Of a DNA stretch of 64,000 nucleotides, positions 1 to 64,000 are shown one piece after another. The translations under genes and the position numbers were made by a program. The DNA comes from Tribonema minus (Eukaryota > Sar > Xanthophyceae > Tribonematales > Tribonemataceae). The number at the start of each line of letters is the position of its first letter. Position 1 is the first letter of the stretch. The stretch lies in contig JAFCMP010000099.1 of assembly GCA_017506865.1 (NCBI GenBank), positions 1 to 64,000 of the forward strand, given 5' to 3'. The notes under the pieces were generated by a model that was not told the DNA's origin, ran no database searches, and was given only the letters and a program-made list of their open reading frames with translations.

Positions 1-44
1 AAGCCACATTCTCAAGCAGCCACGCTGCCTACTGGTCTTGACAG

Positions 45-2562
45 GAATGCTTTTGCGGAAGCCATCGCTGCTCCCATCGCGAGCGTCGCGCACATCATGC
101 CATCTGATCAGCAGACGCTGCTCGCGACTTTCAGTACACTTCACGTTCACGAGATTCATTGAACATCCGAAATATTTTTTTATTATTTGCTTTTGTCACG
201 CTGCGCTCATTCCGCACCCCCATGTGACGTGGACTTTGACTCGTCGCAGACGGTCCACATGCGCACCAAGCAGCTGACGGAGCGCCTGCAGGTGCACCTG
301 CTGTGCGTGGCGCTCGCCGTCGAGGAGTGCAGCCTCGACTTTGCGCCGCTCGCGCACGACCTCAAGCTAGACATCAAGAAGGTACGCTATGTCGTAAAAC
401 GGCCCCCCTATCTGGCTGGTTTTTGCAAGTCCCCGGGGGGAAGCCGGCAGTGTGCCAAATCATACCTCGTGCTGACAGGCACTTTGCGCCGATCGCGCGC
501 GACCTAAAGCTCGACATCAAGAAGGTGCGCCGCGTGCTTCATTGACTTCCGCTCGAGGGGCGAAAACCCTATTCTGCACCACGTCGCATACAACTCGCAA
601 CACAGTATGTGTGCTCTCATTGAGCTTGTACAAACTCCCGGCACAGCAAGCGCCTGCAGGTGCACTTGGTGTGAGTGGCGCTCGCCATTGAGGAGTGCAG
701 CCTCGACTTTGCGCCGCTCGCGCACGATCTCAAGCTAGACATCAAGAAGGTAGACTACGCTATGTCGTGAAGCGGCCCCCTTGTCTGGCTGGTTCAACCT
801 TTGGGGTTTCCGTCTCTGGGTCATACGCTACGGGGACCAGGCGTAGAATGGGTGCTTTTTGCAAGCCCCCCGGGGGAAGCCGGCAGTGTATTAAATCATA
901 CGTCGTGCTGACAGGCACTTTGCGCCGCTCGCGCACGACCTCAAGCTAGACATCAAGAAGGCATGCCACTCTGCACTTGCATGAGCGTCACATCCTGCCT
1001 TCTGGGCTTTCCATACGACTTGTACGCCACGTACTTTATTGGCTTCTGCTTAAGGGGCGAAAACCCTATCCTGCACCACGGCGTATACAGGACGTAATAC
1101 AGTAGCTCCTATTGAGCTCGTCGGCACAACACAGTACCGCAAATGCCCAGGTAAATGCCCCCCCCCCCCCTCCCCCCCCTGTGGAGGCCCATCCCCTTTG
1201 CAAACGCCCATGGGCGCCCCTTGCCAGGGCAATTTTGGCAACGTTTCCCCCCCACCCGTTGTAAACACCCCCTAGCAACCATAATGGCACCGCTGCCTTG
1301 CAGGAACAGAATGACGATTACATCAAGCCGTACTTCAACACTATTCGTTTTCTGAGTGCTTTACATCTGCCGACGGATGGCCACACAAGCAACAGAGCTC
1401 GCTTGACAGGAGTTACTGCAGCTGCAGCAGCCTCGCCAGCACCGCCATCGCCTGTCATTAGAGGTGTCCGCCAGCGCAGCGCCGTGTCAACACGCCCCCC
1501 CCCTCGGGGCCCTTGGAAATGCCCGCTCGCTCTTGTCAATGCCCCCTCCTGAAGCTAGCAATTCTTAAAAGGCGCAGCTGAGCCCATTCCCCCCTTGTAC
1601 ACGCCCCCTCCCTGTGTAGAGGCCCATGGGCGTGCCGTGCAACGCTGGCCCCGGGTTGCGTTAATTCGGGCATTTGCGGTAGTCGGCCTTGTTGTGATGG
1701 CTGGGGCGTGCTCATGCAAAGGCAGCTCCTGCACGTGCGCTCCTAGATCATCATTCGCCCGTGCTGCGCATGCAGCGTGTCAGGTGCTTTATCAACATTG
1801 GCTGCGCACCGCCTGTGTCCATCGTGTGTCAAGCCATCTTTGCCTGCTGTCGTGCGGCGCAGCGCGCGCTTGCACCGCGCTTGGCTTGATGTGCTCAAGT
1901 CTCTCAGGTGTGCTTCTCGTCGCTATCAATCAGGCCCCGCCTGGTCTGGTATATCGTGACATTAGCGGTAAGCTGCGCCGTTCTGGCCACGGCGTACGCA
2001 ACGCCGGTCACAATCTCCTTCACCACCGCGGTCCCAAACCACCCAATCTGCACATACCTCATGATGTGTGCATGTGCACAACGTTGTGAACTCGTCGCTG
2101 ATGTCAACTTCCATGATGTGGGTTCGAGAGCATCCCAATGCCCCCCCCCTTGCATTGCAAGCGCGGTTGCTCTGACGCCGTTTCAAACGTGTCGCTCCCG
2201 TCGCTGCGCCCTTCAGGCGACGCAGCTCATGCGGCAGCTTGGCTGCACTGCACTTAACGCCATCTCACACGTGTCGCCATGACTGCTCCTTCGGGCGACG
2301 CAGCTCATGCGGCAGCTCGGCTGCGCTGCTCTGACGCCATCTCACACGTTTCGCCATGACTGCTCCTTCAGGCGACGCAGCTCATGCGGCAGCTCGGCTG
2401 CGCTGCTCTGACGCCATCTCACATGTTTCGCCATGACTGCTCCTTCAGGCAACGCAGCTCATGCGGCAGCTCGGCTGCACCATCAAGAGCAACTCCACCG
2501 TCGCGACGCTCAAGGTCCCGCTCAAGTTCCCCTCGGCGTCGCGGGGCAAGCGCGCAAACTGA
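45..2562 (+). CDS. RPA49: RNA polymerase I subunit RPA49 (A49/PAF53 family), 3' part
   Basis: C-terminal part of the A49 subunit of RNA polymerase I, which with A34.5 stimulates initiation and elongation on rDNA in the nucleolus. The secure exons are 250-381 and 2449-2562, both phase 0. The first gives LLCVALAVEECSLDF followed by LAHDLKLDIKK, the helical segment typical of the family (compare 'LALHVDDFRxDxxDLxxDLK'). The second gives LMRQLGCTIKS, then LKVPLKFPSASRGKRAN and a TGA stop, matching the family's 'LGC' motif and 'APLKFP' C-terminus. A probable earlier exon (about 45-130, reading AFAEAIAAPIASVAHIMPS) lies at the left edge, but its donor and join are unresolved. The 5' half of the gene is outside the window. 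The intron 382-2448 holds decayed copies of both flanking exons. Family assignment is by recalled sequence pattern, not by a search. Confidence 0.78.
472..2415 (+). repeat. Exon echoes inside the RPA49 intron
   Basis: At the 5' side of the intron, copies of the upstream exon's last codons and donor lie at about 472-526, 655-752 and 905-962. Each keeps variants of 'CACTTTGCGCC...ACATCAAGAAGG'; the second also keeps the start of the exon but has lost its reading frame. At the 3' side, three copies of the acceptor and first codons of the last exon lie at about 2209-2255, 2285-2330 and 2361-2410, in units of about 77 bp. The middle copy has lost its acceptor (TCGGG instead of TCAGG). The true acceptor is the fourth, at 2447-2448. 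Confidence 0.85.
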
Positions 2563-3559
2563 GCCCCCTTTGCGGGGGGGGGGGGGGGGGGGGGGGGGGT
2601 ACAGGAACCGCAGCACCTGCCTGTCTGGTGAGGATGAGCGCTGCTGCATCCGGCGTTATGCCCCCGCTTCGTATGTACGGTTCTGCCCCCCTTTGGAGCC
2701 TCAGGGTGCTGTGCGCCACGTTGGTTGCTGCGCAATTTCTGCCGTCGAAGCGGCGCGCGGACGCTGTCGGCGCACGCGCGCAGCTGCCGTTATCACAACC
2801 GTTGTGGGGGTGTGGGGGTCCTGCGTTTTGGTTTGAATAGTGTTAGGAGTTGGCCGGGATGGGGGGGGGGGGGGGGGGGTCTTGGCTTGCCTGAGACCTC
2901 CTCACAACAAGATTAATACAGCGACACTGACACTGACACTGACACAGCATTAAATGGGATCTTAACGGGTAGCTGTTGTCGCGCTGTGCTTTGCAACCTC
3001 ACATCATGTGCTCAGACCCGTGCTGCTCGGCAACGGGCAGCGCAGGGGGCTACTTGTCGACCTCTCCGTGGTGGGCTGCTCTCTCCTGAAGTGCTTGCTG
3101 CAGGCATCATGCAGCAAGGTAGAACCCGCATGCATGGCCTTCACGCCGAGTGCGTAGATTTTCACCGAAAAAGCACACTTCGTGCCACAGTGGCTTTTTC
3201 TGCATGATTGGAAATTGAAGAAACAATCACTTTTGCGGGGGCTGCCGACTTGGAAGGCGTGAGCGGCGTGGAGGTCGACGTTCTGTGAGCGGCGTTAACT
3301 TGGTGTTTTCAGCTCGCGGCATCATCCTTCCACCCCAGGTGCGGCCCGGCACATTACTCATGAGTCTCGTGACGATCTGAACACTCAATAGCTTTTGCGG
3401 AGGCTTCAGGTTGACTTGATGCAGCAGTGGCAACCACCTGATTCCTTGATGCATGCTGCGCAATCAGTACGTCTGGGCCAGGTGTCCCCGCAGCACGCTC
3501 GGTGTATTCACTTGGCGCTGTCGGCCCGCCTCAGGCTGGCATGACCGTCTGTGACTATC
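2563..3559. other. Intergenic stretch after RPA49, no gene seen
   Basis: Contains a G homopolymer right after the RPA49 stop (about 2574-2599), a second G run near 2862-2878 and a short GACACT tandem repeat (about 2921-2946). No exon chain with matching phases was found on either strand. RPA49 transcription presumably terminates here. Confidence 0.5.
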
Positions 3560-5990
3560 GGTGACTCTCAGACTGCCTATTGCAGAGCTGCAGCTCCGAT
3601 TCGTAGACTATAGACAACAATTCATTTCTGAACATCATCAGTATCTTAAGTTACAACGCGCTGCCAGCATATTCGCTGAGCGCCGATGTATAGACGCAGT
3701 GTCTGAGAGTCAGTCGCCGCGCGCGGAAACGAATCGGATTCGCAATTAGTTGAATTTGAAAGCTCAATGACATCTCTGACTGACAGTGTGAGGCCCAACA
3801 ACAAAATTCAATGCTCGAAATCTGTCAGTGAGCAATGTCTTGAATGCCACGATGCGCCAATGCCCAATCGTGGTGCCTTGAAGCCGTGGCAACTCGAAGT
3901 TCAACGACGCTAAAGCTATTAGTAAGCTAATAGTAAGCCTGGGCCAAGCAAGTTGAACCTCCTGACGATTCCAGTAGACAACCATTCGAGTGTCAGATAT
4001 TTCAGATTGTTAATGATTCATAGTATTACTCAGAGTCTGACATGAAAATTTTGGATCTTGAAATTTGTCACCAGACACCCTCAGGCTGCTAGTACTAGTC
4101 GCTGATGCTTTCAAGAACTTCAAGTTTAGAATTCTTTGAAGCAAATCTGATTCATTATTTGGATCACAACGATTAACTTCTTTCAAATTCATTGAACAAA
4201 CTGGAGCCTGAGGCCTGACCCCGGGCGAGTCACTGACAGACTCAATACGTTGCGGGCCGTGCCCCTGGGATTCCGAATCCGATTCGGAATCCAAATCACA
4301 GAACAGTTAGTAATACTTCAGAAGCCTTACAGTTCGGCGACACGACGTGTACTGGTGACCCTGACTCTGAGTCAGAGGGCATCAGAAATTAAATGTTGGT
4401 AAATTTCAATAGACACTGACTGATGTCACGGTCGCCCAGTGCCACCAGTGGCCCTGGCTTTACCACTGACTCAGCCTGTCAGTGAGAGTCTGAGTGACTC
4501 AGAGCTAAAAAGCCTTTAAATGCTGCAGCTGTCAGTGAGCTTGTCATCGAGCACTGCACACTTTACAAGCCCTCACTGACAGGCTCACTCAGTCTGGCAG
4601 GCTGGCCCAGGGGTAGTACCTGCTACCGTTACGGTAGCCGTTGCCCAGAAGCTTCTGGCCGGGGGGTGCCAGCCGCTGAGGCCTAGGCCGGATCATCATG
4701 ATCCACACTACATACCGGAACCAACTTGAAGTTCAAGTTGCATGCACGTGACGGTCGTGACCCTCAGGCTGGCTTTACCACGGTGACCGTCACCGTGACG
4801 GTGACATTCACAGTCACTGTGACTGTGCTAATTTAAATCAGCCTGAGGGCTACTGTAACACCAGAAACCTTTTGTCGACGCCGCGTGACCCTGGCTTTAC
4901 CACAGCCTCACTCACTGACAGTCTGACAGGCTGTCACTGTGCTATCTCAGAGCTACTGTAACATTGTTGTCAACAAGAAACTGAAACTTTCGCAGCACTG
5001 TAACTGTCACAGTAACGGTTACAGTGTGACACTAACTTGAAGTTAAAGGCGTCTGACTCTGAGTCTGGCAGCCTGGGGGTACTACTGACTCACTGGCAGA
5101 GTTACTGTACTACTAGTAGTACTTTAAGTTAGAAGCGACCAATTTGAAGTATCCGTTCCCTTCTGGACCGGTCATCGCTGCAGGCCCTGACCGTGACCGA
5201 CAGCCTGAGGGTCCCTGGGGTGCCAGGGTCCCAGTAGTACCATGATGGTGCACACTTTCGAATTAGCAACAATTCAGGCAGCTCCAACGGCAGGCGGATA
5301 GGAAGCGTTACAGTACAGTACTACTAGTTGACTCGACGACGTGGCCAATGACTGCAGCATGCAGCGGCGGCAACCACGGTCATTGGTGGAAGGCACTTGC
5401 TGCTAACCATCCCCAAGGCTCATCACCTACTAGTACTTAGTCTAGTAGAGCTCAACGATCTTTTGGTTCGTTTTTCATTCCTAACTTTAAGTTACTAATA
5501 CTAGTAGCTTGAAGACTGCTAGAAATTATTATACTTCAAGTTAGGAGACTTTAAGTTAGTCTAATAGTATGTATACTAGTAGATTAACTTTTAAGGAGTT
5601 TCAAAGTTACAGGCATTAAAGTTCAACAAGTTGTTGCAATTGGCATTGAATGCATGCTTCAACTTATTAAAGTTACTCATGCAGTCTGAGTCAAAGGTTA
5701 ATTTAGTCTCAGACTAGTACAAGTAGTAACTTAAAAGGCTCACTAATAAATACTAATACTGGTGATCCATCCGGCGGGTTAAAAGGCTCACTAATAACTA
5801 ATAATAATGGGGATCCATCCGGGTCCCCGGGGACGCGGACGCAAAGGCTCGATTTCATTCGCTTGTCTGATGTATCCAAACGCCTGTGTTAATGAAGTGA
5901 CCGGCCAGCTTTAAAAACGACTATGACAGTAGTACTACCGGTGGCCACGAGGCTGTTGTCAAATTTCGTAGCTTTGTGCAAGACGTCAAC
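3560..5990. repeat. Palindrome-dense, less GC-rich island
   Basis: About 2.4 kb with no plausible exon and visibly lower GC than its surroundings. It is crowded with CAGT/ACTG, GAGTC/GACTC and ACTAGT words that form perfect short hairpins. Examples are arms CTACCGT/ACGGTAG at 4623-4637, GATCAT/ATGATC at 4690-4702, CAACTTGA/TCAAGTTG at 4732-4750, CACAGTCAC/GTGACTGTG at 4809-4827, and a 16-bp perfect palindrome at 5107-5122. It lies directly upstream of the secreted-protein gene, so it includes that gene's promoter region. Confidence 0.6.
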
Positions 5991-6168
5991 ACTTCAAGGT
6001 CACCACTGCAGCACCGCGACCTTGACTGTTATAGCGGCTGCCACTGAAAACATTACGTTCCCTGGACCAGGTGCATGCAGACCAGTCTATGACTAATGAT
6101 ATGACATAATGACTGCCTCGACGGCTCTGTCTGCTCTGAAGCGCAGCTGCGCCCCCGACTGCGTCACT

Positions 6169-9100
6169 ATGCGCCCCGTGCCGACCATGGCAGCCACGGT
6201 GCTGCTGGCAGCAGCGCTCAGGCTGCTGCTCCTCGTGGGGCGCGCCGCTGATCCGCCACACAGAGACAACAACTCGGAGCTGACGGGCCACAATATGAAC
6301 TTGAAGTTAACGGCGCCGCAGGCGCTTCATGAAGATCTGAGCGCAGCCGGCGCGACCGCGTTTCGGGCACCTGGGACGGCACGGGCGGATGGCAGCAGAC
6401 TGCTGAATGCACAGCCCTCGAGCAGACTGTTGAATGCACAGCCCACCAGCAGGCGGGTGAGACCCTCAGACTCTGTTCTGTTTGAAGCAGCCTTTGGCTG
6501 GCAGCGAGCGTCCGTGTTGCACAGTCGCTGGTGCCACTGCGGCCGTCACTCTGGCTGCAGCTGATTGGGCGTTGCAGACGTGACGTCTGAGTCTGACAGA
6601 CCGAATTCTACACTCCCAGCGTATTGAAGGTGTTCACTGCTGAGGGCCTCCCTCTAACGCGTTTCCGTTGCATGGCCTACCCTCAACCTCAACTTGAAGC
6701 CAACGCAGAAGCCCACGACGCGGCGCCCGACGACAAGGCGCCCGACGACAAGGCGCCCGACGACAAGGCGCCCGACGACAAGGCGTCCAACGACGAGGCG
6801 CCCAACGACAAGGCGCCCGACAACTAAGGTTGGGCAAGAGTGCTGCAATTTGTTCAGCACTTTAACCAATTAGACCAATCAACATATGAGAGCGCTCAGC
6901 AGAGGCTGCAACCCTGGAGGCAGGGGCTTGTGCCGAGCTTCTGTACATGAAGTGCGGGGAGCTCTAGACTCAGTGCTGTGTGCAGCTGCCTCAAGCTATG
7001 AGTTCACTATTGAACTCGTTCAATAGGTGCTGGGTGATGTGGCACCTGAGATTCGATGCGGCAAGTCGCCCGGGCCCAACAGTGAGGCGCCCAACGACGA
7101 GGCGCCCGACAAGCAAGGTTAGGCAATGATGCTGTAGTTTATCAAGCACTCTAAGGATGTGCGCTCGGGAGTTGTCGATGCAACGCATCTCTCGGTACCT
7201 GGTACGTGTTGTACAGGTATCGAGAGTCACTCGGTGTTATACAGGTAGTACTACCGAGATAGAGCCCGACGATGAGGCGTCCGACAACGAGGCGCCCCAC
7301 AAGCAAGGTTGGGTAACTGTTACAATGCTGCACGCTATTCAATACGTTATTGAGCACTTCAAGTATGTGCGCCCAGGTGTTGTCGATACAGCGCATCTCT
7401 CGGTACCTGTACGTGTTGTACAGGTACCGAGAGTCACTCCGTGCTGTACAGGTTGTACCGAGATGCGTTGTTTGAACACGTACAGGTTCTCAGACGCGTT
7501 GTATCGACAACACCTTTGAACAGGTACCAATGCGTTGTATCGACAGCACCTGCCCATGCGCGCACAAGTACTATTGGTAGAGCAACATGAGAGCGTCCGA
7601 TAGAGGCTGCAACGGTCCCCCGGGAAGCAGCCCGCAGCCTGAGGCACAGCACCTGGCATGCTCTCATTGGGCCTTAAAAGCATGTGGCAGCGTGACTGGC
7701 CCTGCGGGAAAGCACGATCTTTGGGCCATGATCAACGGCATTCAACTTGAACTTGAGGCATGCAGTGCACGTAGCGAGTGCTTCTGACAGTCAGTGAGAC
7801 TATGAAACGTGTTGTAGAAGTACTTGGCTGCGCTGTTCACACGTCACGGTGGCGCAGCCGCATGCGCGCCCAGCACCTGGCCGCTGGTGGCGCGCTCACG
7901 CTGTTATTGTTGCTGTTGTGGTGCTCCTGGCTAATGTGGTATCCTGGCACCCCAGAAGGGGACGGCTACCCTGCTAAGTGTGCACAAGCTTTTTAGCTCA
8001 GTGGTAAAGCCAGGAGCACCACACTGTAGGTGTAACTGTTACTGTTACTGTTGTAGATGTCATACAGAAACTGCTATGCTGGTCACGCGTTTGGGACAAC
8101 CTATTGGGACTTGCATCGTCAAGGGAGTCAGTGCATCACAAGCCTGTACCCATCTCCCACGAGGCCCTGGGTACTTCAAGTATCAGTAACGCGGGTCGTG
8201 AACTATGAGGCCAGCCTGAAGTTGCCGCCAAAGAACTCACCAGCAGCGAGTCTTGACGACTCGGAGGCTGCTCCGAGTCTTCTGATATTTGCAGCACATG
8301 TCTGACAAGCATGGGTGCCACTGCATCCTTTCCTTAAAGCATGTAGTTTGAGGCACCCCTCTCGAATTTGCGGCGACCGCTAGCAGCGCGCCATGCTCAC
8401 CCGCTGCTGAACGCCCACCTCCCGCTTCCTCCTCATCGCTCAGAGGCCCACGCTAAAGCCCACTACCGCAAAGCCCACCAGCAGGAAGCCCACTGCGAAA
8501 CCCACCACCAGGCGGCCTACCGCGAAGCCCACGGCAGTTACGGCCACCCCCACAGCTACCCCCACTGGGCAGCCTTCGGCGCCTCCGTCGTCCCAGCCGA
8601 CTGCAGTGCCTACGTCCGTTCCCACAGCGGAGCCGACCGCCACAGCAGTTCCTACCGCAACGCCCACCGCAGTGCCGACCGCGCAGCCTACCACGGCCAA
8701 GCCCACAGCTTTCCCCACTCCCGAGCCGACGCAGACACCGACGCAGCAGCCCACGACTGGCAGGCCGACGGGAGCGCCGACGGCGGTGCCGACGGCCACG
8801 CCTACAGCGCAGGTCAGTGCTCGGCGGCGGTGAGTGTATAGGGTGTGTGTGTGCGGTGTGCAGCGTCGGCGGTGACGCTGACTTGAGAGTTCGCGCTTCT
8901 GCCCCCGTGCAGCGCGTGCTTGCAATGACCTGATGGCTGGGTTGCGTGCTGCTGTCACTATCGCACAGTGGGCAACTCATTACTGGCAGCCTGTTGCATT
9001 GAGAACGATCAGCTGAAACTTTCAGCCTGGGAAGCCACTGTTTATCAGCAGTTGAAGTTGAGGTTACGGTGCGTCACTCACAAGTATCGGAGTGCTACGT

Positions 9101-12100
9101 GCAGTGCCAGGTGCGCCACATTGTCACTACAACCTGAACCTAGCGCAAGCCGCTGTCACAAATTTGACGCTGTGCCCGTTAGGTGATGTAAAATTTTCTG
9201 ATAATGTGGGGCTGCGGTTGCGTGGATATCGTGCCACTGTGCTTACCTGCGTACAAGTGGGTGCCGCCCCCACTCCCCTCCCCTGCTTGATGTAGATGCT
9301 AATGTTGAAGTTCATTGTTTTGTCTTTTGAGCTGTTTTTCTTTCTCTTTCACGCCATGTCTCCTATCGCTGCCGCACGCGCCCCGCGCAGCCCACGCAAC
9401 TGCCGACGCAAGTCCCCACCCACACGCCCACGGCAACCCCCACCGCACAGGTGAGCAAAGCAACAGGCCGTGACGTTACATACTAGCGTTCTTACCACAG
9501 CATTGGCGGCAGCAGAAGCGACGCGCGCTCCCGCCTGACAAGCTCTGTGAAACGCTGATTACTGTTGAGTGCCCAGCAATGGTTGGGATAAGATTTAGAG
9601 CTAGGTTAATGACGCTGGTGCCGCCCCAGCTCAGTCTACTAAGTGGCAGGCTGCGCCCCCCCTTGCTGTATCTGGCAGGCCAGAGTTCGTCAGCCACTGC
9701 AGCAAGTGCATCATGGGTATGCATGCGTACTCTGCAACTTCAAGTCAGCTTTGAGAAAGGGCCACGCGCTGCCGCATGACTAAGTGCGCGCTTCGCCATC
9801 TGCGCTGTGCAAGTTTGAGCGGTCCGATGGCCGAGGCGCGATTTGCATTTCACCGTCGCGCATAAGTGTCTCTTGCAATCTGGAAGCTTCTTGCAGCAAA
9901 AGGCGATAGCAAGCAAGCTCGCCGCATCTTGAACGGGCAAAGTTAAAGTTGAGGTTGCGGCGGCTCTATCGACTGGTCTTGTGCGCTGCCACACTTATTT
10001 GTTCTCACCCCCAACGTAACCCTAGCGCTAGCCACGGCCCGACTCCTCTTGTCGCCTATGGAGCTGCATGGCATGAGACGATGACGCGATAAATGCCGTC
10101 TGTCGGTGGTTGCGTGCGTGCCGTGCTGTACACTACCTGCGTCGTTTGTGCCCCCCCCACAGGCACAGGCAGGCACACAGGCTGATTTGTGATGTTGAAG
10201 TTCATTTTTCATCTTGAAGATGACGCTCTTTCCAATCTGCTGCTGATCGCTGCCGCACGCGCCGCTCGCAGCCCACGCAACTGCCGACGCAAGTCCCTAC
10301 GCGCACGCCCACGGCGAACCCCACAGCGCAGGTGAGAAAGATAACAGACAACATGAGATTACCAATGTTCTTAGCACAGCGTTGGCGGCGGCAGGAGCGA
10401 CGGGCGCTCCTGTCCGACAAGCTCTGTGAAACGCTGATCACTGTTGAGTGCCCAATAATGGCCAGGGCTAGGTTCAGGTTTAGGTAAGGTTAGGGTTGGG
10501 GTGATTGTTAAGGACGCTGGTGCCGCACCTGGCAGCTGAGTCCACTCAGTGGCAGGCTGCGCCCCCCCTTGCTGTATCTGTGCAGGTCAGATGCGTCATT
10601 TACTGCAAATGTATCAGTGCATGTGTTTTTTGCAATGTGAAGTCAGCGTTGAGATGAGCCACGCTCTGCCGTGCGTCTGGCTGCACGCGTCCGCATATAC
10701 GCTGTGCAAAAATAAGCGCTTCTAGCGGCCGGACGGCCGCGGCGCGCGTTGCCTTCAATGTCGCGCACAATATGCCTCTCGCAATCTGAAAGCTTCATGC
10801 AGCAGAAGGCGATAGATAGCAGCATCTTGAAAGAGTAAAATTAAAGTTGAGGTTGCGGCGGGTCTGTGGCCTGCTCTTGTGCGCTGCCAGATACAATTCG
10901 CTCTCACCCCAACATGACCCTAGTGCTAGCCACGGCCTGACTCCTCTCTTGTCGCCCACGGCACTGCTTGTCATAAGATGGTGCCGCGGTAAATGCCGTC
11001 TGTCGGTGGTTGCTTGCGTGCTGTGCTGTGCACTACCTGCGTCGTTTGCCCCCCCCGGGCTGACTCGTGATGTTGAATTTCATTCGTCATCTTGAAGATG
11101 GCACTTGATTCATATTACAGTGTGCTGCTCATCGCTGCAAGCGGGCACCCCCCCCCCCCCCCCCTGCCCCCTCAACCTTCCTCCGCTTGAAGGAAGAAAT
11201 GCTGGTGTTAAAGTTTATTGTTTGTCTTGAGTTTGACTTTTCTCTTCCGCGGCGTACTGCCGATCGCTGTTGCACGCGGCACGCACAGCCACAGCCCAAT
11301 TCCTGTTGTCGTCCATGGCGCTGCATGTCATGAGATGATGACGTGGGAAGGTACCTGCAAGGTTTGCCCCCCTCCCCCGGGCTGATTCGTGATGATGAAG
11401 TTCATGTGTATCTTGAAGATGGCGCTCTTATGGATACGCGCAATGTGCTGCTGATCGCTGCCGCACGCGCCGCGCTGCAGCCCACGCGACAGCCGACGCC
11501 ACTTCCCACCAGCACGCCCACGGCGAATCCCACTGCGCAGGTGAATAAAATCTTGATGGAAACAAATCAGAGATCGTAGAGCTCTAGGTGACAAGGCATG
11601 GTGAGCCGTCAAACTGAGTGCCTTTTACCAATAACCCTGGTCGCCGCTGCTGCGGCAGTTAACCATGAGTCAAGCAGTGCCACCGCATCCACAGTAGTCA
11701 AAGACTTCTGCGTGCAAGCTTTAATTTGCCAATGTTCTCACCAAAGCGTCGGCGGCAGCGAAATCGACAGGCGCAGCTGTCTGAATTGCTGCGACAGGAT
11801 GACTATCGCCGAGTGCCTGGTGGAGTGCAACCAACGCTCCCCTCGCCTGCGCCTCTAAACTTCAACGCAAACTCCCCTTGCTTGTGCCTGCCGCCACTGT
11901 GGTTTGTGTACTCACTGTCTCGACTGCAGCTGCCTCAAGTTGGAAGGCAAATACACCGCTGGAGCCCTATACGGGAGCCTGCCAATAAAGGGGGGGGGGG
12001 GGTGGCAGAGGGGGGGCAGCGGCACCAGTAGCCATGTACTGCAGGCTTCTACCTTACCGTGGTCAACAGCGGAGAGATGCAACCGCGCCGACTATTCGCT

Positions 12101-15100
12101 TGCACCCTCCTCCGCGCCGCCTCTGAGCGCTGCCATTTCAGCAGCTACGCACGGACACTAACTCCGGTTCAGCACGGAGCAGCCGCGCCGCGCTGACGTC
12201 GCGCGAGTACACAGCGCCGGTACCACCGTATCGTCGCATGTGCACCGTACCGTCGCATGTGGCGCATGTTCTCTCCCCCCCACCCCCCCTGGCGCATGTC
12301 ATCACCCCCCCCCCCCCCAGCCCTCCCCTCCCTGGCGCATGTTCTCACCCCCCCCTTACCCCCCACATATAAACCCCTCCCCGCTGCCCCCCTCTGCCAG
12401 CCCACCACAGCCACGCCCACCGCCACCCCGACTGCGAAGCCAACGGCGGAGCCGACAATGGATCCCACGGGCTTCAACACGCCGAAGCCCACTTTCTCCA
12501 CCACTCCCGAGCCCACGACCGGCAGGCCGACGGGCGCGCCGACGCGCGTGCCAACGGCGCTGCCGACGGCGACGCCCACCCCGCAGGTCAGTGCTCGGCG
12601 GCGGTGAGTGTATAGGGTATGTATGTGCGGTGTGCAGCTTCACGTCGGCGGTGACGCTGACTTGAGAGTTCGCGCTTCTGCCCCCGCGCCGCGTGAACTT
12701 GCAATGACCTGATGGCCGCCAGGGTGTGCTGCTGCCACTCTCGCGCAGTAGACAACTCTCACCTTCTGGCAGCTTGTTGCACTGAATCCGATCCGCTGAA
12801 ATTGTCAGCACGAGAAGTCACTGTACAGAAGCAGTTGAAGTTGAGGTTCCGGTGCGTCACTCACGCATATGCGGAGTGCCATTGTGCAGTGCCAAATGTA
12901 CATCATTGTCACTCAGACCTGAACCTAACGCAAGCTGCTGTCACAAATTTGATGCTGTGCCTGTCAGAAGATGATTGATGTGAAAAAGTCTGAGGGTGTC
13001 GCTCCGTGGTCGTTGCCTGGGTATCGTGCCACTGTGCTTTGCCTGCGTACAGGCGGGCGCCGCCTCCCCCCCCCCCCCTCCCCCGCTTGAAGTAGATACT
13101 AATGTTGAAGTTGACTCTGTGTCTTGAGATTGACTTTTCTCTTCTGCGGTGCGTTGCCGATCGCTGCCGCACACGCCGCGCGCAGCCCACGCAACTGCCG
13201 ACGCGCACGCCCACGGCGAACCCCACCGTACAGGTGAGAAAATTTACAGACAACACGAGATTACCGATGGTCTTAGCACAGCGTTGGCGGCGGCAGGAGC
13301 GACGGGCGCTCCTGTCCGACAAGCTCTGTGAAACGCTGATCACTGTTGAGTGCCCAATCATGGCCAGGGTTAGGTTCAGGTTCAGGTAAGGTTAGGGTTG
13401 GGGTGAGTGTTAAGGACGCTGGTGCCGCACCTGGCAGCTGAGTCCACTCAGTGGCAGGCTGCGCCCCCCTTGCTGTACCCGTGCAGGTCAGATGCGTCAT
13501 TTACTGCATATGTATCAGTGCATGTGTTTTTTGCAATGTGAAGTCAGCGTTGAGATGAGCCACGCTCTGCCGTGCGTCTGGCTGCACGCGTCCCCATATA
13601 CGCTGTGCGAAATTAAGCGCTTCTAGCGGCCGGACAGCCGAGGCGCGCGTTGCCTTCAATGTCGCGCACAATATGCCTCTCGCAATCTGCAAGCTTCATG
13701 CAGCAGAAGGCGATAGATAGCAGCATCTTGAAAGAGTAAAATTAAAGTTGAGGTTGCGGCGGGTCTGTGGCCTGCTCTTGTGCGCTGCCAGATTCAATTC
13801 GCTCTCACCCCAACATGACCCTAGTGCTAGCCACGGCCTGACTCCTCTCTTGTCGCCCATGGCACTGCTCGTCATAAGGTGGTGCCGCGGTAAATGCCGT
13901 CTGTCGGTGGCTGCGTGTGCTGTGCTGTGCACTACCTGCGTCGTTTGCCCCCCCCTGGGCTGACTCGTGATGTTGAATTTCATTCGTCATCTTGAAGATG
14001 GCACTTGACTTATATTACAGTGTGCGTCATCTTGAAGATGGCACTTGATTTATATTACAGTGTGCTGCTCATCGCTGCAAGCGCCCCCCCCCCCCCCCCC
14101 CCCTGCCCCCTCAACCTTCCTCCGCTTGAAGGAAGAAATGCTGGTGTTGATGTTTATTGTTTGTCTTGAGTTTGACTTTTCTCTTCCGCGGCGTACTGCC
14201 GATTGCTGTTGCACGCGGCACGCACAGCCGCAGCCCAATTCCTGTTGTCGTCCATGGCGCTGCATGTCATAAGATGATGACGTGGGAAAGTACCTGCGTC
14301 GTTTGCCCCCCCCCCCCCCCCCCCCCGGTTGATTCGAGATGACTCAGTTCATGTGCATCTTGAAGATGGCGCTCTTCTGAATAAGCGCACTGTGCTGCTG
14401 ATCGCTGCCGCACGCGCCGCGCTGCAGCCCACGCGACAGCCGACGCCACTCCCCACCAGCACGCCCACGGCGAATCCCACCGCGCAGGTGATTAATCTTC
14501 ACGGAACCGAATCAAAAGTTCGTAGAGCTCTAGGTGACAAGGCATGGTGAGCCGTCAAACTGACTGCCTTTTACCATTAACCCTGGTTGCCGCTGCTGCG
14601 GCAACTGTCCATGAGTCAAGCAGAGCCACCACATCCACAGTAGTCAAAGACTTCTGCGTGCAAGCTTTAAATATTATTATGTTCTCACCGCAGCGTCGGC
14701 GGCGGCGGAAGCGACAGGCGCTGCTGTCTGAGTTGCTGCAACAGGATGACTATCGTTGAGCGCCTGGTGACGTGCGACCAACGCTCCCCTCGCCTGCGCC
14801 TCTAAACTTCAACGCAAACTCCCCTTGCTTGTGCCTGCCGCCACCGTGGTTTGTGTACTCACTGTCTCGACTGCAGCTGCCTCAAGTTGGAAGGCAAATA
14901 CACAGTTGGAGCCCTGTATGGGAGCCTGCCAATGAAGGGGGGGGGGGGTGGCAGAGGGGGGGCAGCTGCACTAGTAGCCATGTACTGCAGGCCTCCACCT
15001 TAACGTGGTCAGCAGCGGAGAGATGCAACAGCGCTGACTATTCGCTTGCGCGCTCCTCCGCGCCGCCTTTGAGCACTGCCACCGCAGCAGCTACTCACGG

Positions 15101-18100
15101 ACACTAACCCCGGTTCAGCATGGACCAGTTTGTGGCGCACTGACATCGCCAGTACAGCGCCGGTACCACCGTACTGCCGCATGTGGCGCATGTTGCCCCC
15201 CCCCCCCCCCCCCCCCCCCCCCCGGCACATGTTCTCACACACACACACACACCCGCGGGGGGCATGTTCTCACCCCCCCCTACCCCCCACATACACACCC
15301 CTCCTTGCTGCCCCCCTCTGCCAGCCCACCACAGCCACGCCCACCGCCACCCCGACTGCGACGCCAACGGCGGAGCCGACAATGGATCCCACGGGCTTCA
15401 ACACGCCGAAGCCCACTTTCTCCCCCACTACGGAGCCCACGACCGGCAGGCCGACGGGCAGGCCGACGTTATTGCCGACGATGCGGACGGCGACGCCCAC
15501 CCCGCAGGTCAGTGCTCAGTGAGCCGTGAGTGCATAGGGTAGGTATGCGTGCGCGCTCCGCGACTTCACGTCGGCAGTGATCACTGACTCGAGAGTTGCG
15601 CGCTTCCGCCGCCGCCGCGCCGCGCAGCCTACGAGCCAGCCGACGCGAACGCCCACCGCATTACCCACCCCGGTGCCCACCGCGAATCCCACCGTGACGC
15701 CGACAACGGCCACGCCTACCTCTTTGCCGACGACAGGCACGCCGACGGCGGTGCCGACGGCGAATCCCACCGCGCGACCCAACACGCCCAGCCCGACGCA
15801 GAAGCCCACGGCGCTGCCTTTCACGATGCTCACTCGTGAGTGCACAGCACGACGCACAAGCCCACGGTGGTTTCTTGTACGTTGCTGAGTCGTGAGTGCG
15901 ACATAGAAGCGAATGGTGCAGCCTTACACGATGCTTACTCGTGAGTGCACAGCAAGACGCAATAGCCAACGGTGGTGCCTTGCATGCTGCTGATTCGTGA
16001 GTGCGGCCGCGGCGTTGAGTGGGTTTTGTGGCGCGGAGTCAGGGACAGAGTCAGAGAGTCAGAGTCAGAGTCTTATTTGTGCATCGGTGCGGGCACTGGA
16101 AGTGCGGCTGTAGGACAGCACAGGATCATGAGTACAAGGGAGGCATACTAAGTAGGCTGCTGCGTTGAAGCAAACTTCACAATTGCGTAGGACAGCCGGC
16201 CTCCCTTGGGGCCTTTATGAATACAAGCCCATTAGTACAAGGGAGGCAGACAAATGTCATGATGACAGGCAGAGAGGGGAAGGAAGGGGGCCAGTGAGAG
16301 TCAGAGTCAGAAGTCGCGCTGACACCGCGTGAACTGGGGAGGTGTGTGCGTGGGTGCAACCTTACGCGTGAGCTTGCCTGAACCTTGCCCCAAGTAGATG
16401 TACTCCTATTGATGCAGAACACGCAGGTAGCAAAAATGGCGACCACTGGAGCAGCCGCACAGGCCATGATGAATGGTGATGCGCGCTGCGGTTCACCGTA
16501 CGCCTTACTCTATTGCAGACTGGTCAAGGTGTGAGCATTGATGTTGCCATTGCGCATTTATCTTGGCGCGGCCACGTCCACGTGCTCTGAAGGCTACGTG
16601 ATGAGGGCAACGCCGCGTGCAAGAGTATATGCAGCAGCGCTCAGGGGTGTGACGCTCCACTCGTCGTCGCCGCAGAGGCTCTCACTCTGCGGTGAGACTG
16701 CAAGAAGCGCCCGATAGCAGCTGCTGTGCATTCACCCGTTCCCAGCCTGGTACCGTAACGTACCACCCAGCGCTCAGCCGCAGCCGCAGCGGCGCGCATA
16801 GCTGAGCCCGCCTGCGCGACGCAAGACTTAACGCGCTTGCCGCCCGCCGCACCCTCACCCGCCGCGAGAAGCTCAACACAGCACCAGAGGTTTCGACTTG
16901 TCACTGTAGCACGTAACCACAACGTCAGTACAGGGTGTATACGGCGGACTTGCTTGGCAAATTCGCTGCTCAAGTGCAATTCTTTCTCCTGTAAGACACT
17001 ATGAACGACTCAGCACAGTGCACCATGAAAGAAAAGGAAGGTTCAAACAGCACCCCCCCCCCATCCGCCCCCCCCACCTCGCCCTCCCGCAGCCGACGGC
17101 ACCGTCTATGACCTCGACCCGGAGTCCTACGCCCCGGACACCCGTGAAGCGCTCTGCCGCAGCCGCAGCGGCGCGCATAGCCAGACTTAACGCACTCACC
17201 GCCTGCTGCACCCTCACCCTGCCGCGAGAACCTTACTGCGGCAATCCCCCCCCCCCCCTCTTCCCCCCCCCGTCCCCCCTCCCCCCCCCCTCCCCCCCCC
17301 CCCGCAGCCGACCGCACCGTCTACGACCTCGGCCCGGAGTCCTATGCGCCGGACACCATGAAGCGCTCTGCCGCAGCCGCAGCGGCGCGCATAACCAGAC
17401 TTAACCCACTCGCCGCCTGCCTGCCGCACCCTCACCCTGCCGCGAGAATCTCACTGCAACCCCCCCCTCCCGCATCCCCCCGCCCCCCACACACACGCAG
17501 CGGACCGCACCGTCTACGACCTTGGCCCGGAGTCCTACGCGCCCGACACCGTCACGACCATGTGCCAGGAGGGCTACGCCATCGCGGCGGTCCAGCTCTG
17601 GAGCGGGGCGTACGTGAGCGCGCTGGTGTCGATCACGTGCGCCAAGATCGGCAACACGTCGCTCACGCAGGCGGTGCCGGTGGCGAACGGCGGCACGCCG
17701 GGCGTCGGCGCGCTGAGCGTTGCCACGAGCGTCGGCGGCAGCGGCTTCTTTGACGGCCTCAAGCTCGGCTCCACGACGAACGGCGCGGGCGTGACGGTCC
17801 CCACAAAGGTGATCCCCAACGCCCTGACTTTAGCTTGTGACGGCAGGGGTGACGGTGACCTCAAAGGTGCCCCTGATCATGGCCGTGCCGCGCGGCCTGA
17901 TGCCGCAAAACCCTAACCTCAACTTGTCATAGATGATGGCAGGGCAACGGTGACCTCAAGGTGCCCTGACGCAGCCTGAGCAATACCCTAAATTCAACTT
18001 ATCATAAGTGATGGCAGGGCGACGGTGACCTCAAAGGTGCCCTGACATGACTATGGCGCGGCCTGATAATAACCGAAACTTCAACTTATCATAAATGATG

Positions 18101-21100
18101 GCAAGTGACCTCAAAGGTGCCCTGACATGGCTCTGCGGCACGGCCTGATGCCCCAAAACTCTAACTTCAGCTCATGATGGCAGGCGGGGAGGGGCGTGCA
18201 CCCTCCAATCGACGTCTCGAGACATCCTTGTTCAGCAGATTTCTCGCCGCGGCCTGATCCCTTGAAACCCTAACTTCCATCTATGATGGCAGGGTGACTG
18301 TGACCTCAAAGGTGCTCTAACATTGACTTGGCTGCGACTTGGCCCCCAATCCTACCTCAGACGTATGATGGCAGGCGGGGCGCTCCGCCTTCCAAGCGAC
18401 GTCTTGAGACATCATTGCTCAGCAGATTCCTCGCCACGAGCACTATCATGCACACGCCCCTTGCCACACCGCCTGCCACAGCAGTCCAGTACTTGAAGTA
18501 GAGGGGGGGGGGATCTCATGTACAAGAGGCAAGACAGGTGCGTGGAGCACGCGTTACTGTGCATTTCGGTGCTCTCACGCCATTCTTGGCAGAGGGGGAG
18601 TCTAACCCCCCCCCCCCCCCACCACCCCCCCTGGCACGGTGTACCCAGCTTCCTCGCTTGACTGTCCTGCAATCTTCCCCTTGAAGTTCAAGGCGCCTCA
18701 GCGAGCCGGGTGTGCTTGGCGATACCCGGAAGTGCGCATGACTTAGCCTCATCAAGTGCACACACTGCGCCTTGAGCATACCGGCTCTTTACATTGGGTG
18801 CCACATCAAGTGCAAACACAACTGCGCCTCAGCCAATTCTGTTCACATTCAAAGTGCAGGGCCAGGTCTGATGGCTTTGAGGGCATCCCCCGCCCCCTTC
18901 CCCCCGCGCACCTGCCATTGTTTCCGGGCTTCAGGCCTGACTAGCCCCCCCCCCCCCCCCCCCCCCATCCCACTGCACACCTGACCCCGCAGCTGGCCTT
19001 CACGTCCACCGGCTTCGGCTCGCCAGACACCACCGTGTACGGGACGCAAGGCAGTTTTGAAGTTGGCGCCTACTGCTTCTCCAACCTCAAGCTAGTGGGG
19101 CTGCGGCACCAAGTCCTAGACAATGGCACCGGCGGCAAAGTCCTCGGCGGCCTGGGCTTTGTGTGCGGCGGCTTCGACGGTAAGTCACCCTAAACCTAAC
19201 CCTAACCGTAACCGCTCGAACGCACGCACGTCACCTGCTTTGCACACTTCAAGTGCAGCTCCGCGCACGGTGACTCACTCAACGCGTGTGAGTACGTTTC
19301 ACACGTGTGCAAGTCGGTGCTGTGGCGGTCTGCTGGGGTTTGTGTGCGGCGGCTTTGATGGTGAATCGCCCGAACCCCAACTCAAACCCAAACCCTGACC
19401 GCCACCGCGTGAACGCACGCGCATCACCTGCTGTGCGCACTTCAAGTGCGGCTCTGCGCATGGTGACAGCACTCAACGTGTGTGAGTATGGTTCACAAGT
19501 GTGCAAGTCGGTGCTGTGGCGGTCGGCTGGGGTTTGCGTGCGGTGGCTATGACGGTGAGTCACCCTAACCCTAACCCTAACCCTCAGCGCACGAACGCGC
19601 GAACATCGCCTGCTGTGCGCACTTTAAGCGCAGCTCCGCGCACGGTGACGCACTCAACGCGTGTGAATGCGGCTCGCACGTGTGCAAGTGGGTGCTGCGG
19701 CCTCGGCGGCCTGGGTTTCTGTGCGGCGGCTATGACGGTGAGTCAGCGCTTAGCCAAACCCACACCGCGTGAACGCGCGCACGTTACCTGCTGTGCGCAC
19801 TACAAGCGCAGCTTCGCACACGGTGTCGCACTCAACGCGTGTCTTCGCACACGGTGTCGCACTCAACGCGTGTGAGTGCAGTTCGCACGCCCAAACCCTA
19901 CCGCGTGAACGCGCGCACGTCGCTTGGTGTGCGCACTTCAAGCGCAGTTCCGCGCACGGTGACGCACTTAACGCGTGTGAACGCATTCCACACATGTGCA
20001 AGTGGGCGCTGCGGCCTCGGCGGCCTAGGGTTTGTGTGCAGCGCGAATGCAGGCGCGTCACCTGCTGTGTGAACTTCAAGTGCAGCTCCGCGCATGGTGA
20101 CGCACTCAACTTCCGCGGTCGCCGCGCGAACGCCGGCGCGTCACCCGCTCTATGCACTTCAAGTGCAGCTCATGCGGCGGCGTAGCCGCGCGCGCGGCGA
20201 CGCAAGTAGAAACACGTGCAAAGGCGTGTCAGACGTGCGTGTGCACGTTCAGTGGCGCGGCGCACGTGCTGCGGTGTGCGGCACCGTCAGCGCAGCTGCG
20301 CTCCGGCGGCGTTCCGTGTGCCAATCCTATGACAACGACCGCCCAGCGGGGGGCTGCCAGCATGCGCACGCGTCACGGTGTGTGCGGGCTGCACTTGCGC
20401 GAGCCTGCACGGGGTGCGCACACGCGCGTTGCGCGTATGCGCGCGTCAGTGCTGGAGCACGGCGTCACAAGGAGGCGTGAGCGCCTCTTTGCGCCTGGGA
20501 ATTTCATCTTGTGGGGCGCATGCACGCTGTGTGTGCGTGTGCGAGTGCAAGCGGCGTGCGCACGTGCGCAGATGCCGGCGAATATTTGCCGTGTGGACGA
20601 TGTGGTCTGGGCGCGGGCAGCGGCACCCTGTCCCGCATGTCATCGACGCACAGAACCCGCAGCGTCGTTGCGCGCCTGCGCGCCGCATCTCCCCACGCAA
20701 CATGACGCAGTGGCGCTGCTGCCCTCCGCGGCTCGAACTGACAGCTACATCCCTCGCACATCATGTCTGTGATCTCTCACGCCCTGCGCATCGCCATCGC
20801 TCCCCATCAGCTCCGAGAACTGAAGATTGCGTTGGATGTAAAAGATGCGAGTCAGCATGTCCCAACATATGTTTTTTCAGTACGCGTGTATGATGAAGTC
20901 TTAGAAAGATTATCCCATATGTGCGCCCCCCCCCCTCCCCCCCCCTCACCTCCCACTGCCGCAGCCAACTCGGCGCCGTGGGGCCCCTTCGACTTCGGCC
21001 CCGGCGCCGTGGCCGCCGTCACGACCACCGTCTGCCCGAGCGCGTACTTCCTCAGCAGCATCGAGCTAGACGCCGACGTCTACCTCAACACCATCAAGAC

Positions 21101-21458
21101 CATCACGTGCACGAGCTACATCACGAGCGCCGTCGTGAAGCTTGCCGTCAACGCGGGCGGCGCGACCGGCGCCGAGTTCCCGGTCCCGGGGCCCCTGCGC
21201 AGCGCCGCCGCCGGCGTCTACACGGCTGCGGGCCCCACACAAGTCGTCTCCAAGCTGTTCCTGTACCAGAACGTCGGTGACCTTGTGAATCCCTACGGGA
21301 ACGAAGGCGCCGACAGCACGCACGCCGCGACGCAGTGCCCCGCCGGCGACCCGTGGCGCGTCGTGGGAATCCGCACGTCGACCGTGACGATCGCCGGCGG
21401 CGGCGGCGGCGCCGTCGGCTTCTTCGGCTACCAGTGCGGCGGCTACCAGGCTAAGTAG
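6169..21458 (+). CDS. Secreted Pro-Thr-repeat protein with two Cys-rich C-terminal domains
   Basis: Thirteen exons give 836 residues with every phase agreeing: 6169-6456, 8444-8812, 9391-9450, 10272-10331, 11481-11540, 12401-12586, 13186-13233, 14428-14487, 15325-15507, 15628-15835, 17501-17808, 18993-19179 and 20965-21458 (TAG stop). The N-terminus is a signal peptide ([18 protein letters not shown]); ATG 6169 and ATG 6187 are both possible starts. Residues about 93-507 are a low-complexity stalk of PTxxPT repeats ([15 protein letters not shown]), probably O-glycosylated and extended. Residues 508-672 and 673-836 form two related domains. Each opens with CxxxY(A/F)(I/L) and a second Cys about 25 residues on (SITC; KTITC), and ends in a GF.CGG(F/Y) motif ([23 protein letters not shown]). 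The spacing recalls jacalin-like lectin folds, so a wall or carbohydrate-binding role is an inference only. Exon 2 could have an extra upstream partner in the 2 kb intron 1. Product name is descriptive. Confidence 0.75.
6722..7310 (+). repeat. 15-bp tandem repeat and two satellite copies in intron 1
   Basis: Positions about 6722-6823 hold seven units of GCGCCCGACGACAAG or close variants, 15 bp each. The array's 3' end (GAGGCGCCCAACGACRAG) plus a following AAGGTTGGGCAA tail recurs at about 7083-7130 and 7265-7325. The array is open in one frame on each strand (PDDKA repeats on +), but no splice sites join it to the stalk exons, so I treat it as intronic. Confidence 0.6.
7156..7257. mobile_element. 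Foldback element family, truncated copy
   Basis: Begins TGTGCGCTCGGGAGTTGTCG, followed by CAACGCATCTCTCGGTACC and a partial inverted return (GGTATCGAGAG), like the complete copy 110 bp downstream. The right terminal arm is missing. Confidence 0.55.
7366..7566. mobile_element. Foldback (MITE-like) element with 4-bp target duplication
   Basis: Starts TGTGCGCCCAGGTGTTGTCG and ends with the imperfect inverse (...CGACAGCACC...GCGCGCACA), flanked by AGTA at 7362-7365 and 7567-7570. The inner part has nested hairpins, including TCTCGGTACCTGTAC / GTACAGGTACCGAGA around a 5-base loop at 7399-7433. It has no coding capacity, so any movement would need an outside transposase. A shorter relative lies at 21739-21829. 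Confidence 0.65.
8700..15835 (+). repeat. Amplified exon-intron blocks of the Pro-Thr stalk
   Basis: The stalk exons and their introns come from repeated blocks. Long exons ending before GTCAGTGCTC (ends 8812, 12586, 15507) share downstream intron sequence. Short 48-60 bp exons (9391, 10272, 13186 and 11481, 14428) share flanking intron sequence too. Corresponding points are offset by about 2.91-2.95 kb (10272/13186, 11481/14428, 12401/15325) and about 3.8 kb (8812/12586, 9391/13186). Near-identical intron text, such as that around 10380-10480 and 13283-13385, shows recent duplication. All stalk introns up to exon 10 are phase 0, so whole exons can be added or lost without a frameshift. Confidence 0.8.
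15836..17500 (+). repeat. Intron with acceptor-side echoes of the first Cys-rich domain exon
   Basis: Two decayed copies of the acceptor and first codons of exon 11 (CACCGTCTA then a [15 protein letters not shown] reading) start at about 17090 and 17307, ahead of the true exon at 17501. Each is followed by a shared tail (CGCAGCCGCAGCGGCGCGCATA...), which also occurs alone near 16780. The copies are about 200-230 bp apart and diverge after about 60 bases of exon-like sequence. GAGTCAGA-type words lie at 16030-16075. The true exon was chosen because only it continues into a long open frame with a matching phase. Confidence 0.75.
17826..18420 (+). repeat. Minisatellite derived from a splice donor junction
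   Basis: After donor 17809, five or six units of about 75-110 bp repeat a core GGTGACCTCAAAGGTGCCC followed by TGA, a CGGCCTGAT block and a TGATGGCAGG block. The core resembles the exon end and donor (GACGGTCCCCACAAAGGTGA) that precede the array, so the array probably began as a duplicated junction. Confidence 0.65.
19180..20170 (+). repeat. Donor-side echoes of exon 12
   Basis: Four further copies of the exon 12 end (GGTTTGTGTGCGGCGGCT and variants, some with the GACGGTGAGT donor) lie at about 19338, 19528, 19715 and 20028. Units are about 180-310 bp. They are separated by CCCTAA-type tracts and by a repeated block ending CACTTCAAGTGCAGCTCCGC. The true donor is at 19180. Confidence 0.8.
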
Positions 21459-21738
21459 GGGTGGTTGGTACGCCACGCCATCTATACACTACAGCAGCAG
21501 GTTTGAAGCGCCGCCATCACGCTATTGATATACTAGCAGCAGGTTTAAAGCGCCGCCGCGGAGGCGGCTACGGGCCACCAGCCCTGCACCGGTGAGTGGC
21601 TGGGAAGAGGGGTTCCGAGGGCTGCCTGCGCTGCGTAGGCGGGAGGGGGGCGGCATTGTCTCATGAGGCAACGCCTTGGCCTTGGCGCACCGTGCCGCCC
21701 CGGTACGCTGCACCCACGGGGCGGGATCGTGGTTGAGG

Positions 21739-21829
21739 TGTGCGCCCAGATGTTGTCGATGCAACGCATCTCGGTACCTGTACGACATTGTAACGAGATG
21801 CGTTGTATCAGGAACACCTGGGGCGCACA
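21739..21829. mobile_element. Short foldback (MITE-like) element with 4-bp target duplication
   Basis: A 91-bp near-complete hairpin. TGTGCGCCCAGATGTTGTCG plus CAACGCATCTC pairs with GAGATGCGTTG plus CAGGAACACCTGGGGCGCACA. It is flanked by GAGG at 21735-21738 and 21830-21833. Same family as 7366-7566 in intron 1 of the secreted-protein gene; it keeps the GGTACCTGTACG centre but lacks the extra nested hairpins. Confidence 0.7.
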
Positions 21830-23379
21830 GAGGCGAGGAATTGGGAAGCGTGGGCAGCGGGGCCCTTTTGTTTGAGCAGGATATAGGCAGGGGGGTGTGA
21901 TGAGGTCGATGAGGTACCATCACTTCAAGTAGCTGAAGTACTTGATGTATAGGCGATGTTGACGGTTTAGTTGGTTTAGGACTCTGCGCACATCACCGTG
22001 CTACGCCTGGCGTGGTGCTGCGGCGCTGTTGTTTTCTTTTCTTCTTTTCTTCTTATGCCTGCTTCGCGCAGTGCTTGCAATAACAAACTTGTTGCCCCTC
22101 TGAATGCGGCGGGTCGCTGCCTCTCATGATGTGCACTGGCAAACGTGCTGTTGCAGTATCACTGCAAGTGTTTTTGGTTTTTGCTGATTGCCAGCGTGTG
22201 GCTCCTCGTCTGTTCACACCACTGTCGCACAGTTAGTTGCTTGCGTGCAATCTTCTTGACGAGCACATGTAAACACAGGGAGACACATGCCACATTTCGA
22301 AGGGGGCGGAGGGGGCATAGGACACACAATTCGAAGGGGAGGGGGGGGGCTGTCCGCCGCATATACTGCAGATGCAAGCATTCGTGTACCTTGAGTCACT
22401 TCATACGTTTGAACGACAATGAGCGCTGCTGTCATGCGCGCTATGCAGGTAAAAATCAAAAGTGGAAGTGCCTCGGATGACACATGTGAAATGCAGCAAT
22501 CTCGCATGCAGGCAACACACTCACTCGAGTCAAGCAATGAAACCTAGCGTCTTTGCATGAGTTACCAAGCATACGCGGCCAAGCAAGTAGAGTCACCGGT
22601 GTCAGAAACCCTGCTGCCTGTATTCAGTCAGTGCTGCGACACTGGCAACAACCGCGTGCGCATATGATACAGAGCATTTACAGCTGTGCCACACAGTGAC
22701 GCTGCTGTGTGCAGCAAACAGAGTCGCGGGCTTTCAGCACGCGCGCTGCGGGATTCACAGCCGCCCAGCGCCTGCGAATGCGCAGCAGCGGCCGCAGCGC
22801 CGCTCACTAGATGTTTGAAGTGCGCAGGCGGCAGGCACACGAGGCATCTGATCAACGTGCGTCTGCTGGCGGCGCACTAGCGCATGCGCGCTGCGATGCG
22901 CGCTACGCACACGCCGGCGCTCGCAGCTCGTCAATTTCGCAGTCCACGCACAGCAGCGGCGTGCCGCCCGCAACGCTCTACATTTGTATTTACGGTATGT
23001 GCCCTCGAATAGCCGGCGGCGCGCAGCCGTGACAGCCGTGTCGTGAGCCCATGCGTCGCCGCTGCCACCGACGCGTCTCGGCCCGCGCATGAACAATCAT
23101 ATGTACCAGTTGCGTCAGCGGCCGCTGCGCACCGCGTCTGCGCACGCACCGCCGCAGCGCTCGCGCCGCATGTTCCCGCATGGCTCTCTTCAACCCTAGG
23201 CTGGTCCTGCTAGGCGCAAAGGACTGCACGACCGGGCGACACACAGCGCTGGCGCGCGCCGCGCCTGCCACGGTTCGACCCCCGATCATGACTGACGTCG
23301 TACCACTGCGCACAAGGGCTGCGCCGGCGTCGCGCTGCCTCTGAGTCAGACTCTGCCTCTGAGTGAGACTCTGAGTCAG

Positions 23380-23507
23380 AGTATGAGGCGCGCCGCCGTC
23401 AGCGCAGATGGCCTTGGTGACCGGGCATGCGACTGTGCCATCGCGAGTCGGACTCCGAGTCAGAGTATGTACACAGGGTGCGCTGTCATTGTGGGTCAGA
23501 ATCTGAG
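23380..23507 (-). repeat. Partial copies of the last MAEA exon downstream of its stop
   Basis: The block GGCGCGCCGCCGTCAGCGC with CCTTGGTGAC, from the terminal exon (about 23524-23562), recurs at about 23387-23420. The stop-flanking CAGAGTATG motif recurs at 23380 and 23462. These lie after the stop, so they would be part of the 3' UTR. Confidence 0.6.
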
Positions 23508-26500
23508 TCAGAGTATGTACACGGGGCGCGCCGCCGTCAGCGCGAAGACGGCCTTGGTGACTGGGCACGTGACCGTGCCGTCGCCGCGTTCCTCCGCCAG
23601 TGCCGCCAGCGCGCGCGATGAGTACACCTGCGGCAGCACGCGCGCGAAGTTGTAAGTTCGGCAGCCGAAAATTCAAGTTTCAGGAGTTGTGAATTCAGCA
23701 CAACTTGTGGGTTCCAACACGCAGATAGAAGTTGCTTGATGGCAAGGCAAATCGGACTTGAATGTGTATTGGCAGCTTATGGTGTAGGCCAGCGTGTGCA
23801 AAGAGTACACCAGCGGCGGCGTGCGCGCCTAGAGCTTCAAATCCAACTTCCAGGTACTGAATGCACACATAAACATGTCATGCGTCCATCTAGACTAATA
23901 GAATCCATCAAACCAGGCAAGTTGGAGATGACTATTGACTTTTTGCAACTGCTGATGAGCTGTACCAAATGGCGGTACTTTGAAGGAGGTGCATTCTATT
24001 GCTTAGTGCGTGACGATGCGCAGCTGATCCAAATGACGCTTGCGACAAGAGGTCCGTGTCTCACTGCGAAATCGCGCAGCGCGAGATCGCACAGCTCAAG
24101 CACTTTCAGGTGCTGCACCACACAGAGTATACAGCAGCGACTGCACGTGCCTCCGCGAGCCGCGACATTCTCAGTGCTCAGCTGCAGAGGGCGCCGCATG
24201 CAGCGCCAGCGCGCGACGCCGAGAGCGCCCCTAGTTTCGCGTTTTGAGCAATGAGAGTCACTAATTGACGCCAGCCGAGCTCTCCGAGCACCCTCCTGCT
24301 GCCCGTACCATTTCATAGTTCTCGCTTGCAGAGCAAAGAAGCCCTGATGATGAGTAGGTACCAGAGTCTCACGTGCAAGAACTTCATGGTATACCTTCCG
24401 TCACCTGGTCATACTTTGAAATGGTCATGTTGCAGCGCTCACCCACCTCCGCGGCGCCAGCTGTTGTACGGCACACCGCGCCGCTCCAACTGTGGAAACA
24501 CGGCACACTGCTGATGCTGCGGTGCTGAAACCCTCAAGGCAGCAGCGCAGCGCTAGCTTTGGCGCAGCGCCCCCCGGCATATGCGAACCGTCCCGCTCAA
24601 AACCGTGAGAACGTTACTGGCGTTGCAGTACCGAACTTCAACGCAGCAGCAAACTTCAAGGCAGCAGCGCTCACCTGCCCGTTCGGCAGCGCGAGCGGCG
24701 GATTGGCCTCGTCCATGCGCGCGCCGCTGATGCGGCACAGCAGCACGGAGTGGCCGTGGTGCGCGTATGGCAGCGCTCGCGCGAGCTCCTGCCCCTCGGC
24801 GCAGCACACGGGGCAGCCGTTGGGGGCGCGCGCCGCCGCCAGATCTGTGATCAGGGTTAGGGGTAGGGTTAGGGCTGCCAGCAGCAAAGCGTTGGTTGCA
24901 TCAAGAAGTGTATCAAACAAGTATGGCAGCGCACGCGCGAGCTCCTTCCCCTGTACGCAGCGCACAAGGCAGCCGTTGGGAGCGCGCGCCGCCGCCAGAT
25001 CCGCGGTGAGGGTTGGGTTCGCAACAGAGAGTCGGGCGCGTCATGAAACAGGGGCAGCTGTGCTGCAGCAGTGCGCCGCCAAAGCAACACACACACATCT
25101 TTGATGCGCACAGGCTGTCACGCAGCGGGCGGCCCGCGTTGGATAGACAATACAGCGCTATCGCGTCTGCGCCAGTCGCCTTCCTTCAGCACACGACTTG
25201 CTGCTGCCGTACCTGCCTTGAGCGCGCCGGCCGCGCCGCCGTCAAAGCAGCACACACACCTCTTGAATGCGCACAAGCCCTACGTAGCGCAAGGACCACG
25301 TTGCATGGACAACATGCGCGCTTGTGTACGCCTACACCAGCCTCTTTCCTCCAGCACAAAAATTACTGCTGGCGCACCAGCATTCAGCGCGCCGGCCGCG
25401 CTGCCGTCGAAGCACGGCAGCCTCTTGAGCGCGCACAGTCTGTGTATAGCTCACAGCCTGCATCATGAACAACATGCGCTCTTGCGTATATGCCAGCCCC
25501 TCTCCTTCTGCACAAAACCAGTACTGCTAGCGTACCTGCGTTCAGCGCGGCGGCCGCGCCGCCGTCGAAACACGCTGGCGTCTTTGGATGCTCACAGGCC
25601 GCCACGCAGCGCACGGCTCGCGTTGGATGCACAACACAGCACTGTTGCGCATGCGCCAGCTTCAGCACAAAAACTACTGCTGGCGCACCTGCGTTCAGCG
25701 CGCCGGCCGCGCCGCCGTCGAAGCACGCCGGCGTCTTGAGCGCGCACAGGCCGCAGCGCACGGCCGCGCGCAGCACAGGCGGGCGCGCCAGCCGCAGCGC
25801 CTTCGCGGCGGCGCTGGCGAGCTCCGCTGCGAGCTGCGGTGGCAGTGGCGGCGGTGGCGGCGGTGGCGGCGGCGGCGGCGGCGGCGGCAGCGGCGGCAGC
25901 GGCGGCATGTGAGTGGGCAGTGTGCGTGGCGTGAGCGCGACGAACGTGAAATTGAAGTTTTGAGGTGAAGATTTTAAGCGTGCTGACGACCTCCGCTGCG
26001 AGCTGCGGCGGTGGCGGTGGCGGCGACGGATGCGAGCGGCGGCAGCAGCGGCGGCGCAAGGCGGGCCATGAGGATGCTATTAGCGCGCCGCGGCAAGTGC
26101 TTGGCGGCTGCGCCAACAGCTGAAATGAAGACTTGAGGTGGAACGATTGCAGCGCGAAGGGGGGGGGGGGGGGGGGTTGATGGCAACTTCACATTGCTGC
26201 GAGCTGCGGTGGCGGCGGCGGCAGCGGCGGCGGTGGCGGCGGCGGTGGCCACGAATGCGAGCGGCAGCAGCACTGGCGGCGGCGAGCGGGCGGTGCGCAT
26301 GGCGTGAGCGCGACAAAGGTAAAGTTGAGGCTTGGCGGTGAAGGATTCAAGCACGCGGGGGGGCAGGGGGGGTGATGGGAGAAATTCAAAGCGTGCAGGG
26401 GGGGGGGGGGGGCTGATGGGAGAAGTTCATAGCGCGAGGGGGGGAGGCGGGGGCTGAGGCAGACTGCCGCGCTGAGGCTTGATTCCCGCCGTCCACCGCC

Positions 26501-28714
26501 TGCTGTGCCACGCCATTAGCTACAGAGGGCATGCGGCTGACATGAGCCCCGAGAAGTGACTACATAACTGTGCCGCGGCGAGAAGTGAACGCTGGCGGAG
26601 GCATGGCGCAGCCTGCATACGCAGGGGCTGAACGCTGCAGAGGGCATACGGCATGCCGCCCTGAGATGCGAACACATAGCTGTGCCATGCAGCCCACAGG
26701 GGTGACTACAGTAGCTGTGCTGCGACAGGAGTGAACGCCGTTGCTGCACACGGCTGTTTCGAAAAGCGGCGTGATGAGCCACACATAGGCCTACACGCGA
26801 GCGAGCAATGCGCACCATGCTGCGGTGCTCTGGACACGATGCGGGGAGGCGGGGAGGGGGCAAAGCTGGTAAGTGCGAGCGCACGCATACAGTATGTACC
26901 TCGTGCCACACGCCGTCGCCGCACAGCAGGTCCCTGTAGGGCGCGGGGGCATCGCCTGCGCGCCCGGCATACAGCAGCGACGCCATGGCGAGCCGCACGC
27001 GCTCCGCGCAGCGCTCGGCAACCTGCGTGCGCGCGGCACGTCACACAGCGCGCGTTGCCTTGATTCAACTGTTACAGCGAGTTTCAAGTTGAAGGTCAGG
27101 GGTGCATGACGGCATGCACATACTTGAGTGTAATCGCACGCTGCTGCTGGCTCCAGCGGGCTTGAGAGTTGAGCAAACTGCAGCACCGCCTGCTGCTTGA
27201 GTATGTTGCGAAGAACATGTATTTAGGTATGCTCCGAAGTTTTTGTGCAGATAAACAGCGAATCACCAAAATCGCACAAACATATACCTCAGCACTCGTG
27301 TTCTTGTCCGCCTCCGGTGGGCTCGAGAGGTGCGCTGTAGCATACTGCAGCGCCGCCTGCTTGTCGCCCGCCGCCACCAGCTGCAGGCACTCCTGCGCGC
27401 GCAGCAGAAACTCCAGCGGGCTGCGCCACCGCGCAGAGCACGCAGGCGGCAGTCATACGTGAATCAGCGCTTAGCAACGGCTCCATGATTTTAGTTTGAG
27501 ACGAGCATTGGGCTCGAGTCTGAGTTGAGTCTCAGGCTCAAGTCCGAGTTGAGTCTCAGGTTCATGCGGTGCGGCATTCCTGCGCGCGCAGCAGAAAGTC
27601 CAGCGGGCTGCCCCCCCCGCGCGGGGCGCCCGGGCGGCGGCGGTCATTCGCGAAGCAGTGCTCAGCGATGGCTTCACCAGTCGAGTCTGAGTCGAGTCTT
27701 GGGCTCAATTGTGAGTCAAGATTCAGGCCCAAGTCTGAGTCGAGTCGCAAATTCATACGGTGCGGCTCGCCTGCGCGCGCAGCAGAAAGTCCAGCGGGCT
27801 GCCCCCCCCGCGCGGGGCGCCCGGGCGGCGGCGGTCATTCGCGAAGCAGAGCTCAGCGATGGCTTCACGGGTCGAGTCTCAGTCGAGTCCCATGCTCACG
27901 CGGTGCGGTAGTCTACTCCGCTCAGTACGTGTTGAATGCTGTCCGATGGAAGCTTTGCACTGGGGTGGAGCATCTTCGCTTCGATTTTGGGCAAATGCAG
28001 CATGCGCGTCGCAGCCTCTGCACGTATGATACATCACTGCTATACAGATTTGTTTGAGCAGTAAACCAAGAGAGATCTGCAGAGGATGGCAGGTCTAGGC
28101 TCGCCCTGCTGCGGCACACAGACAGCACTTCAAACACCAGCAGCCACCCCAGAAAAGAAAAAAGAGACGCGGGAAGACAGGTTTGGAAAGACTGGAGTGT
28201 CTTGGCGCACTGCCAACCCTGACCCTAACCCTAACCCTAATGCTAACCTCACCCTAACCCTATCATCGCTGCGATGCTCACCTGCCCACGCGCCGCAGCC
28301 GCGAGCCGTTGCCGGCGCACCACGCGAGCGCCGGCGCGCAGTCCCTGCTGAGCAGCGCTGCCTGCGCCGCGCGCAGCTCGTCGTACACGTGCGCGTCCAC
28401 CAGCGACTCCAGGCCCGTCTGCGGCGGCGCGGGGGTGAAGGGGGGGGAGCGAGTGGGTGGGGGGGTGTTGTTATGTGTGTATGCTGGGTGGGTGGGGGGA
28501 GGGTGAGAGGGGGGATGCGGTTCTAGTGGTTGTGTGCTGGGCGTCACGTGCGTGCGCGAGCTGCGACCGCATCAGCAAACATGCGCACCTCCTGTATCAG
28601 CGCGCGCGCGCTCCGCTCGTGCCCCTGCTGCAGCAGATAGTCCGCCACCCAGCGGTCCACGCGCGTGCGCTCCCACTCGCCAACCTGCGTGCCGCCGCCG
28701 CCGCTGCTGCTGCT

Positions 28715-28746
<32 letters not shown>

Positions 28747-31263
28747 TGCCGCCATCTTCCAATTGATCAGCTGCTGCGGGTGCGCTGAGGGTGGGGCGGC
28801 AGGCGGTGGTGCAGCGCAGGCCTCAGCTGAGGTGGACGGGCACTGAGAAGCGCCAGCGACAGCGATTGGCAGCAACTCTTTCATCACTGCGGGCGTGGTG
28901 CTGGGCATGCGTGCGCGCACACTGTCAGCCGGCACGCTTCCGCAGCCACTGCTGCCGCTGCCGTTGCTGCTGCTGCCGCTGCCGCCGCCGCCACTGCGAA
29001 TGCTGCCGCCGCCGGCCGGCACTGCAGCTAGCGCCGCTGCTGCTGCCGCTGCGGATGATGAACATGCGGTCGGGTAGCCACAGGCGCACTGGCGGCGGGT
29101 ACGTAGAAGCGGCGCTGCATCGAGCCGGCATGTCGAGCGCATTGCCAAAGCAGTCAAAAACCCCGATGTGTGCCGAATGTGGTGAGAGCGCATGCACATT
29201 TGCCGAGCGTGTGCACTTCCTCGCCAGCGCTCTGTACCTGCGGGCAGGCCGCCCGGAGACTACAGCGCAGCAGTGCGCTGGGGACACTCAAGAAGATTCA
29301 CATGCATGTATCTATACCTGCCCATCGTCTTCAGTCTCCCTACATACCGTTTTGCCGTGCAGCATCCTTCTAGAGACCACGAATACATGCCTACCCCCCA
29401 TTGAATTTACCGGAGTACATTCCGCATCATTTGTGTGTGTGCATACATGCCCGGCAGCGCCCGCCGCCAGACGCACGCGCCTACGCTGAGTACACACCAC
29501 ACACGCAGCCATGCAGTGCTTGCAACCCTCGCGCGTACTGTTCACGTTACTCAGGTACACAGCGTATCGTTGTGCGTGTGCATCATGTACATGCACCTAC
29601 ACGCATGGGTTCGGACTAGGGTCAGGGTTAGGGTAAAGGTTTGGGTTTAGGCGCTAGCCCTAACCCTAAGGGTCAGGCGCAGCACGTGAAAACGCGCGCG
29701 CATTACGCACCCGCCGGCGCTCGCCGCAGCAGCGCCCTTCAAATGCTCAATGCGCGCCATCATGGTCACCAGGTGGCGCGCCTGCTGCGCATCCGCCTCC
29801 GCCACCGCCGCGCGCAGCTGCTGCAGCCGCGCCGCCAGAGCGTCCAGCGCGCCCGCCACGGCGTCCGCATCCGCCGCCGGCACCGCCGTCACCGCAGCGG
29901 CAGCAGCGCGCGCCGCAACCATGTCCTTCGCCGCCGCCGTGGCGGCGGAGAGGTCCCGCGTCACCTGCGCAGCAGCAGCGGCGGCGGCGCCAGTCGGTTC
30001 ATGCACAGTTCAAGATGACTTAGTGTAATTTAAGTTATGTGCACGGTGATGGTGCTGTGCAGGGTGTTGGGCGTGTAGATCGCCGCGCTGCATGCGTGCG
30101 CGCTGCTGTACTGCACGGCGTAGGGCGTTCCGCCATCGCGTTCTGCCGCAGGCGCCGCCGATGCTGCTGACGCGCGCCGCGCGCAGGGCGAGCGGGTGGG
30201 GGCATTGTGTACGCGTATCGAGATTGGGGCAGCTGCGGCTAGACGGGACCTCAGCACCACGGACGTGCAGGTAGCGAAGGGCCTGAGAGGGAGCGACTGG
30301 TGTGGTGACCATCCAGGGTTGTGCTGATTCAAGAGCGGGTTTCAAGCTTTTTGATGGCGGTATGGTGCCGACTCTGCCGCTGTGGCATGCACCATTGAAT
30401 TGTCATTTTATTCGCTGCACAGGTCGTTCCACTGGCGATGCGAGTGAGCCAAGGCACACACGGTTCCCCCAGTAATGCATTTTACTGAGAAGCTAGTCTC
30501 CTCGCAGTTGGGTGAACCCCGCTGGTGCTGCCGGCAAGTATGGGCACCAATTATGGGCAGCCACGGCGCGGGGGGGCGGCGGGGGGGGGGGCTCATGAGG
30601 GCAACTCTAGATCATCATTAGAGTTGCCCTGTGTACAGCGAGTGCAATGACTGCAATTGACGCAGATGCAAATGCGCTAGAGAGGCCATGCACTAGTGAA
30701 AATGTGCGTAGGTGGCCGGCGACGCCTGCTAGCGCCACTGCACTGCTGGCAATAATCTCGTTGGCGTCATTGCATGCTGCAGCCGGCTTCCAGCGGAGCT
30801 TCCTCTGCACGAGTGCGCAGCGCTTCAGAGATGGGCAGCGATGCTGACAGGGTCCTTTTGCGGGGTGATGGCAATGTCTTTCATGCGCTAAAACATGAGA
30901 TGTGTCTCAAGCATCCATCATGCTCCTCGTTTTGAGGCGTCTTGTACATGGTGGGCTGGAACCTCTTCGACCGGTGGGAAAAACAGTCTAGCTTCCACAC
31001 ATCTGTATTCAAGTTGAACACTGTAAACATAGACGCCAGCTCATTTGCAATGAACACGATCTGGCAGCGGATCCGAATGTCGCTAAGGCTGGTGCACTGG
31101 GTGTAGACGATGGTGTGCGCGACATCTGACAGGTGGCCGAGTCTCGCTGCAGCATAGCATTCAAATGCTGTGAAGGCGCTGCGCTCACCGTCTTTTGCGT
31201 GACGCGGAACACCTGGTTGAAGCATTCAAACGGCGTCCTGATGAAAGCGCCCTCCAACTCCAT
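23508..31263 (-). CDS. MAEA: MAEA / GID9 / FYV10, RING-like subunit of the CTLH (GID) E3 ubiquitin ligase
   Basis: Subunit that forms the catalytic RING heterodimer with RMND5/GID2 in the CTLH/GID E3 ligase. Nine exons on the minus strand, all phases agreeing: 31263-31189, 29964-29711, 28784-28589, 28418-28282, 27420-27288, 27022-26900, 25833-25689, 24844-24675 and 23627-23508 (TGA). Product 450 residues (human about 396; the excess is mainly Ala/Gly linker). Exon 1 reads AFIRTPFECFNQVFRVTQK, the family's N-terminal 'xPxExxNxxFRxxQK'. Then come a coiled coil (LDALAARLQQLRAAV; ARIEHLKG), LisH (VDRWVADYLLQQGHERSA, about 150-175), CTLH (LVDAHVYDEL; PALAWCAGNGSRLRR), PAPYRDLL, CGLCALKTPACF, and the RING-like end (CPVC, LPYAHHGHSVLLCRISG, DEANPPLALPNGQVYSS, VTCPVTKAVF, VYIL stop). 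Here 'CPVTK' stands where relatives often have 'CPRT'. ATG 31263 is the first Met before the conserved motif. Orthology is from recalled sequence; very likely right. Confidence 0.92.
24860..25688 (-). repeat. Donor- and acceptor-side exon echoes in MAEA intron 7
   Basis: Read on the plus strand, the end of exon 7 (ACCTGCGTTCAGCGCGCCGGC then GCCGCCGTCGAAGCACG) recurs at about 25525, 25373, 25215 and, more weakly, 25060. Units are about 150-170 bp and keep a CTTGAGCGCGCACAGG-like block. Near the other end, the start of the RING exon (GCAGCCGTTGGGAGCGCG then GCCGCCGCCAGATC) recurs once at about 24968-25003. The intron therefore holds echoes of both neighbours. Confidence 0.8.
25910..26510 (-). 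repeat. Acceptor-side echoes of MAEA exon 7
   Basis: The block GCTGCGAGCTGCGG plus a GGCGG-rich run and CGAGCGGCGGCAGCAG is copied at about 25990-26070 and 26195-26290, each with a GTGAGCGCGACRAA-AAGTTGA segment as at 25930-25960. A run of about 20 G follows 26159, and another starts at 26398. These copies make long Ala, Arg or Pro-rich false ORFs on both strands. Confidence 0.7.
26511..26890. repeat. Degenerate tandem repeat in MAEA intron 6
   Basis: GAGGGCATRCGGC followed by GAGAAGTGA or GAGATGCGA, an ACATARCTGTGCC segment and GTGAACGCYG recurs two to three times between about 26524 and 26745, with a period near 95-110 bp. I could not derive this unit from a flanking exon. Confidence 0.5.
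27495..27900 (-). repeat. Acceptor-side echoes of MAEA exon 5 with GAGTC words
   Basis: Two near-identical copies (about 27579-27685 and 27772-27876) carry GCGCGCAGCAGAAAGTCCAGCGGGCTG-type sequence, the start of exon 5 with its acceptor (true exon begins 27420 on minus). They are separated by GAGTCTGAGTYGAGTC-type repeats. Period is about 190 bp. Confidence 0.8.
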
Positions 31264-33154
31264 TTTGCACTCACTTCTCAAAAAGTAGGTGCTTCTCTGC
31301 CAGACTGCGGAATCCGCACTATCGGCTCGCAGCGCGCCGTACGAGAGCTCTCGAAACAACCCAAGACACGTATGATGCGCGACACAACCTTACTTCAACA
31401 GTAACTTCAAGTCATGTTTGAAGTGTGAAACTCGGTGAAAGAAGAATTGACCTGCCTCATACTTTCAACTGTATATATGCACACATATCCCCCCCCGAGT
31501 GGGCTATACAGTGGTATGCATCGACTTACCTGAGCACTGCAGTGCTGTACTTGTATTATGTGCTGTGCTTTTTAAACAACGGAGTAAGTTTGCATAGAAG
31601 TGATTATCTACATCGGCCATCTGCAAACTCAGAGGTTGGGTGTCTTGCGCTGATTGCTACTATATGCATACGATCATAATGGTTGACAAGCAGGATGCGG
31701 CTGCTCAGCAACTTAAGACCAGAAACCACATGGCAGTTGACTTAGATTGGATGGCACTCTGGTGATTGTTTGTATGCAGCTGTCGCCACTACTCCTTGCT
31801 TTGATCCTGGCTTACAACTTTGGTGAACTACGATCTGTGCAACAGGTGTTGGAGGCTGCCAGCAAGCTTGTTGTATGAACGGCGGCATCACAAGAATCAG
31901 ACTGTTAGATTTGTGCAAGTTCAGGCTTGTCCGAGTACTGTAGGCTGACAGTAACGTGCTGAAGTTCACAGATCAACATTCTTTTAGGTTTGTGCAAGCT
32001 CAGGCTTGTCCAAGCAGGCTGACAGTACCGTCTTGTCCGAATTTAAGGACACTGACCGACTAATGCGGAATGGCAGTAAAAAGGGGCGGTGACCGCCACT
32101 TTGAGATGGCCAGTTGAAAGGGTGACCTATATTTGTGGATAGGCTCAAAACGCATTGCCAGGCATCATCAGATAGCACGCCTTCAACTTCTTCCTTCAAC
32201 TTCAAGCAATTTTGCCGAGAAATGTGCGCGTTGGTACTCCAGCGAACTAAGGCCATGGCCGCTGCCAAAGCAGCTGTCTTTGCTGACAAGCAACGCAAGA
32301 TCAGCTTCTTCTGCATCTGTCTAGCTGCTGCAGCAAACGTGTAGCGAAGTAGAGTCGAGTAGTTCGATGTGGTCATGTGGGTGCGCGCCCGGTGGTGGGG
32401 TCGATCGCCGTAAATGATGCTGACGAGGGCCCTCCGCTTCGTCATCAACGCACAGCAACAGCAACGATAATAGAGCCTGGCGCAATCCTGCCCCTCGCAA
32501 AGATCACTATGCCAACACTGGCTCAGCCCAACAGTTGCCAGCAGGAGGTTAACTGGGCCATACAGAAGGCATATGTGCTGAAAGTGCTTGCTGCTTGCGC
32601 AACACACCTTGTACATTCACACAGTCTCGTGCAGGAAGTGTCTGGTACCGTCTTGGTGAAAGCTGAGGCGATATGCGGCGAAAAGTATGTACCTCAAACC
32701 CCCCCTGACCAACAATTTGGGATGGCCAGTAAAAGGGTGACCTATAATTCGGGTGGCTAAGTTGAAACTGACGCATTAGTCGAACAGTGTCCTTAAATTC
32801 GGACAAGACGGTAGCTTGCTGGCGTTCACTGACAACGTGGAGCCTGGCGCGGCCTCCTGTTTAATCGCAGTATGTCGTTCGCTCCCCAGCGCAACCCCCT
32901 TCCCACGAGACGGGATGTTTCATATCCTGGAGGAGTATCAGGCACTGCTAACGATTGAAACATGCGATTTTTTGCGCACCAACTTCAAAACGTTACACCG
33001 TAACTGTTGAACTTTCCAAAACAAATGTTGAACTGTCGATAAGCACACGACTGGCGCTGCCATGCAGACCACAGACTGTCCGCTCGTTATAACAATTGAC
33101 GTGATGAATGCGTGTTGCATGGCTTCAGAGGAAACATCTCGTAGACACCGGTGA
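31264..33154. promoter_or_regulatory. Divergent intergenic region, likely two promoters
   Basis: Separates the start codons of MAEA (-) and the gene at 33155 (+), so both promoters should lie here; no core motif was recognised. A 45-bp direct repeat (TTGTGCAAG.TCAGGCTTGTCC with a GGCTGACAGTA end) lies at about 31912-31955 and 31990-32027, followed by the inverted-repeat element at 32028-32811. The last 340 bp (32814-33154) probably hold the plus-strand promoter and 5' UTR. Confidence 0.45.
32028..32811. mobile_element. Non-autonomous terminal-inverted-repeat element, TA target duplication
   Basis: Inverted ends CCGTCTTGTCCGAATTTAAG plus GACACTG (left, from 32028) match the inverse at the right end (to 32811). 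They are flanked by TA at 32026-32027 and 32812-32813, as expected for Tc1/mariner-type insertion. Similarity continues inward (CGACTAATGCG). Inside, AGATGGCCAGTTGAAAGGG and GATGGCCAGTAAAAGGG, each followed by TGACCTATA, form a direct subterminal pair at about 32104 and 32720. No transposase-like frame is present, so the 784-bp element is a non-autonomous derivative. Confidence 0.65.
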
Positions 33155-35848
33155 ATGGCTCCATCATCAGCATCAGCTCATACCCGGGAGGTGGCGGATG
33201 AGCTGCATGTGGAGGCAGTCGCCAGGGTGAAAGAGAGGGAAGCTCTGCTACGAGCGCTGACGGACAGCGAGGGCGAGGGCGCAGGGGAGCTTGTAAAGCT
33301 TGTGCAGCAGCTGAGGATCGCATCTATCGCCGCTGTTGAGGTAAGAATCTGGACTTTGCACATGACACCAATAGTTCGCTTTCTATACCAACACCAGTTT
33401 GGTGATGACGCTGCCCTCTGCCTGTTAGAATTGTTGCAAGAGGAGCTGCTAATGATCACACCAGAAGGCCGCAGCATAATGTGTATATTGCATGACCTAT
33501 CGAGCTCTCTACCACATGGTGGTGATAGACTCCACTGGATGCGACCATACCGTCTTATGCATGGCAGGGCATGTGTCACCAGGTTGTTGTCTACAGATGA
33601 GTTTCAAAACACCCAAGATTTCAACACTTCAGACAGTATTTTTTAAGCACCACTTTTATCGATTGTCGAGGCTGATGTGTGTTGGGTGTCTGATTGCACA
33701 ACAGCAACGCGAGTTGTGCTTGAAGACCCCTTGATGCACGTGGCACCGTGAACGCAGTGCATGCATCAGCCTGCTGCGCGCAGTACGCAAAAGACATGAC
33801 CGGCATGGCGGTTTGTACCAAAGAGCAGACTTCAACAGCGGCGGCGGCACAAGTCGCTGCCCGAGCTGCTGTGCCTCATTCAGTGAGGCTGTCGTAGGGC
33901 ATAAACAGGGGAGGCTGCGCACTGTAGAGCTCTGCAGAGGATGGTGACATAAGTTTGCCATGGGCTCAATGATACGTCATACTGCATTTGCAAATGCGGA
34001 GTGTGAACGTACGGTCATACTGCAGAGTACTTTAGAGTATGATGCATGCATCGAAGTATAGTACATTACAGTAGTGTATGCTGATGCAGAGGCAGGGCAG
34101 TGGAAGTACATGAAAGGTGTATTGCTGGCAGACCCTGCTCTGAACTTTGCCAGCCAGTCATTCATGGTTGGGGTGGCTTCACAATATCACGTAGGCGTCG
34201 AATGCAGCAGCCAGCTATCCATGACTGAAGTGATTTGCGGTATTCAGTAGCCATTCTAAGCAACAGCCGCTATGAATGGACGGCGGAAGGGCGGAAACAA
34301 CTAACCGTGGTGAATAGATGTTGCAGTTGCAGCTAAATGCGATAACTAAGCACCATGCGGCAACAACATTCTCATTCAGTATGTACTGAATCTCTGTGCT
34401 CCATTTGCAAGAGCCTGCGCGCAGTGTGAGCACATTTTTGGTCTACTTTCGAAATCAGCCTGCCGACATCCCCCTATCCACAAAATCTTCAACTCCTTTG
34501 CCATAATGATTTCAGGCTATACAGGTGTGGCAGCGAGCGTGCGTGGCCACCGCTCCTACCGCTCCCGCGTCCCCCGCGACTGCGTCCCCCAAATCCCCCC
34601 TGCGCGGATCGCTGCTGCCACAACTTCAAGTTGGCATGTCACCGACGGCGCGGGGCGCGGTTGCCGTGCACCTCTTCAGCGCCGGGGCGGATGGGGACCA
34701 GTCCTGGAACTGTTCTTCATCGCAGGCGAACGCCCCGCCGCCGCCGTTCGTGTGGGAGGGGAACAACTACCTGCTGAAGGTACTTCGCCTCGAGATTCTT
34801 CAATTGTAGGGCTGTCGATAACGGTCGAACTCCCCGCCGCCGCTCGTGTGGGGAGGGGGCCAACTGCCTGCTGAAGGTACCTGCCTCAGAAATCCTTAAT
34901 AAAAGCCTCAATCCATACAGTGTACCAGCGCAACAACAATGCACCATGGCCACGTGTCCCCACGTGCCACTCTGCCTGCCGTTCCCCGTCGAAGTAAAAA
35001 TAGGGCTATCGTCAACAGCCGTTGTGACTGGCCTGGGTATGAGCATCATCGCGGCGGTTGCAGAGCCAGCGCCCGTCCGGCCGTCTGCAGTGCTGAGCGC
35101 TGATTCGCTGGGACTGCGCCCCGCCGCGGGCACAGGAAACATGCCGCAGCGCGGCCTGTTCGGCTGTGTCCGCAGTGCGGCTGCAGACGTTCACAGCGTG
35201 CGCCGCACTGCAGTGCTCAGCAGACGTTCACAGCGTGCCGCACCACCTGTCAGCTGTGGCCGGTGGAAGTACTACTGATGATCAGTGCTGCTGCTGCTGG
35301 GCGATAGCTGCGCGCAAGCATCGGATTGCTCGCGCCACGCTGCGTGCTGCTGCCGGTCCCCCCCCCAACCCCCAACAACCAGACCGAGCTGTTTGTTGAA
35401 GAATTGGCGGTGCGCTCAGCATTGTGCTCAGGCGGGCGAAGGCGAATGTATAGCGCGAGGCTGGGCTTGCTAGACGTCAGATTATAACTGATCAGATCAT
35501 CTGCTGAGTACACCGAGCTGGTATCCTGCTCTCGCCCCTTTGCGCCCCCCTCACACCGCCAGTCAGCCGTGAACAGTTGTTCAGTACTGGCAAGCAGTCC
35601 GGCTGCCTCTGCGTGCGTGCATCAATCACTCGCACTGCTGCTGCCACTCCCCCCCCCCTTCATCCGTGATCTCGGGCATCCCTGATCTCGCCCCCTGCTG
35701 CCGCCCCCCCCGCAACAGATGTGCCACGACACCGACAGCATCGCTCAGGACTCGCGAGTCCTCGACGTCCTGCCCCCCGATGCGGCGCCGGCGCGCAACC
35801 CCTTCCTCCTGGGCCGCGGCCTGGATGAGGCGGTGGCGGCGATGGCGA

Positions 35849-35881
<33 letters not shown>

Positions 35882-38800
35882 GCGGCGCTGCGCGGCCGGC
35901 GACGGCCCCCGGCAGCACAGGTGGGCGATGCAAAGTGCACGCACAGCATGGAAACGAATATAAATATCATATACACATGGCAGCTGCTAGGACACGGCGG
36001 TGGCGGCGATGGCCATGGCAATGGCAGCGGCGGCGGCAGCGGCGGCGGGGGTAGCACAGGTGCGTAGCTGGCGCAGCAGGGATAGGGTTAGATTTAGCTG
36101 ACCCCAATCCTCATAAATACAAGGCGGCGGCGGCGATGGCCATGGCGGCGGCGGCGGGGGGGGGGGGCGCTGCGCGGCCGGCGACAGCCCCGGCAGCACA
36201 GGTGGGCAACATGGTGTCACCCCGATTTACATTGCATCCCGCCGACTGATCTGAACTCCTTCTACTTACATGTAGTGGACACGTGCTGCGTGGACGAGGC
36301 GGTGGCGGCGATGGCAATGGCGGCGGCGGCAGCGGCGACGGGGGGCGCTGCACGGCCAGCGACGGCCCCCGGCAGCACAGGTGGCGCGCACTGGTGTCGC
36401 ATTTTTGCGTGCTGCAAAGTGTACATACAGTCATATACACATGGCAGCTGCTAGGACACGCAGTGACGATGGTGGCCATGGCAGCGGCGGCGGCGGCAGC
36501 GGCGGCGGCGGCGGGGGGCGCTGCGCGGCCGGCGACGGCCCCCGGCAGCACAAGTGGGCAACGCGGCGCGCGCCAGTGTCAGTCCGGGGCACGCTTTTGT
36601 GGGCTGCAATGTGTACGTGCAGTTGTCACACGCACATGGCCGCGGCTAGGCCACGGTGGTGACGACAATGGCAATGCCGATGAGCAGAGGGGGGGGGGGG
36701 GGGGGGGGGGCGTGACCGGCGGTGGCGCCTGGCAGTACGCGCACGCCCTGCAGAGCAGCAGTGCGGGCAGGCGCCGGGCAACGCTCCCACCGCTCACGTG
36801 CAACGCACATGCGCGCTGCGGGCAGGGCCATGCCCAACGTGGCGCGCTGCCACGCGGGCAGCGTGTCCGCAGGGGCCAGTCACATGCCGCACACGCGCCC
36901 TACAGACGAGAAGTGCTGTGGGCAGGTACGTATGTACTTCAAAATAAGTATCCCCTTGGTGGCGTACGCACTCGTGTACAACCATGACTGTCCCGCCAGC
37001 ACCACCGTCCGCCACCTGACCGTGGCATGCATCAGCGGCACGCGCCACGACAGCGCCCTCGTCCCGCCAAACTTCAACCTGTGACTCTCCCCCTTCGCTC
37101 GGCGCAGGCGGCCCCGCGCGCCTCGACATGCAGCGCCTGCGCGCCGCGTGCGAGGCGATGCTCGACGAGGAGCGCCGCTGCACCAGGCGCCCCCTCTCGC
37201 TGGCCGCCACCGCCCCCCTCCCCGCCAGCCCCCCGCTGTCCCCCCACGCGACCCCCCCCCCGCGCACCCCCCCGCTGGCATCCCCCAGGGGGTCCCGCGC
37301 GGGCCCCCCTCCTCCCCGGTCGCCCCCTTCGGAGGCATGGAGGGCCGTCGCCCCCCCCGCTGCAGCAACGCTCAACCTAGTGAAGGGGGGGAGGGGGACG
37401 CTGAAGCTGAAATCCCCCCCCGTGGTCAGGGTGTCTCATGCGAGTGCGCAGGGGGGACACCGCGTTGCGGGGCGGAAGGGGGGGGCGGGTGGGGGGGGGG
37501 TGAGGGGGTCTCGGGCGGCGTCCGAGGCGACGGACGGGGGGGACGCGGGGTCGGAGGGCGAGCGGAGCGCTGCTGCGGGCTCCGAGGCAGCGAGCAGGGT
37601 GGACGTGAGCGTGCCGCTGCTGCTGAGCGTGGCTGCCTTTGTCCAACACGGGTGAGCGCAGTATCTCGGTGCGTAGTGTGCGCATGTGCAGACGTGCATA
37701 CACCATGGCAAAGTATTCAAAAGGAGGGACGCTTGGCGGCAGCGTGCAGGGCGGACGCATGTGACGAGCCGCCGCTGCTGAGCGTGGCTGCTTTTGTCCA
37801 GCACGGGTGAGCACACACTTTGCTCGCGCAACGTTCAGGCACGGTGAAACGAAGAAATTTGAACCTCTAAACCTGCGATGTACGCGCCAGTTCTTCGCAG
37901 GTGACGCTCCGTCGCCCACAGTCCATTCACAAGGAAGTATGCATGGTTCACTGGCGCTCTTCACACACAGTCACAGGCGGGCATTTCACTCGCGCACCCA
38001 CAACATCAGGTGCGCCACATCCAAGAGATTTTGATTGTGTACCTCTAAAGGCAGCACACATGCGGTGCCCGCGCCAGTTCTTCGCAGGGGACGCTCTGCC
38101 ACCACAGTTCGTTCACAATGATGTATGCATGGTTGACTATCGCTAATCCCACACATTGACATACGAGCGTGTCGCTCGCATAAAAATCAGGCGCGGTGCG
38201 TTGAAGAGATCGTGCCTATAAATGCAGCACACCTGCGATGTTAGCGCCACTTCTTCACAGGTGACGGTCCGCCGCCCCACAGCCGTTCACAATGAAGTAT
38301 GCATAGGTTCACTATTGCTACATGGTCACACACAGTCGCAGACGGGCATTTCACTCGCGCACCCCAAATATCAGGTGCGGCACATCCAAGAAATTTTGAT
38401 TGTATAACTCTAAAGGCAGCACACACGCGATGCCCGCGCCAGTTCTTCGCAGGTGACACTCCGCAGCTTGAAGTCCGGCGCCTGCGGCAGCATCCTGCCG
38501 GGCGACGCGATCGTCATCGGGAAGCTGTCGCAGGCGCCGCACACAGTCATGGCGGTGACACCGGTGGAGCGGAGCGCCGTGGATCAGGTGATGCTCAGCG
38601 CGGAAGTGTTATCAGTGGCGTTTTGTCTGATAGTATCGCAGGCGCCGCACGCCGTCCTGGCGGTCGCGCCGGTGGAGTGCAGCGCCATGGACCTGGCGAT
38701 GCTCAGCGTGGCAGTGCTATTAGTGGTGTTTTGTCTGATAGTGTCGCGGGCGCCGCACGCCGTCCTGGCGGTCGTGCCGGTGGAGTGCAGCGCCATGGAC

Positions 38801-41800
38801 CAGGCGATGCTCAGCGTGGCAGTGCTATTAGCGGCGTCTTGCCTGAAAGTGTCGCATTTGCGCCGTGCGCCATCCTGGCGGTCACTCTGGTGGAGCGCAG
38901 CGCCTCGGACCAGGTGATGCTCAGCTGCATGAGGCGCGTGGCCACGCAGTGTTTCTAGTGAAGTTGAGTGAAGTTTAGTCTCTTGTCGGGAGCGGTAGCG
39001 GCGTGTGTGGTGATGGCGGAGGGACAGACGTGGCACTCAAGCTGAAGCGCCAAAGGGTAGTTCCTATTTGACTCCAAAGTTGTACATATGTGTACACCGC
39101 CAAAATGGTACATGTGTTTACATCGCCAGTCACCAACTACGAAGCTGCCTTAAGCATTCCACGGCCCCTCCCGCCAACAATAGTCGATTCATGCTGGCCT
39201 GGCGGTACACGCGCCCCCCCTTTCGACCCCCCATGCGCATACGTGAGGGACCCGCCCTGTTTCCCCGCACAACACATGCACGCCGTCACGCTGAACCCAT
39301 TGAAGCGGCTGATGCTTGAAGTACGCTCCGCACTGGCTCTGCGCCACCGCACGGCTCAGACGTACTCCCGTCACTTTCGACGCATGCACGCATCAGACGC
39401 TGACGCACTTCCCCCCCGGCGCTTCGACGCAGTCACCGCAGTGAATGCCGCTCGTGATGTCTCTCGACGTATGTTTCGCTGGCTCTCCGCTGCCGCGCCG
39501 CTCAGACGTACTCCTATCCGGCGACGCTCCTGCACGCGGCGGATGCGCGCACGCTGGCGCCGTCGCGGTGCTGCTGCGGTCACTTGAGAGCGAATGGCGC
39601 TCGTAAAGTCTCTCGGCATATATTTCGCTGGCTCTCCGCTGCCGCACCGACGTGCTGCCCAAGTATGCCAGTATGACAGCTGCAGAATCTGTGGTTTCTG
39701 ATGGATTGGTTGTGTGCAGGCGTACTCCTGTCAGGTGACGCTCCTGCACGCGGTGGACGCCCCCCCCCCCCCCCCCTCACACATACCCCAGGATCCCCAC
39801 CCGCTTCCACGCGTGCACGCACGCACCAGGCCCCCACTCAACAGCCCCCCAGTGTTGCGTCACCGTTATGCTCCGGCCACTGAATGGAGATCGAAGTCTT
39901 CTGAAGTAGGTTTCGCTCCCTCTCCGCTGCGCCGCTCAGACTTACTCCTGTCAGGTGACGCTACTGCACGCGGTGGACGCGCGCAAGCTGGCGCCGTCGC
40001 GGTGCAGCGGCGGCGGCGATGCGGGCAAGCGGCGCGCGCAGCAGGGCAGCGTGTCGCAGCACACCGGTTCCGTGTCTGCGTCTGGCGGTGAGACAGAGTG
40101 CTGCAATCCATGAAAACATAGGATTAGGGCCCGGCCTGACCCTAATGCGACCTAATATGTATGTCTACCCTAAAAGTTGTGCTACACTTCACTCTTGAAG
40201 TATACAAAATGTGTCACGCCAAACTCCTCCTCTGTATCCGGCGGTGAGACCCGCCTAATAGGAAACCTTCCCTTAACCCCGACCTAATTTCAGCATATAG
40301 TGTTGGTAAATTCCAGGATCATGCCATGTGGACAGGTGCCTGACTGTGCTGTCATGCTTTGCGTGAAAAGCTGCCGTAGTCTCAGGCCTTCGGCTGACCC
40401 CTGTCACTAAACACATACTTTGTCATCGGGCTGCAGTGGCGCAAGCGGCGGCGACGGCAAGACCACGTTCTCCTGCTTGGCCGCCGCATGTCATTGGTGC
40501 CTGACAGGACTGGCAGCAACAGGTTGCCTGGAGCTCTCCTGCAGTATTGTGCCCCCATGAGCGCGTGATGTCATACTTCAAAGTATATTTCAGATGTGCA
40601 AGCGTCTGTTGATCAGTGCAGTTGCTCTCTGCGCAGCGCCCGGCCTTTGCGAGCATGGTGGGCGTTCTATCAGCCGACCAGCTACCACCAGCCGTGTGCT
40701 GCCTGGTCTTGGTGGTCAGTGCCGAGCAAGGAGTGCCGCACACGCCGCTGCCTCTCCCAGACTCTTCGCAAGAACATCCAATTCCTTGACGCCCGTTCAC
40801 CGTTGCGAGCATCTGCTCAAGGTGACAAAATAGCTTAATGTCCACCGCGGCGGTAGGCGGCCGCGGCACCAACAAGCGGGCAGCTGCGGCGGCCGGCCCG
40901 GCGGCGGAGGCGCATGCGGGTGTGAACCGCGGAGCGCGCCATCCACATCTCCCCCTGCCTCGACTTGAGAGACACAAGTTGAAGTTTGAACATGCAACTT
41001 TTTGTTGTTCCTGCTCCACGCATCTCAGGTGCCAGGTCCGTCCGCAACTCCTCGAGTGTTACCTCCACGTCAGCCAGAAACTCCAGCGCAGTGACGGCCG
41101 AAGCTGCCGCTGCCGCTGCTGCTGCGGCGGCGGCGGCGGCAGCGCTGGACGGCGGCGGCAGCGTCGCGCGCGTTGCGGGCTCCAAGAGCCGCTCCGTCGC
41201 CGCCGCCGCCGCCCCCGCCGCTGCTGCTGCGGCGGGCCACTGGGTGTGGAAGATGATCGCGTCATCGGAGGTGCGGAAAGTTGACGGATCAGTGTGGAGA
41301 GTCAACTTCTGCATTGCTGAACTTCGCTGGCCGACGCGCCGTGGGGGCCGACCCTCGTGCTCGTGTTTTCCATTGCGGCTTGTTGCGTGCTCCGAATAGT
41401 GATCGAGGCAAGCGTCACAGCTCTTGTGCCCAGCTTCAGAGCAATCTCGGACTGACGTTCAACAATCTTCCAGTGCTCTTGGCGCCCACTGCAGCTCCAT
41501 GGCTGCGCCCGATAGTGCTCCAGCCGAGCGTCGTCGCATCTTTCTGGCCCAGCCTCGCAGCAAACCCGGACTGACTGCCAGTGCCAGCAAAGAAAAGACT
41601 GTCCTCCCACAGCAACCCCCACGACTGACCGTCTACGCTCGTCAACGACAACACTATACGCCTGCAGGACGTGCGGCCCTGGTGGCGCCGCAAGTTCGAC
41701 GCCGGCCGCGTGCCGGGCGCTGTTGACTTTGCGGCGAGCGCTGCCGCGGAGGCTATCCCTTGTGCTCGTGCTTCTTACCGCAAGCCGCGCGCCACTCTGT

Positions 41801-44800
41801 CATGCCCAGCCTCACAGCAGCCCTGGGACTGACCTTCAACACTTAGAGACAACATTACCATCCGTACCCCTGCAGGACACGCGACCCAGGTGGCGCCGCG
41901 AGTTCGACGCCGGCCGCGTGCCGAGCACTGTGGACTTTGCGGCGAGCGCTGCTGCAGAGGCGCACTTCCGCGTGCCCGCGGCGTGGCCTGCGCTGGAGGT
42001 CATGGTCGCGGACGAGGCGTCTGCGGCGGCGGCGGCGCTGCTGCCGTGGCGCCCGCTGCAGCGCGTCGACGCACTTGCGCGCATGACAGGTGCTCACCTT
42101 CAGAGCTGTTATGTTAGGTGTAAGGGCCGATTCCAGGACAAGGTTAGCAATAGGGCTGGGATGGCATAGTCGCTGTGAGCAACCTGCCGTTGGGATTAGG
42201 AGTGGTTGAAGCGACGCTTCTGCCATGGCGCCCGCTGCAGCGCGCCGACGCTGTTGCGCGCATGACAGGTGCTCAGCTGCAGAGGTGTTGTGCAATTCTT
42301 AGGGTCGCAGTCAAGCGAAAGCTAGGGTTTGGGTTGAGCGCTGCTGCCGTGGCGCCCGCTGCAGCGCGTGGACGCTCCCGCGCGCATGACATGTGCTCAT
42401 TTGAATGGGCAGGGTACGGGTGAAGGCGACGATTACGGTTTGTCAAGGGCCCCTTCGCTTAGATGAGCGCTTAGGGTAATGATAGGGTTAGGGTTAGGGT
42501 TAGGGTTAGGGGTAGAGGTCGGCTCGGAGTTGAGGTTAGCGGTGCGTTGTGAAGGCGCATCTGTCACATCAGCGCGTTGCGCGGTTGCTCCCACAGTGCG
42601 GGGGTACCTGACTTCGCGTCAAGTGTTCAAGTGACCTGCCAAAACAGTTTGGGTGCATGACCCCTTTCGAAAGTCTTCGGGGGGGGTGTAGACCGTGTTT
42701 GAGCGACAGTGCGTGAGACAAACCCAAGCGTCAAACGGCGCGGTTGGCTGTCTCTTATCCAAATGCTGACATCAAGCACTGAGTCTTGCGACCTGGACTG
42801 GCATTTGCCGCTGCAGGGGAGGAGCTGGCGGGCGTGGCATTTGGCGTGCTCGCAACGGCTCCGCCCGCAACACAGGGCACCGTCAACCTGTCCAAGTGGC
42901 AGAAGTTCACTGCCGCATTCAGGTGAGCATTGCTCAGCGCCGCTGTGTCTGCATTTTGGTGACCAGTACATTAATATGTGTGATCCCTTTCTATGACTCC
43001 ACGTATGCTTCACAGGGTCATTGTAGTACACACGTACTTCAAAGGTACACTGAGGTGCAATGACTTCTCTCTCCTCTGTACTCGTTCGGCAGAGCATCTG
43101 CTTCAAGGTGTACTGAGTTTTCTCACCCCGGCGCTCCTTTGACGGACAAGTGCGCACCTCATGGTCTAGAAGCAATGGGCAGAGGTCAACATACCCCCTC
43201 TGCCAAGTGCGCAACAATAATGACTTCGTAGGCAGGCTTTTGTTCTTTTTTTTGCGCTCAAGAGCAACGTTCATTCATGCGCTCCGTGCACCCAATCCTA
43301 CCCTTCAGGCCGCTGAAAGACCTGCCAAAGGCTGTGGTGGAGCACACATACGCAGTCGCACTCGCCGCTGCGCAGGCAGCGGCGGCAGCGGCGGCAGCGG
43401 CAGAGCGCGCGGCGGCACGCAAGAAACTGCTCCAGCAGCAGCAAGAGCAGCAGCAGCAGCAGCAGCACGATGCGCGCCGTGGCTCCGCTGGCTCGGCAAC
43501 GAAAACGGCGACGGCGCTGACAGCGGCGAGCACGCTGCCAAACATGGGGTTAAAGGGGCAGGGGCCTGGCGCAGGGCACAATGTGAGAGTGCCCTATAGC
43601 TTCATCGCATTTGCTGTCGTGAGAGGCTGTGACGGTTGCGCCTGACGCACTCGTATGCGCTGAAGCAGATGTCTGCGGCCAGAGAGCCCTGGTGTGGTTT
43701 TGGGTGTGGCAGCGGTGCTGGGTTACCATCGAGAGATGAAGATTCAATGTGGTGGCGGCAGCGGCGCAGGGGGCGAGATGCAAGCGCTATGATTTCTTAG
43801 TGTGCAACAATGCATGCCATATGCCTGGTGCCGCGACGGTCGTCGCGCTGCAGCAAACTATGAAATACGCTCTGCGACCGCGAATCGTAGTACACAATGC
43901 CATAAGGGTTTGTAGCTGCAGTACATGGTAAAATGCCAGTGCGGCACTGCAAGGTCTGAAATAACGAAACATACAGGTCCATGCCTTTGCAGGCGCACGC
44001 GTATACCAATCGAAGTACCTAGTCGATGACGCAGCTGCTGGCAGTGGACTGCATGCACGTGCTGACCCTGATCCTGCGCCCGCAAAGCCTCCCGCATAGG
44101 TCTATAGGCGTCGAGCAAAATGGTGATGACTGTCTGGCACATACTCCCCTGGGCCTGCAGCACGTCACAATTGAAGCGCTAGTCAAAATGACATGGGCGC
44201 TGATGCTGGAACGAAATACACTATCTGGACATCATTCTGCGCCCGCATTTGCTCGCGCGCCTGCGACGCTGGGGCAAACACTACACGCACAGACCATGAT
44301 TGCACGTCCGCATTCGCTGCGCAGCCGCTGCAGGCGCTGAGCAAGACGGTGGGCAGCAAGCCCGCTGCACGCCGGCGATCGCCGGCGCATCACGCAACTT
44401 GCGGTTGCTGCGCAGCGCGGTGCCGCTGCGCTCACACCTCGTGCTGCCCAATTGACACGGCTGCTGTCCATGTTTGAAGGTACATTCACGTGCTGACTGT
44501 AATGCCGCGCCCGCATCGCCTCCCGCACGGGCTTCAGGCGCTGAGCAAGACGGTGGGCAGCAAGCCCGGCGCTGCGAGCAGCGGCGGCAGGGGCGCGCAG
44601 CCGAGATCTGTAATACATTGGTGTTGCAGTTGGAGATCTCGTTGCATATACATCTCGCGCCCGCATTCGAGAGCCAATGCTGGAGCGAATACATGCACAG
44701 ACCGTCATTGCACGTCCGCATTCGCACCTGCCGCAGGCGTTGAGCAAGACGGTGGGCAGCAAGCCCGGCGCTGCGAGTGGTGGTGGCAGGGGCGCGCAGC

Positions 44801-44856
44801 CGAGACCGTCCACAAAACCCGCGCCAGCGCTGAAGCCGCCTGGACTTGCCAAGTGA
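33155..44856 (+). CDS. 814-residue protein, possible degenerate cyclic-nucleotide-binding fold
   Basis: Eleven exons with consistent phases: 33155-33340, 34516-34779, 35719-35920, 37108-37651, 38443-38587, 39940-40087, 41029-41270, 41876-42089, 42817-42922, 43309-43582 and 44737-44856 (TGA). The start is the first ATG of the open exon. The N-terminus is helical (VADELHVEAVARVKERE; KLVQQLRIASIAAVEAIQVW). Residues about 135-185 read FVWEGNNYLLKMCHDTD and ARNPFLLGRGLDEAV, separated by about 20 residues, a pairing I cannot name. Residues about 385-447 (LLLSVAAFVQHGSSQVTLR; LPGDAIVIGKLS; HTVMAVTPVERSAVDQ) look like the beta-roll of a cyclic-nucleotide-binding domain, but lack the usual FGE and Arg of the phosphate cassette, so binding is doubtful. 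Then a Ser/Ala linker, RWRREFDAGRVPSTVDF, an Ala/Gln-rich coiled region (about 700-745) and a basic Pro-rich tail. Exon 41029-41270 is the weakest join: a minus-strand ORF overlaps it. Function unknown. Confidence 0.6.
34829..34880 (+). repeat. Donor-side echo of exon 2
   Basis: One copy of the exon 2 end (CGCCGCCGCTCGTGTGGG ... CTGCCTGCTGAAGGTAC) lies 50 bp after the true donor at 34780. It has lost a few bases, which breaks the frame. Confidence 0.75.
35985..36745 (+). repeat. Five donor-side echoes of exon 3
   Basis: Copies of the GGCGGTGGCGGCGATGGC run leading to CGGCAGCACAGGTGG end near 36060, 36205, 36381, 36556 and 36740. Most are preceded by an ATATACACATGGCAGCTGCTAGG block. Period is about 145-185 bp. 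The second, third and fourth keep CGCGGCCGGCGAC or CACGGCCAGCGAC upstream of the donor. They explain the many Ala or Gly-rich ORFs here. Confidence 0.85.
37735..38275 (+). repeat. Echoes on both sides of intron 4
   Basis: A donor-side copy of the exon 4 end (CTGCTGAGCGTGGCTGC ... CAGCACGGGTGAGC) lies at about 37735-37812. Three acceptor-side copies of the exon 5 start (GCGCCAGTTCTTCGCAGGTGA and variants) lie at about 37885-37915, 38070-38100 and 38243-38275, ahead of the true one at 38437-38460, in units of about 170-190 bp. Confidence 0.85.
38625..38940 (+). repeat. Three donor-side echoes of exon 5
   Basis: The exon 5 end (TCGCAGGCGCCGCAC, GTCMTGGCGGT, CCGGTGGAG, GACCAGGTGATGCTCAGC) recurs at about 38635-38712, 38750-38826 and 38867-38926, in units of about 115 bp with a conserved CAGTGCTATTAG.GG spacer. 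The copies stay largely open in frame, which could mislead gene callers into a longer exon. Confidence 0.85.
39500..39770 (+). repeat. Acceptor-side echoes of exon 6
   Basis: Copies of the exon 6 start (CAGACGTACTCC / CAGGCGTACTCC then CGACGCTCCTGCACGCGG) occur at about 39505-39585 and 39717-39765, before the true acceptor at 39939. The GCTCCC-CTCTCCGCTGCCGC lead-in is repeated with them. Confidence 0.8.
41655..42400 (+). repeat. Echoes flanking exon 8
   Basis: Upstream, an acceptor-side copy (CTGCAGGACGTGCGGCCC then TGGTGGCGCCGCAAGTTCG) lies at about 41662-41745. Downstream, two donor-side copies (TGGCGCCCGCTGCAGCGC then GCGCGCATGACAGGTGCTC or variant) lie at about 42222-42276 and 42350-42397. 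The true exon is 41876-42089. The second downstream copy has a mutated donor (ACATGTGCTC). Confidence 0.85.
42478..42520 (+). repeat. Interstitial telomere-type repeat (TTAGGG)n
   Basis: About five contiguous GGTTAG units in intron 8 of the 33155-44856 gene, directly after the echoes of exon 8. Confidence 0.85.
44325..44615 (+). repeat. Acceptor-side echoes of the last exon
   Basis: GGCGCTGAGCAAGACGGTGG then GCAGCAAGCCC recurs at about 44333-44385 and 44537-44612, before the true exon at 44737. Period is about 200 bp, with a shared lead-in of CATTCGC or CATCGCCTCCC. Confidence 0.85.
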
Positions 44857-45245
44857 GGCAGTCAATGCGTGCAGCTCTCACAAGCGCACCCTGATCACCT
44901 ATATGCGCATGTAGTCATTTCGTGTACGTATCAGCGCGTAATCATCTGTCAAGCTCACATAGTCGTTTCGGAACATGGTGAAGACGATCGAGCAGAGGAA
45001 GCAGGGATTGACAATGACGCGATGCATACAATGACGCGCAAAGCACTCTAGCACTGCACCTGTTGATGCAACGTCAAGCGTATAACTTCAAAGCGGCCAC
45101 CCTTTTTACTACTTCAAGTGGCCACCCCTCGACTACCCCGAAACGCGCCGCCAGTTGAGTCTGGTCCCATCCTCATGGCGTGCTGCCATAAGAACGACGC
45201 CAAATAAATTTGACAAGTGCTCGCGCCGTCGTGCTTCGTCGCCAG
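44857..45245. other. Short intergenic region between head-to-tail genes
   Basis: Should hold the 3' end of the upstream gene and the promoter and first exon of the next. The next gene's start codon was not found: the traced frame is closed by a TGA at 45211, and no ATG-bearing exon of matching phase is convincing. ACTTCAAAG and ACTTCAAGTG words lie at about 45089 and 45111. Confidence 0.45.
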
Positions 45246-48200
45246 GACGGCGTTCGCGGCAGCGCTCGTGGCGGCGCTGCACGCCACTCACAACCACGAT
45301 CCACCGCCAGCGGACTCTCCACCCCTCGACGGCGACCGTTTGCTGTGCGACCTGTTCCACACCAGCATCCTCGGCAGGGTCACTGCGGCAGGGCCGGGTG
45401 CTGGCTGCGGCAGCTTCGCGTCTGCGCTGTCGGCGCAGATTACGGCGGCAGCGTGGCTGGCGGCAAAGCAGGTGCGGCGCAGGGGAAGTAGCACAGCACA
45501 GCGGATACGGTCTGATGCACGCAATGATGTGCTCCGCGTGTTGCGCGCCGCTGCGTGCGCGTGCACCGCTTATCCTGAAGTTATCCTCGTAGGTGCTGCG
45601 TTTGGCCTTGTCAGGGTGCCGACAGTATGTAGCACGGTGTATGAAATGTGGTATGATGTACGCAGGGGTATGCTGCGTGTGTAGTCTGTTTTTGCGTGCG
45701 CGCACAGTGCGCTAGGGGTGTGTCCACCCTATTAGGTGCTGTTGCTGTTTACCGGCCATCTCAGGCGGGCAGCGACGCAAGAGGACACGGGGTGTTGGCT
45801 GTTGCCTTGCCTGCTGCTGCGTATATGCACAGCGTTGGGACTGCCTTGCACTAGGTGCTGTCGCACCTCCCTGCGGCAGCGCAGCCATGTGTGCATTGCT
45901 GGGACAGGCACCGCCCGCCTGGGCGGCACTGCTTGCGCTGGTGCACTGCCGTTTGCAGAACGGATGCCGCTGCTGAACGACGTTTGAGCAGCAGCAGGTG
46001 CTGCTGCTGCTGCTACAGCCGTCGCCACCGCTGACGTCACTGCCACCGCCGCCGCCACTGCGATGCAGGCTGCCATGGTGGGCCAGGCGTGGCGACATTG
46101 CGCTGCCGTCCGCATTCAGGTACGCGGTCGTAGCGTTGCAGTTGCAACAGCATCGATTGCACGTGGCTGCCGGGAGGGCATGCGGCACACGGTTGGCAAT
46201 GTTGACGCAGTGACAGAAGCACACTGCAACTGAGAGTCATAGAAGGTGGCACACAAACGCCCTCTGTGTCAAATCTCGTCTTGCCCCGGTACACGACCCC
46301 TTGAGTGCAAGCCACGTTGCACCACTGCAAGCGACAGCACGGGGCTGCGGTGGCTGCGGCGCGTGCGTCGCAAGTGCCCCCCCCCCCCCCCCTCACTCCA
46401 GTTCACCTTTGGTACAACGAATGCATGCTCCAGGGCCATGCATCCTTCGAACAGCGATCCCACTCCTTGACAAACTGTGCCTGGGAGATGGTGCCTCTGG
46501 GCGCAGCGACGGCGCACGAACCCCTTCCTTCCTTCTCGTGCTCGCCAGTGACGCTCAAAGTGCTGCCGCGTCACGCCGCCGCAGGCGACGGCGCGCGGGC
46601 GGCTGTGCCGGCGACGCAGGCGGCGCGAGGCCGCGGCCGCCGTCGCGCTGCAGACGCTCGCGCGCATGGTGCCGCCGCGGCGGCGCGCGCTTCCAATGCT
46701 GCTCCGGTGAGTGGCGCAGGAATTGCAGTTTATAGATGTCGCGGCGTACATGGGGTGGGATACGAAGGGCTCACAGTGTAAAAGTCTGGTAGGCGTGCTG
46801 CAGACGCTCGCGCGCATGGTGCCGGCGCGGCGGCGCGCGCTTCCACCGCTGCTCCGGTGAGTGCCGCAGGAATCGCAGATGAAATATGTTACAACAAAGC
46901 ATAGAGGATGAAGGTGGATGGTGTGGGTATGGAGGGCTTGCTGTGTGAATTTTTGGTAAAGTGCGCGGCGCTGCGCACGCTTGCAGTCGAAGTTTTGAAA
47001 ATCGTCACAGGTGGACGTGGGAAAATCCTCAGCATGTGGATGTGTATGGCACATGGAGGGTTCAAGGCATTTATGTGCGTCTTAGGGACCATAATAGGGT
47101 TGAGGTTAGGGCTGGCGCGCTCCCTGCGCTGCTACGGTAAGCGCCGGGGAATCTGCAAGCCGCAGGGAATTGCAGTTGGAAAATGTTACAGCCGAGCACA
47201 GAGAATGAAAGGCGCAGATGGTGTGGGACATGGAGGGCTTGTTGAATTTTGGTCAAGTTGGGCAGACATGCGACAGTGCCAGCTAACTGACTGGTGATGC
47301 CGTGTCCACGAGAGCTTGGCCTCGGTGGGCCAGCAGATGTGAACGGCTGCCTCACACTCGCCTCCCCCTCTGTGTGTGCCCCTTGCTGGTTCCTGGTCTC
47401 TGGTCCCGGTTGTGTACTAGAGTTGCCAAACACTGCGATGCTGATGTCTGTGAGGTGTGCGGCGCTGCAGACGCCCGCACGACGTGGTGCTGCCGCGGCG
47501 GTCCGCTCTCCCTGCGCTGCTGCAGTGAGCGCTGCTGAAGCAGCGAGCTGCAGGAATGCAGCGGGAGCTATGAAGAACATTACAGGCGGGCGTAGTGTTT
47601 TATCCAAAATGTGGATCGTTGTAGGGCGCGGAGGTTTTATGAGATGTACTTGCGTCTGGTGAGGTTGATGACACTGTACGCCATACATGCGCACATGCCT
47701 CTGTTTGGCACAATAACTTCATTTTCGCGCTGGACAGAGCAATGTTGCTGCTGCTGCTGCCGCTGGCCCCTGCGTGGCTCATGCTGTCGAGTGCGCCACG
47801 AGACCACTAATAAGCCCACCGCCGCGTCCCCCGCTCACCGTTGTTGCCCCATGCAGGGCGCGCGCAGCACGGCTCGCGCACTGGCCGCGTGTCGCATCCA
47901 CGGGCCTGCAGGGCTGGTGTTTGGTTTCACTGTCGAACTGCACGGCCTGTTGTGCCTGCCACAAGACCACTAATAAACCGACTGCTGTATGCCCCGCTCA
48001 CCGTCGTTGCCCCACGCAGGGCGCGGGCGGCGCGGCTCGCGCACCGGCAGCGCGTTGCGTCCACGCGCCTGCAGCGCTGGTTCCGCCACGAGCGGTGGAT
48101 ATGGTACCTGCAAGTCAGGTATGGCGCGTCGCATGCGTAGATGGTTTTATGAAGTGGTGTGTTTTTTCTCAATGCTCCTAGCAGGGAAGCGTGTGCAGGC

Positions 48201-51200
48201 TCAGTAGGAGCAAACGTGTTGTATACAACGGGTGCAGAATAGCGGTGAATGCGGTACCTGCAAGTCAGGTACAACGCCACTCCTCGTGTCGAGGTCGACT
48301 TTCAACTGTACACCGACACAACCTGACCTCTGACCTGTGCAGTGTGCGCTCCTGTTACGCAGTGTTGTATCTGCATGCGCTCGCAACGCGCACGACGGCA
48401 CGTGCTGCGTTCACGCGGGAGGCAAAAGCGCGGTAGGGTTAGGGTTAGGGTTAGGGTTACGGTTAGGGTTAGGGTTAGGGTTAGGGTTAGGGTTAGGGTT
48501 ACGGTTAGGGTTAGGCGCTGAAGCGTGTGGTGAAGCGCGCGCGCCTTTCTGCCCCAGCAGACACGGGAGTGTCACACAGCGCTGTTGTAGCCACGATGTG
48601 GCGGCCTTCTGTCTTGCGGCAACAACACGCTGCTGCGGCCGCCGCGGCCGTGTTGCTGGCGTCGCGCTTGCCACCTCGAATAGCAACGCTCGCAAGCAGC
48701 GCCACCAACAGCTGCAGCTGCCGCCGTCGCCGCCGACGCCGCCGCCGCTGCTGCTGGTACCGCTGCAGCTCCTGGTGCTGCTGCTGCTGCTGCTGCTGCT
48801 GCTGCGGCCGCCGCTGCTTCCGTGATATGGCACCTCAATTGCCCAGCTCACCTTATCCGCCCACCATGCATACGTGTTGACGTGTTTCTGATCTCCGGTA
48901 CCATCTCGCGTGTTGCGCTGCTGGCTGTCAACGCAGGTTTGCTGCGCACACGCAGGAGTTCCTCTCCCAGGATGCTGTCTGGCGCGAGCGGTTCCAGAAA
49001 CGCAGGTGATGCCTCAAACTGCTGTTGCGTTGTCACCTAGTAGGAGGACAAACGTGCAGGCTTATGACAAGCAGGTGTTGCGGAAGGGTACAACTCTCGG
49101 TCGATGCTCATCAGGGCCACGCATGAGCCCCAAGCTCACCTTATGGGGTGTTGCCTCTGAGCCTTCGCAGCGTCTGCAAGAGCTGCAACGACCCTGAGGG
49201 AGGGAGGTCGGCAGTTGCTCACGCACGCGCCGTCAGCGTTCCGCACTGCTGTTTGAACCGGCCTACGCCCCTGCTGGCCCAATCACGGCAGCCATTGCGC
49301 ACGCCTCTGCTTTGCAGTTGTTGTGTTGCCGTGCGCTTCGAGTGCAAGCATTGCATGGCGTGGCGATGCGCCCATGACACAGCCCTCGATGATGCGCAGC
49401 ATGGCAAGCGCAAGAAGCAGCGGGGGTTGGGTGCTCAGCAGGATATCAATCACTACCGTGCATGGCTCATGCACGGGATGCCACTTGCCGGTGTGGTCCC
49501 AGGAAACCCCATGCGCATTGCAGCGTGTCCAGTGAAGGGCCCTCTTCCCGTTGATATCTGGACCATTGAGCGCTCACCTCACTGACTGTACCGCTGGTGC
49601 ACCTCACACCTCGCCCTGCTGATCACGTTGACAAACAGCCCGGTTTCTTGCTTTGCTGCATGGGCGAACTCTCCATTTTGATCCGCCAAGCCTCGTGAGA
49701 GAACTCTTTCTTACCTTCGAAGTACATAGTTTATGGTGCTTCGCATCACACCATGAAGGCCGCCGACGATGCAATCCCTTGCTGATGCGGTATCCCCCCT
49801 CCGCCCCCCCCCCCCCCCCCTCCGCAGACGGTTGCGGGAGGGCGCGCGCGTGATGCGGCACGTGGGCCGCGTGCACGGTCACATTGTCTGCGTCACCGCG
49901 TCCCTGGCGCTCCCTGCAGGAGCAGGTACGTCTATGCGCGACCAGAAATTTACACATGCGGCAGCCCAAGACAGCGTTCACAAGATGAATGACTGCAACA
50001 GATAAGCAACGACAAGCGGTTCCTTTGCTTCTTCCACACGGGGGGGGGGCGGCACGGGGCGAGGGGGAAGGGGGGTGAAGTGTATGTGTGCAGGGTCACC
50101 GCTCTCCGCAGGGGCACATGTGTCTGCATGCTGATTGGGGGGGGGGGGGGGGCCGGAGAAAGGGGGGGGGGGGCTCACTGGGTACCTGTTCTTCGTATCA
50201 CGTACGGTTTGTGAGGCCACAAAGTCGGCGTAGGACTGCACGCCATCACCCTTTTTCTTGCTTCCCCCCGCTGCGCTGAATTTTTGAAGAATGTTTGAGC
50301 ACCGCTGTGGGAAATTCTTACCGGACTTCATCCAAGGCACATTCGCCCATGTGCTCTGCCCGATGTCTTGTTAACAAACTTCATGTTCACACCCGCATGC
50401 CACGACGCTCCTGCGCCGCACAGATCCGGAGGCCGCCGATCCGCCAGCGGCGCCCGCGGAACAGCCACTGGTGGCGAGACTGCGCAGCATCGACATGGTC
50501 CTGCAGGTATGTATGTACAAGTATGACTAAGGTAGGTAGGTATCTGGTGCCGCTGAGCCACGCCAGCCATATCGACATGGTCCTGCAGGTATGTATGTAC
50601 TTCATTTACTTCCGCTCGAAGCGCGGAAACCCTACGAAAAATGCAAAATGTGCAACTTGTACACTAGAAGCGCGGAAGCCCTATGAAAAATGAAAAATGT
50701 GCAACTTGTGTACACATGTGCTGCGTCAAGTGTGTAACACATGCGCCGTCTACACTATCAAATGGTCACTGACCGTGAAGCCAACTACAGATGGGCTGTA
50801 TGTACATTTATGATCAAGGTAGGTAGGTATCTGGTGCAATTGTGCAGTGTCAGTCACAGAGTCAGCTGGGCTCACCGATCCACGCTCACTGACAGTGTTC
50901 TTGTGTGTCTGAGCTGCAGGTACGCACTAAGGTATATGGGTAGGTATCTGGTGCGGATGAGCGGAGCCACGTAGGCTGAGGGCGTGCATGCAATCCACTG
51001 AGCCCCCCACAGGGCCCCCGCTAATGTGCGCTCGAAAGTCTTGTTTGTGTGTTTGTCTGGGCTGCGGGTACGTGTATGTGTGACCGAGATACGTATCTGG
51101 TACACACAACCAGGGGCCACGCAGGCTGAGGCGTGAATGCAGTCCGCTGGGTCCACCGATCTTGGCTTAGTAGGTTCATTTGTTTTCTGAGCCGTCAGTA

Positions 51201-54200
51201 TGTACGCGTGTGCCCAAGGTAAGTATATGGTACACGCGAGAGCAGGCCAACCTGGCTGTGCCGTGCATGCAGACCGCCCCCAGCTTCACTCAACGCGACG
51301 ATGGCGGCATCACGGCAGGCATGCTGAACTGCACAAAGCAGTGTGTCCCATGAGTTTGTAAACGTGGAGAGGTGCCATGACAGCACAAGCACCTGTAACC
51401 CAACCGCTGCTCTCGTGTGGTGACCCAGTGTCACCTGCAGCTCGCTTTCTCATGTCTCACTGCGACACGTCGGCGCGCGCGCTCGCTTGCAGGTCTACCT
51501 ACCGCACACGCAGCAGTCCTTCGCCGTCGCGGTGCACGAGGGCGAGCTGCGGCGCCACCTCTGCCGCGCGCTGCGCGTCGACGGCATCAGCGGCGCAGAG
51601 CTGCTGGACCCCGCCAACCTCAAGTGAGTGAGCGTCGCCTGTTGAAGCGGGCGCCGCGCGCCGGTTTGCAGTCTCGTGGCGGCTTAGCGCGGTTGTCGCC
51701 GCAGCTTGAAAACGCGTGCATCCACCATTTTGTCCGCACGCAAGGATACTGTCCGGCAATTGCAGTATTGCGCGTCGACGGCATCAGCGGCGCGGAGCTG
51801 CTGGACCCCGCCAACCTCAAGTGAGTGGGCGTCGCCTGTTGAAGTAGGCGCCGCGCGCCGCCGCGCAATGTGTGCTGGTTTGCAGTCTCGTGGCGGTTTA
51901 GCGCGGTTGTCGCCGCAGCTTGAAAACGCGTGCATCCAGCATTTTGTCCGCGTGCAAGGACACTGTCCGGCAATTGCAGTATTGCGCGTCGACGGCATCA
52001 GCGGCGCGGAGCTGCTGGACCCCGCCAACCTCAAGTGAGTGGGCGTCGCCCGTTGAAGAAGCCGCCGCGCGCCGCCGCGCGATGTGTTGCTTTGCAGTCT
52101 CGTGGCGGCTTAGCGCGGTTGTCGCCGCAGCTTGAAAACGCTTGCATCCACCATTTTGTCCGCGTGCAATGACACTGTCCGGCAATTGCAGCATTGCGCG
52201 TCGACGGCAGTATTGGCGCGGAGCTGCTGGACCCCGCCAACCTCAAGTGAGTGAGCGCCGCCTGTTGAAGTAGCCACCGAGCGCAGCCGCACGATGTGCT
52301 GATTTGCAGTCTCGTGGCGGCTTAGCGTGGTTGTCGCCGCAGCTTGGAAACGCTTGCATCCGCCGTTGTGTCCGTATGCAAGGACACTGTCCGACAATTG
52401 CAGTACTGCGCGTTGACGGCAGCAGCGGCGCGAAGCTGCTGGACCCCGTCAACCTCAAGTGAGTGAGCGTCGCCTGTTGAAGTAGGCGCCGCACGCCGCC
52501 GCGCTATGTGTGCTGATTGCAGACCTGTGGCGGCTTCGCGCGGTTGTCGCCGCAGCTTCAAAACGCTAACATCCACCATTTTGTCCGCAAGAAAGGACAA
52601 TGTCCGACAATTGCAGTATTGCGCGTCGACGGCATCAGCGGCGCGGAGCTGCTGAACGCCGCCAACCTCAAGTGAGCGCCGCCTGTTGAAGTAGGCGCCA
52701 CGCGCCGCCGCGCGGTGTGTGCTGATTGCACTCTTGCAACGCATGCCGTTTCCGCGTTCGAGCCGCACTTCAAGAACCGCAGGTCAAGGGGGGGGTGGAG
52801 AGGGGGGGGGGGTCAGCTCATCTGCATTGAGGCTGCCCCTGTTTCCATCCTCGCCCTGACCTCGCCCTTACTTCTGTTGCAATGCCGGCACTACAGAGGT
52901 GACGGGGCTGCCGCAAACTTGCAGCAACATGCAGTCCACAGCATTGGCTGAAGCCATTCGGAGCTTGTGACTCGGTACTAGTGCGTTCCGCATGCAGCAT
53001 ACGCGGTCCCGTGCGCGCCTGGCGCGCCGCCGCAGCCGTTTGGTGCTCGCATCTCCGTGTACTCCTTTTCAGGTGTCATTCGCGAGCTGGTAAAAACAAA
53101 TGTAATCCCCTACATAGTACATGTAAGTACTACAGTATGAGCACAGAGAAATTAGCTGTACTGCGCTGACACAAGGTAACCGAAACCCCTCTCCGATCCC
53201 GACAAAAGCTCGAGGAGCGGCACTCGTGGAAAGTTGAGGATGCCGCACCGCACCGCACCGCGGGAGCAGCGCTCAGACAATGGGCTCGCCTGCGCAGAGC
53301 GCTGCCATCTCACGTGTGACCCGCATGCGATCGCCTCGTCGTGACCCCAACCAGAGCAATGATGGCAGTGGCCACACCATTGGATTTATGCGCCACGACA
53401 CCATTGCGCTGACTTGATCCTTCATGAGAGCGACCAGCCTAGAGTACCAAGATTGATGCAATACGTCAAAGTAGTTCTGGTGTCACAGTGCTCAGATTAA
53501 AAGCGCCTCGTCGCGTGCCGCAGGACGTTGGTCGTGGGGCTGTCGGTGCGCGACTTCAAGCGCCGTGCGCCGCCAGACACACTCGCTGGCAGCAGCGACG
53601 GCGGCGGCGACGGCGGCGGCTGCTGCGGCGGCAGCCGCGGCGGCGATAGCAACAGTGGTACCGCTGATGAAAGCAGCACTGCGGCCCGCAGTGAGGATGC
53701 TGCTGGTGAGACGGAGTTGTAGATCACGTGCCCTGTTGAAGCAAATGGTGGCACTTTTGATGCACATCCTGCTGGGATGGAGAGTGATGTCATGCGAGGC
53801 GTGTCGGTTGTCATGCGCTGATTGGCGGTGGTGTGAAGGCCTTCAGGGAGGCAGCGGCTGTCACGCACACGCAGCCCTCCTGCCTATGGAAGTTTCAGCG
53901 AGTGTTGGCGCCTGACCTCGAGTTGCCATCAACGTGCAGCCCAGTCAGCGGCGCAGTAGCACTTCTTTCCGGTGCACCTTGACAAAGGGTATGTCAGATT
54001 GATAGAAGGCGTTTATGTCCACCATCATCCGCATTGTCTCGCCTGATGGCTGCTGATTGGCGCGCAGCACAGCGGCAGTGCTGCAGCGGCAGCGCCCTAA
54101 AGAATGCAGCCGCATACGGCCGTGGGATGACCGTGTTGCCTAGTTCATAGTTCACCCTTATCAACCGCGCATGCGTGCACTTTGCGCTCACCCTCTTTGC

Positions 54201-57200
54201 CCGCTCGTGCAGCTCCATCACCAGAAGCAGCTACAGGCAGCGGCAGCCTCGCTAGCGCCGGCGGCGGCGGCGGCGGCGGCGTTGAGATTTTCCTGCGCAA
54301 GCGGTGGCCGCCCGAGGCGGGCACGGTGGTGCACCGTTCCACGCAGCGCATCGGAAGCGTGCTCTATTACATACATGTACACAGGTGGGCCATGCACAGC
54401 TGGCCCCATACAATTCCTAATGAAGCAAATTACAGTTCAAGGTGCCAGCTTAGCGCGACCTCGCAGCTGCGTGGGTTTGGTGTGCTATTTCAGGTACTTT
54501 GAAGTACATGACTGGCTCTGCTACGTGGTATCATGTTTCACATAGCAGCGGGGAGCGCTGCAATTTCAAAACGCTGCCGGGACTTCCATTTTCACACGCA
54601 TACATCGAGTTGCCCACAGCATTATACTTCAAGTACAGCGTACGCAGCAGTCGCTCGAGCGACACCGCCTGCCCGCCTGCTGCTGCATACCTCTAGCTGC
54701 ACATACCTATGGCATGCGGTCATGTCAAGCAAAACTGCTGCCGTTGCCGCCCCTGCAGGTCCCCGCAGGAGCTAGTCTTGCGGCTGTATGACCCAGCCAC
54801 CAGCGCGAACACACGCATTCTGGTGCCGTTCAGAGGCAGTGCCAGTCTACAGGAGTGGCTAGAGTGGGAGAGAGATAAAGACAGGCGGGCGCGGCGCGCG
54901 GAGGTGCGTTGAGGGCTGACGCACAGAGCTAACCCTAGCCCTCGCCCTAACCTACCCCTAACTCTAACCTTAACCCTAACCCTGCCTCTAAGACTTGTCC
55001 TACTCCCAGCCCTGACCCTAGCCCTACTCCTAGCCCCGCCCCAAGCTCCCGGCCCTGCGCGACTCTGCTTCCTCCATTCTTACACATGAGATTCAGAAGG
55101 CGTACATACCATAGGGTTAAGGCTAGGGTTGAGGTTTGGGCCCTCTCATGTGCATGATTTCTACCTCTCTTGCTGCGCATGAGGCAAGCCGAGTCGCGGA
55201 GATGAGCACGTTTCATGCTTCTGCTAAGATATGCAGTTCCGCTGCGTCTGTTGACCATCTCTGTGACTGAAGCTACTCGCTCTGGTCGCCCCCCATACAA
55301 AATGCTCAGTTGAAGTGGTGCTGCCGCTTGCGTACACAGGCGGCGTAGGGCTAGGGGTCAAAATTACGCATCGTTGCAGCGCTCAAGCAAATGCAGCCGC
55401 GTGCCTAGTCGCGCTGGTCGGGGTTAGGCACAAATTGTTGCACACACGCTGCAGCAGTACCTGCCAGACTGCCATTTAACACAACCTCACACCGCCTACG
55501 CCTGTTCTACCGTGCGTGTGCAGGTGACGAAGCGCATCGTAACCGCACGCAAGCTGGTGCAGCTGCACTCGTATGGCGTCGCGGCGCCCGAGGGACAGCT
55601 GGCGGCCGCGCAGCGCGTTGTGCGGCACGCTGTTGGCAGCTCGAGCACCGAGGTGAGTGTTGAAATTGAAGTTGAACTTGAAGTCTTATGAGAAACAGGT
55701 GAAGCAGGACATGCACGCTACGAAGAGCGGCAGGGGCAGCTGGTGGTGGGCGGGAACAGCTTCACAGTTGAGGTTCAGCGCGCTGTTAAAGCTGAGCTTA
55801 AACTTGAAGTTTGACATGCACGTCATGCCGAGGTGCAGCTGGCCGCCACGCAGCGCGTCGTGCGGCACGCTGCCTTCAGCTCGAGCGCTGAGGTGAGCAT
55901 TGAAATTGAAGTTGAACTTCAAGTTTGATAAGAAAAAGTTTAACCAGGACATGCACGCCACAAAGAGCGGCAGGGGCAGCAGTTGGTGGGCGGGAACAGC
56001 CTTCGCAGTTGAGGTCTGACACGCTGGCATGAATACGAGCACTCAGGTGAGCATTGAAATTGAAGTTTTACATGCTAATGCAGCCGGGGAGGAAAATCCG
56101 AGGGAGAAGGTTGTCCGCAGCGCCTCGTACGGCACACTGCTGAGATGGGGGCGCAGGTGAACTCTGAACTTCAAGACTGGCATGCATGCCAGTAAAATGG
56201 CAGGGCAGCACAAAGGTGTGTGCGTGGGGGGGGAGCAGCTTCACACTCAACCATGGTCTGACACACTTTGTGCAGCGCGCCGTTGAGACATGCGCTCAGC
56301 GAGACACAGCCTTCTTTTTTGCACGAACCTTAGCGAGCAGAACACGTAGAGCGGCAGGGCTGCGCAAAGCTGGGGAACGTAGCTGCACGGGTGAGAAACG
56401 TGTATTCGTACGTATACACTTCTGAAGTACTTCGAAGTATATGTTTTCATGCGCAGCACGCCGACCAGTGCACGGTGGTGAGCGCCCGCGCCCCCCCCCC
56501 CGCCCCCCCCCCCCCGCGCCAGCAGCGCCTGTCCAGAAATTCAAAATAAACTCTTAAGCTACTGCGCTCCAAAGAGAAAGGCCACTTCAGTGGAAAAGTA
56601 GATCAGGCAGCGGCAAAAGGACGCTCACGTCAACTCTGCAATCTGTTGCTCACACGATGATTGCACACGTCTGAAGTGAACTGCTCTAGGTCGCTGTCTC
56701 CCCCCCCCCCCCCCTCTCAACCATATCAAATGGGGTTGTCCAGGCGGCTCACATGAGCACTGATGACCTCCCCCCCCCTTCACAACCAAACCTCATGTTA
56801 TTACTTTTCTCAGGCCGCTCAGTTGCGCACTAATGAGCCGCCCCCGGGGATGGAGCGCATCTGCTGAGCACTGCTGCCCCCCCCCCCCTTCCCTACCATC
56901 TATATATATACATGTATACATTCTTAAGATGGATCAGCTGAGCGTTGATGAGCCGCTGCTGCCGGAGCCGCATCAGCTGAGCACTCCCCCCCCCCCACCC
57001 CCCCCCCACCCCCCACCCCCTTCTTTCCCATCTATATATGTGTACATGTATGCATATTCAGGCAGCTCAGTTGAGCACTGATGAACCGCCGCCTCCGGAG
57101 CTGGAGGGCATCTGCGAGGGTCTGCTTGCACACTTTTGAAGGGAACTACTCTAGCCTTCAGGGTTGTTCAGGCGACTCAGCTGAGCACTGAGCGACTGCC

Positions 57201-57726
57201 CCCCCTCCCCCCCCATGTATCACGTTCACGTTCATCAGGTAGCTCAGCTGAGCACTGATGAGCCACCGCCGCCGGAGCTGGAGGGCATCTGCGAGGGTCT
57301 GCTGACGCCCTACGGAGGCGTAGTGGCAGATCTCGCACACTTGGGCACATCGGAAGCGGCTCTGCAGCCGCCTCCCGCGGCGCTGCGAGAGGACCTCTTC
57401 AGTCAGGCGCATGAGGTAACAATGTACTTCAAGTGTAGTGCACGTCGCAATATCTTGAGGTACTTCAATGGAATCACATACGGTATTCGTGCCTGCCAGC
57501 AGCTGCAGCAACGGCGTTGGCATCATCAGCAGGAGCATGCGCAACGCGGTGTCTATAGCGTGTGTTTTTATGTGCTTTGAGGAACCGGTTGCAAGACCCA
57601 TGTGTTGGAGCTCCTGATGGCTATGATGTCAGATGCAGTGGTTGAGCATTGAGAGATGGCCGCACTTGTGCGTGCAGACGCTCTGGCACTGTGTGGCTGC
57701 ACATGGGCCTAACCCTAACCCTAACC

Positions 57727-57758
<32 letters not shown>

Positions 57759-60700
57759 CAACCTAACCCTAAGACACCTGGTGTGGCTGCACATGGGCCA
57801 TGCCTCAATCCACAGGGACAAGCACGTCGCATCGCATTGCTCACTCATGAGTGTTTAATCCAGTTGAAGTGCCTGGGATCTGGTTGACTCACACGGAATC
57901 TGAACGACATGCCTCCCGATCGCGCGCGTTCGCTGCCTCCTGTGCAGGGAACGCTGATGCAGCAGTCTGGATCTCGCACAGACGCACCGCGTCATTGCTG
58001 AGAATACCATGCACGTTTCTTTACGCCGAGCTGCTTGAAACTGGCTGGCACGCTAACGGACTGGTCTAAACATCCTGCTGCCACTGTTTCAATCTGCAGG
58101 GAATGCTGATGCGCTGGCTGCTGCAGCGCCTGGTGGCTCAGCCGCACGGTGTGACAGGACAGGTGATGCTCACACCCAGACATGCGTTGTCAACGTCTGT
58201 AGAGCAGATCGTCAAAGACAAATGTCACTGTCAAATATCATGTCATTTTCAAAGATCATGTCAGGCCTGCGCAGGGCATGCGCCATGCAGCCGATAAACA
58301 GTGGTACCCTCGCACCTGGTAGCCCCAGCCGCACGCCGTGACGGGACAGCTGATGATCACGCTCAGGCACGTATAGTCAACGCCTGGGCCCTGCGCAGCC
58401 TGCATATGGCACACGAGCGTATGCACGTGGTCAAATGTACAATCACCCCCCCGGACTCACCCCGCGTGCAGTCCATGCCTTACATGTCAACATTAATCAA
58501 ATGTCACGGCCGCAAAGGCACTGCTGCGGTGGAGCTCTGAGAGCGCGTGCGTGCGACAGTAGATAATGTTCCACGTACTCATAGCACACCCACAAAGCCT
58601 TGCATATGCCTCTGTACTGACATCGTTGGCGTCTGCCGTTGCTTCCGTGGCCACAAACAAACGTGCATCAGAGAATCACCTGCTAACTCTGCTCTTGCTG
58701 TACTCGATGACCCCCTGCCAACAGGTCGTGAAGACGCTGTTCCAGGTGCAGACGGAGCGGTGGAACGCCGCCGCCACCAGAGCGCAGGGTAGGTATCAAT
58801 GTCGCAGTGTACATACCCTTTCCGCAGCCACAGTGCTCAACGCGGCGCACGCCGCATGCCCACACACAGTAGAGGTCGGGACGGTCTTGCCTGGCACACA
58901 AGAGAGCAGGATACTGTACGCGTCAAAACAGTTTGACCAGGCAATGCTGACGTCAGTCACAGGGGCACATATTCGTATCTAGCTGCGCCAGTTACGGTAG
59001 CGCTGACACCGGTCGGGCACGGGTAGCAATGTCCACTGGTAACTGCAGCAGTGCTCCCAGAGTTCATGGCCAGATCACCTTGTGAGGCAGTGGTCCTGAG
59101 TGCAATGCCGCTGCACATGCTGCGCAGGCAGGGCAGAAACAAGTGTGCAGTGGTATCGTGCTGCCGCTGGTGCTGGTGGTGCATTGCATAAACAGGTCGC
59201 GCTGCTTGGGCTGCGCTCTATGCAACCACGACGCTGCTGGTGCTGTGTTGTATGTACGCACGGCGCTGCAGGGGCGTGCCGCATGCGACTTGACCCCACG
59301 GAATGGCTCAACGAGTGAGTCGCAAATGTCACGCCGCTGCGCGCTCAGGTGACGTTGAAGCGAGGAGCTGCGGCTTGACCCCGCATGATGAAAGTTGTGC
59401 ATCTGTCATCGAGCCCTGAGTGTAACGCCGCTGCACGTGCAGGGGTGTACCGCATGTGGCGCGCGCGTGCGCGCTGCCGAGCGCTGCTGCGAGAGCAGTG
59501 GGTCAAGGGCTACGACACAACGCGCGGCGCCTTCTTCTACCGCCACGTGCGCTCAGGTCAGCGACGCAGGCCAGAGGTCATTCAAGCGCTTCAAGAAGTA
59601 TATTGTTGAAGTTTTGCACTACGCCGGCAACTGTGCTACAACCTGCAAGTTCTAGGCAGGTACCCAAACCCCCCAGCATTGCTGACATTCTGCCAGTGTG
59701 CGTCTGCCTCTGCAACCCTGACCTGCGCTGGTGGGACACCGCCACTTGCGCTTAGGTCAGTCGGCGAGGGGCATGGAGGCAGAGCAGCGCTGAAGTGTGC
59801 TGTACTGTCTGTACTGCTCGCTGTCGACGGGTTTACGTGCACGTGTGGCAGGAAGACGTGACTGTCAGTGTCCGCCGGCTTTCGCAATCTCGACCTGAAA
59901 TTCCGGGTGTGCATGGAGAAAACGCTATCAATGCGCCACTGATCGTTGCCATGCGTAGAATGCATCTACGCCTGCCATCAGCGTCACTGCATGCGTGCCT
60001 GCGAGCACACCCCGCATGGGTTTTCGGACAAGGCGAAATCTGCCGATGAACGCTTCTTACCGTACGAGGGGAAAAATGGAGACACAGACAAGAGGTACAC
60101 AGCGTCGTGACAGGGTGGAGTTCCTGGAACCTGTAGGCTTTTGTTGTGCTTGATATGTACTGCCGCTGCCGCTGGAAACGCGCGGCAACGAAGCTGCTGA
60201 CCGAAGGCCCCCCTGTTGATCTGTATTCTTGCATAAGGCGCCGGTGCTGAGGGGGAGTCGCAGCGGAGCGTTGCTGTCATAATTTCAGCGCACGACGCTT
60301 GGCATCCTGCCTGCCGCCAGTTGTACTTCAAGTAGTGACATGCCAGTCCGCCACCACGCACCACACTCCCCAGTGCTTGATTTTTTCCCATTTCTGAAAT
60401 GCATGACGTCAGAGCCCAGGCATATTGCCGCGGAAGCAAAAACCCTGTACAGCATCCGGCGCTGGGCGCACAGTGCGGAACTTCAACCTTCACTGTGAAC
60501 TTCAAGTGCAACGTCCACTGCGACCGCGAGAACGGCAGTCATGGGTTCAGTTCGTGAAGTGCACTCAGGCGTATTCTTTTTGTTGCGCACGGAGCGATGT
60601 GGCAGAGACACGCATTGATCATACATTCACTACGAGTACTGATACTCATACTGCAAGGCTGCCACGCTGCGTATGTGTGCAGGTTGGAAGCTGTGGGCGC

Positions 60701-63070
60701 GGCCGCGCCTGCTGCCGCGCGGCGAGGACCTGCCAAACCCGCCGCAGCGCTGGGAGGCGAAGGTGGACGCAGATGGTACGCTGCATGCTGTAGCAACAGT
60801 TGTCTCACATCAAAAGCTCACGCGCCCCTGTTGTTTGGATGTGTTGCCAACAAGTTGGGGTAGGCAGTGAAGGTGAGTTTGTCGCTTTGAGGTAAGGACC
60901 TGCCGAACCCCCGCCCTAGCGTTGGGAGGCAAAGGTGGCCGCAGACGGTACGCGCTAAATTTTTGAAGTCCGTTGCTCACATGTCCCAACTTTTATGTAT
61001 TCTTGAATGAGTTGGAGTACACTAATTATCGGTGAATTGTCACCTCGCAACGAGGACCTGGCCGAACCCGCTGCAGCACTGGGAGGCAAAGGTGGACGCG
61101 GATGGTACGCAGCAGCTTCCATATCACTTTCTCGGCTCATGCATTCCTTTTCAATGTGTCGTGATCAAGGTGGATTATGAAGTCGAAGTTGAGCTTGTCG
61201 CTTTGAAATGAGGACCTGCCAAACCCACCGCAGTGATGGGAGGCGAATGCAGACGGTGCGTGTTACATCTGCCAAGCACTGTAGCACCAATTGTCTCACA
61301 TTCGTTGCTCACATGTTACAATTTCATGTGTGCTTGTTGAAGCGAGTGTAATGATGAGTGAAGGGTAGTTGTCGCCGCGAAGCAACGATCTGCCCGGTCC
61401 GCCCTCGGGAACAGCCGACGCGGACGGTGTGTGTAGCAGCTGCTGGGCGTCTGCAGCACGAAACAAGGCAACTCTGTGCTTTGGACGAAGTCCTCCTGGA
61501 GGCCCATTTGAGCTGGCCTGGAAGAGCGTAGGCAGCACTTGCTGAAAGCTGAGCTCATAGTTGCGCTGCGACTGGCGAGTACTTGCACCGCATAAGCACA
61601 AGAGCTGCATATCATCTTGCACATCTCACGACGTGTCCGCCCCTCAAGCGGAGGCGAGTAAATAGAGCGCTTTGTCAAGTTTCTATGGGGTGCCCGCGCA
61701 CCACCGGCCGCATCGCGCCAGCGCACGCGGGCGCTGCGTGCGGCTGCCGATGCGCCTCCAACCCACCAGACTTGATTCTGCCGTTCCGGCGGATCGTGCC
61801 AGCTGCGTGCGGTTGCCAAAACGCATCCAATCACCATCCTTAAATCTGGTGTTTGCAAATCGGTCTCCGCCCAGGCTAGCAGCCGCAAGCCCCATGTGCC
61901 ACCTTGGGGCCACGTTGGTCCGCTGATTGCTGCATGTCCGCTTCCGGCTGAGACTGTGCTGCATGTGACCTGCACGCCAGAACCATCGCCTCTTTGCCCC
62001 CTGCTGGTACCTGGTTTTTTGTTCCATTTCGTGCTCAAATTGTTGAAAACTTTGACCAGCCCGCGCACGTGCAGGCGAGACTACCTCAACACGCCTCCAA
62101 CCCACCAGACTTCTTTCTGCTGTTCTGGTGCCGCCCCGCGCACGCATGCGTGCAGGCAAGACGTACTACCTCAACACGGCCACAGGCACCACACCGCGGC
62201 TGTAGAAACGCCTCCAACCAACTGCACTTTATTCTGCTGTTGCAACAGGTGGTGGTTGTGCCAGCTGCGGGCGGCTGGCTGCCGATACGCCTCTGACCAC
62301 CTTCATTCTGCTGCTGTTCTGGCGCCCCCCCCGCACGCAAATGCAGGCAAGACCTACTACCTCAACACGGCGACGGGCGCCACGTCGCGGCTGTCGGAGG
62401 AGCGCGCAGCAGCGCTCATTCAGGGCGCCGCCGCGACGAAGCTGGCGCCGTTCCGCTCGCGCGCGCTGGGGCATGGCGCGCTGTCGCTTGTGGACGTCGC
62501 CGAGGGGCGCAAGTTCCACATGCACGCCGAGGAAAACTACAGGTATGTACACACTTTCTTGAGACAAAACAATGCAATGTAAAGTATGTGGCAGCTGCAG
62601 CACTTCTGCAGGCGTGGTGGGTGCATCTGAAGTACTGGTGGGTGCATCACGCTAACCCTAATGCTACCCCTAACCCTATCGCGTCCGCACCCCTAACGGC
62701 TCAGCTGCGTGCTGAGCCTGGCGATGGCGCTGCACCTGCACCCTAACCTTGATTCTCACCCTCACCTTAACCCTACGTCTAACCCTAACTCTCAGCTGCG
62801 TGCTGAACCTGGCGATGGCGCTGCTCCCTGACAGTAATCTAACCCTACCCTAATGCTTACCCTAACCCTACCCCTACCCCTAACCCTCACTGCCTTTACA
62901 GGCTGCACCCCCAGCGGCTCAGCTGCGTGCTGAACCTGGCGATGGCGCTGCACCTGCACCAGGGGCAGCTCGGCAAGGCGCGGCGCCTGTATGAGAGCGC
63001 GCTCGCAATATCGCCCGACAACTCGCTGGTGCAGCGCGCGTACGCCATTTTCCTGTTGGCCAGTGCGCAG
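45246..63070 (+). CDS. Large IQ-motif, WW and TPR protein, 3' end beyond the window
   Basis: Nineteen exons, phases all consistent, about 800 residues: 45246-45471, 46069-46119, 46585-46706, 48020-48118, 48343-48432, 49828-49925, 50424-50506, 51493-51623, 53524-53705, 54213-54384, 54759-54903, 55524-55652, 57239-57415, 58100-58162, 58725-58788, 59443-59556, 60683-60775, 62347-62542 and 62902-63070. Exons 2-5 form a basic helical IQ-like array (AAAAVALQTLARMVPPRRR; RVASTRLQRWFRHERW) suited to calmodulin. The middle (LRRHLCRALRVDGISGAELL; SVRDFKRRAPPDTL; ELVLRLYDPATSANTRILVP) has no family I recognise. IQ-like YRMWRARARCRALL precedes WW 1 (QWVKGYDTTRGAFFYRHV ... KLWARP) and WW 2 (RWEAKVDADGKTYYLNTA), each split by a phase-1 intron at a Gly. 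Exon 62902-63070 is TPR-like (AMALHLHQGQLGKARRLYE; ALAISPDN). WW domains bind Pro-rich ligands and TPRs are scaffolds, so a calmodulin-regulated scaffold is inferred. First exon not identified; an extra exon near 48560-48800 is possible. Confidence 0.68.
46795..48010 (+). repeat. Echoes in the IQ-array intron (46707-48019)
   Basis: Donor-side copies of the third exon (CTGCAGACGCTCGCGCGC and GCGCGCGCTTCCACC with a GGTGAGTG donor) lie at about 46797-46862. Weaker ones lie at about 46960-46985, 47115-47150 and 47460-47530, each followed by a GCAGGAATYGCAG segment. An acceptor-side copy of the next exon (GCAGGGCGCGCGCAGCACGG) lies at about 47853-47920. Because the copies come from an IQ exon, they can pass for extra IQ motifs. 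Confidence 0.75.
48240..48275 (+). repeat. Donor-side echo carrying a hairpin
   Basis: Repeats the end of exon 48020-48118: GGTACCTGCAAGTCAGGTA at about 48104-48120 and again at 48250-48271. The exon end itself is a small inverted repeat (GGTACCTG / CAGGTA), so donor GGTA could be masked in the RNA. Confidence 0.6.
48432..48516 (+). repeat. Interstitial (TTAGGG)n fused to a splice donor
   Basis: About thirteen GGTTAG units with two GGTTACG variants begin exactly at the donor of exon 48343-48432 (GCG|GTAGGGTTAGGG), so the intron's first bases are telomere-type repeat. Confidence 0.9.
50490..51290 (+). repeat. Donor-side echoes after exon 50424-50506
   Basis: An exact copy of the exon end and donor (TCGACATGGTCCTGCAGGTA) lies at 50571-50590. 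It is followed by four more degenerate units of the intron start (GTATGTAC..., AAGGTAGGTAGGTATCTGGTG) near 50805, 50920, 51070 and 51200, about 110-150 bp apart. Confidence 0.8.
51700..52680 (+). repeat. Five near-identical donor-side echoes, about 215-bp tandem array
   Basis: After exon 51493-51623, the block from GCGTCGACGGC to the donor CCCGCCAACCTCAAGTGAGTG is repeated ending near 51823, 52036, 52250, 52462 and 52675. Units are about 212-215 bp and very similar. Each also carries TTGCCGCAGCTT-type and GGCAATTGCAG acceptors, so each looks like a 55-nt mini-exon with both splice sites. Since 55 is not a multiple of three, inclusion would shift the frame. Confidence 0.92.
54925..55060 (+). 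repeat. Degenerate CCCTAA tract
   Basis: Variants of CCCTAACC (CCCTAGCC, CCCTACTC, ACTCTAACC) fill the start of the intron after exon 54759-54903. An older, mutated counterpart of the clean arrays at 48432 and 57708. Confidence 0.75.
55825..57190 (+). repeat. Echoes on both sides of intron 55653-57238
   Basis: Donor-side copies of exon 55524-55652 (CGCAGCGCGTCGTGCGGCACG ... GAGGTGAGCATTGAAATTG) lie at about 55845-55925, 56040-56070 and 56113-56175. Acceptor-side copies of the next exon (CAGGCRGCTCASTTGAGCAC then TGATGARCCGCC) lie at about 56740-56775, 56812-56875, 56928-56990, 57057-57130 and 57165-57195. C homopolymers follow most of these. Confidence 0.85.
57708..57774 (+). repeat. Interstitial (CCCTAA)n
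   Basis: About nine CCCTAA units in the intron 57416-58099. The tract is bracketed by a repeated TGTGGCTGCACATGGGCC at 57691-57708 and 57782-57799, so it sits inside a short direct duplication. Confidence 0.88.
57940..58370 (+). repeat. Echoes flanking the 63-bp exon 58100-58162
   Basis: An acceptor-side copy (TGTGCAGGGAACGCTGATGC) lies at about 57942-57961. A donor-side copy (CAGCCGCACGCCGTGACGGG then ACAGCTGATGATCACGCTC) lies at about 58327-58367, with its GT donor changed to CT. Confidence 0.75.
60870..61440 (+). repeat. Donor-side echoes of the WW-linker exon
   Basis: Copies of GAGGACCTGCC.AACCC followed by GGGAGGCRAAGGTGG and a GCAGAYGGTACGC donor lie at about 60893-60956, 61049-61112, 61205-61262 and, weakly, 61383-61432. 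The true exon is 60683-60775. Period is about 155 bp. Confidence 0.85.
62055..62215 (+). repeat. Acceptor-side echoes of the second WW exon
   Basis: GTGCAGGCGAGACTACCTC at about 62069-62091 and GTGCAGGCAAGACGTACTAC then CTCAACACGGCCACAGGC at about 62150-62190 copy the true exon start at 62347 (GCAAGACCTACTACCTCAAC). A shared lead-in, CGCCTCCAACC, recurs with them and near 61748. Confidence 0.85.
62640..62890 (+). repeat. Acceptor-side TPR echoes mixed with degenerate CCCTAA
   Basis: CGGCTCAGCTGCGTGCTGAGC then CTGGCGATGGCGCTGC copies the TPR exon at about 62698-62743, and again at about 62791-62826. Blocks of CCCTAACCCTA-type sequence separate the copies. Confidence 0.85.
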
Positions 63071-64000
63071 GTAACTCGGTTGACCTTTCAGTAGTTGAGA
63101 ACTCTCTACAAGTATGCCAACGCAAAAATGAGAGCGCGCTCGCGATATCGCCCGACAACTCGCGCTCGCGATATTGCCCGACAACTCGCTGGTGCAGTGC
63201 GCGTACGCCATCTTCCTGCTGGCCAGTGCGCAGGTATGTTGATTGCACTTCAATTGATCTGAACTTCAACTTCCTCAAGCTGGTCATTTACATAAAAAAG
63301 GGATGAGAGCGCGCTCGAAAAATCGCCCGACAACTCACTGGTGCAGCGCACGAACGCCGTTTTCCTGCTGGCCAGTGCGCAGGTAACTTGGTTCAACTTT
63401 CAGTGTTCAAAAGTGCGATGTTGAAGAACTCCAAAGCAACCACACCCCCTGCAACGCCGCCCAACCACCCGTTGGGTGCACTCGCAACTTTCCTGCAGGT
63501 CACTGCACAGGCGAAATTGGTTCTTCTCAATTTTTTTCTCTTGTGTTTTCACATTCCGTCAAGTATGATGGGTGCTGAGCATGTGTCTCTGTGCTTTTGA
63601 GTTAAAGCAATACGCAAGTGCGTATTGTGACCTAACCCTAACCCTAAAACAAAGTCCTTGGGCGGGGGGAGGTGCCCGTTCCATGTGCAGTCGTACAGGC
63701 TCAATTAGCGTCTGGAAGTGCCGAGTGAGGCTAGGCAGGGGGCACTGCCTGAACCGCACAGAGTTTGTCACGTCGCCCACCGACTCGCGCGTACGCAGGG
63801 TTAGGGCTTGGCGCTGCGGTGCGGGCAAGGGCATGCGCGCATCACATGCTCAATCTTTGCAGTGTACACCACAACACTTCGCAGTATCGCGCTGAGAAGG
63901 ACAAGCGCCATACGCAAAGCATTTCGGGCGCGCCGCCCAGGCACTGGCAAATGGGGGCACTTGATATTACTACTCGCTCATTGCGAGCACAGCTGGGACA
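63071..64000. other. Intron after the TPR exon with donor-side echoes; rest unassigned
   Basis: Copies of the TPR exon end (GCCCGACAACTCGCTGGTGC ... GGCCAGTGCGCAGGTA) lie at about 63125-63235 and 63303-63385. The first contains an internal duplication of GCTCGCGATATYGCCCGAC. A weaker copy (TTTCCTGCAGGTCACTGCAC) lies near 63490. A possible acceptor near 63862 does not give an open frame in the needed phase, so the next true exon was not identified. Confidence 0.6.

Follow-up and report, generated by a model that had tools for sequence, protein, structure and literature searches.

Lengthening of introns is usually attributed to transposons and random insertions. In the human genome, repair-mediated duplications of proximal DNA have been described that are short and closely linked, with lengths of up to 619 bp, and that can include parts of exons and introns together with splice sites (Pace et al. 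2009, PMC2671141). Junction cases are rare in that survey: of the 824 events, Table 2 gives 4 as partial exon/intron donors. For the potato RdRp, Ma et al. (2016, PMC4974935) describe a tandem duplication over an intron-exon border in which inherited splice signals are reused; it created an intron that had not existed before and inserted an exon. The same class of mutation in genes underlies the tandem genomic duplication model of intron gain (Rogers; Gao and Lynch; Hellsten; as summarized in PMC3443670), in which an exonic segment is duplicated and an intron is created. In mouse stem cells, fill-in at break ends leads to small tandem duplications by end joining, in the experiments considered here at cut sites with 43 and 50 bp overhangs (Schimmel et al. 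2021, PMC8355091). Single junction-crossing duplications are known; a density comparable to the one described below was not found in the literature searched.

In Tribonema minus we observed junction-crossing copies in repeated arrays. With a less strict threshold, a duplication array touches a splice junction in 22 of 49 introns of conserved genes, from 13 loci, a figure obtained with a survey method and a denominator that differ from those of the human study. In contrast to the potato gene, an existing intron is lengthened here while the coding sequence is apparently unchanged, and the order of the copies is unlike that of the intron gain model. The process lengthens existing introns, unlike textbook intron gain. 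The nearest units at junctions, known from sequence alone, measure 63–204 bp (median 129), longer than the mouse overhangs and within or just below the 75–310 bp given in the initial annotation.

The window is the whole analysed stretch of 64,000 nucleotides of the 158 Mb assembly. An unsupervised gene finder started from seed ORFs converged on repeats; in its place we used an ab initio one trained on homology-anchored junctions. The exon models of the window are ab initio and its gene borders unproven. Predicted exons shorter than 45 nt were omitted from the side tests and from the scan of the window for copies of exon edges (echoes). Self-BLASTN (E≤1e-6) yielded 109 repeat pairs: 100 local (<3 kb) direct, 2 local inverted, 7 distant direct and 0 distant inverted, 6 of the 7 distant direct pairs falling inside one repeated 8.6–15.6 kb stretch. 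Scans of the window for tRNA and Rfam matches returned none. The main features are:

259–381, plus strand: predicted exon whose 3' end and GT donor are copied downstream (at 481–530 with 90% identity, to the donor; 338–382 versus 917–961, 100%)
481–530, plus strand: donor-side echo of exon 259–381 (score 75)
2210–2478, plus strand: array of a 77-bp unit, 3.5 copies (TRF, 94% matches)
2220–2248, 2298–2324 and 2375–2401, plus strand: acceptor-side echoes of predicted exon 2458–2562, inside the 77-bp array (echo scan)
24675–24844, minus strand: predicted exon with an acceptor-side echo at 24921–25001 (score 117, 89%)
25208–25275, minus strand: donor-side echo of predicted exon 25378–25439 (score 60, 78%)
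27386–27889, minus strand: 191-bp tandem array, 2.7 copies (TRF), beside predicted exons of a LisH/CTLH gene
Beside 27386–27889, minus strand: match identifying the LisH/CTLH gene (PF10607, E 3.6e-16)
41876–42089, plus strand: predicted exon with donor-side echoes at 42211–42274 and 42338–42398 (scores 98 and 97)
46585–46706, plus strand: predicted exon with donor-side echoes at 46794–46862 and 47462–47529 (scores 118 and 63)
51493–51623, plus strand: predicted exon whose last ~52 bases and donor are repeated five more times (copies at 51769, 51983, 52195, 52406 and 52620)
51663–52724, plus strand: tandem array, period 212 bp, 5 copies, containing five donor-side echoes (TRF, 88% matches, score 1648)
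56817–57126, plus strand: three acceptor-side echoes of predicted exon 57248–57406, at 57065–57126 (94%), 56817–56882 (77%) and 56934–56968 (86%)
60683–60775, plus strand: predicted exon with donor-side echoes at 60895–60953, 61043–61110 and 61210–61255 (echo scan)
62151–62203, plus strand: acceptor-side echo of predicted exon 62347–62542 (score 76, 89%)
62687–62827, plus strand: two acceptor-side echoes of predicted exon 62902–63070, a TPR-coding region (echo scan; TPR match)
62991–63092, copied at 63303–63404: repeat pair (self-BLASTN)

Altogether 19 of 142 exon edges in the window (exons ≥45 nt) recur one to five times, on the predicted side, within the intron next to them (score ≥45), and 22 of the 36 echo copies extend past the splice site by six bases, as far as the probe reaches. 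Exon 51493–51623 and its first two copies were also read directly as sequence. The initial annotation had reported such copies from 382 to 63400 and on both strands. Both ends of that range hold, the first at the GT donor ending exon 259–381 and the last within the downstream copy of the terminal repeat pair, and the two minus-strand exons 24675–24844 and 25378–25439 confirm the second strand. Its exact tally of at least 20 of about 50 introns in five genes was not reproduced, because the models are ab initio, some copies were called exons and the gene borders are unproven.

For genes outside the window we used dynein and kinesin genes whose exons were anchored by Pfam homology, with borders set by protein homology and GT/GC-AG sites; the kinesin sample comprised 12 of 20 chosen loci. 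The 24 loci taken contained 74 neighbouring exon pairs, of which 57 gave a resolved intron and 17 did not. Exclusion of 8 resolved introns whose splice scores were weak or whose HMM offsets were large left 49 clean introns in 22 loci. The echo filter also removed three matches judged to be real exons (L022 48–76, L027 302–327 and L034 125–155). A strong copy of the own exon edge (score ≥50) was present in 14 of the 49 introns, compared with 0.31% and 0.18% of 2276 pairs when introns of other loci were used and with 0 of 49 in the reverse-complement control, which excludes chance in the anchored genes. The few matches between loci, with scores of up to 102, may derive from paralogous genes. Own-intron matches are thus enriched over unrelated ones, and the junction echoes first noted in the window are real there and elsewhere in the genome.

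The rule that donor copies follow donors and acceptor copies precede acceptors was likewise sustained. Among 23 anchored exons the side test gave 5 + 5 matches on the predicted side and 0 + 0 on the wrong side; the corresponding values in the window were 10 + 5 and 3 + 2 (score ≥40, 66 exons), and in 20 other stretches with 84 ab initio exons 14 + 9 and 1 + 5, with 0 + 0 for the reverse complement (score ≥50). In the anchored introns 10 of 11 donor-side copies reach the last base of the exon, and its first base is where 8 of 10 acceptor-side copies begin. Where an intron contains edge copies of its own two exons, those from the upstream exon are closer to the donor in 10 of 11, L041 having one such copy beyond mid-intron, and those from the downstream exon are closer to the acceptor in at least 9 of 10. 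Inspection of the Pfam rows by eye gave 13 extra matches that duplicate the edge of an exon, each on the side predicted; no such match was present in the rows for PF12780. One further overlapping match, C537:37820-38026, allows two readings, a copy on the wrong side or an alignment extended too far. Near direct repeats were absent from 3 of the 20 other stretches, and no local duplication was detected in 23 of the 49 anchored introns.

Copies in the 29 junction arrays, all of which cluster in 13 loci, span exon sequence, splice site and intron sequence, and in 27 of them the position of the splice dinucleotide is aligned in the copy. Only 10 of the 29 nearest pairs are contiguous (spacer ≤12 bp). 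The others leave an unaligned remainder, either because the intronic part has decayed or because they never were tandem. Decay has also blurred the breakpoints of the duplications. Donor and acceptor copies occur together in 7 of 49 introns (p=0.089 for BLAST arrays, 0.0004 for stricter alignment matches); the two measures are at odds and repeat load varies between genes, so we make no claim on co-occurrence.

We are confident that tandem duplication masked by splicing is the best explanation of the echoes. Small tandem duplications would arise often in this nuclear genome, presumably during DNA repair. When one crosses an exon border, a second copy of exon end and donor, or of acceptor and exon start, would result. 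The spliceosome would keep the outermost site, as protein homology suggests, which would leave the mRNA as before and the inner copy enclosed within the intron; the conserved protein reading and the GT/GC-AG sites are consistent with removal of the inner copy from the mature mRNA. Such an event should be nearly neutral at the moment of duplication. The copy would then decay in an intron longer by one unit, later rounds of duplication would build arrays, and duplications wholly internal to an exon would be purged by selection. Pairs internal to an exon numbered 0 of 96, with 8.8 expected; such pair counts are not independent, one array yielding many pairs, and array counts were relied on instead. 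Copies of differing divergence suggest that introns grow continuously.

The decay of the copies is in line with this scheme. In pooled nearest pairs, which also contain gaps, exon parts diverge by 0.112 and intron parts by 0.180, a difference that is strong in the pooled test and only suggestive in the paired one (17 pairs, p=0.064). It would fit a trapped copy decaying while the exon is conserved. Mismatches at codon positions 1, 2 and 3 of the exon parts amount to 0.081, 0.100 and 0.154. Intron divergence is about twice that at positions 1 and 2, the ratio to be expected were decay at these positions confined to the trapped copy. Identity judged by eye did not fall steadily with distance along the arrays. 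The simple rule that the youngest copy lies next to the exon is therefore unsupported.

Introns with detected duplications have a median length of 758 bp, those without 479 bp, and subtraction of the duplicated bases leaves 486 bp. Local duplication across junctions, as envisaged in the initial annotation, is well supported and goes with longer introns; the link to intron gain is not supported, the copy order being the reverse of that expected. The initial annotation took the position rule for a simple consequence of local duplication. Duplication does explain the side on which the copies lie, but not the full excess at junctions, since this exceeds what uniform duplication combined with the simulated detection bias gives. 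Of 33 arrays 29 touch a junction, compared with 43–49% of detected simulated uniform duplications, the simulated items being about 1 kb each and thus offering a smaller search space, with detection similar and not identical to that in real loci. The p-values of 8e-8 to 3e-6 are guide values and optimistic, because arrays within a gene are not independent. The excess persists for single-pair arrays (15 of 19, guide p 0.002 to 0.008) and for arrays of at least 88% identity (12 of 14, guide p 8e-4 to 8e-3).

Survivorship could produce a similar picture: duplications would be uniform, exons would preserve one copy and selection would remove exonic events, so that junctions merely look favoured. 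The lower divergence of exon parts agrees with it, as do the absence of pairs within one exon (0 of 96, 8.8 expected) and the simulations themselves, in which 40–43% of allowed events crossed a junction and nearly half of those detected touched one. All three observed proportions lie above the simulated values, and we regard survivorship as a sole cause as possible, at less than even odds. For the excess we lean towards breakage or duplication being commoner close to exon borders. A more specific version can be put forward only tentatively: junctions may be hotspots of tandem duplication through a border-tied factor (transcription- or splicing-coupled breaks, or nucleosome edges), with introns extended at their ends round after round, selection destroying inner acceptors that compete and tolerating inner donors. 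GT or GC is retained at 22 of 23 distinct echo donors and AG at 21 of 31 echo acceptors (p=0.016 by Fisher's test, with one gap per class scored as lost). Primary echo donors score a median of 9.4 bits, real donors 10.5. This retention and the near-native donor scores would also suit echoes kept for a function, as decoy or alternative splice sites or as regulated cryptic exons. The codon-position pattern fits copy decay, the copies are partial exons and nearest-unit lengths divisible by three are not in excess (11 of 29), which makes a function improbable.

In the account of PMC3443670, gain of introns by tandem duplication is accepted, and each intron might have been born from a duplicated exonic AGGT segment (Rogers or Gao-Lynch model). 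From that model one would predict sequence like the downstream exon after the donor and like the upstream exon before the acceptor. The observed order is the reverse, the swapped test (exon end against upstream intron, exon start against downstream intron) gave 0 and 0 of 23, and most copies include intron sequence beside the exon part; we consider this origin very improbable. Introners, mobile intron-like elements that bring splice sites with them, would account for extra splice-site-bearing units inside many introns, but the window pairs are overwhelmingly local and direct (100 of 109), with no distant inverted pair, and exon edges match their own intron and seldom other loci. A collapse or expansion of repeats during assembly has to be considered as well, tandem repeats being difficult to assemble; against it, the copies differ by 11% in exon parts and 18% in intron parts, with gaps, and the pattern recurs across many contigs. 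Introners seem to us extremely improbable, and an assembly artefact hardly credible.

Visible local copies make up about a quarter (0.256, both copies counted) of the intron sequence analysed in conserved genes, and many of them are copies of the intron's own edges. The message can stay unchanged while the intron swells, splicing apparently hiding the extra copy. The exon changes slowly and so provides a yardstick for dating each echo, and the splice site of the echo can be set against the one in use. What competing splice sites cost and which of several tandem sites is chosen can therefore be studied with many natural replicates. Echoes can also be mistaken for exons by gene predictors. This was seen in our window models, where the gene finder sometimes called echo copies exons; predicted exon 693–766 is probably such a copy.

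Self-comparison of the window at E<=1e-6 returned 109 repeat pairs, comprising 100 local direct, 2 local inverted and 7 distant direct pairs. Since near direct repeats were also present in 17 of 20 further 10 kb stretches (median offset 218 bp), short local direct duplications are common outside the window as well. Of these stretches, two lie directly beside the window on the same contig, three contained no near direct repeats and near inverted repeats amounted to 2 in all 20. The window additionally holds a 2.5-kb near-tandem duplication (10241-12693 versus 13155-15624, 88% identity), nested in a longer repeated stretch (8.6-15.6 kb) whose open frames contain many threonine/proline repeats.

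Exon echoes, that is intronic copies of the adjoining exon edge plus splice site, were found, with exons predicted by a trained gene model, on the proper side (exon ends copied in the downstream intron, exon starts in the upstream intron) at 19 of 142 exon edges in the window, some edges having several. The last ~52 bases of the predicted exon ending at 51623 are copied together with the donor five times downstream in a 212-bp array. Echoes were sometimes called as exons by the gene model, which makes them an annotation trap.

Given the uncertainty of the window's gene models, genes elsewhere with Pfam-recognised exons were chosen for closer analysis. Dynein and kinesin genes are numerous in the assembly (158.2 Mb, 554 contigs), and anchoring with PF00225 (kinesin) and PF12774 (dynein AAA_6) gave 24 loci with 57 of 74 introns resolved; filters on splice score and alignment left 49 of these, in 22 loci. 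Their median length is 598 bp, with AG|GTGAGT-like donors and GCAG|G-like acceptors; GC donors are frequent (5/49, the GC-AG introns of loci L025, L026, L029, L030 and L031).

The initial annotation had described introns built from copies of their own splice junctions and proposed aligning introns to their flanking exons, in comparison with shuffled intron-exon pairs, as a check. Local alignment of exon edges (up to 90 nt, score >=50) to their own intron detected copies of the upstream exon end in 11/49 and of the downstream exon start in 10/49 introns, and of either edge in 14/49. Introns of other loci reached this score in only 0.31% and 0.18% of 2276 comparisons, with top scores of 73 and 102 in a set that includes paralogous genes. 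No exon edge reached it against its own intron in reverse complement (0/49). Donor-side copies extend to the last base of the exon in 10 of 11 cases, and acceptor-side copies begin at its first base in 8 of 10. The predicted position rule, donor copies after donors and acceptor copies before acceptors, was borne out: among 23 anchored internal exons five ends were copied in the downstream and five starts in the upstream intron, compared with 0 and 0 for the swapped sides. Ab initio exons showed the same bias in the window (n=66, score >=40; proper 10 and 5, wrong 3 and 2) and in 18 of the 20 other stretches (n=84, score >=50; proper 14 and 9, wrong 1 and 5), and reverse complements gave 0 in every comparison of all three sets. 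The junction-copy pattern is genuine and recurs across the genome.

By visual inspection of the Pfam rows, a further 13 matches are copies of an exon edge, 8 at donors and 5 at acceptors, and none of them falls on the wrong side; one more overlapping match (C537:37820-38026) is ambiguous and PF12780 rows contained none. At G000:C61:144397-146152 (contig C61, minus strand) Pfam alone detects, ahead of a dynein AAA_9 exon, four copies of the exon's 5' part that start ~160-180 bp apart.

In the anchored introns, 96 duplicate pairs cluster into 33 arrays in 26/49 introns. Arrays touching a splice junction account for 29/33 (22 introns, 13 loci), compared with 12.0 expected after random shifting. 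As exons slow the decay of copies, uniform duplications were also simulated in a model where exons are conserved, introns decay and indels occur, using the detection program and cut-off of the real search. Of the simulated duplications detected, 43-49% touched a junction (46% under a stricter cut-off). Against this, p ranges from 8e-8 to 3e-6 for the observed 29/33, from 0.002 to 0.008 for single-pair arrays (15/19) and from 8e-4 to 8e-3 for arrays of >=88% identity (12/14); since genes are not independent, these values serve as guides only. Pairs wholly inside one exon numbered 0/96 versus 8.8 expected. The median length is 758 bp where an intron has detected duplications and 479 bp where it has none; removal of the duplicated bases, which make up 25.6% of the examined intron sequence, reduces the former to 486 bp.

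Decay was followed in the nearest pair at each of the 29 junctions (14 donor, 15 acceptor; unit length 63-204 bp, median 129). Divergence was 11.2% in exonic columns (154/1381) versus 18.0% in intronic columns (277/1537), the latter understated as alignments stop where similarity fades, and gaps amounted to 2% versus 6%. Mismatches at codon positions 1, 2 and 3 were 8.1, 10.0 and 15.4%. Since positions 1 and 2 reflect mainly decay of the copy, and intron parts diverge about twice as much, the pattern fits a freely decaying copy of a conserved exon, with a weaker result when tested pair by pair (17 pairs, p=0.064).

Within echoes, donors are still GT or GC in 22 of 23 distinct copies, the one loss being a gap, whereas acceptors are still AG in 21 of 31 (10 lost, one of them a gap). 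The difference (Fisher p=0.016, with small numbers and related copies within arrays) hints at selection against competing acceptors. It is tempting to suppose that an inner acceptor, transcribed ahead of the real one, would compete with it and have to be lost, while an inner donor would be harmless.

The type of mutation is already known and single junction-crossing events are on record: in the passages considered, 4 partial exon/intron donors are reported among 824 human repair-mediated duplications (PMC2671141) and a potato duplication spans an intron-exon border (PMC4974935). That new introns can arise by tandem duplication is accepted, but the arrangement in that model, as set out in the passages considered, is unlike the one in this genome (PMC3443670). 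Titles and abstract openings, with subscription papers mostly outside this coverage, described no genome whose introns grow by repeated splice-junction copying, nor did the passages covered of the Phaeocystis globosa genome paper (PMC11347835). What appears to be novel is how dense the copies are, the recurrent lengthening of introns at their ends and the preference for junctions.

The host is a photosynthetic eukaryote, possibly a haptophyte, with 92 matches to light-harvesting genes. Compared with antenna chains in solved structures, one such gene fits fucoxanthin chlorophyll proteins best and another the multi-domain 'LHCI' chains of entry 9vfj, followed by ACPI/CAC chains; from their names we take these chains to be of the red algal lineage. 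One minus-strand gene in the window encodes a LisH/CTLH protein. Further features of the window are:
40838-63382, plus strand, very long predicted gene(s), single or several, with WW-like, TPR and alanine-rich stretches
28215-28262, 42483-42515, 48434-48515, 54929-54983, 57708-57772 and 62839-62887, internal telomere-like (CCCTAA/TTAGGG) repeats
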